A stretch of DNA of 64,000 bases, taken from contig SNWL01000007.1 in NCBI GenBank assembly GCA_004362315.1, forward strand, positions 534,254 through 598,253, written 5' to 3'. The notes beneath the pieces are model-generated. The model did no database searches. It worked only from the letters and a program-made list of their open reading frames with translations, and was not told the origin of the DNA. Shown piece after piece: positions 1 to 64,000 of the stretch. This DNA is from Mycobacterium sp. BK086 (GTDB lineage Bacteria > Actinomycetota > Actinomycetes > Mycobacteriales > Mycobacteriaceae). The translations under genes and the position numbers were made by a program. Numbering within the stretch: the stretch's first letter is position 1; each line of letters opens with the position of its first letter.

Positions 1-1
1 T

Positions 2-883
2 GTGTGGCGGCAGATCGCCGCGACGCCGTCCGCTTTGCCTGAGGTGGATCCCTTCGCGGACACCTTGGTGACCGCGGGGAACCTCGCGGCGGTTCTCGAT
101 ATCGAGACCACTCAGACTCTGCTCGGGGAGGTGCCCGCGGCGTTCCACGCCGGCGTGCACGAGATCATGCTGATCGCCTTCGCCTTGGCGGCAACGGAGT
201 TTCTGGGCACCGGCGGGACGCCGATCGCAATCGATGTCGAGGGTCATGGGCGCGACGACGAGCTGGTGGCCGCACCGGCCGAACAGGTCGATCTGTCCCG
301 CACGGTCGGCTGGTTCACCGCCAAATATCCGGTGGCCCTCGACGTGGGCGGACTGAGCTGGGCGCAGGTGGTGGCCGGTGACGCGAGGCTGGGCGCGGTG
401 GTCAAGGCCGCCAAGGAGCAGCTTCGCAGCCTGCCGGAGGGGCTGAACTACGGCGCTCTGCGCTACCTGAACGCCGAGGTCGACCTGGACGGGTCCGATC
501 CGGTGATCGGGTTCAACTATCTGGGGCGCCAGGGTGCGACGTCGGCCGAAACGTCCGGTGACACCTGGCAGATCTGCTGGGACGGTTTGGCGAACATCAG
601 CCCGAACGTGAAGCCGGCCATCCCGCTGATGCACACCTTGGAACTCAATGCCGGCACGGTGGACACCGACGCGGGGCCGTGTCTGTCCGCGGCCTGGACG
701 TGGGCGCCTTCGGCGCTCAACCAGGCGCAGGTCAATCGGTTGAGCCAGTTGTGGTTTGAGGCCCTGGCCGGAATCTGCGCGCATGTGCAGGGCGGCGGCG
801 GCGGGCTGACACCGTCCGATATCGCGGCCAGCCTCACCCAGGAGCAGATCGACGAGCTTCAGCGGCAGTATGCGGATAGCTGA
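2..883 (+). CDS. Nonribosomal peptide synthetase, C-terminal part (epimerization domain), truncated by window edge
   Basis: Only the last 293 residues are inside the window. They are the C-terminal half of an NRPS epimerization (E) domain, which converts the L-aminoacyl or peptidyl thioester on the preceding carrier domain to the D form. Visible E motifs are EGHGR (near residue 80), RTVGWFT..YP (near 100) and FNYLGR (near 171), followed by a Gly-rich linker and the end [16 protein letters not shown]. The protein therefore hands a D-configured intermediate to the next synthetase. Its stop overlaps the start of the downstream NRPS by 14 bases (870-883). This E domain closely resembles the one inside the next protein, including the linker ([12 protein letters not shown]). 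The overlap looks like the site of a one-base frame change rather than an ordinary protein end (see findings). The HHxxxDG half of the domain lies left of the window, so activity cannot be judged. Confidence 0.93.
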
Positions 884-3800
884 TGTTCTGCCGCTGACTC
901 CGCTGCAGCAGGGGTTGTTGTTTCACGCCAGCGCGGCGCTGGGTGGCGATGACGTATACGCGGTTCAGCTGTACGTGAGTTTGGCTGGTCCGCTGGATCA
1001 GGACAGACTGCGCGATGCGGTGCAAGCGGTGGTCGGCAGGCATCCCAACCTCGCGGCGCGGTTCTCACAGCAGTACGCCGAGCCGGTACAGATCCTCCTC
1101 GCTGAGCCGTCGGTGCCGTGGCAGTACCTCGAGCTCGACGGAGACGATGCCGAGGAGCGGATCGCACAGGTGTGCGCGGCCGAGCGTATCGCGGTGTGCG
1201 AGTTGGCCAATGAGCCGGCATTCCGGGCGCTGCTGATCAAAACCGGGGCCGACGAGTACCGCTTTGTGTTGACCAATCACCACATCGTGCTCGATGGTTG
1301 GTCGCTGCCGATCCTGCTGGGCGAGGTGTTCGCCACGTACTACGGGCAGCGCCTCCCGCCGGCCCCGCCGTACCGGCGGTTCGTCACCTGGCTCACGGGC
1401 CGTGATCTCGATGCCGCGCGCGCGGCGTGGGGTGAGGTGCTGGCCGGGTTCGACACTCCGACGTTGGTCGGCCCCGCGGGGCATGTCCCAGGCGGGCGCG
1501 CCGTCGCGTCGTTCCAGATGTCGTCGGACACCACCCGGGCGTTGGGTGAGTTGGCCCGGTCGTGCCACACCACGGTCAGCACCGTGCTGCAGGGCGCGTA
1601 CGCGCGAGTCCTGATGTCGCTGACCGGACAACGCGATATCGCGTTCGGTACCACGGTTTCTGGGCGGCCCGACGAGGTGCTGGGCGCGGACTCGATGGTG
1701 GGGCTGCTGATCAACACCGTTGTGGTTCGGGCGAGTATCGGAGCGTCGACGACGACCGCCGATCTGCTCGACCAGCTGCAGAACGAGCATGCCCAGACAC
1801 TTGACCATCAGCACTTGGCGCTCAACGAGATTCATCGTCTGACCGGACAGGACCACCTGTTCGACACGTTCTTCGTCTACGAGAACTATCCGATCGACGC
1901 CGCTACGTTGTCGGGTACCGACGGCTTGGCCGTCACGAACTTCGCCCACCATGAGTACAACCACTATCCGCTGTCGGTTCAAGCCATTCCGGGTGATGAG
2001 CTGACCTTGCGGGTCGAGTACGACACCGGCGTCTTCGATGCCGCAGGGGTCGACGCTCTGATCGGCCGGCTCAACCGGGTCGTGGCCGCCATGATCGCGG
2101 ATCCGTCGTCGCCGTTGTCGTCGATGGATCTGCTCGCCGTCGACGAGCACGCCACGCTGGATCAGTGGAGCAACCGCGCTGTGCTGGCCGATTCGGCGGG
2201 GACGTCACTGTCGATACCGGCGTTGTTCGCGGCGCAGGTGGCGCGTCACCCGGAGGCGACCGCGCTGAGTTTCGACGGTTGCTCGATGACCTATCGCGAG
2301 CTGGACGAGGCCGCCAACCGGTTTGCACACCTGTTGGCGGACACAGGGATTGGTCCGGGTGAGCGGGTGGCGCTGCTGTTGCCTCGGTCGGCGGATGCGA
2401 TCGTGTCGATTCTGGCTGTGCTCAAGGCCGGGGCGGCGTACGTGCCGATCGACCCGGCCGCACCGTCGGCGCGTATGCAACTGGTGTTGGCCGATGCCGC
2501 GCCCGCGGCCGCGATCACCAACCCCGAACTCGCGCCGCGGCTGGCCGGACAGAATCTGCGCATCATCGATGTGCATGACCCCGCGGTGCTCGTTCAGTCG
2601 AGCAGTCCGCTGCCCGGTCCGGCTCCCGACGACATCGCGTACTTGATCTACACCTCGGGTACCACCGGCGTCCCCAAGGGCGTCGCCATCGCCCACCGGA
2701 ACGTGGCTCAGCTGGTGGCGTCACTGCATGCGACACCCCTTCCGCCGGAGCGGGTTTGGTCGCAATGCCGGTCCTACGGCTTCGATGTCTCGGTCCAGGA
2801 GATCTTCGGCGCGCTGCTGGGTGGCGGACGGTTGGTCGTGGTGCCCGAGTCGGTGGCCCGCGCCCCCGAAGATCTGCAGGCCGTGCTGGTCGCCGAACGG
2901 GTGACGGTGTTCAGCACCACCCCGTCCGAAGTCGGGATGCTGTCGCCGACAGTCCTCGAGTCGGTGGCGCTGATCATCGGCGCCGAGCCCTGCCCGACCG
3001 AGCTGATGGATCAGTGGGCGCCGGGCCGGGTCATGATCAACGCGTACGGTCCCACCGAGACGACCGTCGACGTGGCGCTGAGTGCTCCGCTGACCGCGGG
3101 ATCCGGAGCGGTCCCGATCGGGCCGCCCATCGCCGGGGCGGCGTTGTTCGTACTCGACAGCTGGCTGCGTCCGGTGCCACCCGGAGTGGTCGGTGAGCTG
3201 TACGTAGCCGGCCAGGGCGTTGGCATCGGATATACGGACCGCGCCGGGTTGACCGGATCACGTTTTGTGCCATGCCCATTCGGCGGCACCGGAGCCCGCA
3301 TGTACCGCACCGGTGACTTGGCGTGGTGGGGTCCGGACGGGCAGCTGCGGTACGTCGGTCGCGCGGACGAGCAGGTCAAGATCCGCGGCTACCGCATCGA
3401 ACTCGGCGAAGTTCGCGCGGTGCTGGCCGGACTGGACGGAGTCGACCAGGCGGTGGTGATCGCCCGCGAGGATCGTCCCGGCGAGAAGCGCCTGGTCGGT
3501 TACGTCACGCGCCTTGCGGATGACCTCGACCCGCTCGCCTTGCGTGCGGCGATCGCGGAACGGTTGCCGGAGTACATGGTTCCCGCCGCGATCGTTGTGA
3601 TCGACGCTTTGCCCTTGACGGTCAACGGCAAGCTCGACCGCCGCGCTCTGCCGGCACCCGAGTTCTCCGACGCCGGCCAGTACCGTGCCCCGGCCACCGA
3701 GGTCGAGGAGGTGCTGGCCGGCATCTACGTCAGCGTGCTGGGTGTGAAGCGCGTCGGCGTCGACGACTCGTTCTTCAATCTCGGCGGGGATTCGCTATCG

Positions 3801-6800
3801 GCGATGCGCCTGATCGCTGCGGTCAATACCGCTCTGAATACCCGGCTTTCGGTGCGGGCGATCTTCGAGGCGCCCACGGTCGCCCAGCTGGCAGTGTTGA
3901 TCAGTGGGGACGAAGCCGTGCCCCAGCCTGCGGTCGCCCAAGCGCCGGCGCCGGTGCCCGTGGCCAAGAGCAGCTCGACGGGCTCCAGTGGGCCCATGCG
4001 CATCGCAGACGTCTTGCCGCTGACCCCGTTGCAGCAGGGGCTGCTGTTCCACGCCAGTGCGGGCTTGGGCGGCGACGATGTGTACGCGGTCCAGCTTTAT
4101 GTGAGTTTGAGTGGTCCACTGGATCAGGAGAAGCTGCACGCTGCGGTGCAGGCGGTCGTTGCCCGCCACCCCAATGTGGCGGCTCGGTTCTCGCAACGGT
4201 TCGCCGAGCCGGTTCAGGTCATCCCGGCCGATCCGGCGGTGCCGTGGCAGTACTTCGAACTCGACGCCGCAGACGGCGATGTCGAGGCGCAGATCGCCCA
4301 GGTGTGTGCGGCCGAACGTATCGCGGTGTGCGAGTTGGCCAATGAGCCGGCGTTTCGGGCGACGTTGATTCGAACCGCTCCCGATCAATATCGGTTTGTC
4401 TTGACCAACCATCACATCGTGCTCGACGGGTGGTCGCTGCCGATCCTGCTGGGCGAGGTATTCGCGAGCTACTACGGGCAACGGCTGCGCCCCGCCGCAC
4501 CGTATCGGCGGTTCGTCAGCTGGCTGGGCGGACGCGATCTCGATGCCGCGCGTGCCGCGTGGGGGCGGGTGCTGTCCGGATTCGAGACGCCGACTTTGGT
4601 GGGCGCGGCCGGCCGGGCGAGTCTGGGACGTCGCGATGTCGCGTCATCTCTTCTCTCCCAGCAGATGACCAGAGCCCTTGGCGAATTGGCGCGCACCAGT
4701 CACACCACGATCAGCACGGTATTGCAGGGCGCCTATGCACGGGTGTTGATGGCCATGACCGGGCAGCCGGACGTGGCCTTCGGGACGACGGTGTCGGGCC
4801 GCCCCGACGAAGTGTTGGGGTCGGACTCGATGGTCGGCCTGTTGATCAACACCGTGCCGGTGCGGGTCAGGATCACGACCACGACCACGACCACGGAACT
4901 GCTCGATCAGCTGCAGAACGACTACGCGTACACGCTCGACCATCAGCACCTGGCGCTCAGCGAAATCCATCGGATCGCGGGCCAGGACCATTTGTTCGAC
5001 ACGTTCTTCGTGTACGAGAACTACCCGATCGATGCCGCCAAGCTGTCGGGCGCCGACGGCTTGGCCGTCACGAACTTCGCGCACCGCGAGTACAACCACT
5101 ACCCCATCGCAATGCAGGCCCTGCCGGGCGATGAGCTGACTCTGCGCGTCGAGTACGACACCGACCTGTTCGACGCAACGGACGTGCAATCACTGATCGA
5201 ACGGCTCAAGCGTGTGCTGGCGGCCATGATCGCCGAACCGTCACGTCCGCTGTCCACGATTGACGTGCTGGCCGACACCGAGCTGGCCGACGTGGATCAG
5301 TGGAGTAACCGGGCGGTGTTGACCCAGCCGGCGCCCGCGTCGTTCTCGATTCCCGACTTGTTCGCGGCCCAGGTGACGCGCGCTCCCGATGCGGGCGCGC
5401 TCACCTGGGGGGAGCGCACCTGGACCTATCGTGAGCTGGACGAGGCCACGAATCGGTTCGCGCATCTGTTGGCCGGCAACGGGATCGGGCCGGGACAGCG
5501 GGTGGCGCTGCTGTTGCCGCGGTCGGCGGATGCGATCGTGTCGATTCTGGCGGTGCTCAAGACCGGGGCAGCCTACGTGCCGATCGACCCGGCCGCTCCG
5601 GCTGCCCGTATGCAGCTGGTGCTCGGCGATGCCGCGCCGGTCGCCGCGATCACCAATCCCGAATTGGCGCCGCGGCTGGTCGGTCAAGACATCCACATCA
5701 TCGACCCGAACGATCCCGCGATCGCAAGCCAACCCAGTACGGCACTACGCGGGCCCGCAGTCGATGACATCGCGTACCTGATCTACACCTCGGGCACCAC
5801 TGGTGTTCCCAAGGGTGTTGCGATCACCCACCAGAACGTGACCCAGTTGCTGGCCGCCATGGATGTCAACATCGATATGGCGGAACAAGTCTGGTCGCTG
5901 TGGCATTCGTTGGCCTTCGACGTCTCGGTCTGCGAGATGTGGGGCGCACTGCTCTATGGCGGGCGGTTGGTGGTGGTCCCCGAGTCCGTGGCTCGCGCAC
6001 CGGAGGAGTTCCACGCGCTGCTTGCCGCTGAACAGGTCACCATCCTGTCCCAGACGCCGTCGGCGTTCTATGCGCTGCAGACCGCCGACGCGATGCAGCC
6101 CGACCTCGCGCGCCAGCTGAAGCTGCATGCGGTGATCTTCGCCGGTGAAGCTCTTGAGCCACAACGTCTTCGGACGTGGCTGGACCGCCACCCCGGGACG
6201 CCACGCCTGCTCAACCTGTACGGCACCACCGAGACCACCGTGCACGCGTCGTTCCGGGAGATCGTCAACGGCGACACCGATTCCGATGTCAGTCCTGTCG
6301 GTGGCCCGCTGGCGGACCTGGCGTTCTTCGTGCTCGACCAGTGGTTGCGCCCGGTGCCGGCCGGTGTGATCGGTGACCTGTATGTGGCTGGGCCGCAGGC
6401 TGGTCTGGGCTATTGGCGGCGACCGGGGTTGTCGTCGTCGCGCTTTGTCGCCTGTCCGTTCGGCGCGCCAGGAGACCGGATGTATCGCACCGGGGATCTG
6501 GTCTGGTGGGGCAGCGACGGTGAGCTGCGCTATGTGGGCCGCGCTGACGAGCAGGTCAAGATTCGCGGCTATCGCATCGAACTCGGCGAGGTTCGTGCTG
6601 TGCTCGCCGAGGTGGACGGAGTGCAGCAGGCGGTCGTGATCGCGCGCGAGGATCGCCCCGGCGACAAGCGTCTGGTCGGCTACGTCACCGGCTCGGTCGA
6701 TTCGGTTGGCGCGCGAGCCGCAGTGGCCGAACGTCTGCCGGACTACATGGTTCCCGCGGCGATCATGGTGATCGACGCCTTGCCGTTGACGGTCAACGGC

Positions 6801-9800
6801 AAGCTGGACCGCCGGGCCCTGCCCGCTCCGGAATTCGCGGGCACCGACTCCTACCGCCCGCCGGCCACCGCGGTCGAGGAAATCCTGGTCGGCATCTATG
6901 CGAGGATCCTCGGTCTGAGCCGGGTCGGGGTGGACGACTCGTTCTTCGACCTCGGTGGAGATTCGCTGTCGGCGATGCGCTTGATCGCGGCGGTCAATAC
7001 CGGTCTGAACACCCACCTTTCGGTACGGACACTGTTCGAAGCACCATCGGTGGCTCAGCTGGCTCCACGCATCGGCGGTGATGACGATCGGCTCAAGCCG
7101 TTGGGCCCGATGGAGCGTCCGGCGGTGATTCCGCTGTCGTTCTCGCAGAACCGGTTGTGGTTCCTCGACCAATTGCAGGGACCGTCGCCGACCTACAACA
7201 TGGCGGTGGGCCTGCGACTGGTCGGACCGCTCAATGCCGAGGCGCTGGGCGCGGCGCTGGCCGATGTGGTGGGTCGCCACGAAAGCCTGCGCACCATGTT
7301 CGCCGCACCCGACGGGATTCCGCAGCAGCTGGTGGTACCCGCCGAGCGTGCCGACTTCGGCTGGGATGTCATCAATGCGGCCGGCTGGTCGCAAGCCCAA
7401 TTGGACGAAGCCGTCAGTGCGGTGGCGTTGCACTCGTTCGATCTGGCCGCGGAGATTCCCATGCAGGCGCGGCTATTTCGCGTCAGCGACGCCGAGCACG
7501 TGGTGGTGGCGGTCGCCCATCACATCGCCGCGGACGGACTCTCGATGGCTCCGCTGGTGAATGACCTGGGCGTCGCCTACGTCTGCCGATCCTTGGGGAT
7601 GGAGCCCGCATGGGCTGAATTGCCGGTCCAATACGTCGATTACACACTCTGGCAGCGTGCGCAGTTCGGCGACCTGGACGATGGCAACAGCCTGATCGCC
7701 GCACAACTGGACTACTGGCAGGACGCGTTGGCAGGCATGCCGGAGCGACTGCAATTGCCCTCCGACCGGCCGTACCCGCCGGTGGCCGACCAGCGCGGCG
7801 CCACGATCGGCTGGGAGTGGCCGATCGAGCTGCAGCAGCGGATCGCCGCGGTGGCCCGCGAGCACAACGCGACGAGCTTCATGCTGGTTCAGGCGGCACT
7901 GTCGCTGCTGCTGAGCAAACTGAGCTCGAGTTCCGATGTGGCGGTGGGATTCCCGATCGGCGGGCGCACCGACCCGGCCCTTGATGCGCTGGTGGGATTC
8001 TTCGTCAACACCCTGGTGTTGCGTGTCGATGTCGGCGGTGACCCCACCGTCGCCGACCTCCTGGCCCAGGTGCGCAAGCGTAGCCTGGCTGCCTACGAAC
8101 ACCAGGACGTGCCCTTCGAGGTCGTCGTCGAGCGGATCAACCCGACTCGATCGCTCAACCACCACCCGCTGGTCCAGGTGATGTTGGCCTGGCAGAACCT
8201 GCCGGGGGAGACCAGCGAAGACATTGCGCTGGCATTGGGCGACCTGCAGGTCAGCCAACTTCAGCTCGACACCCACACCGCGCGGGTGGATCTCGCGTTT
8301 TCACTGACCGAACGCTGGACCCATTCCGGCGAGCCCACCGGCCTGTACGGCATGGCCGAGTTCCGCACCGACGTCTTCGATCCCGCGACCATCGAAACGC
8401 TGGTCGGGCGCCTGGAACGGGTGTTGGCCGCGATGATCGCCGACCCGTCTGCGCGGGTGTCATCGATCGATGTGCTCGATTCCGCCGAGCACGCGCGCCT
8501 CGATGTGATGGGCAACCGTGCGGTCCTGACGGCGGCCGCACCCGATGCTGTCTCGGTTCCGGAGTTGTTCGCCGCGCAGGTCAGTCGCGCCCCGCAGGCG
8601 ATTGCGCTGACGTCCGCCGATGTGTCGATGACCTACTCTGAACTCGAGGATTCGGCGAACCGCTACGCGCACTTGCTTTCTGACCGCGGTGTCAAGGCCG
8701 GCGACTGCGTGGCGCTGCTGCTGGACCGCTCGGCAGGCGCTGTCGTGGTCATGCTCGCCGCGCTCAAAGTCGGCGCCGCGTACCTGGCGATCGATCCCGC
8801 GCTTCCGGAGGCGCGGATCGAGTTCATGCTCGCCGATGCCACACCCGTCGCCGTGGTCACCACGGCCACGCTGCGCTCGCGGCTGCACGGTCATGATGTG
8901 ACGGTCATCGATATCGATGATCCCGTCGCGGATCGCCAACCCAGCACCGCGCTGCCCGTGCCATCTCCCGACAACATCGCCTACCTGATCTACACGTCGG
9001 GGACGACAGGTACCCCCAAAGGTGTTGCGCTGTCTCATCGCAACCTGGCACACCTGGCCGCCTCAGCGCATCCCGATCTGCCTGCCGACCAGGTGTGGAC
9101 CCAATGCCACTCCTATGCCTTCGATTTCTCGGTGTGGGAGATCTGGGCGGCGCTGCTCGGCGGCGGCCGGCTGTTGGTGGTGCCGGACCCGGTGGTCCGC
9201 TCGCCGGAGGATTTCCACGCGCTGCTGGTCAGCGAGCACGTCAACGTACTCACCCAAACCCCTTCGGCGGTAGCGGCTTTGCGCCCAGAGGGGCTGGAGT
9301 CGGTGGCGCTGCTGCTCGGCGGCGAGGCCTGCCCGCCCGAAGTGGTCGAGCAGTGGGCACCGGGCCGGGTCGTCATCAACGCTTACGGCCCCACCGAGGT
9401 GACCGTGTACGCGACGATGAGTGCGCCCCTGGCGGTCGGGGCTGAGGTACCGATCGGTGCTCCGCCCCCGACCGTCGCGCTGTTCGTCCTCGACGAACGG
9501 CTGTGCCCGGTGCCGGAGGGCGTCGTCGGCGAGCTGTACGTGGCCGGCCGTGGCGTCGGCGTCGGGTACATCGGCCGGACCGGATTGACCGCATCCCGTT
9601 TCGTGCCATGCCCGTTCGGCGAGCCCGGCTCGCGGATGTACCGCACCGGCGACCTGGTCCGGTGGCGTGCCGACGGGCAGCTGCAATACCTCGGGCGCGC
9701 CGACGAGCAGGTCAAGATCCGCGGATACCGCATCGAGCCCGGCGAGATCCAGGCCGTACTGGCCGGCCTCGACGGGGTCGACCAGGCGGTGGTGATCGCC

Positions 9801-12800
9801 CGCGAGGATCGCCCCGGCGACCCGCGCCTGGTGGGCTACTTCACCGGCACGGCCGATCCGGTCAAGATCCGGGTAGCGCTCGCCGAAAAGCTGCCCGCCT
9901 ACATGGTTCCGGCGGCCGTGCTGGAACTGTCGGCGCTGCCGCTGACAGTCAGCGGCAAGCTGGACCGGCGGGCGCTACCGGCCCCCGACTACCAGGACAC
10001 GGAAAACTACCGCGCCCCAAGCACTCCCACCGAGGAGATTCTGGCCGGCATCTTCGCTCAGGTGCTGGGCACCGACCGGGTGGGTGTGGACGACTCGTTC
10101 TTCGACCTCGGTGGGGATTCGTTGTCGGCAATGCGCCTGGTCGCGGCCGTCAACAACAGCATGGGCTCCGGCCTCGCGGTCCGCGTGCTGTTCGAGACAC
10201 CCACCGTCGCGCAACTGGCGCTGCGGGTTTCCGGCGACGACACCCGTACCGAGCCGTTGGTGGCCGGCCCGCGGCCAGACGTCGTACCGCTGTCCTTCGC
10301 TCAGAACCGGCTGTGGATCGTCGATCAGCTCCAGGGGCCGTCACCGATCTACAACCTGCCGGTGTCGTTGCGGCTGCGAGGCCAGCTCGACACCGACGCT
10401 CTGGGTGCGGCGCTGGCCGATGTGGTGGACCACCAGGAAAGCCTCCGTACCCGGTTCCCGGCGATCGAAGGTGTGCCACAGCAGCTCGTCGTGCCCACCG
10501 ATGTCGCGGACTTCGGCTGGGCGGTGATCGATGCCACCAACTGGTCGGACGCCGAGTTGGCCGACGCGATCGACGCGGCAACTCGGTATACGTTTGATCT
10601 TGCCACCGAAATCCCGATGCAGGCAAAGCTTTTCCGCATCGCAGGCGATGAGCACGTACTGGTGGCGGTTGTGCATCACATCGCCGCCGACGGCTGGTCC
10701 ATCGCACCGCTGGTACGTGACCTCGGCGTCGCGTACGCCAGCCGCGCGGCCGGTGAGGCTCCCGGGTGGGCCGGTCTGGCCGTGCAATACGTCGACTACA
10801 CACTCTGGCAGCGATCTCGACTCGGCGACCTGGCCGACGCCGACAGCCGTATCTCCGCGGAACTGGCCTACTGGGAAGACGCGCTGGCCGGGATGCCCGA
10901 ACAGCTGCAACTGCCCACCGATCGGCCCTACCCGTTGGCCGCCGACTACCGCGGCGAGCGCCTGGATATCGAATGGCCCGTCGAGCTGCAGCAGCAGGTC
11001 GCCAAGGTGGCACGCGAGCACAACGCAACCCCCTTCATGGTGATGCAGACCGCGCTGGCGGTGCTGCTGTCGAACCTGTCCGCGAACAATGATGTGGCGG
11101 TTGGTTTCCCGATCGCAGGGCGTGGTGATACCGCGCTCGACGAGTTGGTGGGGTTCTTCGTCAACACGTTGGTGCTGCGCGTCGACCTGTCCGGGAATCC
11201 CACCTTCGCTGACCTGCTCGCCCAGGTGCGCAGGCGCAGCCTGTCTGCCTACGAGCATCAAGACGTGCCGTTCGAGGTGCTGGTGGAGCGGCTCAAGCCG
11301 ACCCGGAGCATGGCTCATCATCCGCTGGTGCAGGTGGTACTGGCCTGGCAGAACTTCGGCTGGCAGGCGGGCGACGCCGCCGGATTGTCGCTGGGGGATT
11401 TGCAGGTCGAACCGATGGCGGTGGATACCAAGACCGCCCGGATGGATCTCACCTTCAACCTGGCCGAACGGTGGAATGAAGCGGGCGAACCCGCAGGGAT
11501 CGGTGGCGGTGTCGAATTCCGCACTGACGTCTTCGATTCCGCCAGCATCGGCACGCTCGTCGACCGGCTGCAGCGGGTGCTGACGGTGATGACCGCCGAC
11601 CCGGCTGCGCCGATGTCGGCGTTCGATGTCCTCGATGTGGCCGAGCACGCCCGCCTGGACCAGATCGGCAACCGCGCGGTACTGGCCGAGCCGGTGCGCA
11701 CCCCGGACACGATTGCCTCGATGTTCGCCCGGCAGGCAGCGCTCACCCCCGACGCCATGGCGGTCACCTTCGAGGGCGTGTCGATGACGTATCGGGAGCT
11801 CGACGAGGCGACGGACCGGGCGGCGCACGTATTGACCAGTCGCGGTGCGGGACCGGGCCAACGGGTGGCGCTGCTGCTGCCGCGGTCGGCCGAGGCGATC
11901 GTGGCCATGGTGGCGGTGGTGAAGACCGGCGCCACCTATGTGCCGATCGATCCGTCGGTGCCCGAACAGCGCCGGCAGTTCGTCCTCGGCGACGCGAAGC
12001 CCGTCGCCGCGGTCACCACCGCCGCATTGACCGAATTGCTTGATGGACATGCTCTTTCGGTCATCGATGCCGACGACCTGGTCGACGTCGCCGTCGATAC
12101 CGGTGCAGTGCTGCCCGGGCCGCAGGCCGATGACGTCGCCTACATCATCTACACGTCCGGCACCACGGGAACACCCAAGGGTGTTGCGATTCCGCACCGC
12201 AATGTGATTCGCCTGCTGGAGACCCTGGACGCCGATATGGACATGGCCGGCCTCGCCTGGTCGCAATGCCACTCACTGGCATTCGACTTCTCGGTGTGGG
12301 AGATCTGGGGTGCGCTGCTCTACGGCGGCCGCGTGGTCGTGGTCCCCGATGCGGTGGTGCGCTCGCCGGAGGATCTGCACGCCTTGCTGGTGACCGAGCA
12401 GGTCGGTGTCCTGAGCCAGACCCCGTCGGCGTTCTATGCCTTGCAGACCGCCGATGCGGCGAATCCCGAACTGGGCTCACAGCTGAAGCTCGAGGCCGTC
12501 GTGTTCGGCGGGGAAGCCCTTGAGCCACAGAAGATGCGGGCGTGGCTGGCGAATCATCCTCCCGGCACGCCGCGCCTGCTCAACATGTACGGCATCACGG
12601 AGACGACGGTGCACGCCTCGTTCCGGGAGATCGTCGCCGCGGATGCGGACAGCGCCGTCAGCCCCATCGGGGTGCCCTTGGGTCACCTCGGCTTCTTCGT
12701 CCTCGACACCCTGTTGCGGCCGGTTCCGACCGGTGTCGTCGGGGAGCTGTACGTGGCCGGTGCGGGCGTGGCCGACGGTTACATCGGCCGGTCCGGGTTG

Positions 12801-15800
12801 TCTTCCATCCGGTTCGTGGCGTGCCCCTTCGGCGAGCCGGGGGCCCGGATGTATCGCACCGGCGATCTGATGGCGTGGGGCGCCGACGGCGAGCTGCGCT
12901 ATATGGGTCGCTCCGACGAGCAGGTCAAGATCCGCGGGTACCGGATCGAACTCGGCGAAATCCAGGCCGCACTCAGCGATGTGGACGGTGTCGACCAGGC
13001 GGTGGTGATCGCCCGCGAAGACCGTCCCGGCGACAAGCGTCTCGTCGGGTACGTCACCGGCGATGTGGATCCGGTCGCCGCACGCGCCGTACTGGCTGAC
13101 CGGCTGCCGTCGTACATGGTCCCCACCGCGGTGGTGGCGATGGATGCGCTACCCCTGACGGTCAACGGCAAGTTGGACACGAAAGCCCTTCCGGCACCGG
13201 ACTATCAAGACGTCGACTCCTACCGCGCCCCCTCGGACGCGGTGGAGGAGATCCTCGCGGGCATCTACGCTCAGGTTCTCGGGCTGGAGCGGGTTGGCGT
13301 CGACGAATCGTTCTTCGAACTCGGCGGCGACAGCATCCTGTCGATGCAGGTGGTCGCGCGGGCGCGGGCGGCCGGACTGATCTGCCGGCCGCGCGACATC
13401 TTCGTCGAACAGACGGTTGCCGGACTCGCCAGAGTTGCCACCCTCACCGACGGCGACGACGATGTGGTCGACGAGGGCATCGGCGAGCTGCAGGCGACCC
13501 CGATCATCCAGTGGCTCAACGACGTTGACGGGCCGGTCGATCAGTTCAACCAGACCGTCTTGATCCAGGCTCCGGTCGGGGTCACCGAGGACGACGTGCT
13601 GGTTGTCCTCCAGGCCGTGCTGGACCGGCATGCGATGTTGCGGATGCACGTCGAGGACGACGGTGCGGGTGGCTGGTCGCTGACCGTACCCGAGGCCGGA
13701 TCCGTGGACGCGCGCATGTGCCTGCACACCGTGGACGTGTTGTCGGACGAGACGGTCGCCAAGGCCCGCTCCAGGCTGAACCCTGCGACCGGCGCGATGG
13801 TGAGTGCGCTGTGGGCGGTCCCCACCGGGCAGCTGCTGATGATCGTGCACCACCTGTCCGTCGACGGCGTTTCGTGGCGAATTCTGTTGGAGGACTTCAA
13901 CCTCGCGTGGGCCCAGCTGCATGGTGGGCAGCCGGTGGAATTGCCCGCTGCGCGGACGTCGTTCGCCCGATGGGCGTCGATCCTGGCCGACCACGCGTAT
14001 GACGCGGACGTGGTGAGCACCGCTGCGCGCTGGCGGGAGATCGCGGCGATTCCCGCACCGCTGCCCGCGGTCCAGCCCGTCGTGGATACCTACGCCAACG
14101 CAGGCAGCCTGTCGGTGGAGCTGGACCCCGAAGCCACGAGGATGCTGCTCGGCGAGGTGCCCGCGGCATTCCATGCCGGTATCAACGACATCCTGTTGAT
14201 CGCGTTCGGACTGGCGTTGACCGAATTCCTCGGCACCGCAGGCGCACCCGTGGTGATCGATGCGGAGGGACACGGCCGTCAGGAGGAAGTCGCGGACGTC
14301 GACCTGTCGCGGACCGTCGGATGGTTCACCACCAAGTACCCGATATCGCTCGCCGTCGGCGGCTTGGACTGGGGGCAGGTGCTGGCCGGCGACGCCGACC
14401 TCGGGCCGGTCATCAAGGACGCCAAGGAACAACTGCGCGCGCTGCCGGACGGTCTGACATACGGTCTGTTGCGCTACCTCAATGCCGACGTCGACCTGGC
14501 CGGTGCCGACCCGACGATCGGGTTCAATTATCTGGGCCGGATGAGTGGTGCCGGCGGCCAGACATCCGGCGACTTCTGGGAGATCCGGGAGGACGGCTGG
14601 AAGGTGACCGGTGCCGCCGCGGCCGTTCCGATGCCGCTGATGCACACCGTCGAGCTCAACGCCGGCACCGTGGAAACGCTTGACGGACCGCGGCTTCGAG
14701 CCGGCTGGACCTGGGCGCTGTCTGCTCTGGATCACGCGCAGGTGGCTCGCCTGTCGGAGCTGTGGTTCGACGCTCTCGCCGGCATCTGCGCGCACGTGCA
14801 CGGCGGCGGTGGCGGATTGACGCCATCGGACATCGCGCCCGCTCGGCTGACCCAGGAACAGATCGATGAGCTGTGCCGCGAACACGAGGTGGCCGACGTC
14901 CTCCCGTTGACTCCGCTGCAGCGGGGATTGCTGTTCCACGCCAACGTTTCTCACGCGTCCGGCGACGACGTATACGCCGTGCAGATGAGCGTCACGCTGC
15001 ACGGGCGGCTCGACCGGTACCGGCTGCAGGAGGCGGTACAGGCGGCGGTGCAGCGCCATCCGAATCTGCTGGCGTGCTTCAGCGCGCAGTTCGACGAGCC
15101 GATCCAGGTGATCCCCGCCGATCCGGTGGTGCCCTGGCAGTACGTCGATCTCAGCCGGGATGCGACCGGTCGCGACGAGCAGATCGACGGGTTGTGCGCC
15201 GCTGAACGCGTCGCGGTCTGCGATCTGGCCGGGCAGACAGCATTCCGGGCCGCCCTGATCCGCATGGCACCGGACGAGCACCGGCTGGTGCTGACCAACC
15301 ACCACATCCTGCTCGACGGCTGGTCGACGACGGTGCTTCTGCAGGAAGTGTTCGCCGGCTACTACGGACAGCGGCTGCCTGCACCCGTGCCGTATCGCAG
15401 GTTCGTCAGCTGGCTGGCCGACCGGGACGTGCCCGCGGCTCGCTCCGTCTGGGCGGAGGCGTTGGCCGGCTTCAGCACACCGACCCTGGTTGGCCCGCCG
15501 AACGTGGGGGCCGGACCGCGAAACGTTACCTCGCTTCGGGTTTCAGAAGAGACCACGCAGGCGCTGAACGAGCTCGCCCGGACTCACCAGACCACGGTCA
15601 GCACCGTCCTGCAGGCGGCCTGGACGCAGCTCCTGATGTCGATGACCGGTCAGCGCGACATCGCCTTCGGCGTCGTGGTAGCCGGCCGGCCCGATGAAGT
15701 CGCGGGCGCGGATTCGATGGTGGGCCTGCTGATCAACACGGTGCCGATGCGGGTCACCGTCGCGCCCGGCGGCACCGTCACCGACCTGCTCGGACAATTG

Positions 15801-16424
15801 CGGGACAGCCGGAGCCGCACATTCGAGTACGAGTACCTGGGGCTCAACGATATTCACCATGTCGCAGGTCAGGCGAAGCTCTTCGACACCGTATTCGTGT
15901 TCGAGAACTACCCGACCGACACCTCACTGCTGACGGGAGCCGACGGGCTGTCGGTAACCGACGTCGCCAGCCGCGACTACTACCACTATCCGCTCACGGT
16001 CCAAGCGGTACCGGGCGCTGAGCTGGACCTGCGGATCCAATACCGCACCGATGTGTTCGACGAAGACAGCATTCAGCGGATCGTTGCCGATCTCGATCGG
16101 GCACTCGTCGACATGGTTGCCGACCCGGGACGCCCGCTCGCGACGGGGGACAGCCAGCCGCTTCGGGCTACCGCACCGTCGGGCGGGAGTGCCTACAGCG
16201 CGCCCGACGGCGACACCGAACACACGCTGTGTGGCATCTACTCCCAGATCCTGGGGGTTGATCGCGTCGGGGTCGACGACTCGTTCTTCGATCTGGGCGG
16301 AGATTCACTGTCGGCGATGCGTGCCGTCGCGGCGATCAACGCGGCCGTTGGTGCGGCGGTGACGCTGCCTGACTTCCTCGCGGCGCCCACAGTGCGGGAC
16401 ATGAGCAGAGCCGCAGCGCACTAG
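870..16424 (+). CDS. Giant nonribosomal peptide synthetase, C-A-T / C-A-T / C-A-T / C-A-T-E / C-T
   Basis: A 5,184-aa multimodular peptide synthetase. Approximate domains: C1 1-420 (HHIVLDG ~137), A1 (YTSGTTG ~592), T1 (GGDSL ~971), C2 from ~1043, A2 (~1638), T2 (~2029), C3 from ~2087 (HHIAADG ~2216), A3 (~2706), T3 (~3080), C4 from ~3140, A4 (~3759), T4 (GGDSI ~4150), E 4207-4666 (HHLSVDG ~4326), C5 from 4674 (HHILLDG ~4810), T5 (GGDSL ~5142). C1, C2 and C5 begin with LTPLQ(Q/R)GLLFHA, typical of condensation domains accepting D residues; C3 and C4 begin with PLSF.QNRLW, typical of L acceptors. Hand-read specificity codes are A1 DVQSIGAVDK, A2 DVCSIALVHK, A3 DFWTLGAVYK and A4 DFWSVGMVHK. Only A4 matches a familiar code (threonine); with the E domain this predicts D-Thr. 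The last module has no A domain, and there is no thioesterase or reductase. The ATG at 870 lies inside the upstream gene, suggesting translational coupling or a broken frame. The stop overlaps the convergent next gene. Confidence 0.95.
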
Positions 16425-17371
16425 CCTTGTGAGGCTTGGTTTCCCGCGGTGTACCAGCGGGTGACGTCGTAGCCTGCCTCATAGCGGGCAAGCCATTCAG
16501 TGGCCAGGCGGGGGAGTTTCTGCTTGGCGGGATTGTGACCGGGAAGCTGGCTGCGCATCACCCCGAACGCCGCGACCGCCTGCTCGCGCAGCGGGATGTG
16601 CGGATAGAACTTCTGGATCGGCCCGTAGTTGGGGATATCGAATTGCCGATACTTCTGAAGCAACGGAAATCTATTGGACAGAGTCGCCTTCAAGCCCGGA
16701 CTGCCGAACATCGAAGTGGCGTCGACCTTGCGCTCTTCGAGTGGAATGTGCTTGTTGAAGCTTCTGGTGGCCTTGACCATCACCTCTCCGCCGTGCTGGA
16801 ACACCGACGGAGCTATCCGCATCCGATACCACGGATCGCCGACGACGGCGTTGTAGATGATCAGCGCCGAACTGCGATGTTCCATTTCTTCGACGAAATG
16901 CCAGAGGAACAACGAGGCCACCCGGTCGTCGCCGGGCGCGAACAAGGTGTCCGCGTTGTTGAGCATCATCGTGAACGTCGGTGTGAACGTCGCCTCCAGA
17001 TCGGCGATGTAGGCCAATCGGTAGTTCACCGACGTGTTCGCGGTCATCTCGTCATAGGCGGCCATGATCTCGTCAAGGGTCTCTTCCAGCGCCGGATAGC
17101 CCTTGATCAGACCCTTGGCATGCTGGCGGTGCGCCATGCTGTGCTGGCCCTCTTGACGGACGAATGCCAAAGCCTCCTCGGCGATTTCCTGGTCGGTGAT
17201 CGTGGGGAGTACCTCGTGGACCGTCGCGCTGATCATCTTCTCCACCGCGAGAAACAGGAACGACAGCAAGTTGGCCGCGCAGGAGAAGGCGGGATCGGAC
17301 GGATTCCAGTTGAACGGAACGGGATAGTCGGCGAAGCCGAATCGCAACTTCCGCACGTGTAGATCAGTCAC
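16421..17371 (-). CDS. Metal-dependent hydrolase family protein (PF10118-like), ferritin-like di-iron pattern
   Basis: 316 aa, GTG start, no clear Shine-Dalgarno, 13 bases after the upstream methyltransferase-like gene. I recognise it as the family annotated 'predicted metal-dependent hydrolase'. The sequence carries E44, E74-x-x-H77 (in EGQHSMAHR), E125 and E162-x-x-H165 (in EEMEHR), i.e. the E / ExxH / E / ExxH arrangement of four-helix carboxylate-bridged di-iron proteins. An oxygenase- or oxidase-like activity is therefore as plausible as hydrolysis; the substrate is unknown. No signal peptide is seen. It is the third gene of a minus-strand unit after the PKS and the membrane methyltransferase, which suggests tailoring of the polyketide or lipid part. 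Its TAG stop overlaps the NRPS stop from the other strand (shared CTAG at 16421-16424), so the two operons converge without space for a terminator. Confidence 0.8.
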
Positions 17372-17384
17372 CTGAGGCCGCCCG

Positions 17385-18059
17385 TCACCACATGTAGGGA
17401 ATCAGGCGTGAGCGGACCTTCTGGGTGTATTCGCGGTATCCGTCCAACTCGTCGCCGAGCAGCCTCTCCTCGTCATGGATGCGCGCGGCGAGGACGGCCA
17501 CGCCAGGCATGACGAATGCGAGTGCCCAGAAGGAGCCCAGCGCGAGGGGCAGACCGACCAGGATCAGCACGTTGCCGGTGTACATGGGGTGCCGCACCAG
17601 GCCGTAGAGGCCGGTACTGACGACCGTCTGGCCCGTCTCGACCTGAACGGTGGTGGAGGCAAAGGTGTTTTGGACGGCCACCAGCACCGTCACGATCAAG
17701 CCGCCGCCGGCCAAGACGTTGCCGAGCACGCAGAGTGCTGCCGGTACCGATGACCAGCCGAAGCGGTGGTCGAGTGCACTGACCACACAGATCGCCACCA
17801 GAGATCCGTAGAGGCCGAGCATGACGATCTTCTGCACCGCCCGGCCTTCGGCGATCGGCCCGCTGCGCATCCGACGCTCCAGGACAACGGGATTCGTAAT
17901 CTGTAGGTAGATGCTCGGGAACCACGCCGTCAGCGCGAACACCGCCAAGAAGGTCCACGCCTGCCAGTAGTTCACGGTGCCGGCCGGCAGGAACACCAGC
18001 AGGCCGATCGCGACGAGCTGGCTGAAGCCCAAGGCGGCCACTCTGAGAACGGCGTTCAC
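17385..18059 (-). CDS. Isoprenylcysteine carboxyl methyltransferase (ICMT)-like integral membrane protein
   Basis: 224 aa with about five hydrophobic segments (roughly residues 7-27, 35-52, 77-97, 105-128 and 163-185). The motif LVRHPMYTGN (near residue 153) and the C-terminal EERLL....YREY are the S-adenosylmethionine-site signature of the ICMT / phospholipid methyltransferase superfamily (NnrU/DUF1295 relatives). Known members methylate carboxyl groups, phospholipid head groups or alkyl resorcinols at the membrane; bacteria lack prenylated CaaX proteins, so the eukaryotic reaction is not expected. GTG start with a GGGAGG ribosome site 6 bases upstream. It lies 70 bases downstream of the PKS gene and is probably co-transcribed with it. 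Methylation of the finished lipid or lipopeptide (O- or ester methylation) is a reasonable inference but unproven. Confidence 0.75.
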   Translation of the reverse strand: MNAVLRVAALGFSQLVAIGLLVFLPAGTVNYWQAWTFLAVFALTAWFPSIYLQITNPVVLERRMRSGPIAEGRAVQKIVMLGLYGSLVAICVVSALDHRFGWSSVPAALCVLGNVLAGGGLIVTVLVAVQNTFASTTVQVETGQTVVSTGLYGLVRHPMYTGNVLILVGLPLALGSFWALAFVMPGVAVLAARIHDEERLLGDELDGYREYTQKVRSRLIPYMW

Positions 18060-18129
18060 GATCCTCCCAAGATCTCTGTCCAGTTGCGCATGCCTGTGCC
18101 GATGTCGCGCCGGGTATCCGACATGGCGG

Positions 18130-21100
18130 CTAGGCCGGCGCGTCGCTGTTGGTCGGTGCCAGCTTTTCGCACAGCAGTTCCGCCAGCCCGCGAACGGTGC
18201 CGACGGCGAGGTCGCCGGACGTCAAGCGCACACCCGTTTCGGATTCCAGTCGGGTGCGTAATTCCAACGCTCCCAGCGAGTCCACGCCGTATTCGGCCAG
18301 CGGCCGGTCGGGCTCGATATTGCGACGCAGAATCAGGCTCACCTGGTCGGAGATCAGGCGGCGCAATCGGGTCGGCCACTCCGCCCGCGGCGTCCCGCTG
18401 AGCTCGGCGAGCAGTTTGCTTGTGCCCGTTTGAGTTTCTCCGACGGTGTTGAATGCTTCGGCGAACGGCGTCCGCTCGGCGAACTCGGTCAACCACGTGC
18501 TGCCGGTGGTCGGTGCATAACCGGTGTAGGCCCGGTCGTGGCGCAGCAACACGTCCAGTGCATACGCGCCCTCGTCGGGAGCGATGGCCACGCCTGCGCT
18601 CTCGGCGAGCTCAGTGGCGCGCCCGATCTGGGCCCAGGGGCCCCAGGCGATCGCGGTGCCCGGGAGGCCTCGGGCTCGCCGCCAGCGGGTGAACGCATCC
18701 AGCCAGCTGTTGGCCGCGGCGTAGGCCCCCTGCCCGGGCGAGCCCACCAGCGCGGACGCCGACGAGAACGAGCAGAACCAGTCGACCGGTTGATCGGCGG
18801 TGGCGCTGTGCAGATTCCACGCGCCGTAAACCTTTGGCGCCCAATCACGCTCGATCAGTTCGTCGGTGATGTTGGCCAGCGTGGCATCCTCGATGACGGC
18901 CGCGGCGTGCAGGACACCCCGGACCGGCAGTCCGGTGGCGGTGGCGGCCTCCACCATTTTCTGTGCGGTCGCGGGATCCGCGATGTCACCGCAGTGCACG
19001 ACGACCTCGGCGCCCATCGCGCGGATCAGCTCGATCGTTTCCAGCGCCTTGAGGGTCGGCTGCGAACGGGAGGTCAGCACGATCCGGCCGCAGCCCGCGA
19101 CGGCCATCTTCTCGGCCAGGAACAATCCCAGGCCACCCAGCCCGCCGGTGACCAGGTAGGCGCCGTCAGCGCGGAAGGCATTGGCCTGCTCCGGCGGAAC
19201 CACGACGTTGCTGGTCCCGGTTCGCGGGATCTCCAACAGCAGCTTGCCCGTGTGCTGGGCCGCGCCCATCACCCGGATCGCGGTCGCGGCATCGGCCAAC
19301 GGGTACTCGGTGTGCGCGGCCGGCGGCAATTCGCCTTCTGCCACAAGCTGATACACGGTGCGCAGCAGGTCGCCGATCCGCTGGGGATGGCTCAGCGACA
19401 TCAGTGCCAGGTCCACGTAGTAGAACGTCAGGTTTCGCCGGAACGGGAACAAGCCCAGTCGGGTGTTCCCGTAGACGTCGCGCTTGCCGATCTCGACGAA
19501 CCGCCCCCCGGTGGCCAGGAGCTCGAATCCGGCGCGCTGGGCTGCCCCGGTGAGGGAGTTGAGCACGATATCCACGCCGTAACCGTCGGTGTCGTGGCGG
19601 ATCTGGTCGGCGAAGTCGGTGCTGCGCGAGTCGTAGACATGTTCGATCCCCATGTCGCGCAGCATTTGTCGACGTTCCTCGCTACCCGCGGTCGCGAAGA
19701 TCTCGGCGCCCGCGGCCCGCGCGACTCCGATGGCGGCCTGGCCGACACCGCCGGTCGCGGAGTGGATCAGAACCCGGTCACCTGCCCCGATCCGAGCCTG
19801 CTCGTGCAGGCCGTACCACGCGGTGGCGCTCGCGGTTGCCACCGCCACTGCCTGGTGATCGGTCAGGGCGTCCGGAAGCGTCACCGCGAGCCGGGCATCA
19901 CAGGTGACGAACGTGCCCCAGCATCCGTTCGCGGAGAACCCGCCGACCCGGTCGCCGACGCGATGGTCGGTGACGTCCGGACCGACCGCGGTGACCACGC
20001 CTGCGAAATCCATCCCCAGCTCGGGCAAGCCGCCCTCGATGGCGGGGAAGAGCCCCATCGCGACCAGCACATCGGCAAAGTTGATGCTGGACACGCCGAC
20101 AGCGACCTCGATCTGCCCCGGGCCCGGCGTAACGCGTTCGCTGGCAACCAGTTCCAAGGTTTCCAAGTCGCCGGGCGTGCGGATCTGCAGCCGCATGCCC
20201 TCGGAGTCGTTGTCGGCGACGAGCATCTGCCGCTCATCGGATCGCAACGGGCTGGGCCGCATGCGGGCCGTGTACCACGCGCCGTCGCGCCAGGCGGTCT
20301 CGTCTTCCTTGGACCCGCAGAACAGCTGCCTGGTCAGTTGTTCTGCATCGGTGCTGTCGTCGACGTCGATCTGGGTGGCGTGCAGGTGCGGGTATTCGGT
20401 GCTGATCACCCGCACCAGCCCGCGCAGACCGCCCTGCTCCAGGTTGGCGACATCGCCGTCCACGACGGTCTGGGCCGCACGCGTGACCACGAACAAGTGC
20501 GGGATGTGGCCCGTCGTCTGCGCCAACTCCCGCGTGATGCGCGCCAGATGCTGGACGTATTCGCTTCCCACGAGCGGGGATTGGTCGGAGCCCTCGCTGG
20601 TCTTCGGTCCGGTGAGGATCACCGCGCCGGTCACCTTGCCGGAACGCAGGTGCTCGGCCAGGTGCGTGGTGTGGGAGGCGTGGTCGGCATTCGGTGGCCA
20701 GCTCATCGTGTTGCACTGTGCACCTTGGTTTTTCAAGGTGTCGGTCAGTGCGTTGCCGAGCAGGTCAGCGGTGGCGGTGGTGCTGATCAACAGCCAGGTG
20801 CCGGCGTCGACGTGAGTCGGCTCCGGCAGCTGCCGCTGCTGCCATTCGATGGCCAACAGGCGCTCGCCGAGCAGCCGCTCCTGCTGAGCCTCTTCGGATT
20901 CCCCTGTACCGCAGATCAATCCCCGCACACTGAGCAGAACAGTGCCGTCCTGGTCGAGAACGTCGAGATCGGCCTCGATTCCGGCAGAATCGATTTGAGT
21001 GACTCGGGCGTAGCAGTAGTGGGCGTTGCGGGCCGGTCCGTAGGAGCGCAGTCGTCCCACTCCCAATGGCAGTCCCGCCATGCCGGCTTGGAGCTGCGGA

Positions 21101-24100
21101 CTGGCGGCAACTGCCTGGAAGCAGGCGTCCAGCAGTGCCGGGTGCACGCCGTACGCGCCCTGTTGCATCCGGATTTGGCGGGGAAGTGCGACTTCGGCCA
21201 GCACGCTGCCGCTGGCGTCATCGCCGGTGTGGATATCACCAAGGCCACAGAACGCGGGCCCGTAGTGCACGCCGAGCTGGTCCAACCGGTCGCGCACCTC
21301 GTCGCCTCCGGTGCGATGCGGGTGGGCGGCGAGCAGGGCGGCGATATCGTATGCGGCGGGCGGCTCGTCGTCTGCGGTGTACAGCACCGCGCTGGCTTGC
21401 CGTGCTTGGCGCCCGCCGTCATCGGATTCGACGAGGAAGTCGACGGCGCCGGGGGAGGACAGTGCCGCCGATGCGCCGATGGTGGTTTCGTCGTCGAGCA
21501 ACAGCGCGTGCTCGAAACGGATATCGCGAACCTCGGCGGCTTCTCCGAGCACGGCGTGCGCCGCAGCCAGGGCCATCTCGCAATAGGCGGCGCCGGGCAG
21601 TACCGCCACGGTTCGAATCGTGTGATCCGCGAGCCAGGGCTGGGCGACGGTACCGACCTGGGCCTGCCACACGTGGCGCTCCGGCTCCTCCGGCAAGCGC
21701 ACGTGCGGGCCGAGGAGCGGATGGACGGACACGGTGAAACCGCCGTGTGACTGTGTCTCGTGGCCGTCGTGGTCCAGCCACAGCCTGCGTCGTGTCCACG
21801 CCGGCAGCGGTGCGTCGACCAGTTGTCCATCCGGATACAGCACCGAGAAGTCGACTTCGGCACCGGCACTGTGCAAATCGGCCACCAGGCCGCGAAGCCC
21901 GTGCGGCAACGTCTGCTCACGGCGCAACGCGGCGAACGTGGCGACCGGCGCGTCCAGGTTCTTGGCGGTCCGTTCGATGGTGTGCGTGAGCATCGGGTGC
22001 GGTGCCAGTTCGGCGAACACCCGGTATCCGTCTTCCAGTGCGGCTCGTGCGGCCGCGGCGAATCGCACGGTGTTGCGCAGGTTCTTGGCCCAGTACTTGT
22101 TGTTGCACACCGGTTCTTCGCGGGGGTCGAAGCCGGTCGCCGAGTAGAACGGAATCTGCGGCGTCAGCGCTTTGATCTCGGCGAGAGCCTCGGTGAGCTC
22201 AGGAAGAATCGGATCGACAAGGGGAGAGTGGGCCGCGACGTCGATCACGGACTGGCGGACCATCACGTCGCGTTCTTCCCACGTCGCCATCAGCTCGCGA
22301 ACAGTCTCGGTCGCGCCGCTGATCACCGTGGAGTCCGGTGACGCGACCACCCCGACGACGACGTCCTTGATGCCGCCCAGCGTCAGCTCCGAAAGTACTT
22401 GCTTGGCAGGCAGTTCCACCGATGCCATGATTCCGGAGCCGGCGAGGCGCGCCATCAGCTGCGAGCGCCTGCAGATCACCCGAACCCCGTCTTCGAGGGA
22501 CAGCGCCCCGGCGACAACCGCCGCGGCCACCTCGCCCATCGAATACCCGATGACAGCGCCAGGACGTGCGCCGTACGCCTTCATGGTGGCGGCCAGTGCC
22601 ACCTGAATGGCGAATACCGCCGGCTGCAACTGCGCGTCGCCGCTCACCACGTCCGGTGCGGTGATCGCCGCGGTGACCGAGAATCCGGACTCGGCGGCGA
22701 TCATCGGCTCGAGCTGTGCCACGGTGGCCGCGAAAACCGGCTCGGTGTCGAGCAGCGGCGCGCCCATCCGAGCCCATTGGGAGCCCTGTCCGGAGAACAC
22801 CCAGACCGGCCCGCGATCGTCGTGTGCCAGTGCGGCAGGGTGGGGCGCCTCGTCGGCGGCGACCTCGAGCAACGCCGCGGTCAGCTCCGACCCGCTGGTC
22901 GCGTGGACGGCGGTGCGAACCGGGCGGTGCGCGCGGCGGCGCGCGAGCGTGTACCCGAGATTCGGCAGTGTCACCTCGTCGTGGGTCTGCACCCACTGGG
23001 CCAGCCGGCCGGCCGAGCGCCGCAGGCCGTCGGCTGAGGTCGACGAGAGCGGGAAGAGCAGCGGTGCGGGGGGAGCGTCGTTGCGATCTGCGCTCGTGCT
23101 GCGTGTTGCCTGCGGCTCAGGACCTTGCTCCAGGACGGCGTGGACATTGGTCCCCGACACTCCGTACGACGACACCGCCGCGCGGCGCGGATGGGAGCCG
23201 TTTACCGGCCACTCGGTGTTCTCCACGGGGACAAAGAGTTTCGTGGGGATTTTGGCCAGATCGTCGGGCAGGCGGGTGAAATGCAGATTGCGGGGGATCG
23301 TGCCGTGCTGCAACGCCAGGATCGCCTTGATCAGGCCGATGACACCGGAGGCGGACTGCGAGTGGCCGACGTTGGTCTTCACCGATCCGAGCGCGCAGGG
23401 CGTGTCGAGCCCGTACACGTCGCTCAGGCTGGTGTATTCGATGGGATCGCCCACCGGAGTGCCCGGCCCGTGCGCCTCGACCAGGCCGACACTATTTGCG
23501 TCGACATCCGCGGCCGCCAGCGCTGCCCGATACACAGCGGCCTGAGCGGTGACCGAGGGAGTGGAGGTGTTCACCGTGTGGCCGTCGTGGTTGACGGCCG
23601 TACCCCGGATGACGGCCAGGATGCGGTCGCCGTCGCGGATCGCGTCCGGCAGGCGCTTGAGGAGCACCATCGCACAGGCCTCGCCGGCGACGTAGCCGTC
23701 GGCCTCGACGTCGAAGGCTTGGCAGCGCCCGGTGGGGGAGAGATGGCCCGCCGCGGTTCCCGCGACGTACTTGCGCGGGTCCAGCATCACGTATGCGCCG
23801 CCGGCGAGGGCGAGGTCGCTCTCGCCGTCGCTCAGGCTGCGGCAGCCCATGTGCACGGCGAGCAGCCCGGACGAACATGCGGTGTCGACCGCCATCGCGG
23901 GACCGTGCAGCCCCAGCGTGTAGGCGATGCGGCCGGAGGCCATGCTGAACGTGTTGCCGGAGAACCCGTAGGGCCCCTCCATGGCCTCGGACTCCGCCGA
24001 CACCGACTGGTAGTCGGAGTGCGACAGCCCGGTGAACACGCCCGTCAGTGAGTCTTTCAGGGCTTCCGGTGCGAGCCCGGCATGCTCCATGGCCTCCCAC

Positions 24101-24474
24101 GCGGTCTCGAGCAGCAAACGGTGTTGCGGGTCGATCGCGGCTGCCTCGCGCTCGTTGATGCCGAAGAATTCCGAATCGAAGCCGGCAACGTCGTCGAGGA
24201 AGGCGCCCCACTTCGACGAGGTGCGGCCCGGTACGCCCGGCTCCGGGTCGTAGTACTCGTCGTTGTCCCAGCGGTCCCGCGGCACTTCGGTGACCAGGTC
24301 GGCGCCGTTCCGCAGCGCTTCCCAGAGCTGCTCGGGGGACTCGATACCGCCGGGAAGCCGGCAAGCCATACCGATGACGGCGACCGGAATTGTCGACTTG
24401 GAGCTCATAGCGGCTGGGGAAATCGGGGTACTTGAGCCGCTTGGCCGATCACCGATCGCACCGAATGAAACCAT
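18130..24474 (-). CDS. Mas-like type I polyketide synthase, KS-AT-DH-ER-KR-ACP
   Basis: A 2,114-aa fully reducing single-module PKS. Its length and domain order match the mycobacterial Mas-like family (mycocerosic acid synthase, Pks2, Pks5), which work iteratively to make methyl-branched fatty acids. KS ~30-455 has Cys200 in DTACSS and His in HGPGT and KTNVGH. AT has GYSMGE (~643) and the selectivity-region motif VAAHS, closer to the YASH form (methylmalonyl) than HAFH (malonyl). DH ~920-1200 has H in [14 protein letters not shown] and D in LLDACFQ. ER has the nucleotide motif [10 protein letters not shown] (~1570). KR has TGGLGGLG (~1775) and Y in YAAANSW (~1923). ACP has [11 protein letters not shown] (~2063). 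ATG at 24474 follows GAGGAG at good spacing, so it is preferred to the internal Met23, which has no ribosome site. The divergent acyl-AMP ligase probably supplies its starter. No thioesterase is present. Confidence 0.92.
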
Positions 24475-24749
24475 CCCGTCTCCTCAACAGCAACGAAGCC
24501 GCAGTCCAGTCCGTTGCTTGACTCACCTCTGGTCCCCCAACCCGGGCAAGACGATTATTGACGCAGACGCAGCGTCCCGGGTCAAGTTTGCTTGATTCGC
24601 AGGTAAGTGCACAGGAAAGCCGGTGGCAGGGGAGTTTGCCGAGCGCGCTAAGCGGACTGGTTAGGGCGGCGCGCAACGGTTGACGAGGGCGTCACTTAAC
24701 TTGGCTGTTCGAAAGTGAGGGCGCTACGGCTTTTGATAGCTTGCTTGCC
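24475..24749. promoter_or_regulatory. Divergent intergenic region between the PKS and the fatty-acyl-AMP ligase
   Basis: The 275 bases separate the oppositely transcribed PKS and ligase starts and must hold both promoters. They contain an island of lower GC around 24550-24600. The minus-strand ribosome site GAGGAG of the PKS lies just outside its ATG. On the plus strand a -10-like TAGCTT sits directly before the ligase GTG. No coding sequence and no strong inverted repeat were recognised. A shared region suggests that the two genes are co-regulated. Confidence 0.6.
24737..24742 (+). promoter_or_regulatory. Candidate -10 hexamer TAGCTT for leaderless transcript of the acyl-AMP ligase
   Basis: TAGCTT fits the mycobacterial TANNNT -10 pattern and is followed by exactly 7 bases (GCTTGCC) before the GTG at 24750. 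Transcription would thus start at, or within a base of, the start codon. No Shine-Dalgarno is visible upstream of that GTG. Leaderless genes are common in mycobacteria. No convincing -35 was found. Confidence 0.45.
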
Positions 24750-26513
24750 GTGACACAGGCGATTGAGGCATCGATTCCGGCCCTGCTGCGCGAACGCGCC
24801 AGCATGCAGCCGGATGACATTGCGTACACGTTCATGGACTACGACCAGGACTGGGCCGGCGTCCCGGTCAGCCTGACGTGGCCGCAGTTGTATCGGCGCG
24901 TTGCCAACTTCGCCCGCGAGCTCAGCCTGACCGCGTCACCCGGCGATCGCGCGATGATCATCGCCCCCCAAAGCCTGGAATACATCGTTGCGTTCCTGGG
25001 CGCCCTGCACGCCGGTGTGATTCCCGTTCCGCTCTCGGTCCCCATGGGCGGTGTCACCGACGAACGGGTCGAGTCGGTCATGCGCGACGCATCACCCGTT
25101 GCCGTGCTCACGACGTCCGCCGTTGTGGCCGAGGTGAGTCGCAGCATCGTCCCCAACCCCGGGCAGGCGCCGCCGGCCATCATCGAGGTCGATTTGCTCG
25201 ACCTCGATGCTCCGCCGCGGCCAGGGGCGCCCGCGATGTACGAGAACGACAATCCGCACGCCACCGCGTATCTGCAGTACACCTCCGGTTCGACGCGCTC
25301 ACCGGCTGGTGTGATGATCTCGTACACAAACCTTTTCACCAATCTGCAACAGATCACCACCGATTACTCGAGGCATGCCGGGGTCACCCCGCCCGATCTG
25401 ACGTTCGTGTCGTGGCTGCCGTTCTTCCACGATCTGGGATTGATCCTGGGGGTTTGCTCGCCGATTGTTCTGGGGACCAGCGCCGTGCTGACCAGCCCGG
25501 CGTCGTTCCTGGTGCGGCCGGCGCGCTGGATGCAGCTGCTGGCGACCAATCCGTGCCCCTTCACCGCGGCACCGAACTTCGCGTTCGACCTGGCCACCAG
25601 GAAGACTTCTGATGAGGACATGGCCGGGCTGGACCTCGGCGGCGTGCACACCATCCAGAGCGGCGCCGAGCGGGTTCAGCCCGCGACGATCAAGCGCTTC
25701 ACCGACCGATTCGCCCGTTTCAATCTGAGCGAGGCGGTGATTCAGCCGTCGTACGGCATGGCCGAGGCCACCCTGTACATGTCGACCCCCAGGCCCGAAG
25801 ACCCGATCAAGGTCGTGTACTTCGACACCGATGCCCTGACCGCCGGCGAGGCCAAGCGTTCCGGCGAGGACGGCACCCCGCTGGTCAGTTACGACGGTCC
25901 GATCAGCTCGCGCTCGCCGGTCCTGCGGATCGTCGATCCGGAGACCCGCACCGAGGTTCCGGACGGGAAGACCGGGGAGATCTGGTGCCATGGCGACAAC
26001 GTCAGCATCGGCTACTGGGAAAACCCGGAGGAGACCGCCCGCACCTTCGGCGGCACCATCGTCGCACCGTCGGCAGGCACGCCCGAAGGCCCGTGGCTGA
26101 AGACCGGCGACGTCGGCTTCATCTCGGATGGCGAGCTGTTCGTCGTCGGCCGGATCAAGGATCTGTTGATCATCTACGGCCGCAATCATTCTCCCGATGA
26201 CATCGAGGCGACGGTCACGGAGATCACCAAGGGCCGTTGTGTGGCGATCGCCGTTCCGGATGACGACGTGGAGAAGCTGGTCGTCGTGATGGAGGTCAGG
26301 AAGCGTGGCGATTCCGACGAAGAGGCCAAGCAGCACCTCGAGGCCATCAAGCGCGACGTGACGTCGGCGATCTCGAACACGCACGGCATCGCGGTGTCCG
26401 ATCTGGTTCTGGTGGGCGGGGGTTCGATCCCGGTCACCACCAGTGGCAAGGTCAGGCGACAATCCTCGGTGGATCTCTACCAGCGCAAGCAGTTCGTCCG
26501 CCTGGACGGCTGA
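24750..26513 (+). CDS. Long-chain fatty-acyl-AMP ligase (FAAL / FadD32-like)
   Basis: 587 aa from GTG 24750. It belongs to the ANL adenylating superfamily, most like the FAAL branch (FadD23 to FadD32 group), which makes acyl-adenylates from free fatty acids and passes them to a PKS or NRPS carrier domain rather than to CoA. Seen: the P-loop [13 protein letters not shown] (near residue 175), [10 protein letters not shown] (near 220), [10 protein letters not shown] (near 335), the hinge region [18 protein letters not shown] (near 470) and a C-terminal lysine in TTSGKVRR. The TSGSTR.P.GV loop and PFFHDLG are typical of FAALs and differ from the CoA-forming enzymes. No carrier domain is fused. 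Divergent orientation from the Mas-like PKS strongly suggests it primes that enzyme. A TTG three codons upstream is the alternative start. It ends one base before the convergent glycine-rich gene. Confidence 0.9.
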
Positions 26514-26514
26514 G

Positions 26515-27912
26515 CTAGGGCGTTCCGTTGGTGCCGTCGGTGCCGTTGGTGGCCGAACCGCTTGCCGCCCAAGCGGTTCCGCCGGTCGCACCCAGCCCGC
26601 CCGCGGTGGTGCCGTCGCCGCCATTGCCGCCGTCGCCACCGACGGAATTTCCTGCGCCGTAGTTGTAGGCAAGACCGCCGAGACCGCCGTCGCCGCCCGT
26701 CGTGCCGTCTCCGCCTGCGCCGCCGTTGCCGCCGACCGCTGCGCCCGGCCCAGTCGCACCCGTCAATGCGCCGGCCACCGACACCAGCAGGCTGAAGAGG
26801 GGGTCACTCCCGAGATCTGCCGCGCCACCGGCTCCGCCGTTTCCGCCCGCTCCGGTGGTGCCGTTTCCGCCTGCTCCGCCATTCCCGCCGGTGACGCTTC
26901 CGGCGTGATATGCGCCGGCGAAGTAGCCGAATCCGAAGCTGATGACCGAGCCGCCCGCGCCGCCGTTGCCACCGGTGGCGCCGTCGCCACCCTTGCCGCC
27001 GTCTCCGCCATTGCCGCCGATGAGGCCGCCGGTGCCACCCGCGCCACCGTCACCGCCGACGCCGGAGCTGGCGCCGCCGGCTCCGCCACTTCCGCCCGAG
27101 CCGAACAGCACTGCCGAGCCGCCGTTGCCGCCGGCACCCCCGTTCGCGCCATCTCCGCCGTTACCGCCATTGCCGATCAGCCCGCCCGCGCCGCCGTCGC
27201 CGCCGGTGCAGCCCGCGCTATCGGTACAGGTCGCGTCCGTCCAGGTGTAACCCTTGCCGCCGCTGCCCAGCAGCCAGCCGCCGCCCTGCCCATCGGGGCT
27301 CGCCGCGGTGCCGTCTACGCCGTTGCCGATGATCGGGCGGCCCTGCCACTCGTTGGTGACGAGCGCGGTGATGATCTCGGGGAGGCTGATCGTCACCGTC
27401 GGGCCGCCACCCGCCGTGCGGGCGTACGCGACGATCGTGGCGATCACGTCGTTTATCGACAGATTCGGCGGAGTGGTCGGAGTGTCCGCGGCGGCCAAGG
27501 TGGTCGTCGTCCGTGCGCTGGCTGCCTGCGTGACGGTGGGAACCGACTCCGTGGTGGCTTCGGTCGCTGCGGCGGGCGTGGCCGACACCGTGGTGGTGCC
27601 CGTGCGTTTCCCGGTCGTCGATTTCGGCGAGTTCGTCTTGGAGCCACCAGTGGCTTTCGACGCCGTGGAACGCCCGGAGTGTCCCACCTTGGGGCCGGTG
27701 GCGCTGTGGCTCGACGACGCGGAGTCACTGCCCGAGGAGTCGGCGTTGGCGATCCCGGTGGCGCCGCCGAGCGAAGCGCAGACGCCTACGGTCAGAGCGC
27801 CTGCTCCCAGCCAGAATGAGACTTTGCTGTGCGGCTGCTGGCCGCGATGGCGGGCGGTCGTGCGCTGTACTCGGGACATCGCCCGGTGAGTCGCACGATG
27901 CCGTGCAGCCAT
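26515..27912 (-). CDS. Secreted PGRS-like glycine-rich repeat protein (no PE domain)
   Basis: 465 aa. ATG 27912 is chosen because GGGAG lies 6 bases upstream and a normal signal peptide follows; the frame stays open much further upstream, but only as an antisense-like shadow of the next gene. Residues ~27-55 ([19 protein letters not shown] then ATGIANA) form a Sec signal peptide after a basic N-terminus. A Ser/Thr/Lys-rich stretch and a short mixed segment (~115-160) follow. The entry motif [12 protein letters not shown] leads into GGxGGx repeats to the end, the pattern of PE_PGRS C-terminal domains. A Cys pair lies in [12 protein letters not shown] domains probably fold as stacked glycine helices at the cell surface; function here is unknown. 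It shares its ribosome-site context and N-terminus (MAARHRA) with the neighbouring larger paralogue. Confidence 0.85.
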
Positions 27913-28015
27913 GGTTTGCTCCCATGTTCGCCAATGCTTTGAGCGTCCACATGGTAGCAACGTGTGATTCGGAGTCAGGGCAAACTCTCGATCGCCCGTC
28001 TCGGGGCAACTGCGA

Positions 28016-31000
28016 TCAGGTGCCGCCGGCCCCGCCCGTGCCCGCGGTGCCGCCGGTTCCGCCACTGCCGCCGTTGACCCCGCTGGGCGCACCGCCCGTA
28101 TTGCCCGAGCCGCCACCACCGCCGGCCTTGCCCGCGCTTGCGCCGGCCTTTCCGGTGCCGCCGGTTCCGCCGCCACCGCCGGCCCCGCCGGTCCCGCCCG
28201 TGCCACCGGTTCCCGAGCCGCTCCCGGTGCCGCCGGTTCCGCCGGTGCCGCCGACAGCACCACCGCCGCCTGCGCCGCCGGGGCCGTTCGCGCCGGTGCC
28301 GGCCCCACCCGTTCCGCCACTTCCCGCGGTGCCGCCGGTCCCACCGGATCCGCCCGTCCCGTTGCCTCCACCGGCATTGCCGCCGTTGCCGCCGACGCCG
28401 GCCGTGCCGCCGGTTCCACCGCCACCACCGGTGCCGGTGCCGTTGGAGGTGCCTCCGTTCCCGCCGTTGCCCGCGGTGTTGGCGTTTCCGCCCGCACCGC
28501 CCGAACCGCCGTCGGTGCCGGCGCCGCCGCCACCGCCCGAACCGCCGGTTCCGCCGGTTCCGCCCTTGGCGCCAGACGTGTTGGTTCCGGTGCCGTTGCC
28601 GCCTCGGCCGCCAGTGCCGCCGGTTCCGCCGGTGCCGCCGCCACCGCCGTTGCCGCCGCCGACCCCGGAGATACCCGCGCCGCCGGTGCCACCGCCACCG
28701 GCGGTTCCGCCGGTGCCGCCGTTGCCGCCGACGGTGGGCACCGTGCCGTTGGTGCCGATATCGCCGGTGCCGCCGCCACCACCGTTGCCGCCGAGGCCAC
28801 CGGCGCCACCGGTGCCGTTGGCGCCGCCGTTGGTGCCCGCACCGGCCGCGCCGCCGAGGCCGCCCTTGCCGCCGCCACCGCCGGCGTTGCCGTTACCGCC
28901 GTTGCTGCCGGTGTTACTGCCGCCAGTGCCGCCGCCACCGCCCGTGCCGCCGACGCCGCCCTGTCCGCCGGCGCCGCCGCCGACGCCGCCGATACCCGTA
29001 CCGCCGGTGCCGCCCGCGCCGGCGGCTCCGCCCTGTCCGCCGGCGTTGCCTGCGGTGGGAGCGGTGCCGCTCGTGCCGTTGTTGCCGGCACCACCCGTTC
29101 CGCCGGTGCCACCGGCGCCACCCTGGCCCGCAGCGCCGTTAGTACCGCCGCCTGTGCCGCCTGTGCCGGCCGTACCACCGGTGCCGCCCTTGCCGCCTCC
29201 GCCGCCGTTGGCGGCGGCATCGCCTGTCGTGGTGTCGGTGCCGCCGGTTCCGCCGGTGCCGCCCTTGCCGCCGACGCCACCTTGTCCGCCCGTACCGCCG
29301 CCGGTACCGCCGATGCCGTTGCCGCCCGTTCCGCCGGCGCCGCCGTTGCCGGCCGCGCCGCCCGTACCGCCCGTTCCAGCTGTCGTGCCGGTGGTGCCCG
29401 AGCCGCCGCTACCGCCCGCGCCGCCCGTGCCGCCGTTGCCGGCCGCACCGGCAGTGCCGTTGGTTCCGCCGTTCGTGCCGGCGGTGCCCGACGCCCCGCC
29501 GTTGCCGCCGGTTCCGCCGTTGCCGCCGACACCGCCTGCGCCACTGGTCGTTCCGGTGTTGTTGCCGCCCGCACCGCCGGTGCCGGCCAGCCCGCCTGCG
29601 CCACCCTGGCCACCGGTGCCGCCACCGACTCCGCCGATACCGTTGCCGCCGGCTCCGCCTTGGCCACCTGAGCCGCCGCCGCCACCGGTCCCGCCGGTGC
29701 CGCCTGCCGCGGCTGTGGTGCTTCCCGTGCCCGCGGTGCCGGTGCCGCCGCCACCGCCGTTGCCTCCGGCGCCGCCGTTGCCGGCGGTGCCCACGCCACC
29801 GGCGGTTCCGGTGCCTGCGGTTCCCGCGCCGCCGCTGCCTGCGGCGCCTGCGTTGCCGCCGGTACCGCCTTGCCCGCCGCCGCCACCGGCGCCGCCGAGA
29901 ACGCCGGTGTTGGCGCCTCCGGCGCCGCCTGCGCCGGCCAGGCCGCCGCCGCCGCCCTGCCCGCCGGCGCCGCCGGTACCCGTGCCGCCATTGCCGCCCG
30001 TGCCGCCTTGGCCACCGGCGCCGCCCGCGCCACCGGTACCGCCGTTGCCGCCTGCCGCGGCCGTTGTGCTGCCTGTGCCCGCGGTGCCGGTGCCTCCCGC
30101 ACCACCGTTGCCGCCGGTGCCACCGGCGCCGGCACTGCCGACGCTGCCGGCCGCGCCGCCGTTCGCGCCGGCGCTGCCTGCGGCGCCGGCGTTGCCGCCG
30201 GTACCGCCTTGCCCGCCGCCGCCACCGGCGCCACCGAGAACGCCCGTGTTGGCGCCGCCGGTGCCGCCGTTTCCGGCGAGGCCGCCGATACCGCCTTGCC
30301 CGCCGGTGCCGCCGCCTGCCCCGGAGATTCCCGCGCCGCCGGTGCCACCCTGACCGCCTGCTCCGCCGCTGCCGCCGGTGCCGCCGGTACCGCCCGCGGC
30401 GGCGGTCGCGCTGCCGGAACCGGCTGTGCCGGTACCGCCGCCACCGCCGTTGCCTCCGGCACCGCCGTTGCCGGCGCTCCCGTTCGTGCCGTTCGTGCCG
30501 CCGCCGGTCCCGCCGACGCCTGCGGCGCCGGCGTTTCCGCCGGTGCCACCTTGTCCACCGGCAGCGCCGGCTCCGCCCGCGCTGCCGGTATTGGTTCCGC
30601 CCTGGCCGCCCCCGCCGCCGGTCCCGCCCTTGCCGCCGATGCCACCGGTACCGCCGCCGACTCCGCCGCTGCCCGCGCCACCGTTGCCGCCCGCGCCGCC
30701 CGCACCCGCGGCACCACCCTGGCTACCCGCAGTCGCCGTCGTGCCGTTCGTCCCGGCCGTGCCCGTACCGCCGCCACCGCCGTTACCGCCGTTACCGCCG
30801 GCACCTGCGGTGCCGGCCGAACCTGCGCTCCCGCCACCGGCGCCCGCAGCGCCGGCCGCTCCGGCGTTGCCGCCGGTGCCGCCTTGTCCGCCGCCGCCTC
30901 CGGCGCCGCCGGAATTGCCGGTGTTCGTGCCGCCGTCGCCGCCGTTTCCGGCCAGACCGCCGACGCCGCCGTTGCCGCCCTTACCGCCGCCGACTCCGCC

Positions 31001-33133
31001 GCTGCCCGCGCCGCCCGCGCCGCCGGCGCCGGCGTTGCCGCCCTGGCCGCCCGATCCGCCTGCCGTGGCGGAGGTTCCGGTCGTCCCGGTGCTGCCGATC
31101 GCGCCGGCCCCGCCGTTGCCGCCGTTACCGCCATCGCCGGCGGTCCCGGCGCTGCCTGCGGCACCGCCACCCGACCCGCCGGCGCCGGCTGCGCCCGCGT
31201 TGCCGCCGGTGCCGCCTTGTCCGCCGCCGCCTCCGGCGCCGCCGGAATTGCCGGTGTTCGTGCCGCCGTCGCCGCCGTTTCCGGCCAGACCGCCGACACC
31301 GCCGATGCCACCCTTGCCGCCACCGGCGCCGCCGGTGCCACCCTGCCCGGCATCGCCGCCGCTGCCGCCCACACCGCCAGCGGTCGCCGAGGTGCCGGTC
31401 ACGCCCGTTGTGCCCGCGCCGCCCTTACCGCCATTGCCACCGAGGCCGCCGGTCCCGCCGGTGCCCATGGTGCCGTTCGCGCCGCCATTGCTGCCGCCCG
31501 CACCGGCAGCACCACCCGACCCGCCGGTGCCGCCCTGCCCGCCGGCTGCACCGCTGCCACCGGTCGTGCCGATGTTGGAGCCGCCCTTGCCCCCTGCGCC
31601 CCCTGCGCCGCCTGCGCCGCCGTTGCCGCCCTGCCCACCTGTGGCACCGCGGAGCCCTGCGCCGCCGCTGCCGCCGACGCCTCCGGCTCCGCCGGTCGCG
31701 CCCTGCCCACCCGCGATGGGTGCGGTCGCGGAATCGGTTCCAGCCGTGCCGTTTCCGGCGGCACCGCCACTGCCGCCGTTGCCGCCCGCCCCGCCCGTGC
31801 CGCTGCTGGCATAGGCAACGCCGCCGTTACCACCCGCGCCACCCACGAGTCCTGCCCCCGGACTATCGGCACCATCACCACCGGCGCCGCCGGTGGCAGA
31901 GCCGTTTGCGAGGTAGTTGTAAGCCATCCCGCCGTTGCCGCCGGCCCCGCCGACAGTCGCCCCCGCGCCGCCGTTGCCTGCCCCACCTCCGGTGGCGGTC
32001 CCGATGGGAACCGGCACCGTGCTGTTCAGCGTGAAGTCATAGGGCCCGACGAGCGCGACACCGCCGTCGCCGCCGGCGCCTCCCGCGCCGATCGATCCGG
32101 TGCCGCCCTGACCGCCGGCCCCGCCGACCGCGTTTCCGAATCCATAGCTGTTCGCCACGCCGCCGGTTCCGCCTGCGCCGCCCGTTCCGCCGCTGCCGCC
32201 TTGACCGCCCGCGCCGCCGAACAGCATGCCCCCGCCGCCGGTTCCGCCGGTCCCGCCGGTGCCGGTGTCGCTATTGCCACCGGCTCCGCCGATGCCGGCC
32301 AGGTTCAGATAGCCCCCGGCGCCGCCGTCCCCGCCGTTTCCGCCCTTGCCGGAGCCCAGGCCGGCGCCGCCGGCGCCGCCGATTCCGCCGTTACCGCCGC
32401 CGATCAAGCCGCCCTGGCCGCCGGCCCCGCCGTTGCCGCCGTCCTGACCGGCCACGGTGGCGGCCCCGCCGGCGCCGCCTACCCCGCCTGTGCCGAACCA
32501 GAGCGCCGATCCGCCGTTACCGCCGGCCTGGCCGGCGGCGCCCGCGCCACCCTTGCCGCCGTCTCCGATGAGCCCCGCAAGCCCACCGTTGCCGCCACTC
32601 AGGCCGGAATTCGTTGGCGCAGACCAACCGTCGCCGCCGTTGCCGTAGAACCATCCGCCGGGCTTGCCGTCCGGGCTGTCCGCTGTGCCGTCGGCTCCGT
32701 TACCGACCAGCGGACGTCCGGTCAGGATCGTGATCGGATCCACCGTTGCCGAAGCCCTCGGCGACGCGTTGGCGGCGGCTACGGAAAATGCGCGCGCAAG
32801 CGCATCCGGCGTCACGTGCGGGCGACCAGTGGTCTCGGGGGAACGGGCAGGCCGACGTGGTCCGCCGACACCTCGCGTCGAGGTGTTCGGCTCAGCCGCC
32901 GGTGGGCCCGCGTGCCGGCGGGGGGCGACCTTGGCGCCCGTGTCGCGGTGGCCGGTCGCATCGCCGGGGGAGGTATCGGCATGGGCGACGCCGGGTGCGG
33001 CGCTCAAGGACGCGCAGACGCCCACCGCGAGTGCGCCCGTCCCGAGCCAGAGCGAAACCTTGCTAGGGGTTCGGGGATCGCGTCGAGCTGCCATGGCCGT
33101 CGTCCGACCCCGCGCACGATGCCTTGCAGCCAT
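28016..33133 (-). CDS. Large secreted PGRS-like glycine-rich repeat protein (no PE domain)
   Basis: 1,705 aa, paralogue of the gene immediately downstream. ATG 33133 has GGGAG six bases upstream. A basic N-terminus ([10 protein letters not shown]) leads to a signal peptide ([18 protein letters not shown] then GVAHADTS, probable cleavage after AHA), a Pro/Arg/Thr-rich linker (~60-130), the segment [17 protein letters not shown] that resembles the start of PGRS domains, and then about 1,530 residues almost entirely of Gly-Gly-X triplets ending at the stop. From about residue 515 onward the triplets are organised into higher-order units of about 111 residues, marked by [17 protein letters not shown]. 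There is no PE domain and no C-terminal anchor. Likely exported and cell-wall associated. A long proline-rich reading frame on the other strand is only the complement of the GGX codons. Confidence 0.85.
28560..31590 (-). repeat. Higher-order tandem repeats of about 333 bases inside the large PGRS-like gene
   Basis: The protein shows at least eight successive copies of a unit beginning (G)Gx[22 protein letters not shown] counted 111 residues between the first two NTGNSGG copies, 111 to the next (NTGSAGG) and about 114 to the following (NTGVLGG). At DNA level this is a period near 333-342 bases. The copies are imperfect towards both ends. Boundaries are approximate. Such arrays expand and contract by recombination and are prone to assembly error. 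Confidence 0.75.
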
Positions 33134-33351
33134 AGTTTGCTCCCACCTAGCAATTGCTACAAGTTGTGAATTTTAGCAACTTCTCGGCGAGTATTTGCGA
33201 TCTAAAGCATCGGTTATGGATCACTTCCAACGGTAGTAGAGAAAGCGCAGTTCAAAGGCACTGTAAGTGCAGTTATGTATCGGAAAATTACAGCGAGAAC
33301 GCCCTAGAACGACGCGCTCGACACGTGCAAATCAGAAATACTCGGCTACGT
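33134..33351. promoter_or_regulatory. AT-richer upstream region of the large PGRS-like gene
   Basis: These 218 bases between the PGRS-like start and the end of the next glycine-rich gene are clearly richer in A and T than the surroundings. They should carry the PGRS promoter. Near the start lie the palindrome at 33148-33159 and a further TAGCAA at 33174-33179. No gene was recognised here. Confidence 0.5.
33148..33159. promoter_or_regulatory. Perfect palindrome TAGCAATTGCTA upstream of the large PGRS-like gene
   Basis: A 12-base perfect palindrome ends 15 bases before the ATG at 33133, next to the GGGAG ribosome site. Another TAGCAA follows at 33174-33179, and a single TAGCAA occurs at 27955-27960, upstream of the smaller PGRS-like paralogue. 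It could be an operator or an mRNA element affecting initiation. The role is inferred only from position and symmetry. Confidence 0.35.
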
Positions 33352-34461
33352 TTAGCCTCTGGCGGATGATCCCTTGCCACCGCTGCCGGTTCCGGACTTT
33401 TTGCTGGTGGCGTTTGACGACCTCGAGGCTTTCTTTTGGCCGACGCCGCGAGTGGCTGCCACAGCGCTAGGCGCGTCGGTGTCCGGCGATGCCGTCGAAC
33501 TGGCGGTCTCGGTGATGCTCGCGCGCACTGCGGCCGCGCTGGAGGCCTTCTTGCTACTGGCGACCGATGTCGCCCCGGGCGCGGTGCTCCCGTTGATGTT
33601 GATACCCGGAATCGACCTCGTGATCGTCTGCAGACTCCGGCCAATCGCCCCGGCGATGGCGAACGGACCCCACCCCGCCGTGATGGTGTTGTTGTCGCCG
33701 AAGAAATTGAACGCCAGGCTCAACGTGGTGTTGGGGAACGGGCCCAGCGCGGTGATGACGTTGCCGTTGCCCAGAAGGTTCCCGGCGGCGGTCAAGATGC
33801 CCTGCGCCTGCACGATGCTGTCGCCCAACATGTTCGTGGCCGAATTGAAGAAACCCTGAGTCAGCACAGCGCCCGCGTCACCGATATTGAGCGACAAGTT
33901 GCCGAGTCCGCCGCTGCTGGTGGACTTGCTGCCGTCGCCACCGACCCCACTGGCAATGGTGAGGTTGAGGCTGCCGATGTTCGTCATATTGCCCGGCCCG
34001 ATTTGCAGGGCGATATTGCCGACCCCGGCGACTCCGGTCGATTGTGCGCCGCTGGCCGAGGTCAAAATGCCGATCGCAAAGTTGAGCGCGCCCATGGCCG
34101 CCGAACTGCCCGCCCCCTGCTGCCACGCGACATTCAGAAGTCCGGGCAGTACCGACGCGCGCGCGTCATCGCCTACTGCCACCGCGAAACTCATGAAGCC
34201 GAACGTCGTCACGGAGGCTGCGTTGGTGCCGAAAGACATCGCGCTGCTGAAGAAGCCATTGCCGGCGTTCGCGACGGCGCCGTTTCCGATCGCGATCGCG
34301 ATACTCGTCAGGTTGCTCGTGCATCCCCCGCCGTTGCCGATACCGAACGCGGAGACACAGGTTGCGTTGGCGGCGGGGGCTTCGCCAAGGGTGCTCGCCG
34401 CGAGCGCGCCGGACACCAAAGCGGCAACCAGCACACCGCTCTTCGCCCGAACCTGATTCAT
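33352..34461 (-). CDS. Secreted Gly/Asn/Ala-rich repetitive protein with basic tail (paralogue A)
   Basis: 369 aa from ATG 34461 (AGGG 8 bases upstream); an upstream extension in the same frame has no signal-peptide logic. A signal peptide (VLVAALVSGALAASTLGEAPAANA, cut probably at ANA) is followed by a conserved Cys pair in TCVSAFGIGNGGGCTS. Then come imperfect repeats of about 20-25 residues such as AIAIGNGAVANAGN, NIALQIGPGNMTNIG and NLSLNIGDAG, resembling a beta-solenoid with alternating small and hydrophobic residues. The tail (~295-369) is Ser/Lys/Thr rich (KKASS, KKASRSS, KKSGTGSGGKG). It is a clear paralogue of the protein encoded just upstream. The family is familiar to me as uncharacterised mycobacterial exported protein; no function is assigned. 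It is probably transcribed from its own promoter. Confidence 0.8.
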   Translation of the reverse strand: MNQVRAKSGVLVAALVSGALAASTLGEAPAANATCVSAFGIGNGGGCTSNLTSIAIAIGNGAVANAGNGFFSSAMSFGTNAASVTTFGFMSFAVAVGDDARASVLPGLLNVAWQQGAGSSAAMGALNFAIGILTSASGAQSTGVAGVGNIALQIGPGNMTNIGSLNLTIASGVGGDGSKSTSSGGLGNLSLNIGDAGAVLTQGFFNSATNMLGDSIVQAQGILTAAGNLLGNGNVITALGPFPNTTLSLAFNFFGDNNTITAGWGPFAIAGAIGRSLQTITRSIPGININGSTAPGATSVASSKKASSAAAVRASITETASSTASPDTDAPSAVAATRGVGQKKASRSSNATSKKSGTGSGGKGSSARG

Positions 34462-34995
34462 AGATATGCCCTGTAACCCTAGATATCTTTGCTGGATTGG
34501 ACCGTACCCGACGCGGATGGAGCTTACAGCCTTTCCCGGGGATATTGAACTCGCGACTCCCAATTGGTGGGCATTGTGCGCCGCGATCCGCTCGACACCG
34601 GGCATCGGTGACGAGTGCGACGCGCCGTCAAGTGCCTGTGACTGTTGTACTGATGTCCCAGTTCAAGGCTGTTCGGCAAAGGCTGTTCACGCCCCCGAAT
34701 CAGCGGGTACGAGCGCTGAGCCCAGGTACACACCGCATAAGTGACCGACTGTGGTGGCATGCGTGGCTATCACCTGAATTAGGTATTGGACCCGATCGCG
34801 CAGCTGTAGATACAAGTCTTTGCCAGTCTTAAGCAATCGTGTTCAAGCTGGATATCGGTCGGTTGATAACTCCGGTGCAATTGCTCACACGGCTGCCCAC
34901 GGCGCCGGCCATGCGGACCGGGCACCCCGAATTGGTCATCGCCCGGTCCCGGTATCGCGGCCAATCGCGTATTGCTGACGGGAGCCCGCGGGCTG
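34462..34995. promoter_or_regulatory. 534-base intergenic region upstream of paralogue A
   Basis: No gene was recognised. Next to the start of paralogue A is the element shared with paralogue B (34487-34508). Further up, AAGGCTGTTC occurs twice (34665-34674 and 34679-34688) with a 14-base period, a possible regulator site. The short open frames here lack ribosome sites and recognisable protein character. Confidence 0.5.
34487..34508 (-). promoter_or_regulatory. Conserved upstream element of paralogue A
   Basis: Plus-strand TCTTTGCTGG-A-TTGGACCGTACC is identical except for one base to a copy located at a similar place upstream of paralogue B (36500-36522). The two copies would be read in different frames relative to their genes (GYGPIQQR against GTVQTSK), so the conservation is not of protein. 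A promoter or a 5' untranslated RNA element is likely. Confidence 0.55.
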
Positions 34996-36480
34996 CTACT
35001 GCTTGCGGTGCTTTCCACCGCCGGTGCTGCCGCTATTGCCGTTCGACTTCGCGCCGTTGTCGCTCGACGACTCCGCTTTCCGGTGGCGTCCGCCGGATGC
35101 GGTACCCGTCGAGGGCTGGCTGCCGCCGGCATCGCTCGCAGTCTCGGGCTTGCGATGGCGGCCGCCGGCGGCGGTGTCGGGCTTGGTCCCGCTGTCGTCG
35201 CCGGTCTCGGACGTCGTTGTGGTGGTGTCGACGGCTGCCGTGGCCGGCGCGGCGTCGGCTGTGGTCCGCAACGACGCGGCGTGGCGTCCGCTGCCCCCGA
35301 CGCCTTCTTCCGTGCCATCGTCGCCGCCGGTTGAGCTGTTGCTTCCGCCTGTCGAGCTGTTACCGCCGGCAGGCAGTGAGGGCAGGTGGAACTCGGGCAG
35401 GTGGAATGCGGGCGCGGAGAACGTCGGCATCGAGATGGTCGACGCGTTGAACTGCGGCAGCGTGAACTTCGGTAGGTGAAAGTTGTTGATGTTGATGCCG
35501 GGGCCCTTGAGGAAGAGGTTTTGCGCCTCAAGGTTGAACGCGACCATCAACGACAACGGGCCATTGAGGGCGTTCAAGACGTTGTCGATGCCGAACGAGT
35601 TCATCACCAGGCCCAGCACCACCGGGAATCCGGTCTGCGACAACAGTTGGACCACGTTGCCGGTTCCGATGAAGTTCACGGCTGCGCTCAGAAGGCCCTG
35701 TACCGCAACGGTATTCGTTCCGAGGATGTTCGCCGCGGTGGTGAAGAGGCCTTGGGCGAAGGCTTCGCCTGCGTCGCCCAAGAGGTTGAGCGCCCACGCG
35801 CCGATACCGCCGGCGGACGTGGATTGCAGCCCCCCGCCGTTGCGCACGATGCTCAATGCGAGGTTGAGGAGGCCGACGGTGGTGACGGTGCCTGCGCCGA
35901 TCTGCAGGGAGAGATTGCCAACACCTGCGGCGCCGGTTGTCTGGGCACCACTGCCGCCGCCCGGCAGGCCGATCGCGACGTTGAAACCGCCGACGGTCGA
36001 CGTCGTGCCCGGCCCGAGTTGAATCGCGATATTCCCGAGCCCGACGGCGCCAGTGGACGTGGCGCCGGATGTTGCGGCGCCGAGGACGAAATTGAGCATG
36101 CCGCCCAGGATCGACGAGGTGCCCTGCCCGAACTGCAGGTTGATTCCGAACAGGGACCCCAGTGTCGCCGAGGAGGCTCCGTTACCGAAGGCTCCGCCGA
36201 AAGTGAACGCGGCGATATTGGTGAGCACGTTGGCGCCGTCACCGATGGCGATGGCACCGCCGAACAGTGCATTGCCCGCGTTCGCGACCGCGCCGTTGCC
36301 GATCGCGATCGCGAGTGTCGTCAGGTTGCTTGTGCAGCCGTTGCCGTTGTTCAGGCCGAAGGCCGACATGCAGGTGGCGTTGGCGGCCGGGGTCGGGGTG
36401 AACGCGCCGGCAGCGAGTGCACTGGCGACCAGCGCACCAAGCGCCGCGTTACGCCCGTCTCGAACCCGACCCACCGACAT
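34996..36480 (-). CDS. Secreted Gly/Asn/Ala-rich repetitive protein with RHRK tail (paralogue B)
   Basis: 494 aa from ATG 36480; a TTG 16 codons upstream would put the conserved upstream DNA element inside the gene and is not preferred, although the GGAG next to ATG 36480 is closer than usual. Signal peptide ALGALVASALAAGAF..PAANA, then the Cys pair in TCMSAFGLNNGNGCTS as in paralogue A, then AIAIGNGAVANAGN-type repeats to about residue 300. A segment of short hydrophobic/aromatic repeats follows (FHLPKF, LPQF, FHLPEFHLP). The Ser/Gly/Asp/Thr-rich tail contains three RHRK or KHRK motifs (GGRHRKPE, GGRHRKAE, GGGKHRKQ). The tail suggests binding to an anionic partner such as cell-wall polymer or nucleic acid, but this is inference. 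Function unknown; it and paralogue A arose by duplication. Confidence 0.8.
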   Translation of the reverse strand: MSVGRVRDGRNAALGALVASALAAGAFTPTPAANATCMSAFGLNNGNGCTSNLTTLAIAIGNGAVANAGNALFGGAIAIGDGANVLTNIAAFTFGGAFGNGASSATLGSLFGINLQFGQGTSSILGGMLNFVLGAATSGATSTGAVGLGNIAIQLGPGTTSTVGGFNVAIGLPGGGSGAQTTGAAGVGNLSLQIGAGTVTTVGLLNLALSIVRNGGGLQSTSAGGIGAWALNLLGDAGEAFAQGLFTTAANILGTNTVAVQGLLSAAVNFIGTGNVVQLLSQTGFPVVLGLVMNSFGIDNVLNALNGPLSLMVAFNLEAQNLFLKGPGININNFHLPKFTLPQFNASTISMPTFSAPAFHLPEFHLPSLPAGGNSSTGGSNSSTGGDDGTEEGVGGSGRHAASLRTTADAAPATAAVDTTTTTSETGDDSGTKPDTAAGGRHRKPETASDAGGSQPSTGTASGGRHRKAESSSDNGAKSNGNSGSTGGGKHRKQ

Positions 36481-37019
36481 CTCCGTTGTTTCGAATGTGT
36501 CTTTGCTGGTTTGGACCGTACCGGACAAGTACGCGCTACTGACAGTCTTCCAATGGATATTCGGCCGCGATTCGTAGCTGATACGTGGCCGGCCTGCTGA
36601 CGGGCGGACCGCCTGCGCGCGACGTCGACGGGCAGTTTGGGTCCGGAGCCGGTGGCGGGTGGTGACGGGCGCCGCGGTAGCTGTTCGTCACAGAGCGCAA
36701 AGACAACTCGGCAGCATCTTGGGCGCCCGGTTCAGCTCAAGTGCCTTGCGGGTCGGCGCAATTGGGCCCCCTGCCAGTGGTGCGCGCTGGCAGCGGGGCC
36801 GTCGGGGCCGCTGACAGCTGTGCCACCCGTTGTGCCGCTGCCGCCGGGACTGCCGGGGCTTCCGTCCTCGGGGCTGGTGACGCGGGTCCGCGACTGCTTC
36901 CCTCGGTGCCGCCCGAGTCGCCTGGGTTGCGCACTACTGGCGCTTCAGGTGCCGCCCGAGCCGCGGGTGTGATCCACAGTCCGGCGTGGTTGCCGCTGGA
37001 AAGCCAAAGGAAAATTGAG
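36481..37019. other. 539-base intergenic region without a supportable gene
   Basis: Apart from the element at 36500-36522 I see no gene, RNA or strong repeat. Part of it (about 36740-36960) is low-complexity and on the minus strand reads briefly as Gly/Ser/Pro-rich peptide (GSPGSPGGSGTTGGT), then loses that character. It may be a decayed end of a PGRS-type gene, but no start, signal peptide or continuous frame supports this. Confidence 0.5.
36500..36522 (-). promoter_or_regulatory. Conserved upstream element of paralogue B
   Basis: Plus-strand TCTTTGCTGG-T-TTGGACCGTACC, the partner of the copy at 34487-34508; a GGATATT follows on its upstream side in both (near 34539 and 36554). It lies 20 bases from the ATG. 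Probably part of the promoter or leader of this gene family. Confidence 0.55.
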
Positions 37020-37092
37020 TGCCCCCGGCAGGATTCGAACCTGCGGCCTTCTGCTCCGGAGGCAGACGCTCTATCCCCTGAGCTACGGGGGC
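37020..37092 (-). tRNA. tRNA-Arg (anticodon CCG)
   Basis: The reverse complement folds as a 73-base tRNA without encoded CCA. Acceptor arms GCCCCCG/CGGGGGC with discriminator A, D arm GCTC..GAGC, anticodon arm TCTGC-CTCCGGA-GCAGA, and T arm GCAGG-TTCGAAT-CCTGC. The loop centre CCG decodes CGG arginine codons, frequent in this genome. It lies upstream of argS on the opposite strand. Its 3' end faces the accessory half of the window. Confidence 0.97.
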
Positions 37093-37204
37093 GCACGCGG
37101 ACATGCGCCGTTGGGCTCAGACAGCCTAACGCATCCCGGCGGCTGCCCCGCACCGCGGCAGAATGCAGCGGGATGCGGATTCGGGCCCTGACCACGCCAG
37201 ACCA

Positions 37205-37210
37205 TAGGAT
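37205..37210 (+). promoter_or_regulatory. Candidate -10 hexamer TAGGAT for argS (near-leaderless)
   Basis: TAGGAT matches TANNNT and is followed by 8 bases before the argS GTG at 37219, so the transcript would begin at or one base before the start codon. The preceding bases (GGACCCCC) are not a normal ribosome site. No clear -35. Confidence 0.4.
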
Positions 37211-37218
37211 GGACCCCC

Positions 37219-38871
37219 GTGACACCCGCCGACCTCGCCGAGCTGCTCAAGAACACCGCCGCCGCGGTGCTCACCGAGCATGACCTGGACACCGCCGCCC
37301 TGCCCGAGACGGTGACCGTCGAGCGTCCGCGCAACCCCGAGCACGGCGACTATGCGACAAACCTGGCCCTGCAGGTGGGCAAGAAGGTCGGCGCCAACCC
37401 CCGCGAACTGGCCGGTTGGCTGGCTGCCGCGCTGGCCGCCGCCGACGGGATCGCCGCCGCCGAGGTCGCCGGCCCCGGCTTCGTGAACCTGCGGATCGAG
37501 GCGTCGGCGCAGGGCGTGATCGTGCAGAACATCCTCGACGCCGGTCCGGGCTACGGGAACTCTCAGCTGCTCGACGGCACCTCGATCAACCTGGAGTTCG
37601 TCTCGGCCAACCCGACCGGCCCCATCCACATCGGCGGTACCCGCTGGGCCGCGGTCGGCGATGCGCTGGGCCGGCTGCTGAGCACCCAGGGCGGGGCCGT
37701 CACCAGGGAGTACTACTTCAACGACCACGGCGCCCAGATCGACCGGTTCGCCCGGTCGCTCGTGGCCGCGGCCAAGGGGGAGCCGGCGCCCGAGGACGGC
37801 TACGCCGGCGACTACATCAAGGACATCGCCGACCAGGTGCTGGCCAAGGCGCCCGACGTGATGAGCCAGCCCGCCGAACAGCAGCAGGAGACCTTCCGTT
37901 CGATCGGTGTCGACTTGATGTTCAACCACATCAAGAAGTCCCTGCACGAGTTCGGCACCGACTTCGACGTGTACACCCATGAAGACTCGATGCACACCAG
38001 CGGCCGGGTCGACCAGGCCATCGCCAAGCTGCGCGAGACCGGAAACATCTACGAGAAGGATGGCGCAACCTGGTTGCGCACAACGGAATTCGGCGACGAC
38101 AAGGACCGCGTCGTCATCAAGAGTGACGGCCAGCCCGCCTACATCGCCGGCGACTTGGCCTACTACCTGGACAAGCGCCAGCGCGGCTTCGACCTGTGTA
38201 TCTACATGCTCGGCGCCGACCACCACGGTTACATCGCCCGGCTCAAGGCGGCCGCCGCGGCACTGGGCGACGACCCCGACACCGTCGAGGTGCTGATCGG
38301 CCAGATGGTCAACCTCGTGCGTGACGGCCAGCCGGTGCGGATGAGTAAGCGCGCGGGGACCGTCATCACGCTCGACGATCTCGTCGATGCCATCGGCGTG
38401 GACGCCGCCCGCTATGCGCTGACCCGGTCCTCGGTGGACACCCCGATCGATATCGACCTGCAGCTGTGGTCGTCGGCATCCAACGAAAACCCGGTCTACT
38501 ACGTGCAATACGCGCACGCCAGGCTTTCGGCGCTTGCTCGCAACGCCGCGGATCTTGGTCTCGCGCCCGACACCGCGCACCTGGAACTGCTCACCCACGA
38601 CAAGGAGGGCGCACTGATCCGCAACCTCGGTGAGTTCGCGCGGGTGCTCAAAGCCGGTGCGTCGCTGCGTGAACCGCATCGGGTCTGCCGCTACCTGGAA
38701 GACCTGGCCGGCGACTATCACCGGTTCTACGACTCCTGCCGGGTGCTGCCGATGGGCGATGAAACACCGCAGAGCCTTCATAAGGCGCGGCTGGCGCTGT
38801 GCGCGGCAACCCGTCAGGTGATCGCCAACGGTCTTCAGATCCTCGGCGTCAGCGCACCGGAGCGGATGTGA
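37219..38871 (+). CDS. argS: Arginyl-tRNA synthetase
   Basis: 550 aa, class I aminoacyl-tRNA synthetase that charges tRNA-Arg in the cytoplasm. Visible: N-terminal additional domain (~1-110) for tRNA D-loop contact, the HIGH-type motif in [18 protein letters not shown] (near 134), [10 protein letters not shown] (near 333), the KMSKS-type motif [13 protein letters not shown] (near 375) and the C-terminal helical anticodon-binding domain with ending LGVSAPERM. Length matches the family. GTG start without a Shine-Dalgarno; a -10-like TAGGAT close by suggests a leaderless message. First gene of a probable operon with lysA, hom, thrC and thrB; its TGA stop overlaps the lysA start. The pairing argS-lysA is conserved in actinobacteria. 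Confidence 0.97.
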
Positions 38872-40286
38872 ACGCTCACCCCGCCGGCCCCCGCCACGCC
38901 GAGGAGATTCACCACAGCGGTGCCCCCGCCAAGCCGATTGGCTCCGACGAGCTCATGATGTTGGCGCCAAATGTCTGGCCCCGCAACTTGGTTCGCGATG
39001 CCAATGGTGAAGTAAGCATCGCCGGTGTGAGCGTCAGTGCGCTGGCGGGCGAGTTCGGCACACCGCTTTTCGTCATCGACGAGGATGATTTCCGGTCGCG
39101 GTGCCGGGAGATCGGTGCGGCCTTCGGCGGCGGCGATCATGTGCACTATGCGTCGAAGGCGTTCTTGAGCACGGAGATCGCCCGCTGGGTGGACGAAGAG
39201 GGATTGTCGCTGGACGTCGCCACTGGGGGCGAACTCGCGGTGGCATTGCATGCGAACTTCCCTGCTGAGCGAATCACTGTGCACGGCAACAACAAATCGG
39301 TCGACGAACTCACCGCAGCCGTCAAGGCCCGGGTGGGACATATCGTGTTGGACTCCGAGATCGAGATCGAGCGCCTGGACGCCATCGCCGGCGCTGCGGG
39401 TGTGGTGCAGGACGTGCTGGTCCGGGTCACCCCAGGGGTCGAGGCGCACACCCATGAGTTCATCTCCACCGCGCACGAGGATCAGAAGTTCGGTCTGTCA
39501 CTGGCCAGCGGTGCCGCGATGGACGCAGTGCGCAAGGTATTCGGTACCGACCACCTGCGCCTTGTCGGTCTGCACAGCCACATCGGATCGCAGATCTTCG
39601 ACGTCGCCGGCTTCGAAGTGGCGGCCCGCCGCGTCATCGGCCTGCTTCGTGACGTGGTCGCCGAATTCGGGGTCGAGAAGACCGCGCAGATATCGGTGAT
39701 CGATCTCGGTGGGGGACTGGGTATCTCCTACCTTCCCGACGATGATCCGCCACCGATGCAGGAGCTGGCCGACAAGCTCAAGGCCATCGTCGAAAAAGAA
39801 TCCGCGGCCGTTGGTCTGCCGACGCCGGCTCTGGTGGTCGAGCCCGGTCGCGCCATCGCCGGACCGGGCACCGTGACCCTGTATGAGGTGGGCACGGTCA
39901 AGGATGTCGCGATCAGCCCCACCGCGCAGCGCCGCTATATCAGCATCGACGGCGGGATGAGCGACAACATCCGCCCGGCGCTGTACGGCTCCGAATACGA
40001 CGTCCGTCTGGTGTCGCGCACCAGCGACGCGGCGCCCACGTTGGCCCGCATCGTCGGGAAGCATTGCGAGAGCGGCGACATCATCGTTCGCGACACCTGG
40101 GTGTCGCAGGATGTGATTCCCGGCGACCTGCTCGCGGTGGCCGCCACCGGCGCCTACTGCTATTCGATGTCGAGTCGATACAACCTGATCGGCCGTCCCG
40201 CTGTGGTGGCCGTGCGTGACGGGCGGGCCCGCCTGATCCTGCGTCGGGAGACCGTCGACGACCTGCTGAGTCTGGAAGTGAGGTAA
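38868..40286 (+). CDS. lysA: Diaminopimelate decarboxylase
   Basis: 472 aa, PLP-dependent fold-type III enzyme catalysing meso-diaminopimelate to L-lysine plus CO2, the last step of lysine synthesis. The PLP lysine is in HYASKAFLS (near residue 87). Other family motifs: [39 protein letters not shown], and the CESGDI motif that contributes the active-site Cys from the partner subunit. GTG 38868 overlaps the argS stop (GTGA), indicating translational coupling. Compared with the M. tuberculosis protein as I remember it, there is an extra stretch of about 25 residues before LAPNVWPRN; an internal ATG or a later start is possible. Confidence 0.95.
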
Positions 40287-40292
40287 CAGCCA

Positions 40293-41596
40293 ATGACCGA
40301 AAAAGCAATTGGTGTAGCGGTATTGGGGCTGGGCAACGTCGGCAGCGAAGTCGCCCGGATCATTCAGGAAAGCGCGCCCGATCTGGCCGCGCGCATCGGT
40401 GCGCCGCTCGAATTGCGCGGCGTCGCGGTGCGGAAGGTCTCCGCCGACCGGGGCCTGCCGGTCGAGATGCTCACCGACAACGTCGAAGAACTGGTCTCCC
40501 GCGAGGATGTCGACCTCGTCGTCGAGGTGATGGGTCCGGTCGAGCCCGCCCGCAAGGCGATCCTGACCGCGCTCGAGGGCGGCAAGTCGGTGGTGACCGC
40601 GAACAAGGCACTGCTGGCCCAGTCCACCGGTGAGCTGGCGCAGGCGGCCGAACGCGCCCATGTCGACCTGTATTTCGAAGCCGCTGTCGCCGGGGCCATC
40701 CCGGTGATCCGGCCGCTCACCCAGTCGCTGGCCGGTGACACCGTGCTGCGGGTGGCCGGCATCGTCAACGGCACCACCAACTACATCCTGTCCGAAATGG
40801 CCTCAACCGGAGCCGATTACAGCTCCGCGCTGGCCGACGCGGGCGCCCTGGGATATGCCGAGGCGGATCCGACCGCCGACGTCGAGGGATACGACGCCGC
40901 GGCCAAGGCCGCGATCTTGGCGTCCATCGCATTCCACACCCGGGTCACCGCCGACGACGTCTACCGTGAGGGGATTTCCAAGATCACCCCGGCGGACTTC
41001 GAATCGGCCAAGGCGCTCGGCTGCACCATCAAACTGCTGTCGATCTGCGAACGTGTCACGGGAAGTGATGGCCAGCAGCGGGTTTCGGCCCGGGTGTACC
41101 CGGCGCTGGTGCCGCTGAGCCATCCGCTGGCCACCGTCAACGGCGCGTTCAACGCCGTCGTCGTCGAGGCGGAGGCCGCGGGCAGGCTGATGTTCTACGG
41201 CCAGGGAGCCGGTGGTGCGCCGACGGCGTCGGCGGTGATGGGTGATCTCGTGATGGCGGCGCGCAACCGGGTTCAGGGTGGCCGCGGTCCGCGCGAGTCC
41301 AAGTACGCCCAGCTCCCGATCGCGCCGATGGGCATGATCCCGACCCGCTACTACGTCAGCATGACGGTCACCGACCGTCCCGGTGTGTTGTCTTCGGTGG
41401 CAGCGGAATTCGCCAAGCGCGAGGTCAGCATCGCCGAGGTGCGCCAGGAAGGCATCAGTGACGGCAGCGGGGCGCGCATCGTGGTGGTGACCCACCGGGC
41501 GACCGATGCCGCATTGTCCGAAACCGTTGCCGCGCTGGCTGACCACGAAGCAGTTCAGGAAGTCAACAGCGTGCTGCGTTTGGAAGGAACCAGCGA

Positions 41597-41600
<4 letters not shown>
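40293..41600 (+). CDS. hom: Homoserine dehydrogenase
   Basis: 435 aa, NAD(P)H-dependent reduction of aspartate semialdehyde to homoserine, the branch point to threonine and methionine. N-terminal Rossmann motif [10 protein letters not shown] (near residue 12), catalytic-domain sequences [14 protein letters not shown] and [19 protein letters not shown], and a C-terminal ACT domain ([19 protein letters not shown], near 355) that normally senses threonine. So feedback inhibition by threonine is expected. The GAGG ribosome site lies in the last lysA codons; only 6 bases separate the genes. Its stop overlaps the thrC start by 4 bases (ATGA). Confidence 0.96.
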
Positions 41601-43641
<2,041 letters not shown>

Positions 43642-43667
43642 GTTGCGCACACGCCGGTGGCGATTTC

Positions 43668-43697
43668 TTGCTTTCCGGCGGTCAAGGGGGCTATTCT
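43668..43697 (+). promoter_or_regulatory. Candidate sigma-A promoter for rho with long leader
   Basis: TTGCTT (43668-43673), an 18-base spacer and TATTCT (43692-43697) fit the main mycobacterial sigma factor. Transcription from here would give a leader of roughly 215 bases before the rho GTG. A long leader suits Rho autoregulation, known in other bacteria. There is no strong hairpin with a T run in the gap. The remaining 43698-43919 holds no recognised gene. Confidence 0.4.
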
Positions 43698-43919
43698 CGG
43701 TCCCGTCCAGGCAATCGCAGCGACTGTTCCTGCGCCGACACTAGGACGACCACCAATTTCTCTTGTGTTCAACTCGTGGACTGACGGTTCGCCATATAGC
43801 CGCGAATTCCGGCGATCACCGTTGACGCACAGACGATGGTGAGACTTCGCATTCAGCGAATCGGCTGAATGCCAGAACCCCTTGCCACGACGAAACGGCG
43901 AGGGAAAGAAAGGAAATCC

Positions 43920-45827
43920 GTGACCGATACGGACCTGATCACGGCTGGAGAGAGCGCCCCGCAGACGGAGGCGCCCGCCGTGACCGCAGAAACCCCCTCC
44001 AGCGGGGGCGCCGGCCGTGCCGGCTCTCTGTCGACGATGGTCCTGCCCGAGCTTCGTGCCCTGGCCAACCAGGTTGGTGTCAAGGGAACCTCCGGGATGC
44101 GCAAGAGCGATCTGATCGCCGCGATCAAGGAGCACCAGAACGGCGGCAGCAACGGCACCAACCACCGCGCCGACGACGCCCCTGTGGCACCTGCCGAGCA
44201 GCCGAGCGAGCCCCGTCAGAACGCCGAGAACACTGAGAACGCCGAGAAGACCGAAGCCAACGGCACCGAGCCGCGGCGCCGTGAGCGCCGCGCCGCCTCC
44301 CGCGATGCCGGCGCTGCCGGTGCTGCCGGTGAGGGTGCTGAGCAGCAGAAGACGCAGGACAACCGCCCCGAGCAGGGCGAGAAGCGCTCCGAGAACAAGT
44401 CCGACAACCGCGACGATCGTGGCCGTGACCAGTCCGATCAGGGCGGCCAGAACCAGGGCGGCGGCCAGCAGAACCGCGACAACCAGAATCGCGACAACAA
44501 CAACCAGAACCGCGACAACCAGAACCGCGGCGGCGGCGGCAACCAGGACGACGACGACGACCGTCAGGGCCGTCGCGGCCGCCGGTTCCGTGATCGCCGT
44601 CGTCGCGGCGAGCGGCAGGGCGGCGAAGGCGGCGGCGGTAACGACGCCGAGCTCCGCGAGGACGATGTCGTCCAGCCGGTCGCCGGCATCCTCGACGTGC
44701 TCGACAACTACGCGTTCGTGCGCACCTCGGGCTACCTGGCCGGACCCAACGACGTCTACGTCTCGATGAACATGGTCCGCAAGAACGGCCTGCGTCGCGG
44801 TGACGCCGTCACCGGTGCGGTCCGCGTGCCCAAGGAGGGCGAGCAGAACAACCAGCGCCAGAAGTTCAACCCGCTGGTCCGCCTCGACAGCGTCAACGGC
44901 GGCCCGGTGGAGGCGGCCAAGAACCGTCCGGACTTCACCAAGATGACCCCGCTGTACCCGAACCAGCGGCTGCGCCTGGAGACCACCAGCGACCGGCTGA
45001 CCACCCGGGTCATCGACCTGATCATGCCGATCGGCAAGGGCCAGCGCGCCCTGATCGTGTCGCCGCCCAAGGCCGGTAAGACCACGATCATGCAGGACAT
45101 CGCCAACGCGATCACCCGCAACAACCCCGAGTGCCATCTGATGGTGGTCCTGGTCGACGAGCGACCTGAAGAGGTCACCGACATGCAGCGCTCGGTCAAG
45201 GGTGAGGTCATCGCTTCCACCTTCGACCGCCCGCCGTCAGACCACACCCAGGCCGCCGAGCTGGCCATCGAGCGCGCCAAGCGCCTGGTCGAGCAGGGCA
45301 AGGACGTTGTCGTGCTGCTCGACTCGATCACCCGCCTGGGCCGCGCCTACAACAACGCCTCCCCGGCGTCCGGCCGCATCCTGTCCGGTGGTGTGGACTC
45401 GACCGCGCTGTATCCGCCGAAGCGCTTCCTGGGCGCGGCCCGCAACATCGAGCACGGCGGCTCGCTGACGATCATCGCAACGGCCATGGTGGAGACCGGT
45501 TCGACCGGTGACACCGTGATCTTCGAGGAGTTCAAGGGCACCGGCAACGCCGAGCTCAAGCTCGACCGCAAGATCGCCGAGCGCCGAGTGTTCCCGGCCG
45601 TCGACGTCAACCCGTCGGGCACCCGCAAGGACGAGCTGCTGCTGAGCCCCGACGAGTTCGCGATCGTGCACAAGCTGCGCCGCGTGCTCTCCGGCCTCGA
45701 CAGCCACCAGGCCATCGACCTGCTGATGAGCCAGCTGCGCAAGACCAAGAACAACTACGAGTTCCTGGTCCAGGTGTCCAAGACGGCACCGGGTGGCGGC
45801 GGCAACGGCAACGGCGATATCGACTAG
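43920..45827 (+). CDS. rho: Transcription termination factor Rho
   Basis: 635 aa from GTG 43920 (AAAGAAAGGA upstream; begins VTDTDLITAGES as in mycobacterial Rho). Hexameric RNA-dependent ATPase/helicase that ends transcription. N-terminal helical segment ELRALANQVGVKGTSGMRKSDLIAAI (~39-66), then about 150 residues of disordered Asn/Asp/Gln/Arg/Gly-rich sequence (~85-245, with NRDN.NRDNNNQNRDN runs and RRGRRFRDRRRRG), the cold-shock-like RNA-binding domain (GILDVLDNYAFVRTSGYL, ~257), and the ATPase core with Walker A SPPKAGKTT (~380), VDERPEEV (~410) and SITRLGRAYN (~470). The large polar insertion is a feature of actinobacterial Rho and adds RNA binding. Convergent with the lipoprotein gene; the stops overlap. 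Confidence 0.97.
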   Translation: MTDTDLITAGESAPQTEAPAVTAETPSSGGAGRAGSLSTMVLPELRALANQVGVKGTSGMRKSDLIAAIKEHQNGGSNGTNHRADDAPVAPAEQPSEPRQNAENTENAEKTEANGTEPRRRERRAASRDAGAAGAAGEGAEQQKTQDNRPEQGEKRSENKSDNRDDRGRDQSDQGGQNQGGGQQNRDNQNRDNNNQNRDNQNRGGGGNQDDDDDRQGRRGRRFRDRRRRGERQGGEGGGGNDAELREDDVVQPVAGILDVLDNYAFVRTSGYLAGPNDVYVSMNMVRKNGLRRGDAVTGAVRVPKEGEQNNQRQKFNPLVRLDSVNGGPVEAAKNRPDFTKMTPLYPNQRLRLETTSDRLTTRVIDLIMPIGKGQRALIVSPPKAGKTTIMQDIANAITRNNPECHLMVVLVDERPEEVTDMQRSVKGEVIASTFDRPPSDHTQAAELAIERAKRLVEQGKDVVVLLDSITRLGRAYNNASPASGRILSGGVDSTALYPPKRFLGAARNIEHGGSLTIIATAMVETGSTGDTVIFEEFKGTGNAELKLDRKIAERRVFPAVDVNPSGTRKDELLLSPDEFAIVHKLRRVLSGLDSHQAIDLLMSQLRKTKNNYEFLVQVSKTAPGGGGNGNGDID

Positions 45828-46636
45828 CTCTGGCGTAGGGCGTCCATGCCGGGCGCCAGCAGGCCATCCAGCGCCGACCACGGCACCGTGATCGTCGGTG
45901 TCCCGTGGAAGAACTGGTAGTCAGCGAAGTGGATCTCCAGGCCGTCGGGCGTGGGGATCCAGTTGGCGAAGTTGGCTTCGGTCGGGGCATTGCCGGGTTC
46001 GTCGGCCATCGGCGTCGGGCCCACTCCGCTCACCGCGGGTAGTAACGCCTTCGTCTGCTCCGAGAGCTTGTTCAGGCCGGCCTGTTTGTCGGTGAACAAA
46101 TCCGCCAGCGTGATCGGCTTGGCCGTCCGCGAATCGATCACCACCGTGCTGACGTAGCTGGTCGGATGCGCGGCAGGAACCGGCACGAACAGGCCGCTGA
46201 TCAGCTCCGAGACCGATGCCCCGCCGAAGTAGATCTGCGGTTGGGTCTCGAACGTCCACGTCCCGTCCGGGTTCGCCCCGGTCTTGACCGGGTCGAGCTG
46301 CCCTTCGGCTGATGCGTGCACCGCGCTGTTGAACGCCCCGGCCACCTGCGGATCGCCGCCGGTGATGGTGTCGACGACCAGGGTCCATCGGCCCTTGCCG
46401 TCCGCGGTGGCGTCCCCGGCCGTCGAGCGGGTGACCGAATACTTCTGCTTGTTGGACACCCCGCTGGTCGGTGCCGCCGTCGTCGGTGACGCGCCGGTGC
46501 TGGCCGATGTCGTGGCGGCCTTTGTGGTCGCGGTGGTGGCCTTCGTCGTCGTCGACCCGCCGCATGCGGTGAGCCCGATTGCCAAAGCCGCGACCAAGAC
46601 CGCCCCCCGGCGGCTGCGTGTGCCCATGACGGACAT
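45824..46636 (-). CDS. Lipoprotein with DUF3298/RsiV-type domain
   Basis: 270 aa. A basic N-terminus and hydrophobic segment end in the lipobox LTAC (Cys25), so it should be lipidated and anchored outside the cytoplasmic membrane. A Thr/Ala/Ser-rich linker (~28-65) leads to a folded domain. There TYVSTVVIDSRTAKPITLADLFTD.-like and WIPTPDGLEIHFADYQFF..TPTITVPWSAL-like segments match the DUF3298 family seen in RsiV, lysozyme-sensing anti-sigma factors and other exported proteins. A ligand-binding role is possible, but no sigma factor lies nearby. ATG 46636 has no ribosome site; Met4 (46627) is an equal alternative. The end overlaps rho. This gene interrupts the otherwise conserved rho-rpmE neighbourhood. 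Confidence 0.8.
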   Translation of the reverse strand: MSVMGTRSRRGAVLVAALAIGLTACGGSTTTKATTATTKAATTSASTGASPTTAAPTSGVSNKQKYSVTRSTAGDATADGKGRWTLVVDTITGGDPQVAGAFNSAVHASAEGQLDPVKTGANPDGTWTFETQPQIYFGGASVSELISGLFVPVPAAHPTSYVSTVVIDSRTAKPITLADLFTDKQAGLNKLSEQTKALLPAVSGVGPTPMADEPGNAPTEANFANWIPTPDGLEIHFADYQFFHGTPTITVPWSALDGLLAPGMDALRQS

Positions 46637-46711
46637 TGTGTCAGGAGGTGCCGTGGTGTCGCGCCTGGATTGCTATTGCGTTTGGCGCCCAACGGTTTTC
46701 ACGCCGGTACA

Positions 46712-47338
46712 TCATTGTGACGCGGGCGCAACGCTCAGGCCGGGCAAAACATATCGCCGCATATAGCGCAGCACTGCGTCGTAGTCGTCGGGGTCGAGCG
46801 TCTCGCCGGGAACCGTGCCGAGACTGATCTGCACCCGGGCCACCCACTCGGCGGCCTCGTCGAGTTGGGTCTCGGCGTGGATCTCGCCGCGGTCGCGCGC
46901 CGCCTCCAGATAGGGCTGCCAGAACCGGCCGAGGTCGGGGACCAGACCCTGCACGCCGGCGCCCGCGCACGCCGCGAACTCCTCGGGCTCGTCGCGGCGC
47001 AGCTGCATCACCAGCGCGCCGGGGGAGTCGTAGGCGCTGCGGCCCAGCCGTACCCCGACGGCCAGCTGCTCTTCGAAGGTGCCGAGGCCGTCGAGTACCT
47101 CATGCGACTCCGCCCAGAACGCGTTGTTGAGTCGCACGATCGCCGCGCCCAGGAGAGAGGCCTTGTCGGGGTAGTGCCGGTAGAGCCAGCCCCTCGACAC
47201 CCCCGCGGCCTCGGCCACCTCGGAGACCGTCGTCGCCCGGATGCCCTTGGCCCGCAGGCACTGTTCCGCGGCGTCGACCAATCGCTCCTGGACGGATTTG
47301 GCCCCTTGCCGACTGTCGGCGTCGGTGCTGGCAGTCAC
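46712..47338 (-). CDS. TetR-family transcriptional regulator
   Basis: 208 aa from GTG 47338, preceded by GAGGAGG at suitable spacing; an in-frame ATG 34 codons upstream would run the protein through the operator region and lacks a ribosome site. The N-terminal helix-turn-helix is clear: RLVDAAEQCLRAKG, then TTVSEVAEAAGVSRGWLYRHYPDKASLL (~27-57). The C-terminal ligand/dimer region is unassigned (Trp-containing WAESHEVL, RRDEPEEFAAC). Divergent from the acyl-CoA synthetase gene with a 154-base intergenic region carrying an inverted repeat. A repressor responding to an acyl-CoA or fatty acid is a reasonable inference. Confidence 0.9.
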   Translation of the reverse strand: MTASTDADSRQGAKSVQERLVDAAEQCLRAKGIRATTVSEVAEAAGVSRGWLYRHYPDKASLLGAAIVRLNNAFWAESHEVLDGLGTFEEQLAVGVRLGRSAYDSPGALVMQLRRDEPEEFAACAGAGVQGLVPDLGRFWQPYLEAARDRGEIHAETQLDEAAEWVARVQISLGTVPGETLDPDDYDAVLRYMRRYVLPGLSVAPASQ

Positions 47339-47421
47339 CTTGGTGGTCCTCCTCGTATCGACGCGACAGTCCCGTTGGGGACATCCTTCCAAACCCGGAT
47401 CAGCGGTGGGTCCCGCTGCAT

Positions 47422-47451
47422 GGGTAGACAGATTTGTCATTCTGTTTACCC
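47422..47451. promoter_or_regulatory. Inverted-repeat operator candidate between tetR and fadD
   Basis: GGGTAGACAGA (47422-47432), an 8-base spacer, then TCTGTTTACCC (47441-47451). The 11-base arms are complementary at 10 of 11 positions. It lies between the divergent starts, just upstream of a -10-like TATTGT (47460-47465), so a bound TetR dimer would cover the -35 region of the fadD promoter. This is a typical size and place for TetR operators. Confidence 0.65.
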
Positions 47452-47492
47452 TGCGCTTCTATTGTGACCTAAGGCACCGCATATCGCGGGAG

Positions 47493-49085
47493 ATGACCAA
47501 AGACGGGAGATCCGTGGCCGAGACCGTCCAGCAGCTGCTTCGTGAGCGCCTCAGCGAAACCACCCCGGCGGTGAAGTTCGGCGAGCAGGTGTGGACGTGG
47601 CGCGAACACCTCGACGAGGCCACCCGGCAGGCGGCGGCGCTGATCGCGATCGCCGACCCGGACCGGCCGCTGCATGTGGGAACGCTGCTGGGCAACACCC
47701 CCGCGATGCTCACCGCCATGGCAGCCGCCGGCCTCGGCGGATACGTGTTGTGCGGGGTGAACAACACCCGGCGCGGCGCGGCGCTGGCCCGCGACATCGT
47801 CAAGGCCGACTGCCAGATCCTGCTCACCGACGCCGCCGATCGCGCCCTGCTCGACGGGCTCGAGCTGCCCGGAGTCCGGGTGTTCGACGTCGACTCGCCG
47901 GAATGGTCGGCGCTGCTGGCGGGCGCGGGGGAGCTGACCCCGCACCGGGAAGTCACCGCGACCGACACGTTCATGCTGATCTTCACCTCGGGGACCAGTG
48001 GGGAGCCCAAGGCGGTTCAGGTCGCCCACATGATGGTGCCGTTCGCCGGGGTCGCGCTGGTCGACCGGTTCGCCATCACCGCCGACGACGTCTGTTACCT
48101 CTCGATGCCGCTGTTCCACTCCAACGCGTTGATGGCGGGCTGGGCGGTGGCACTGGGCGCCGGGGCGGCGATGGCGCCGGCGGCGTTCTCGGCCTCCGGC
48201 CTGCTGGCGGATCTGCGCCGCTACGGCGCGACCTACATGAACTACGTGGGCAAGCCGCTGGCCTACGTGCTGGCCACGCCCGAAGCGGACGACGATCACG
48301 ACAATCCGCTGCGGGTCGCCTTCGGCAACGAGGCCACCGACCGCGACATCGCGGAATTCAGCCGCCGGTTCGGCTGCGCAGTGTGGGACGGCTTCGGCTC
48401 CACCGAGGGCGCGGTCATCATCACCCGCGAGGACGACTGCCCGCCCGGCTCGGTCGGCAAGGGCTTTCCCGGGGTGGCCATCTACGATTCCGAGACCCGA
48501 ACTGAATGTGCCACAGCAGTTTTCGACGACAGCGGTGCGCTGGCCAATCCGGATGATGCGATCGGCGAGATCGTCAACACCACCGGTGGCGGCATGTTCG
48601 GCGGCTACTACAACGACGCCGGAGCCACCGACGAACGCCTGCGCCACGGCATGTACTGGTCCGGTGATCTGGGTTACCGCGACGCCGACGGCTGGATCTT
48701 CCTGGCCGGGCGCACCGCGGACTGGATGCGGGTGGACGGCGAGAACATGGCCGCCGCGCCCATCGAGCGCATCATCCAGCGGCTGCCTGTGGTCAGCCAG
48801 GTCGCGGTGTATCCGGTGCCCGACGAGCATGTGGGCGACCAGGTGATGGCGGCGATCGTGCTGGCCGACGGCGCCGAGCTCGGTCCCGACGAGCTGGCCG
48901 AGTTCCTGGCCCAGCAGTCCGACTTGTCGCCCAAGGCGTGGCCGCGCTACGTCTGGATCGCCGACGAGCTTCCGGCCACCGCCACCAACAAGGTGCTCAA
49001 GCGAGAGCTCATCGCCCGCGGTCCCCACCCCGGAACCGGGGTGGTCTGGACACGCGCCGCCCGGGCCAAGACCTACTCGGAATAG
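47493..49085 (+). CDS. FadD-type fatty-acyl-CoA synthetase (FadD1/FadD17-like)
   Basis: 530 aa, ANL superfamily enzyme that forms acyl-AMP and then acyl-CoA. ATP loop [13 protein letters not shown] (near residue 168), [15 protein letters not shown] (near 206), [14 protein letters not shown] (near 300), [14 protein letters not shown] (near 390), hinge [13 protein letters not shown] (near 410) and C-terminal KVLKREL with the catalytic lysine. From memory it aligns well to mycobacterial FadD17/FadD1, including [16 protein letters not shown] and [15 protein letters not shown], so it is closer to those than to the FAAL at 24750. ATG 47493 has GCGGGAG upstream; GTG 47514 with GGGAG is an alternative. 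Divergent TetR probably controls it. Substrate unknown; FadD17-like enzymes are linked to sterol side-chain metabolism. Confidence 0.88.
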
Positions 49086-49225
49086 CCGGCGGCGACGACG
49101 CGTTTGGGCTGGTGACGGTCCACCTGGCATACTGGATCGTCGACCACCTCAGGTACCGGTTCACGCTCGATTACCAGGGAATTCTCTGGTGGGCGACCCG
49201 GCGACCACAGAATGAAGAGGACACC

Positions 49226-49456
49226 ATGAAACAAGGGATTCATCCCGCCTACGCCGAGACCACCGTGGTCTGCGGCTGTGGCAACTCCTTCAGCACTCGC
49301 AGCACCAAGGACGGCGGCCACATCGTGGTCGAGGTCTGCTCGCAGTGCCACCCGTTCTATACCGGCAAGCAGAAGATCCTCGACAGCGGCGGCCGCGTGG
49401 CCCGCTTCGAGAAGCGCTACGGAAAGCGCAAGACTGCGGACGCTGCCGACAAGTAG
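49226..49456 (+). CDS. rpmE: 50S ribosomal protein L31 (zinc-binding form)
   Basis: 76 aa. Begins [16 protein letters not shown] and carries four cysteines (16, 18, 38, 41; CGC and CSQC), the zinc-ribbon 'C+' form that is normally replaced by a zinc-free paralogue under zinc limitation. ATG 49226 follows AGAGGA. A promoter-like TTGGGC-N18-CATACT lies at 49104-49133. Its neighbour prfA starts 90 bases downstream, as in other mycobacteria. Confidence 0.96.
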
Positions 49457-49545
49457 CTGCTTTACCGACGCCCGCTCTGCTGCCATGCGCGCAGGCCGGG
49501 CGTCGGTTTGCGTTTGGGACCAGTGAGCACAGGAGGTGAGCAGGC

Positions 49546-50613
49546 ATGACGACCAACTCAGTCGAGGCCGTGCTGACCGAACACGCTGACCTCGAACGGC
49601 AGATGTCGGATCCCGCACTGCACGCCGATGCGGGTAACGCCCGCCGGGTCGGGCGCCGATTCGCCCAACTGGCCCCGATCGTCACGACGTACCGCAGGCT
49701 GGAGGCCGCCCGCGGAGACCTGGAGGCCGCCCGCGAGCTGGCCGCCGAGGACGCGTCGTTCGCCGCCGAGGTCCCGGAGCTGGAAGCCAAGGTCGCCGAG
49801 CTCGACACGCATCTGACCGATCTGCTGGCGCCGCGCGATCCGCACGACGCCGACGACATTGTTCTCGAGGTGAAATCCGGTGAGGGCGGCGAAGAGTCGG
49901 CGTTGTTCGCCGCCGACCTCGCGCGCATGTACATCAGGTACGCCGAGCGCCACGGCTGGACCGTCACGATGCTCGACGAGACGTGGTCGGATCTCGGTGG
50001 CTACAAAGACGCCACACTGTCGATCCGCAGCAAGGGCGACTCGGCCGACGGTGTGTGGTCGCGGATGAAGTTCGAGGGCGGCGTGCACCGGGTCCAGCGG
50101 GTTCCGGTCACCGAATCGCAGGGCCGTGTGCACACCTCGGCCGCAGGCGTCCTCGTCTATCCCGAGCCTGAAGACGTCGAGCAGGTGCAGATCGACGAAT
50201 CCGATCTGCGGATCGACGTCTACCGAAGCTCGGGCAAGGGCGGCCAGGGCGTCAACACCACCGACTCCGCGGTGCGCATCACCCACCTGCCCACCGGCAT
50301 CGTCGTGACCTGCCAGAACGAACGGTCGCAGCTGCAGAACAAGGCCCGCGCGATGGTGGTGCTGGCCGCGCGGCTGCAGGCACTGGCCGAGGAGCAGGCG
50401 TCGGCCGACGCCTCCGCCGACCGGGCCAGTCAGATTCGTACCGTCGACCGCAGCGAGCGGATCCGCACGTACAACTTCCCGGAGAACCGGATCGCCGATC
50501 ACCGGATCAACTTCAAGGCCCACAACCTCGACCAGGTGCTCGACGGCGAGCTCGACCCGCTGCTGGATGCGCTGGCCGAGGCCGACAAGCAGACCCGGCT
50601 CCAGCAGGCATGA
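49546..50613 (+). CDS. prfA: Peptide chain release factor 1
   Basis: 355 aa, recognises UAA/UAG stop codons and triggers peptide release. The GGQ motif is in [15 protein letters not shown] (near residue 232), and the PxT codon-recognition tripeptide is PVT in [17 protein letters not shown] (near 190), which identifies RF1 rather than RF2 (SPF). The N-terminal coiled domain (~1-100) is complete. AGGAGG lies 8 bases upstream of ATG 49546. Its end overlaps prmC by 4 bases (ATGA), fitting the role of PrmC in methylating the GGQ glutamine. Confidence 0.97.
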
Positions 50614-51458
50614 GCGCATTGCGGCAGGCCATCGATGTGGCCACCGCCGCCCTTGCCGAGGCCGGAATCGACTCCGCCCGCACCGATGCTGAGCTGCTGG
50701 CCGCGCATGTGGCCGGGGTCAGTCGTGGCCGGCTGGTCGCGATCGACGAACCCGGCGGCGACTTCTTCACCCGCTACGACCAGGCGATCGACGCCCGCCG
50801 CAGTCGGATCCCGTTGCAGCACATCACCGGCTCAGCCGCGTTCGGCCCGCTGGAGCTGCGGGTCGGGCCCGGGGTGTTCATCCCACGCCCGGAGACCGAG
50901 GCGCTGCTGGAATGGGCGCTGGCCCAGCGACTGCCCGAGCGTCCGGTGATCGTGGACCTGTGCACCGGATCCGGTGCGCTGGCCATCGCGTTGGCGACCA
51001 ACTGGCCGCAGGCGCGGGTGATCGCGGTCGACGACGACGCCACCGCGCTGGACTATGCGCGGCGCAACGCCGAGGGGACGACGGTCGAGCTGGTGCGGGC
51101 CGATGTCACCGTGCCCGGGCTCCTCACAGACCTGACCGGTAGCGTCGACCTCGTGGTCTCCAACCCGCCGTACATTCCTGCCGGGGCAGCGCTGGATCCC
51201 GAAGTGGCCGACCATGACCCGGCGCACGCGTTGTTCGGCGGTGCCGACGGGATGGCCGTCATCGCGCCGATCGCGCGCCTGTCCGCCGGCTGGCTCAAGC
51301 CGGGCGGCCTGTTCGCCGTCGAGCACGACGACACCACGTCGGACCGCACCGTCGAGACGATCAGCAGCACAACGCTTTTCACCGCAGTGGCCCCGCATCG
51401 CGATCTGACGGGGCGCCCGCGGTTCGTGACGGCCCGCCGGACAAAGGAGTCAGCGTGA
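50610..51458 (+). CDS. prmC: Release-factor glutamine N5-methyltransferase
   Basis: 282 aa, SAM-dependent methyltransferase acting on the Gln of the GGQ motif in release factors. N-terminal helical domain (~1-80) for RF binding, SAM motif [15 protein letters not shown] (near residue 115) and catalytic NPPY in [11 protein letters not shown] (near 183). Start ATG 50610 overlaps the prfA stop, and the end overlaps the next gene (GTGA), so prfA, prmC, tsaC-like and wecA are all translationally coupled. Confidence 0.95.
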
Positions 51459-52108
51459 CTCAGGTTTTCGACTGCGCCGACGCCGGCCAACGGGCCGAGG
51501 CCATCACCGCGGCGGCCGCGGCGGTGAAGAGCGGCCGGCTGGTCGTGATGCCCACCGACACCGTGTACGGCATCGGCGCCGACGCCTTCGACAACGAAGC
51601 TGTCGCCGCGCTGCTGGCCGCCAAGGGGCGTGGCCGCGATATGCCGGTCGGCGTGCTCGTCGGCTCGTGGCACACCATCGAAGGCCTGGTGTACTCGGTT
51701 CCGCACAGCGCCCGCGAACTGATCCGCGCCTTCTGGCCCGGCGCGCTGAGCCTGGTTGTGCAGCAGGCACCCTCACTGCAGTGGGATCTCGGCGACGCGC
51801 GGGGGACCGTCATGCTGCGGATGCCGCTGCACCCGGTGGCGATCGAACTGCTGCGTGAAACCGGACCGATGGCGGTGTCGAGTGCCAATCTGTCCGGGCG
51901 CCCGGCGGCTACGACGTCCGAGGAAGCGCAGCGCCAGCTCGCTGATCTGGTTCAGGTGTACCTGGACGCCGGGCCGTCGGCGGAGCAGGCCGCCTCGACG
52001 ATCGTCGACCTGACCGGGCCCACCCCGAAGATCCTGCGGGAGGGCCCGATCAGCGCCGCGGCCATCGCCGAGGTACTGGGTACCGACGTCGCGTCGCTGA
52101 TGGCGTGA
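51455..52108 (+). CDS. L-threonylcarbamoyladenylate synthase (Sua5/YrdC/TsaC)
   Basis: 217 aa. YrdC-like domain across the whole protein: SGRLVVMPTDTVYGIGADA (near residue 28), AKGRGRDMPVGVLVG (near 55), FWPGALSLVV (near 90) and MAVSSANLSGRPAATT (near 140). It makes threonylcarbamoyl-AMP from Thr, bicarbonate and ATP for the tRNA modification t6A37. Length fits TsaC-like proteins rather than full two-domain Sua5. Start GTG 51455 overlaps the prmC stop, and its TGA overlaps wecA. Confidence 0.93.
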   Translation: MTQVFDCADAGQRAEAITAAAAAVKSGRLVVMPTDTVYGIGADAFDNEAVAALLAAKGRGRDMPVGVLVGSWHTIEGLVYSVPHSARELIRAFWPGALSLVVQQAPSLQWDLGDARGTVMLRMPLHPVAIELLRETGPMAVSSANLSGRPAATTSEEAQRQLADLVQVYLDAGPSAEQAASTIVDLTGPTPKILREGPISAAAIAEVLGTDVASLMA

Positions 52109-53298
52109 TGCTTGATCTCGTAGCGAGCAATCTGGCGCTGGCCGACCGCGGCGCCGGAGTTCCGTTGCGCGAGTTGGCCCTTGTCGGGCTGACCGCCGCG
52201 ATCATCACCTACTTCGCCACCGGATGGGTGCGCGTGCTGGCCACCCGCCTCGGTGCGGTGGCCTACCCCCGCGAGCGCGACGTGCACATCAAGCCGACCC
52301 CGCGGATGGGCGGGCTGGCGATGTACGTCGGCGTGGTCACCGCCGTCTTCCTGGCCTCTCAGCTGCCGGCGCTGGCCCGCGGCTTCATCTATTCCTCGGG
52401 CATGCCCGCGGTGGTCGTCGCCGGCGGGTTGATCATGGGGATCGGCCTGATCGACGACCGCTGGGGTCTGGACGCGCTGACCAAATTCGCCGGCCAGATC
52501 ACCGCGGCCAGCGTGCTGGTCACCATGGGCGTCGCATGGAGCGTGTTGTACATCCCGATCGGCGGGGTCGGCACCATCGTGCTGGACCAGGTGTCGTCGA
52601 TCCTGCTGACGCTGGCATTGACGGTGTCGATCGTCAACGCGATGAACTTCGTCGACGGCCTCGACGGATTGGCCGCCGGACTCGGGCTGATCACGGCGAT
52701 GGCGATCTGCATCTTCTCGGTCGGGCTGCTGCGCGACCACGGCGGCGACGTGCTGTTCTACCCGCCCGCGGTGATCTCGGTGGTGCTGGCCGGCGCCTGT
52801 CTGGGGTTCTTGCCGCACAACTTCTATCGCGCCAAGATCTTCATGGGCGACTCCGGTTCGATGCTCGTCGGCCTGATGCTCGCCGCCGCCTCCACGACCG
52901 CGGCAGGCCCGATCTCGCAGAGCGCCTACGGCGCGCGCGACGTCTTCGCCCTGCTCTCGCCGTTCCTGCTGGTGATCGCCGTGATGCTGGTGCCGGCCCT
53001 GGACACCCTGCTCGCGATCGTCCGGCGCACCCGCGCCGGGCGCAGTCCGCTGAGCCCCGACAAGATGCATCTGCACCATCGGTTGCTGCAGATCGGCCAC
53101 TCGCATCGCCGGGCCGTCCTGCTCATCTACCTGTGGGTGGGCATCATCGCGTTCGGTGCGGCCGCCACGATCTTCTTCGATCCGCGCTACACGGGAGCGG
53201 TCATGCTGGCCGCGATCGTCGTCGCCGTCGTCGTCACTTTGGTCCCGCTGTTGCGTCGTCGCGACGACGATTACGAGGGACTTTACGACAGTAAGTAG
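52105..53298 (+). CDS. wecA: Decaprenyl/undecaprenyl-phosphate GlcNAc-1-phosphate transferase
   Basis: 397 aa, about eleven membrane segments. Transfers GlcNAc-1-phosphate from UDP-GlcNAc to the polyprenyl phosphate carrier, the first step of the arabinogalactan linker unit in mycobacteria. Motifs of the polyprenyl-phosphate HexNAc-1-P transferase family: RDVHIKPTPRMGGLAMY (near residue 55), GLIDDRWGLDA (near 114), NAMNFVDGLDGLAAG (near 178), FMGDSGSMLVG (near 247) and KMHLHHRLLQIGHSHR (near 320). ATG 52105 overlaps the previous stop. This order (tsaC-like, wecA, atpI-like, atp operon) is conserved in mycobacteria. An inverted repeat starts at its stop codon. Confidence 0.95.
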   Translation: MMLDLVASNLALADRGAGVPLRELALVGLTAAIITYFATGWVRVLATRLGAVAYPRERDVHIKPTPRMGGLAMYVGVVTAVFLASQLPALARGFIYSSGMPAVVVAGGLIMGIGLIDDRWGLDALTKFAGQITAASVLVTMGVAWSVLYIPIGGVGTIVLDQVSSILLTLALTVSIVNAMNFVDGLDGLAAGLGLITAMAICIFSVGLLRDHGGDVLFYPPAVISVVLAGACLGFLPHNFYRAKIFMGDSGSMLVGLMLAAASTTAAGPISQSAYGARDVFALLSPFLLVIAVMLVPALDTLLAIVRRTRAGRSPLSPDKMHLHHRLLQIGHSHRRAVLLIYLWVGIIAFGAAATIFFDPRYTGAVMLAAIVVAVVVTLVPLLRRRDDDYEGLYDSK

Positions 53299-53321
53299 TA
53301 GACGTGTTTTCTGCCGTCTAC
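53298..53321. terminator. Short inverted repeat after wecA, possible weak terminator or RNA hairpin
   Basis: GTAGACG (53298-53304) and CGTCTAC (53315-53321) are exact 7-base complements around a 10-base loop, beginning at the wecA stop. No T run follows, so it is not a standard intrinsic terminator. The rest of 53322-53534 is the upstream region of the ATP synthase operon and holds no recognised gene. Confidence 0.35.
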
Positions 53322-53534
53322 CATGTGGTACGTTACTGGCAGAACCCGAAGAAACCTCGCGGGTTGCCGGCCCGGCCCATCGGAGTCACGACCGATCGGC
53401 GCCGATTTACGACCGACAAAGGGAGCTGCCCCTTGGGTGATTCCAGCGCGCCTGTCGCCCTCCGATACGCTCGGCGGACCAGCACGCAGAAATCGCTCCA
53501 ACGGCTCTCGAGAACGCAAGATTGAGGTGAACCT

Positions 53535-54011
53535 GTGACGACGCCAGCGCAAGATGCGCCGTTGGTGTTCCCGTCCGTTGCCTTCCGGCCCGTGCGGCTG
53601 CTTGCTATCTGTGCTGTCCTGACCGCGCTCGTGGTGATCGCGGCCGCGACGGCCGGCCCGTACATCATGTTCGGCGTCTTCTTCGGCATCGGCCTGGCCC
53701 TCGGTCTGCTCAACGCGGTGCTCGTACAGCGTTCGGTCGAGTCGATCACCGCGAGTGACCATCCGCTGAAGCGCAAGATGGCCCTCAACTCGGCGACCCG
53801 GTTGCTGGTGATCTCGGTGGTCGGGCTGACCATCGCGATCCTCTTCCGTCCCATGGGGCTCGGCGTGCTCTTCGGCTTGGCGTTGTTCCAAGTTCTGCTG
53901 GTCTTGAGCACGGCGTTGCCGGTGTGGAAGAAGATTCGCACCGGAGACGACGTCGACGTGAATGCAACCCCCGGGGCCGCCAGCTCCGCAGACGAAGCAT
54001 CGAAGGATTGA
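53535..54011 (+). CDS. atpI: AtpI-like small membrane protein, first gene of the atp operon
   Basis: 158 aa with four hydrophobic segments (about residues 17-37, 38-58, 78-96 and 98-120), cytoplasmic ends and an acidic tail. Homologous by position and general sequence to the protein encoded before atpB in mycobacteria (Rv1303), assigned to the AtpI family, thought to help c-ring assembly or cation supply. GTG 53535 has GAGGTGA upstream. Its TGA ends 7 bases before atpB, so it is part of the operon. The symbol is by family and context; sequence conservation in this family is low. Confidence 0.8.
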
Positions 54012-54018
54012 ACACACG

Positions 54019-54774
54019 ATGAGTGAACGAATCCTCGCCGAGGCCGCCATCGAGGTCGGCCACCACGAGACCGCGCACTGGCTGGGTCTGACGGTCAACG
54101 TCGACACCATCCTGGCGACGGCGATCGCCGGCGCCATCGTGATCGCGCTGGCCTTCGTGCTGCGGGCCAAGGTCACCTCGACCGGTGTGCCCAGCGGGGT
54201 GCAGCTGTTCTGGGAGGCGCTGACCACGCAGATGCGGGGCCAGATCGAATCCGCGATCGGCATGAAGGTCGCCCCGTTCGTGCTGCCGCTGGCAGTGGCG
54301 CTGTTCGTCTTCATCCTGGTCTCCAACTGGATCTCGGTACTGCCCGTCCAGTACCAGAACGCCGAAGGCGCGACGCACGAACTGCTCAAGCCGCCGGCCG
54401 CCGATATCAACTTCGTGCTGGCGCTCGCGCTGTTCGTGTTCCTCTGCTACCACGCGGCCGGCATCTGGCGACGCGGCGTGATCGGCCACCCGATCAAGGT
54501 GCTCAAGGGCCACGTCGCGTTCCTCGCCCCGATCAACCTCGTCGAGGAAATCGCCAAGCCGATCTCGCTGTCGCTCCGACTTTTCGGCAACATCTTCGCC
54601 GGCGGCATCATGGTCGCGCTCATCGCGATGTTCCCCTGGTACATCCAGTGGGCGCCCAACGCGATCTGGAAGACGTTCGACTTGTTCGTCGGCCTGATCC
54701 AGGCGTTCATCTTCGCGCTGTTGACGATTCTCTACTTCAGCCAGTCGATGGAACTGGAAGAAGACCACCACTAA
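54019..54774 (+). CDS. atpB: F0F1 ATP synthase subunit a
   Basis: 251 aa, membrane subunit providing the proton half-channels. The essential arginine is Arg187 in [15 protein letters not shown]; the C-terminal segment [23 protein letters not shown] is typical. Start ATG 54019 ([14 protein letters not shown]) chosen by length and agreement with mycobacterial subunit a; the same frame opens 19 codons earlier inside atpI without a ribosome site. A 70-base gap with a hairpin separates it from atpE. Confidence 0.97.
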
Positions 54775-54806
54775 AAGACGTGTTCGACCCCCGAACCGCC
54801 CACAGC

Positions 54807-54825
54807 CTGGTAGGAGTCCTACCAG
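54807..54825 (+). promoter_or_regulatory. RNA hairpin plus strong ribosome site before atpE
   Basis: CTGGTAGG-AGT-CCTACCAG is a perfect 8-base stem with a 3-base loop, followed 5 bases later by AAGGAGG (54831-54837), 7 bases before the atpE ATG. The c subunit is needed in many copies per complex, and in other bacteria atpE translation is boosted by its leader. The hairpin could protect a processed 5' end or keep the ribosome site open. Confidence 0.55.
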
Positions 54826-54841
54826 CAATCAAGGAGGATAA

Positions 54842-55096
<255 letters not shown>

Positions 55097-55101
55097 TACG
55101 C

Positions 55102-55617
55102 ATGGGGGAGCACAGCGTCACCCTGTTGGCGGCTGAGGAAGGCGGCGGCACCCAGAACTTCCTCATCCCCAACGGCACCTTCTTCTTCGTGCTGGCCATC
55201 TTCTTGATCGTGCTGGGCGTGATCGGCAAGTTTGTCGTGCCGCCGATCCAGAAGGTGCTCGGTGAGCGCGAGAAGATGGTCGCCAAGACCACCGAGGACA
55301 ACCGCAAGGCCAACGAGTTCGAGGCCGCTGCCGACTCCGATTACCGCAAGGAGATGGCCGCGGCCCGCGGCGAGGCTTCGGGCATCCGCGACGAGGCCAG
55401 GGCCGAGGGTCGCAAGATCCTCGACGAGCACAAGGGCCGCGCCAGCGAAGAAGCAGCGGCGACGCTGCAGCAGGCGGCCAATGAGCTGAAGCTGCAGGGC
55501 GATTCCATCGCGGCCGACCTGAGGTCGTCGGTGGACACGCTTTCCGCGACGCTGGCCAGCCGCGTCCTGGGTGTCGAGGTCACCAGCGAGTCGGCGACAA
55601 CGGCGCCGGGACGGTAG
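55102..55617 (+). CDS. atpF: F0F1 ATP synthase subunit b
   Basis: 171 aa. A single membrane helix (residues ~22-44, [23 protein letters not shown]) is followed by a long charged, Ala/Glu/Arg/Lys-rich coiled coil that forms one half of the peripheral stalk. The other half is the b' part of the b-delta fusion encoded next. Motif [14 protein letters not shown] is typical of b subunits. The start ATG is 5 bases after atpE; the gap to the fusion gene is 3 bases. Confidence 0.95.
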
Positions 55618-55620
55618 GAC

Positions 55621-56952
55621 ATGTCAACCTTCATCGGACAGCTCATCGGCTTCCTGGTCATCGTGGCCATCATCTGGCGGTACGTGGTGCCGCCGGTGAA
55701 GCGCATGATGGCCAACCAGCAGGACGCGGTCCGCACGCAGATCGATGAGAGCGCCAAGGCCGCCAAGCGGCTCACCGACGCCGACAAGCATCACGCGGCG
55801 CGGGTCGACGAAGCCAAGGCCGAGGCCAAGCACATCGTCGAGGAAGCCCGCAACGACGCCGAGCGCATCGTCGAGCAGCTTCGCGCGCAGGCCGATGTCG
55901 AGGTGGAGCGGATCAAAGTTCAAGGCGGGCAACAGGTTCAGTTGTTGCGCGCCCAGCTGATCCGGCAACTGCGCCAGGACCTCGCCAGCGAATCGGTGCA
56001 GCGCGCGGGCGAGCTGGTGCGCGCCCACGTCGCCGATGCGCAGGCGCAGTCGGCCACCGTCGACCGGTTCCTCGACGAACTGGATTCGATGGCGCCCGCG
56101 GCGTTCGCTCCCGAAACGGGTTCGGATCTGCGGTCGGCCAGCCGTGAGGCACAGGCCGCGGTGGTGGAGAAGTTCGACGCGGTGTCGTCGGGTCTGTCGG
56201 CCGACGACCTGTCCACGCTGTCGGATGACCTTGCCTCGGTGGCCGGGCTGCTGATCGGGGAGCCGATCCTGGCCCGTCATCTGGCCGAGTCCTCCGGTGA
56301 GACCGATGCCAAGAAGCGTCTCGTGCACCGGCTGCTGGACGGCAAGGTCGGGGCCAACGCCCTGGACGTGCTCGAGACCGCGGTGTCGGTGCGCTGGTCG
56401 CACACCGGGGATCTGGTCGACGTCATCGAGCACGTCGCCCGGCTGGCCCTGCTGGTCCGTGCCGAGCGCGACGACCAGGCCGACGAGGTCGAAGAGCAGC
56501 TCTTCCGGTTCACCCGCATTCTCGACGAGCAGCCCCGGCTGAGCACGTTGCTCGGCGACTACACCACGCCCGCTGACGGCCGGGTCGCCCTGCTGCACAA
56601 GCTGCTTGGCGACGGCAGTGGCGCGAACGCGACCGCCACGGCGCTGCTGGTCCAGACCATCAGCCTGGTGCGTGGCGAGCGTGCCGACGAGGCGGTGCTG
56701 GACCTGGCGCAGCTTGCGGTCGCCCGCCGTGGCGAGATCGTCGCTCACGTGAGTGCGGCCGCCGAACTCAGCAGCGAGCAGCGCACCCGGCTGACCCAGG
56801 TGCTGACCCGGATCTACCACCACCCTGTTTCGGTGCAGCTGAACACCGATCCCTCTGTGCTGGGCGGCCTTTCGGTCGCTGTCGGCGACGAGGTGATCGA
56901 CGGGACGTTGTCCTCACGGCTCGAGGCAGCCGTGACCCAGTTGCCCGACTAA
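55621..56952 (+). CDS. atpFH: F0F1 ATP synthase b'-delta fusion subunit
   Basis: 443 aa, mycobacterial fusion of a second b-type subunit with delta. N-terminal membrane helix (residues ~4-25, [20 protein letters not shown]), a b-like coiled coil to about 170, a connecting segment, then the delta/OSCP domain (from ~260, with [20 protein letters not shown] and C-terminal [29 protein letters not shown]). It joins the stalk to the top of F1. No separate atpH is present, as expected for the genus. 46 bases follow before atpA. Confidence 0.95.
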
Positions 56953-56998
56953 CCCCAGAACCCCAAGACCCAAAACAAAGGCAGGAAGACGAAAAGCC

Positions 56999-58648
56999 AT
57001 GGCAGAGTTGACAATCTCCGCTGACGACATCCAGGGCGCCGTCCAGGAGTACGTCTCGAGCTTCGAGGCGGACACCGGGCGCGAGGAGATCGGCACCGTC
57101 ATCGACGCCGGCGACGGCATCGCCCACGTCGAGGGTCTGCCCTCGGTGATGACCCAGGAGCTCCTGGAGTTCCCCGGTGGCGTGCTCGGCGTCGCACTGA
57201 ACCTCGACGAGCACAGCGTCGGCGCGGTCATCCTGGGCGAGTTCGAGAAGATCGAAGAGGGCCAGCAGGTCAAGCGCACCAACGAGGTGCTCTCGGTGCC
57301 GGTCGGCGACGCCTTCCTGGGCCGCGTCATCAACCCGCTGGGCCAGCCGATCGACGGCCAGGGTGACATCGAGGCCGAGGAGCGCCGCGCGCTCGAGCTG
57401 CAGGCCCCCTCGGTGGTTCAGCGCCAGGGTGTGGGCGAGCCGCTGCAGACCGGGATCAAGGCCATCGACGCCATGACGCCGATCGGCCGCGGCCAGCGCC
57501 AGCTGATCATCGGCGACCGCAAGACCGGCAAGACCGCCGTCTGCGTCGACACCATCCTCAACCAGCGCGAAGCCTGGGAGACCGGCGATCCCAAGCAGCA
57601 GGTGCGCTGCGTGTACGTCGCGATCGGCCAGAAGGGCACCACCATCGCTTCGGTGAAGCGGGCCCTCGAAGAGGGTGGCGCGATGGAGTACACCACCATC
57701 GTCGCGGCCCCCGCCTCGGACTCGGCCGGCTTCAAATGGCTTGCGCCCTATACCGGTTCGGCCATCGGCCAGCACTGGATGTACAACGGCAAGCACGTCC
57801 TGATCGTGTTCGACGACCTGTCCAAGCAGGCCGACGCCTACCGTGCGATCTCGCTGCTGCTGCGCCGCCCGCCGGGCCGCGAAGCCTTCCCCGGCGACGT
57901 CTTCTACCTGCACTCCCGTCTGCTGGAGCGTTGCGCGAAGCTGTCCGACGAGCTCGGCGGCGGCTCGATGACCGGTCTGCCGATCATCGAGACCAAGGCC
58001 AATGACATCTCGGCGTTCATCCCGACCAACGTCATCTCGATCACCGACGGCCAGTGCTTCCTGGAGTCCGATCTGTTCAACCAGGGTGTCCGCCCGGCCG
58101 TGAACGTCGGTGTGTCGGTGTCCCGCGTCGGTGGTGCCGCTCAGATCAAGGCCATGAAAGAGGTAGCGGGCTCGCTGCGTCTGGACCTCTCGCAGTACCG
58201 CGAGCTGGAGGCCTTCGCGGCCTTCGCCTCCGATCTGGATGCCGCCTCGAAGGCTCAGCTCGACCGCGGTGTGCGCCTCGTCGAGCTGCTCAAGCAGGCC
58301 CAGTACAGCCCGATGGCGGTCGAGGATCAGGTCGTCGCGATCTTCCTCGGCACCCAGGGCCACCTGGATTCGGTTCCGGCCGAGGATGTTTCGCGCTTCG
58401 AGTCGGAGTTCCTGGAGCACGTGAAGGCCAGCCACGCCGAGATCCTCACCGGGATCAAGGAATCCAAGAAGCTCTCCGAGGAGGCCGAGGAGAAGCTGGT
58501 CTCGGTCATCAACGACTTCAAGAAGGGCTTCGCCGCCACTGACGGCAGCTCGGTGGTCGATGGTGCTGACGAGGCCGAGGCATTGGACCCCGAGGACCTG
58601 GAGAAGGAATCCGTCAAGGTCCGTAAGCCGGCTCCGAAGAAGAGCTAG
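56999..58648 (+). CDS. atpA: F0F1 ATP synthase subunit alpha
   Basis: 549 aa. Walker [11 protein letters not shown] (near residue 171), [23 protein letters not shown] and the arginine-finger motif [10 protein letters not shown] (near 375) are present. Its non-catalytic nucleotide sites alternate with beta. After the normal core, an acidic/basic tail of about 35 residues ([20 protein letters not shown] then [11 protein letters not shown]) matches the mycobacterial-specific alpha extension reported to suppress ATP hydrolysis. Ribosome site GGCAGGAAG upstream of ATG. Seven bases separate it from atpG. Confidence 0.98.
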
Positions 58649-58655
58649 GTAACCA

Positions 58656-61030
<2,375 letters not shown>

Positions 61031-61063
61031 TTCTGAGCGCCAAGACTCGAAAGGGGATGTGAG

Positions 61064-61429
61064 ATGGCCGAATTGGACGTCGACATCGTCGCCGTCGAGC
61101 GCAAGATCTGGTCGGGTAAGGCGACGTTCGTCTTCACCCGCACCACGTCGGGCGAGATCGGCATCCTGCCTCGCCACATCCCGCTCGTCGCACAGCTGGT
61201 GGACGACGCGATGGTCCGCGTCGAGCGCGAGGGTGAGGACGATCTGCGTATCGCGGTCGACGGCGGCTACCTGTCGGTGACTGAGGAGAGCGTGACGATC
61301 CTCGCCGAGTCCGCTGAGTTCGAGTCTGAGATCGACGCGGATGCGGCCAAGACTGACGCCGCCTCCGACGATCCGGAGACCGCTGCCCGGGGACGGGCGC
61401 GCCTGCGCGCCCTAGGCCAGCTCGACTAG
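61064..61429 (+). CDS. atpC: F0F1 ATP synthase subunit epsilon
   Basis: 121 aa. N-terminal beta sandwich ([48 protein letters not shown]) and a short C-terminal helix region ([14 protein letters not shown]). The C-terminal part is shorter than in E. coli, as known for mycobacteria. AAAGGGGATGTGAG precedes ATG 61064. Last structural gene of the ATP synthase operon; a DUF2550 gene follows after 14 bases and is probably co-transcribed. Confidence 0.95.
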
Positions 61430-61443
61430 CGGGCCAGCGACTG

Positions 61444-61887
61444 ATGAGCGCGCCGATGATCTTCATGGTCGCGCTGGTCAGTGTGCTGATGCTGGCTGTG
61501 GCGGCGCTCAGCTACCGGTTGTGGAAGCTACGACAGGGCGGCACCGCCGCGATCCTGCGTGACATCCCAGCGGTCGGCGGCCATGGCTGGCGACACGGCG
61601 TGATCCGCTACCGCGGCGACGAGGCCAGGTACTACCGGTTGTCGAGCTTGCGCTGGTGGCCGGATCGCCGGCTGAGCCGGCGCGGGCTCGAAGTGATTTC
61701 CCGACGGGCCCCGCGCGGCGACGAGTTCGACATCATGACCAACGAGATCGTCGTACTCGAACTGCACGACACCACTGTCGAGAATTGGCGTGGATATGAG
61801 ATGGCTCTGGACCGGGGTGCGCTGACCGCGTTCCTGTCCTGGGTCGAGTCCAGTCCGTCGCCGCGGGCGCGCCGCCGCACGGCGTGA
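61444..61887 (+). CDS. DUF2550 family membrane-anchored protein
   Basis: 147 aa. One N-terminal membrane helix (residues ~5-26, MIFMVALVSVLMLAVAALSYRLW) and a basic cytoplasmic domain with HGVIRYRGDEARYYRLSSLRWWPDRRLSRRGLEV, the typical DUF2550 sequence. It always follows atpC in mycobacteria (Rv1312 position). Function unknown; conserved linkage suggests a link to the ATP synthase or cell envelope. Ends one base before the convergent adenosyltransferase gene. Confidence 0.88.
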   Translation: MSAPMIFMVALVSVLMLAVAALSYRLWKLRQGGTAAILRDIPAVGGHGWRHGVIRYRGDEARYYRLSSLRWWPDRRLSRRGLEVISRRAPRGDEFDIMTNEIVVLELHDTTVENWRGYEMALDRGALTAFLSWVESSPSPRARRRTA

Positions 61888-61888
61888 G

Positions 61889-62482
61889 CTATTTCTTCTC
61901 TGGCCCTTCGGCTTTCGCGCCGCCGGGCTGCCACAGCACGTCGCCGTCGGGATTGGCCACCCGCGACAGGATGAACAACAGATCCGAGAGCCGGTTCAGG
62001 TAGCGGGCGGGCAGAGCGCTGACCGTGTCGGGGTAGGCCTTCACCGCGACCCATGCCGACCGCTCAGCACGCCGGGTCACGGTGCGCGCGACGTGCAGCA
62101 GCGCCGAGAGCGCAGTGCCGCCGGGCAGGATGAACGAGTTCAGGGCGGGCAGCGCCTCGTTGTAGTGGTCGCACCATGCCTCGAGCCGCTCGACATACGG
62201 CGGGGTGATCCGCAGCGGCGGGTACTCGGGGTTCTCGGCCACCGGCGTGGACAGATCGGCACCGGCATCGAACAAGTCGTTTTGGATCTGGACCAGGACC
62301 TTGCGCAGGTCGTCGTCGGGGGCGCCCAGCGCGACGGCCACTCCGATGGCGGCGTTGGCTTCGTCGCAATCGGCATAGGCAATGAGCCGGGGGTCGTTCT
62401 TCTCGACTCGTGAGAAATCACTCAGTCCCGACGTGCCGTCATCGCCGGTACGGGTATATATGCGGGTCAGATGCACTGCCAT
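61889..62482 (-). CDS. Cob(I)yrinic acid a,c-diamide / cobalamin adenosyltransferase, PduO type
   Basis: 197 aa, transfers the adenosyl group of ATP to reduced corrinoid to give coenzyme B12 forms. N-terminal [22 protein letters not shown] is the PduO-type ATP-binding signature. Further motifs: [17 protein letters not shown] (FVLPGG family form), RTVTRRAER and [14 protein letters not shown]. In mycobacteria it serves methylmalonyl-CoA mutase, which could supply methylmalonyl-CoA for branched-lipid PKSs. Divergent from murA with 62 bases between the starts. Confidence 0.93.
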
Positions 62483-62531
62483 GGGTGAAACGGTACCGGC
62501 CGAGTGCGCCGGTGCAGGGCGCTGCCTCCAC

Positions 62532-62537
62532 TAAACT
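62532..62537 (+). promoter_or_regulatory. Candidate -10 hexamer TAAACT for leaderless murA
   Basis: TAAACT matches TANNNT and is separated by 7 bases (CTTGTCC) from the murA GTG at 62545; no ribosome site lies between. This is the expected geometry of a leaderless mycobacterial transcript. Confidence 0.5.
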
Positions 62538-62544
62538 CTTGTCC

Positions 62545-63795
62545 GTGGGCGAGCGTTTCGTGGTGACCGGCGGCAACCGGTTGTCAGGCGAAGTAGCTGT
62601 TGGGGGTGCCAAGAACAGCGTTCTGAAGCTGATGGCCGCCAGTCTGCTGGCCGAGGGCACCACCACGATCACCAACTGCCCGGACATTCTCGACGTGCCG
62701 CTGATGGCCGAGGTGCTGCGTGGCCTCGGTGCCAATGTGGAACTCGACGGTTCGACGGTCCGGATCACCTCGCCCGATGAGCCCAAATACGAAGCCGACT
62801 TCGCCGCGGTGCGCCAGTTCCGGGCGTCGGTGTGCGTGCTCGGCCCGCTGGTGGGCCGGTGCAAGCGCGCCCGGGTGGCGCTGCCCGGCGGCGACGCGAT
62901 CGGTTCGCGCCCGCTCGATATGCATCAGGCCGGCCTGCGCCAGCTGGGCGCCGATTGCAATATCGAGCACGGTTGTGTGGTCGCGACGGCCGAGAAGCTG
63001 CACGGTGCGGAGATCCAGCTCGAGTTCCCCTCGGTGGGCGCCACCGAGAACATCCTGATGGCGGCCGTCCTTGCCGACGGTGTCACCACGATCCACAACG
63101 CGGCGCGTGAGCCCGACGTCGTCGACCTCTGCGAGATGCTCAACCAGATGGGCGCCCAGATCGAAGGCGCCGGAACACCGACGCTGACGATCACCGGCGT
63201 TCCCCGGCTGCATCCGACCGAGCACCGGGTGATCGGAGACCGGATCGTCGCGGCGACGTGGGGGATTGCCGCCGCGATGACCCGCGGTGACATCTCCGTC
63301 ACCGGCGTCGACCCGGCTCATCTCCAGTTGGTGTTGCACAAGCTGCACGACGCCGGCGCCACGGTCACCCAGCACGACGACGGCTTCCGGGTGGTCCAGT
63401 ACGAGCGGCCGAAGGCCGGCAATGTGGCGACGCTGCCGTTCCCCGGTTTCCCGACCGACCTGCAGCCGATGGCGATCGCGTTGGCGTCCGTCGCCGACGG
63501 GACGTCCATGATCACCGAGAACGTGTTCGAGGCGAGGTTCCGGTTCGTGGAGGAGATGATCCGCCTCGGCGCCGACGCCAGGACCGACGGACACCACGCG
63601 GTGGTGCGGGGGCTCCCGCAGCTCTCCAGCGCACCGGTGTGGTGTTCGGATATCCGGGCCGGGGCCGGATTGGTGCTCGCTGGGCTGGTCGCCGACGGTG
63701 AGACCGAGGTGCACGACGTGTTCCACATCGACCGCGGCTACCCGCTTTTCGTCGAGAATCTGGCGCGACTTGGAGCTGAGATAGAACGCGTGTAA
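62545..63795 (+). CDS. murA: UDP-N-acetylglucosamine 1-carboxyvinyltransferase
   Basis: 416 aa from GTG 62545 ([17 protein letters not shown], as in mycobacterial MurA); the frame is open further upstream, but that runs across the divergent gene start. Adds enolpyruvate to UDP-GlcNAc, the first committed step of peptidoglycan synthesis. Lys-Asn pair in GGAKNSVLK (22-24) and [10 protein letters not shown] are present. The catalytic loop reads [10 protein letters not shown], so position 117 is Asp where most bacteria have Cys; this is the known mycobacterial substitution giving fosfomycin resistance. No ribosome site. It precedes the rRNA promoter and leader, the conserved murA-rrn arrangement of the genus. 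Confidence 0.97.
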
Positions 63796-63847
63796 TGTAG
63801 GCGGTCGGCCAGCCGCGCTGGACCCGGAGACGGGAAGGCAGCGGCAG

Positions 63848-63876
63848 TTGACGCCGCCAAAGACTTGTAGTAAGTT
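63848..63876 (+). promoter_or_regulatory. rRNA operon promoter
   Basis: TTGACG (63848-63853), a 17-base spacer and TAAGTT (63871-63876) make a near-ideal vegetative promoter 53 bases after the murA stop. Position between murA and the rRNA leader agrees with the known mycobacterial rrnA layout. Additional promoters inside murA, known in some species, were not sought in detail. Confidence 0.8.
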
Positions 63877-64000
63877 GGCAGGGTTGCCTGCTGGCAGGCG
63901 TCAGCCGGGTGTGTTGTTTGAGAACTCAATAGTGTGTTTGGTGGTTTTTGTTTGTTGTTGTTTTTTGCCACATTCTGATACCCCCGTGTTGGGGTGTGGT
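63877..64000 (+). promoter_or_regulatory. rRNA operon leader region (16S gene lies beyond the window)
   Basis: Contains TGTTTGAGAACTCAATAGTG (63917-63936) and a T/G-rich stretch (TTTTTGTTTGTTGTTG), the typical actinobacterial pre-16S leader with its antitermination (Nus) site and processing-stem region. The mature 16S 5' end is not reached. Confidence 0.7.

Follow-up and report, generated by a model that had tools for sequence, protein, structure and literature searches.

Which product is assembled by the NRPS genes at the left end of this stretch of Mycobacterium DNA, and how does the peptide leave a synthetase whose last unit has no A domain? The window, that is the whole stretch of 64,000 nucleotides that was analysed, corresponds to bases 534254-598253 of contig C5 in a 6.93-Mb genome, and its right edge is the right end of the contig. 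Its biosynthetic genes make up the right-hand core of an island, some 50 kb long or more, for a glycolipopeptide; as for release, the terminal A-less C-T unit would end the chain without adding a residue, and the adjoining ICMT-family protein would cap it as a methyl ester. Taken as a whole, this is the best explanation of the locus, and one that we consider probable.

A first, sequence-only reading had proposed a lipopeptide locus with NRPS, PKS, fatty-acyl-AMP ligase (FAAL), methyltransferase and di-iron protein genes, and all of them are indeed present, each where it had been placed. The features are the following, negative coordinates lying left of the window:

-3682 to 883, + strand: NRPS1, 1521 aa, starter C - A(Thr code) - T - E; the gene starts left of the window
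1 to 883, + strand: 3' part of NRPS1 that falls in the window (E domain)
870 to 16424, + strand: NRPS2, 5184 aa, C-A-T-C-A-T-C-A-T-C-A-T-E-C-T; four loaded modules, then an A-less terminal C-T, as given by the domain scan and the codes
14892 to 16421, + strand: terminal A-less C-T unit of NRPS2, with HHILLDG and GGDSL intact
16421 to 17371, - strand: PF10118 protein, a probable ferritin-like di-iron enzyme, whose stop codon overlaps that of NRPS2
17385 to 18059, - strand: protein of the ICMT (isoprenylcysteine carboxyl methyltransferase) family, proposed to O-methylate the carboxyl end of the peptide
18130 to 24474, - strand: Mas-like iterative PKS, 2114 aa, KS-AT-DH-ER-KR-ACP
24741 to 26513, + strand: FadD23/FadD28-type FAAL
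L009:2-1270, left of the window: UDP-glucose dehydrogenase
L009:7527-8861, left of the window: epimerase

The genes for the PF10118 protein, the ICMT and the PKS lie tail to tail with NRPS2, and the FAAL gene is divergent from that of the PKS. Left of the window, on one strand, a GT28/EryCIII-type glycosyltransferase and a Methyltransf_24 gene are followed by an MbtH gene and NRPS1; farther left, Pfam identified two more EryCIII-type glycosyltransferases, a GT4 enzyme, the UDP-glucose dehydrogenase and epimerase listed above, an ABC-2 exporter pair, three AT3-SGNH acyltransferases, a TylF-like methyltransferase, GMC oxidoreductases and Gfo/Idh enzymes. In total, three GT28/EryCIII-type genes are found within 40 kb left of the window and they recur in relatives, which contradicts the absence of glycosyltransferases implied by the sequence-only reading. 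Since these glycosyltransferases are accompanied by sugar-nucleotide enzymes, AT3s and methyltransferases that are likewise recurrent, the product is probably glycosylated and GPL-like; the glycan may contain a uronic acid, as suggested by the UDP-glucose dehydrogenase and the epimerase. A conserved 272-aa frame of seemingly unknown function (L009:13721-14539, - strand) was discarded, as it is the antisense shadow of the Methyltransf_24 gene on the opposite strand. On the other side of the locus, beside the FAAL gene, there is a 1705-aa frame (28016-33133, - strand) of about 80% GC and with no Pfam match, with the look of a PE_PGRS-type protein; to its right are housekeeping genes, argS and then those of lysA-, hom-, thrC-, rho- and ATP-synthase-type proteins. 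A 417-aa frame (33352-34605) is 6.8 kb from the FAAL gene here, and 0.7-2.5 kb from it in ten relatives.

As for the unity of the locus, a PF10118 scan of named genomes returned 20 loci, 13 mycobacterial (from 12 genomes) and 7 non-mycobacterial: NRPS2, PF10118, ICMT, PKS and FAAL occurred together in all of the former and in none of the latter. The same five-gene block was complete in 24 of 28 further regions of the genus, picked around mostly best-scoring PF10118 matches; the two sets overlap, with several genomes in both. In genomes G013, G077, G220 and G105 PF10118 stood without the rest of the cluster (20 kb examined in each), and with matches in 209 of 396 genomes this family is unusable as the sole marker of the cluster; the same applies to the ICMT family, present in 327 of the 396. 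All 13 genomes compared (the present one plus the 12 with the mycobacterial loci) have a close MbtH gene: in nine it shares the contig of PF10118 at a distance of about 18-24 kb, in G405 the distance is 50 kb, and in three it is on another contig; this gene lies immediately 5' of the NRPS in 16 of 24 clusters, and most of the others end short of that side. The left island recurs as well: the UDP-glucose dehydrogenase (82-96% identity), the epimerase, the AT3s and the NRPS-side glycosyltransferase are each found in all 12 relatives compared, the ABC pair in 11, and the GMC oxidoreductase and Methyltransf_24 gene in 10 each. Carriers of the cluster include M. rhodesiae, M. sphagni, M. litorale and M. 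vinylchloridicum.

The best solved relatives of the FAAL and the PKS are FadD23/FadD28 and Mas, which serve non-peptide lipids, and this would favor two unrelated neighbour loci, the PKS/FAAL pair then serving acyltrehalose or lipooligosaccharide synthesis. Such a chance neighbourhood is highly improbable in view of the joint conservation in the PF10118-centred regions, including that of G056, where the PKS/FAAL block is inverted yet present; a LOS/sulfolipid-type PKS-FAAL locus was also considered and set aside. The sequence-only reading had assigned both blocks to one lipopeptide with a PKS-derived acyl chain, and had asked whether they are conserved separately in different genomes: they travel together, and the five-gene block and the left island are one glycolipopeptide locus.

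Regarding the peptide, the modules read Thr(E), X1 (DVQSIGAVD), X2 (DVCSIALVH), X3 (DFWTLGAVY) and Thr(E); the A-domain codes, and with them the reading of Thr, rest on a fragment of the GrsA numbering. The nearest module to that of X1 (67%) is a Phe-like one of G320, with a different code, and the X2 module has its nearest match (72%) in a Ser-like one of G214. X3 is assigned as Leu because DFWTLGAVY occupies the Leu6 position in the calibration on genome G088 and the glycolipopeptide GL8P described below; it is a calibrated Leu code, for which in-silico prediction had given Thr at position 6 of GL8P. When 82 C domains of 14 genomes are placed in one tree, those that come first, the NRPS1 domain included, make up a separate clade, which is shared by one further C domain at the start of a G323 frame and which fits N-acylation. 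The C domain after X1 groups with those following E domains, though the X1 module has none, and X1 may be D or achiral, given this type of following C domain. Of the terminal C domains, 14 of 15, all except that of G088, fall in one group (support 0.98) together with one internal after-E domain. The core predicted for the product is N-(PKS-acyl)-D-aThr-X1-(Ser?)-Leu-D-aThr-OMe, glycosylated.

The window PKS, for its part, is closely similar to Mas over its KS-AT-DH-ER-KR-ACP domains; a methyl-branched acyl chain is plausible, with the reservation that the AT motifs of the window PKS (GYSMGE/DVAAHS) differ from those of Mas (GHSMGE/DVASHS). The GYSMGE motif is found in 13 of 22 PKSs (those of 5- and 6-module clusters, the window included), and GHSMGE, as in Mas, in nine (those of 4-module clusters, plus G056, G098 and G184); judging from such motifs, the extender unit may have changed between clusters. 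The FAAL scores 916 bits against NF004509, the model for the fatty-acid--AMP ligase subfamily (cut-off 775), and FadD23 aligns with it over residues 8-589. In the PF10118 proteins the ligand residues are invariant, in an alignment that leaves aside L021 (stop codon in the stretch), L023 (same organism as L022) and L030 (shorter match). The PF10118 protein had no sequence match in the PDB; with its predicted fold, Foldseek gave no match under E 0.001, and unrelated proteins also appear among its matches. A fold comparison gave a match at the level of a common helical bundle, and the 50 rows listed for it are chains of RNR R2, R2lox, CmlI, AurF and methane monooxygenase. A ferritin-like di-iron oxygenase of the AurF/CmlI/R2 kind would have two ExxH motifs plus two Glu ligands in a helical bundle; the reading of this protein as a probable di-iron enzyme draws on the invariant ligands and on that fold match.

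The end of NRPS2 is the point of major interest. The sequence-only reading had described a Thr-loaded module followed by an unloaded last one, and both are real: the penultimate module has a Thr code and an E domain, and the C-T that follows lacks an A domain, as it does in all 25 clusters examined, the present one included. Complete clusters have four, five or six loaded modules, with the exception of the much larger synthetase of G323. All 26 termini of these 25 clusters retain the HHxxxDG and GGDS motifs intact, so that both domains look functional; this would suit loading of the terminal T in trans, from a free-standing A domain, with the C-T acting as an ordinary extension half-module and a hexapeptide as the product. 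Loading in trans of an A-less half-module takes place in syringomycin biosynthesis. Nevertheless, this alternative appears unlikely: no free-standing A domain except the FAAL was found among the cluster frames scanned with Pfam, and the module count in G088 also speaks against it, as detailed below.

Some clusters depart from the common layout. G323 (L021; G323:C23, L077, L078) has two ICMT genes, a synthetase frame of more than 8,200 aa, a second A-less C-T end upstream and A codes that are mostly different. In G009 (L053/L052) NRPS2 is split into two frames, and in G151 (L049/L048) a gap of about 1.4 kb lies inside its last E domain.

GL8P, the product of the second GPL locus of M. abscessus, has eight residues, T-A-F-I-Y-L-T-T, and a plain stearoyl or arachidyl N-acyl chain, according to the available text of PMC11978893. 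In genome G088 (5.06 Mb), two NRPS genes together encode eight A domains, and both the codes of these and the E positions (1, 3, 6, 8) fit this peptide; on the basis of this correspondence, the G088 locus would be the counterpart of the M. abscessus one. The G088 synthetase ends in E-C-T, with an ICMT match 38 bp downstream of the C-T match; Pfam did not find a thioesterase in it, and a thioesterase domain is annotated on the GL8P synthetase in the accessible portion of PMC11978893. With eight A domains in G088 for the eight residues of GL8P, the C-T would add none, which is at odds with its loading in trans. For both GL8Pa and GL8Pb the published formula is larger than that of the free acid by exactly CH2, in agreement with the masses (computed from the data available in PMC11978893); the accessible text of that paper does not place the extra CH2 at the C-terminus. 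No Mas-like PKS was found in 50 kb of G088 or in 44 kb of G320, and the former, together with the plain acyl chain of GL8P, fits a PKS that serves the acyl chain where it is present. The 50-kb stretch of G088 has no PF10118 match either. The supplementary data of PMC11978893 compare the second-locus NRPSs of other species.

The association between C-T ends and ICMT genes was then surveyed in 396 genomes of the genus, with 113 full-length C-T matches listed (from 104 genomes) and 150 listed ICMT matches; 37 of the 150 listed C-T rows were excluded for not reaching query residue 504. An ICMT lies within 6 kb of 88 of the 113 listed C-T ends, always on the 3' side (75 convergent, 13 on the same strand). 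Inspection of the sequence 3' of the remaining 25 ends added an ICMT for G065 and G102, and for eight further ends (G351, G306, G214, G114, G316, G125, G340 and G171), so that 98 of the 113 listed A-less C-T ends have an ICMT at their 3' side; on simple assumptions, chance would give about 0.6. As for the 15 listed ends without ICMT in the 3' stretch examined, five had less than 6 kb readable (G127, G189, G336, G094 and G375), five run into further NRPS homology (G323, G116, G227, G189 and G094), and seven, with the full 6 kb read and no further NRPS, had no ICMT (G117, G319, G379, G186, G107, G122 and G138); these last indicate that the link is not obligatory. PF10118 genes are neighbours of at least 27 of the 113 listed ends, and the NRPS has a Mas-like PKS in its vicinity in G065, G102, G082, G014, G261, G084, G098, G214, G114, G340 and G138. 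At the level of the order (150 genomes, 55 genera), eight genomes had a C-T match with E <= 1e-110, six of them full length, and all belonged to the same genus as the window.

The ICMT protein scores 42.0 bits against PF04140 (gathering score 24), and its best solved relative is 4a2n; it also passes the PEMT cut-off (37.1 versus 25), and its NCBIfam scores are far below the equivalog cut-off. Along with the 61 of the 150 listed ICMT matches that have no full-length C-T end within 6 kb, these scores leave a small probability to another substrate, such as a sugar hydroxyl, an acyl carboxylate or a membrane lipid, in which case the peptide would leave as a free acid via an unlinked thioesterase. 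The position of the ICMT 3' of most listed A-less C-T ends argues against this alternative, as do the GL8P formulae, corresponding to the free acid plus CH2, and the C-terminal methyl ester of L5P, a lipopentapeptide (available part of PMC8103206). We infer that the ICMT makes the C-terminal methyl ester and that the C-T adds no residue. Whether an A-less C-T with an ICMT-family methyltransferase is a general, so far unrecognised mode of NRPS termination in mycobacteria, with release without an added residue and a methyl-ester cap, is a question on which we are evenly divided; no report of it was found in the open-licence literature, in which most subscription journals are missing. If true, it would account for the known methyl-ester ends of mycobacterial lipopeptides with a testable explanation at the gene level, and this chain-termination hypothesis is the most interesting part of the finding.

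In the pathway proposed, the FAAL would activate a fatty acid and the Mas-like PKS would extend it; the starter C domain of NRPS1, which belongs to the clade of first C domains, would then join the acyl chain to D-allo-Thr. NRPS2 would add X1, X2 (closest to a Ser-like code), X3 (Leu) and a second Thr, epimerised to D-allo-Thr, after which the A-less terminal C-T would serve chain termination and release with no further residue, and the adjoining ICMT would convert the C-terminal carboxylate into a methyl ester. Judging from their families, the left-hand glycosyltransferases, sugar-nucleotide enzymes, methyltransferases and AT3-SGNH acyltransferases would decorate the peptide, probably at the Thr hydroxyls, and the ABC-2 exporter would carry the product outwards; for the PF10118 protein, the probable role is oxidation of either the acyl chain or a residue. 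Against this scheme, it should be noted that the terminal T keeps its serine, which is not obviously needed for a purely hydrolytic release. The product is probably a glycosylated acyl short peptide of the cell surface.

How does this product relate to known ones? The GL8P locus (MAB_4689c-4705c) has MbtH and glycosyltransferases, as here, and first and last residues of GL8P are D-allo-Thr, like those of the predicted core (available text of PMC11978893). The A-less C-T end with an ICMT directly downstream, seen in the GL8P-like locus of G088, is shared with the window cluster and is not named in the accessible portion of that paper, which also assigns MmpL/MmpS and a fatty-acid CoA ligase to the M. 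abscessus locus. However, the five modules of the window do not follow the eight-module TAFIYLTT pattern with E domains at 1, 3, 6 and 8, so GL8P itself was rejected as the identity of the product; moreover, the N-acyl chain of GL8P is unbranched and G088 lacks, in its 50 kb, the Mas-like PKS and PF10118 genes that the window cluster has.

The C-type GPLs (Mps1/Mps2; available parts of PMC3537567 and PMC5996870) share with the window cluster an N-acylated NRPS peptide, MbtH, modified sugars and a PKS that serves the acyl chain. Their peptide is D-Phe-D-aThr-D-Ala-L-alaninol, from modules Phe(E)-Thr(E)-Ala(E)-Ala, in contrast to the five of the window, Thr(E)-X-X-Leu-Thr(E), and their NRPS ends in an alaninol-releasing reductase, whereas NRPS2 ends in C-T with the ICMT adjoining; PF07993 has 20 matches in the genome, one of which is in a frame above 1,300 aa (2714 aa; a weak partial match of 20.5 bits). 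Glycosyltransferases, methyltransferases and acyltransferases accompany both loci, but export differs, with an ABC exporter and no MmpL among the frames scanned here, unlike the C-type GPL locus, which has MmpL4/MmpS4. The C-type GPL was thus rejected on its terminal reductase and Phe-Thr-Ala-Ala modules, in line with the mismatch that the sequence-only reading had pointed out. Mycobactin and exochelin siderophore loci were also set aside; salicylate loading, formyltransferase and siderophore transport genes were not seen among the cluster frames scanned with Pfam.

L5P of M. avium subsp. paratuberculosis resembles the predicted product as an N-acyl pentapeptide with a C-terminal methyl ester, but it differs in its sequence, D-Phe-NMeVal-Ile-Phe-Ala, and no sugars are mentioned in the available part of PMC8103206, unlike the glycosylated core predicted here; the accessible portion of PMC7823733 has nothing on L5P genes. 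The claim that the locus is undescribed holds for the exact cluster, with no report in the open-licence literature (most subscription journals being absent from it) and no product known, and does not hold for the kind, since GL8P, C-type GPL, M. xenopi GPL and L5P are known and the window cluster is best placed among those for mycobacterial glycopeptidolipids. With it, the mycobacterial envelope repertoire gains a conserved family of lipids that are probably glycosylated peptides of four to six residues.

Finally, the serine-containing GPL of M. xenopi is glycosylated and ends in D-allo-Thr, like the predicted product, and differs from it in its core, Ser-Ser-Phe-D-aThr with a C12 acyl chain, against aThr-X-(Ser)-Leu-aThr here (available part of PMC7261415). 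The clusters of G214 and G320 (L093, L095) have four modules, Ser-like(E) - Ser-like or Thr - Phe-like - Thr(E), followed by a C-T end and an ICMT, and by their codes they would fit a M. xenopi-type Ser-Ser-Phe-aThr core; their first Ser-like module has an E domain, compared with the L-Ser given in the available text of the M. xenopi review (PMC7261415).
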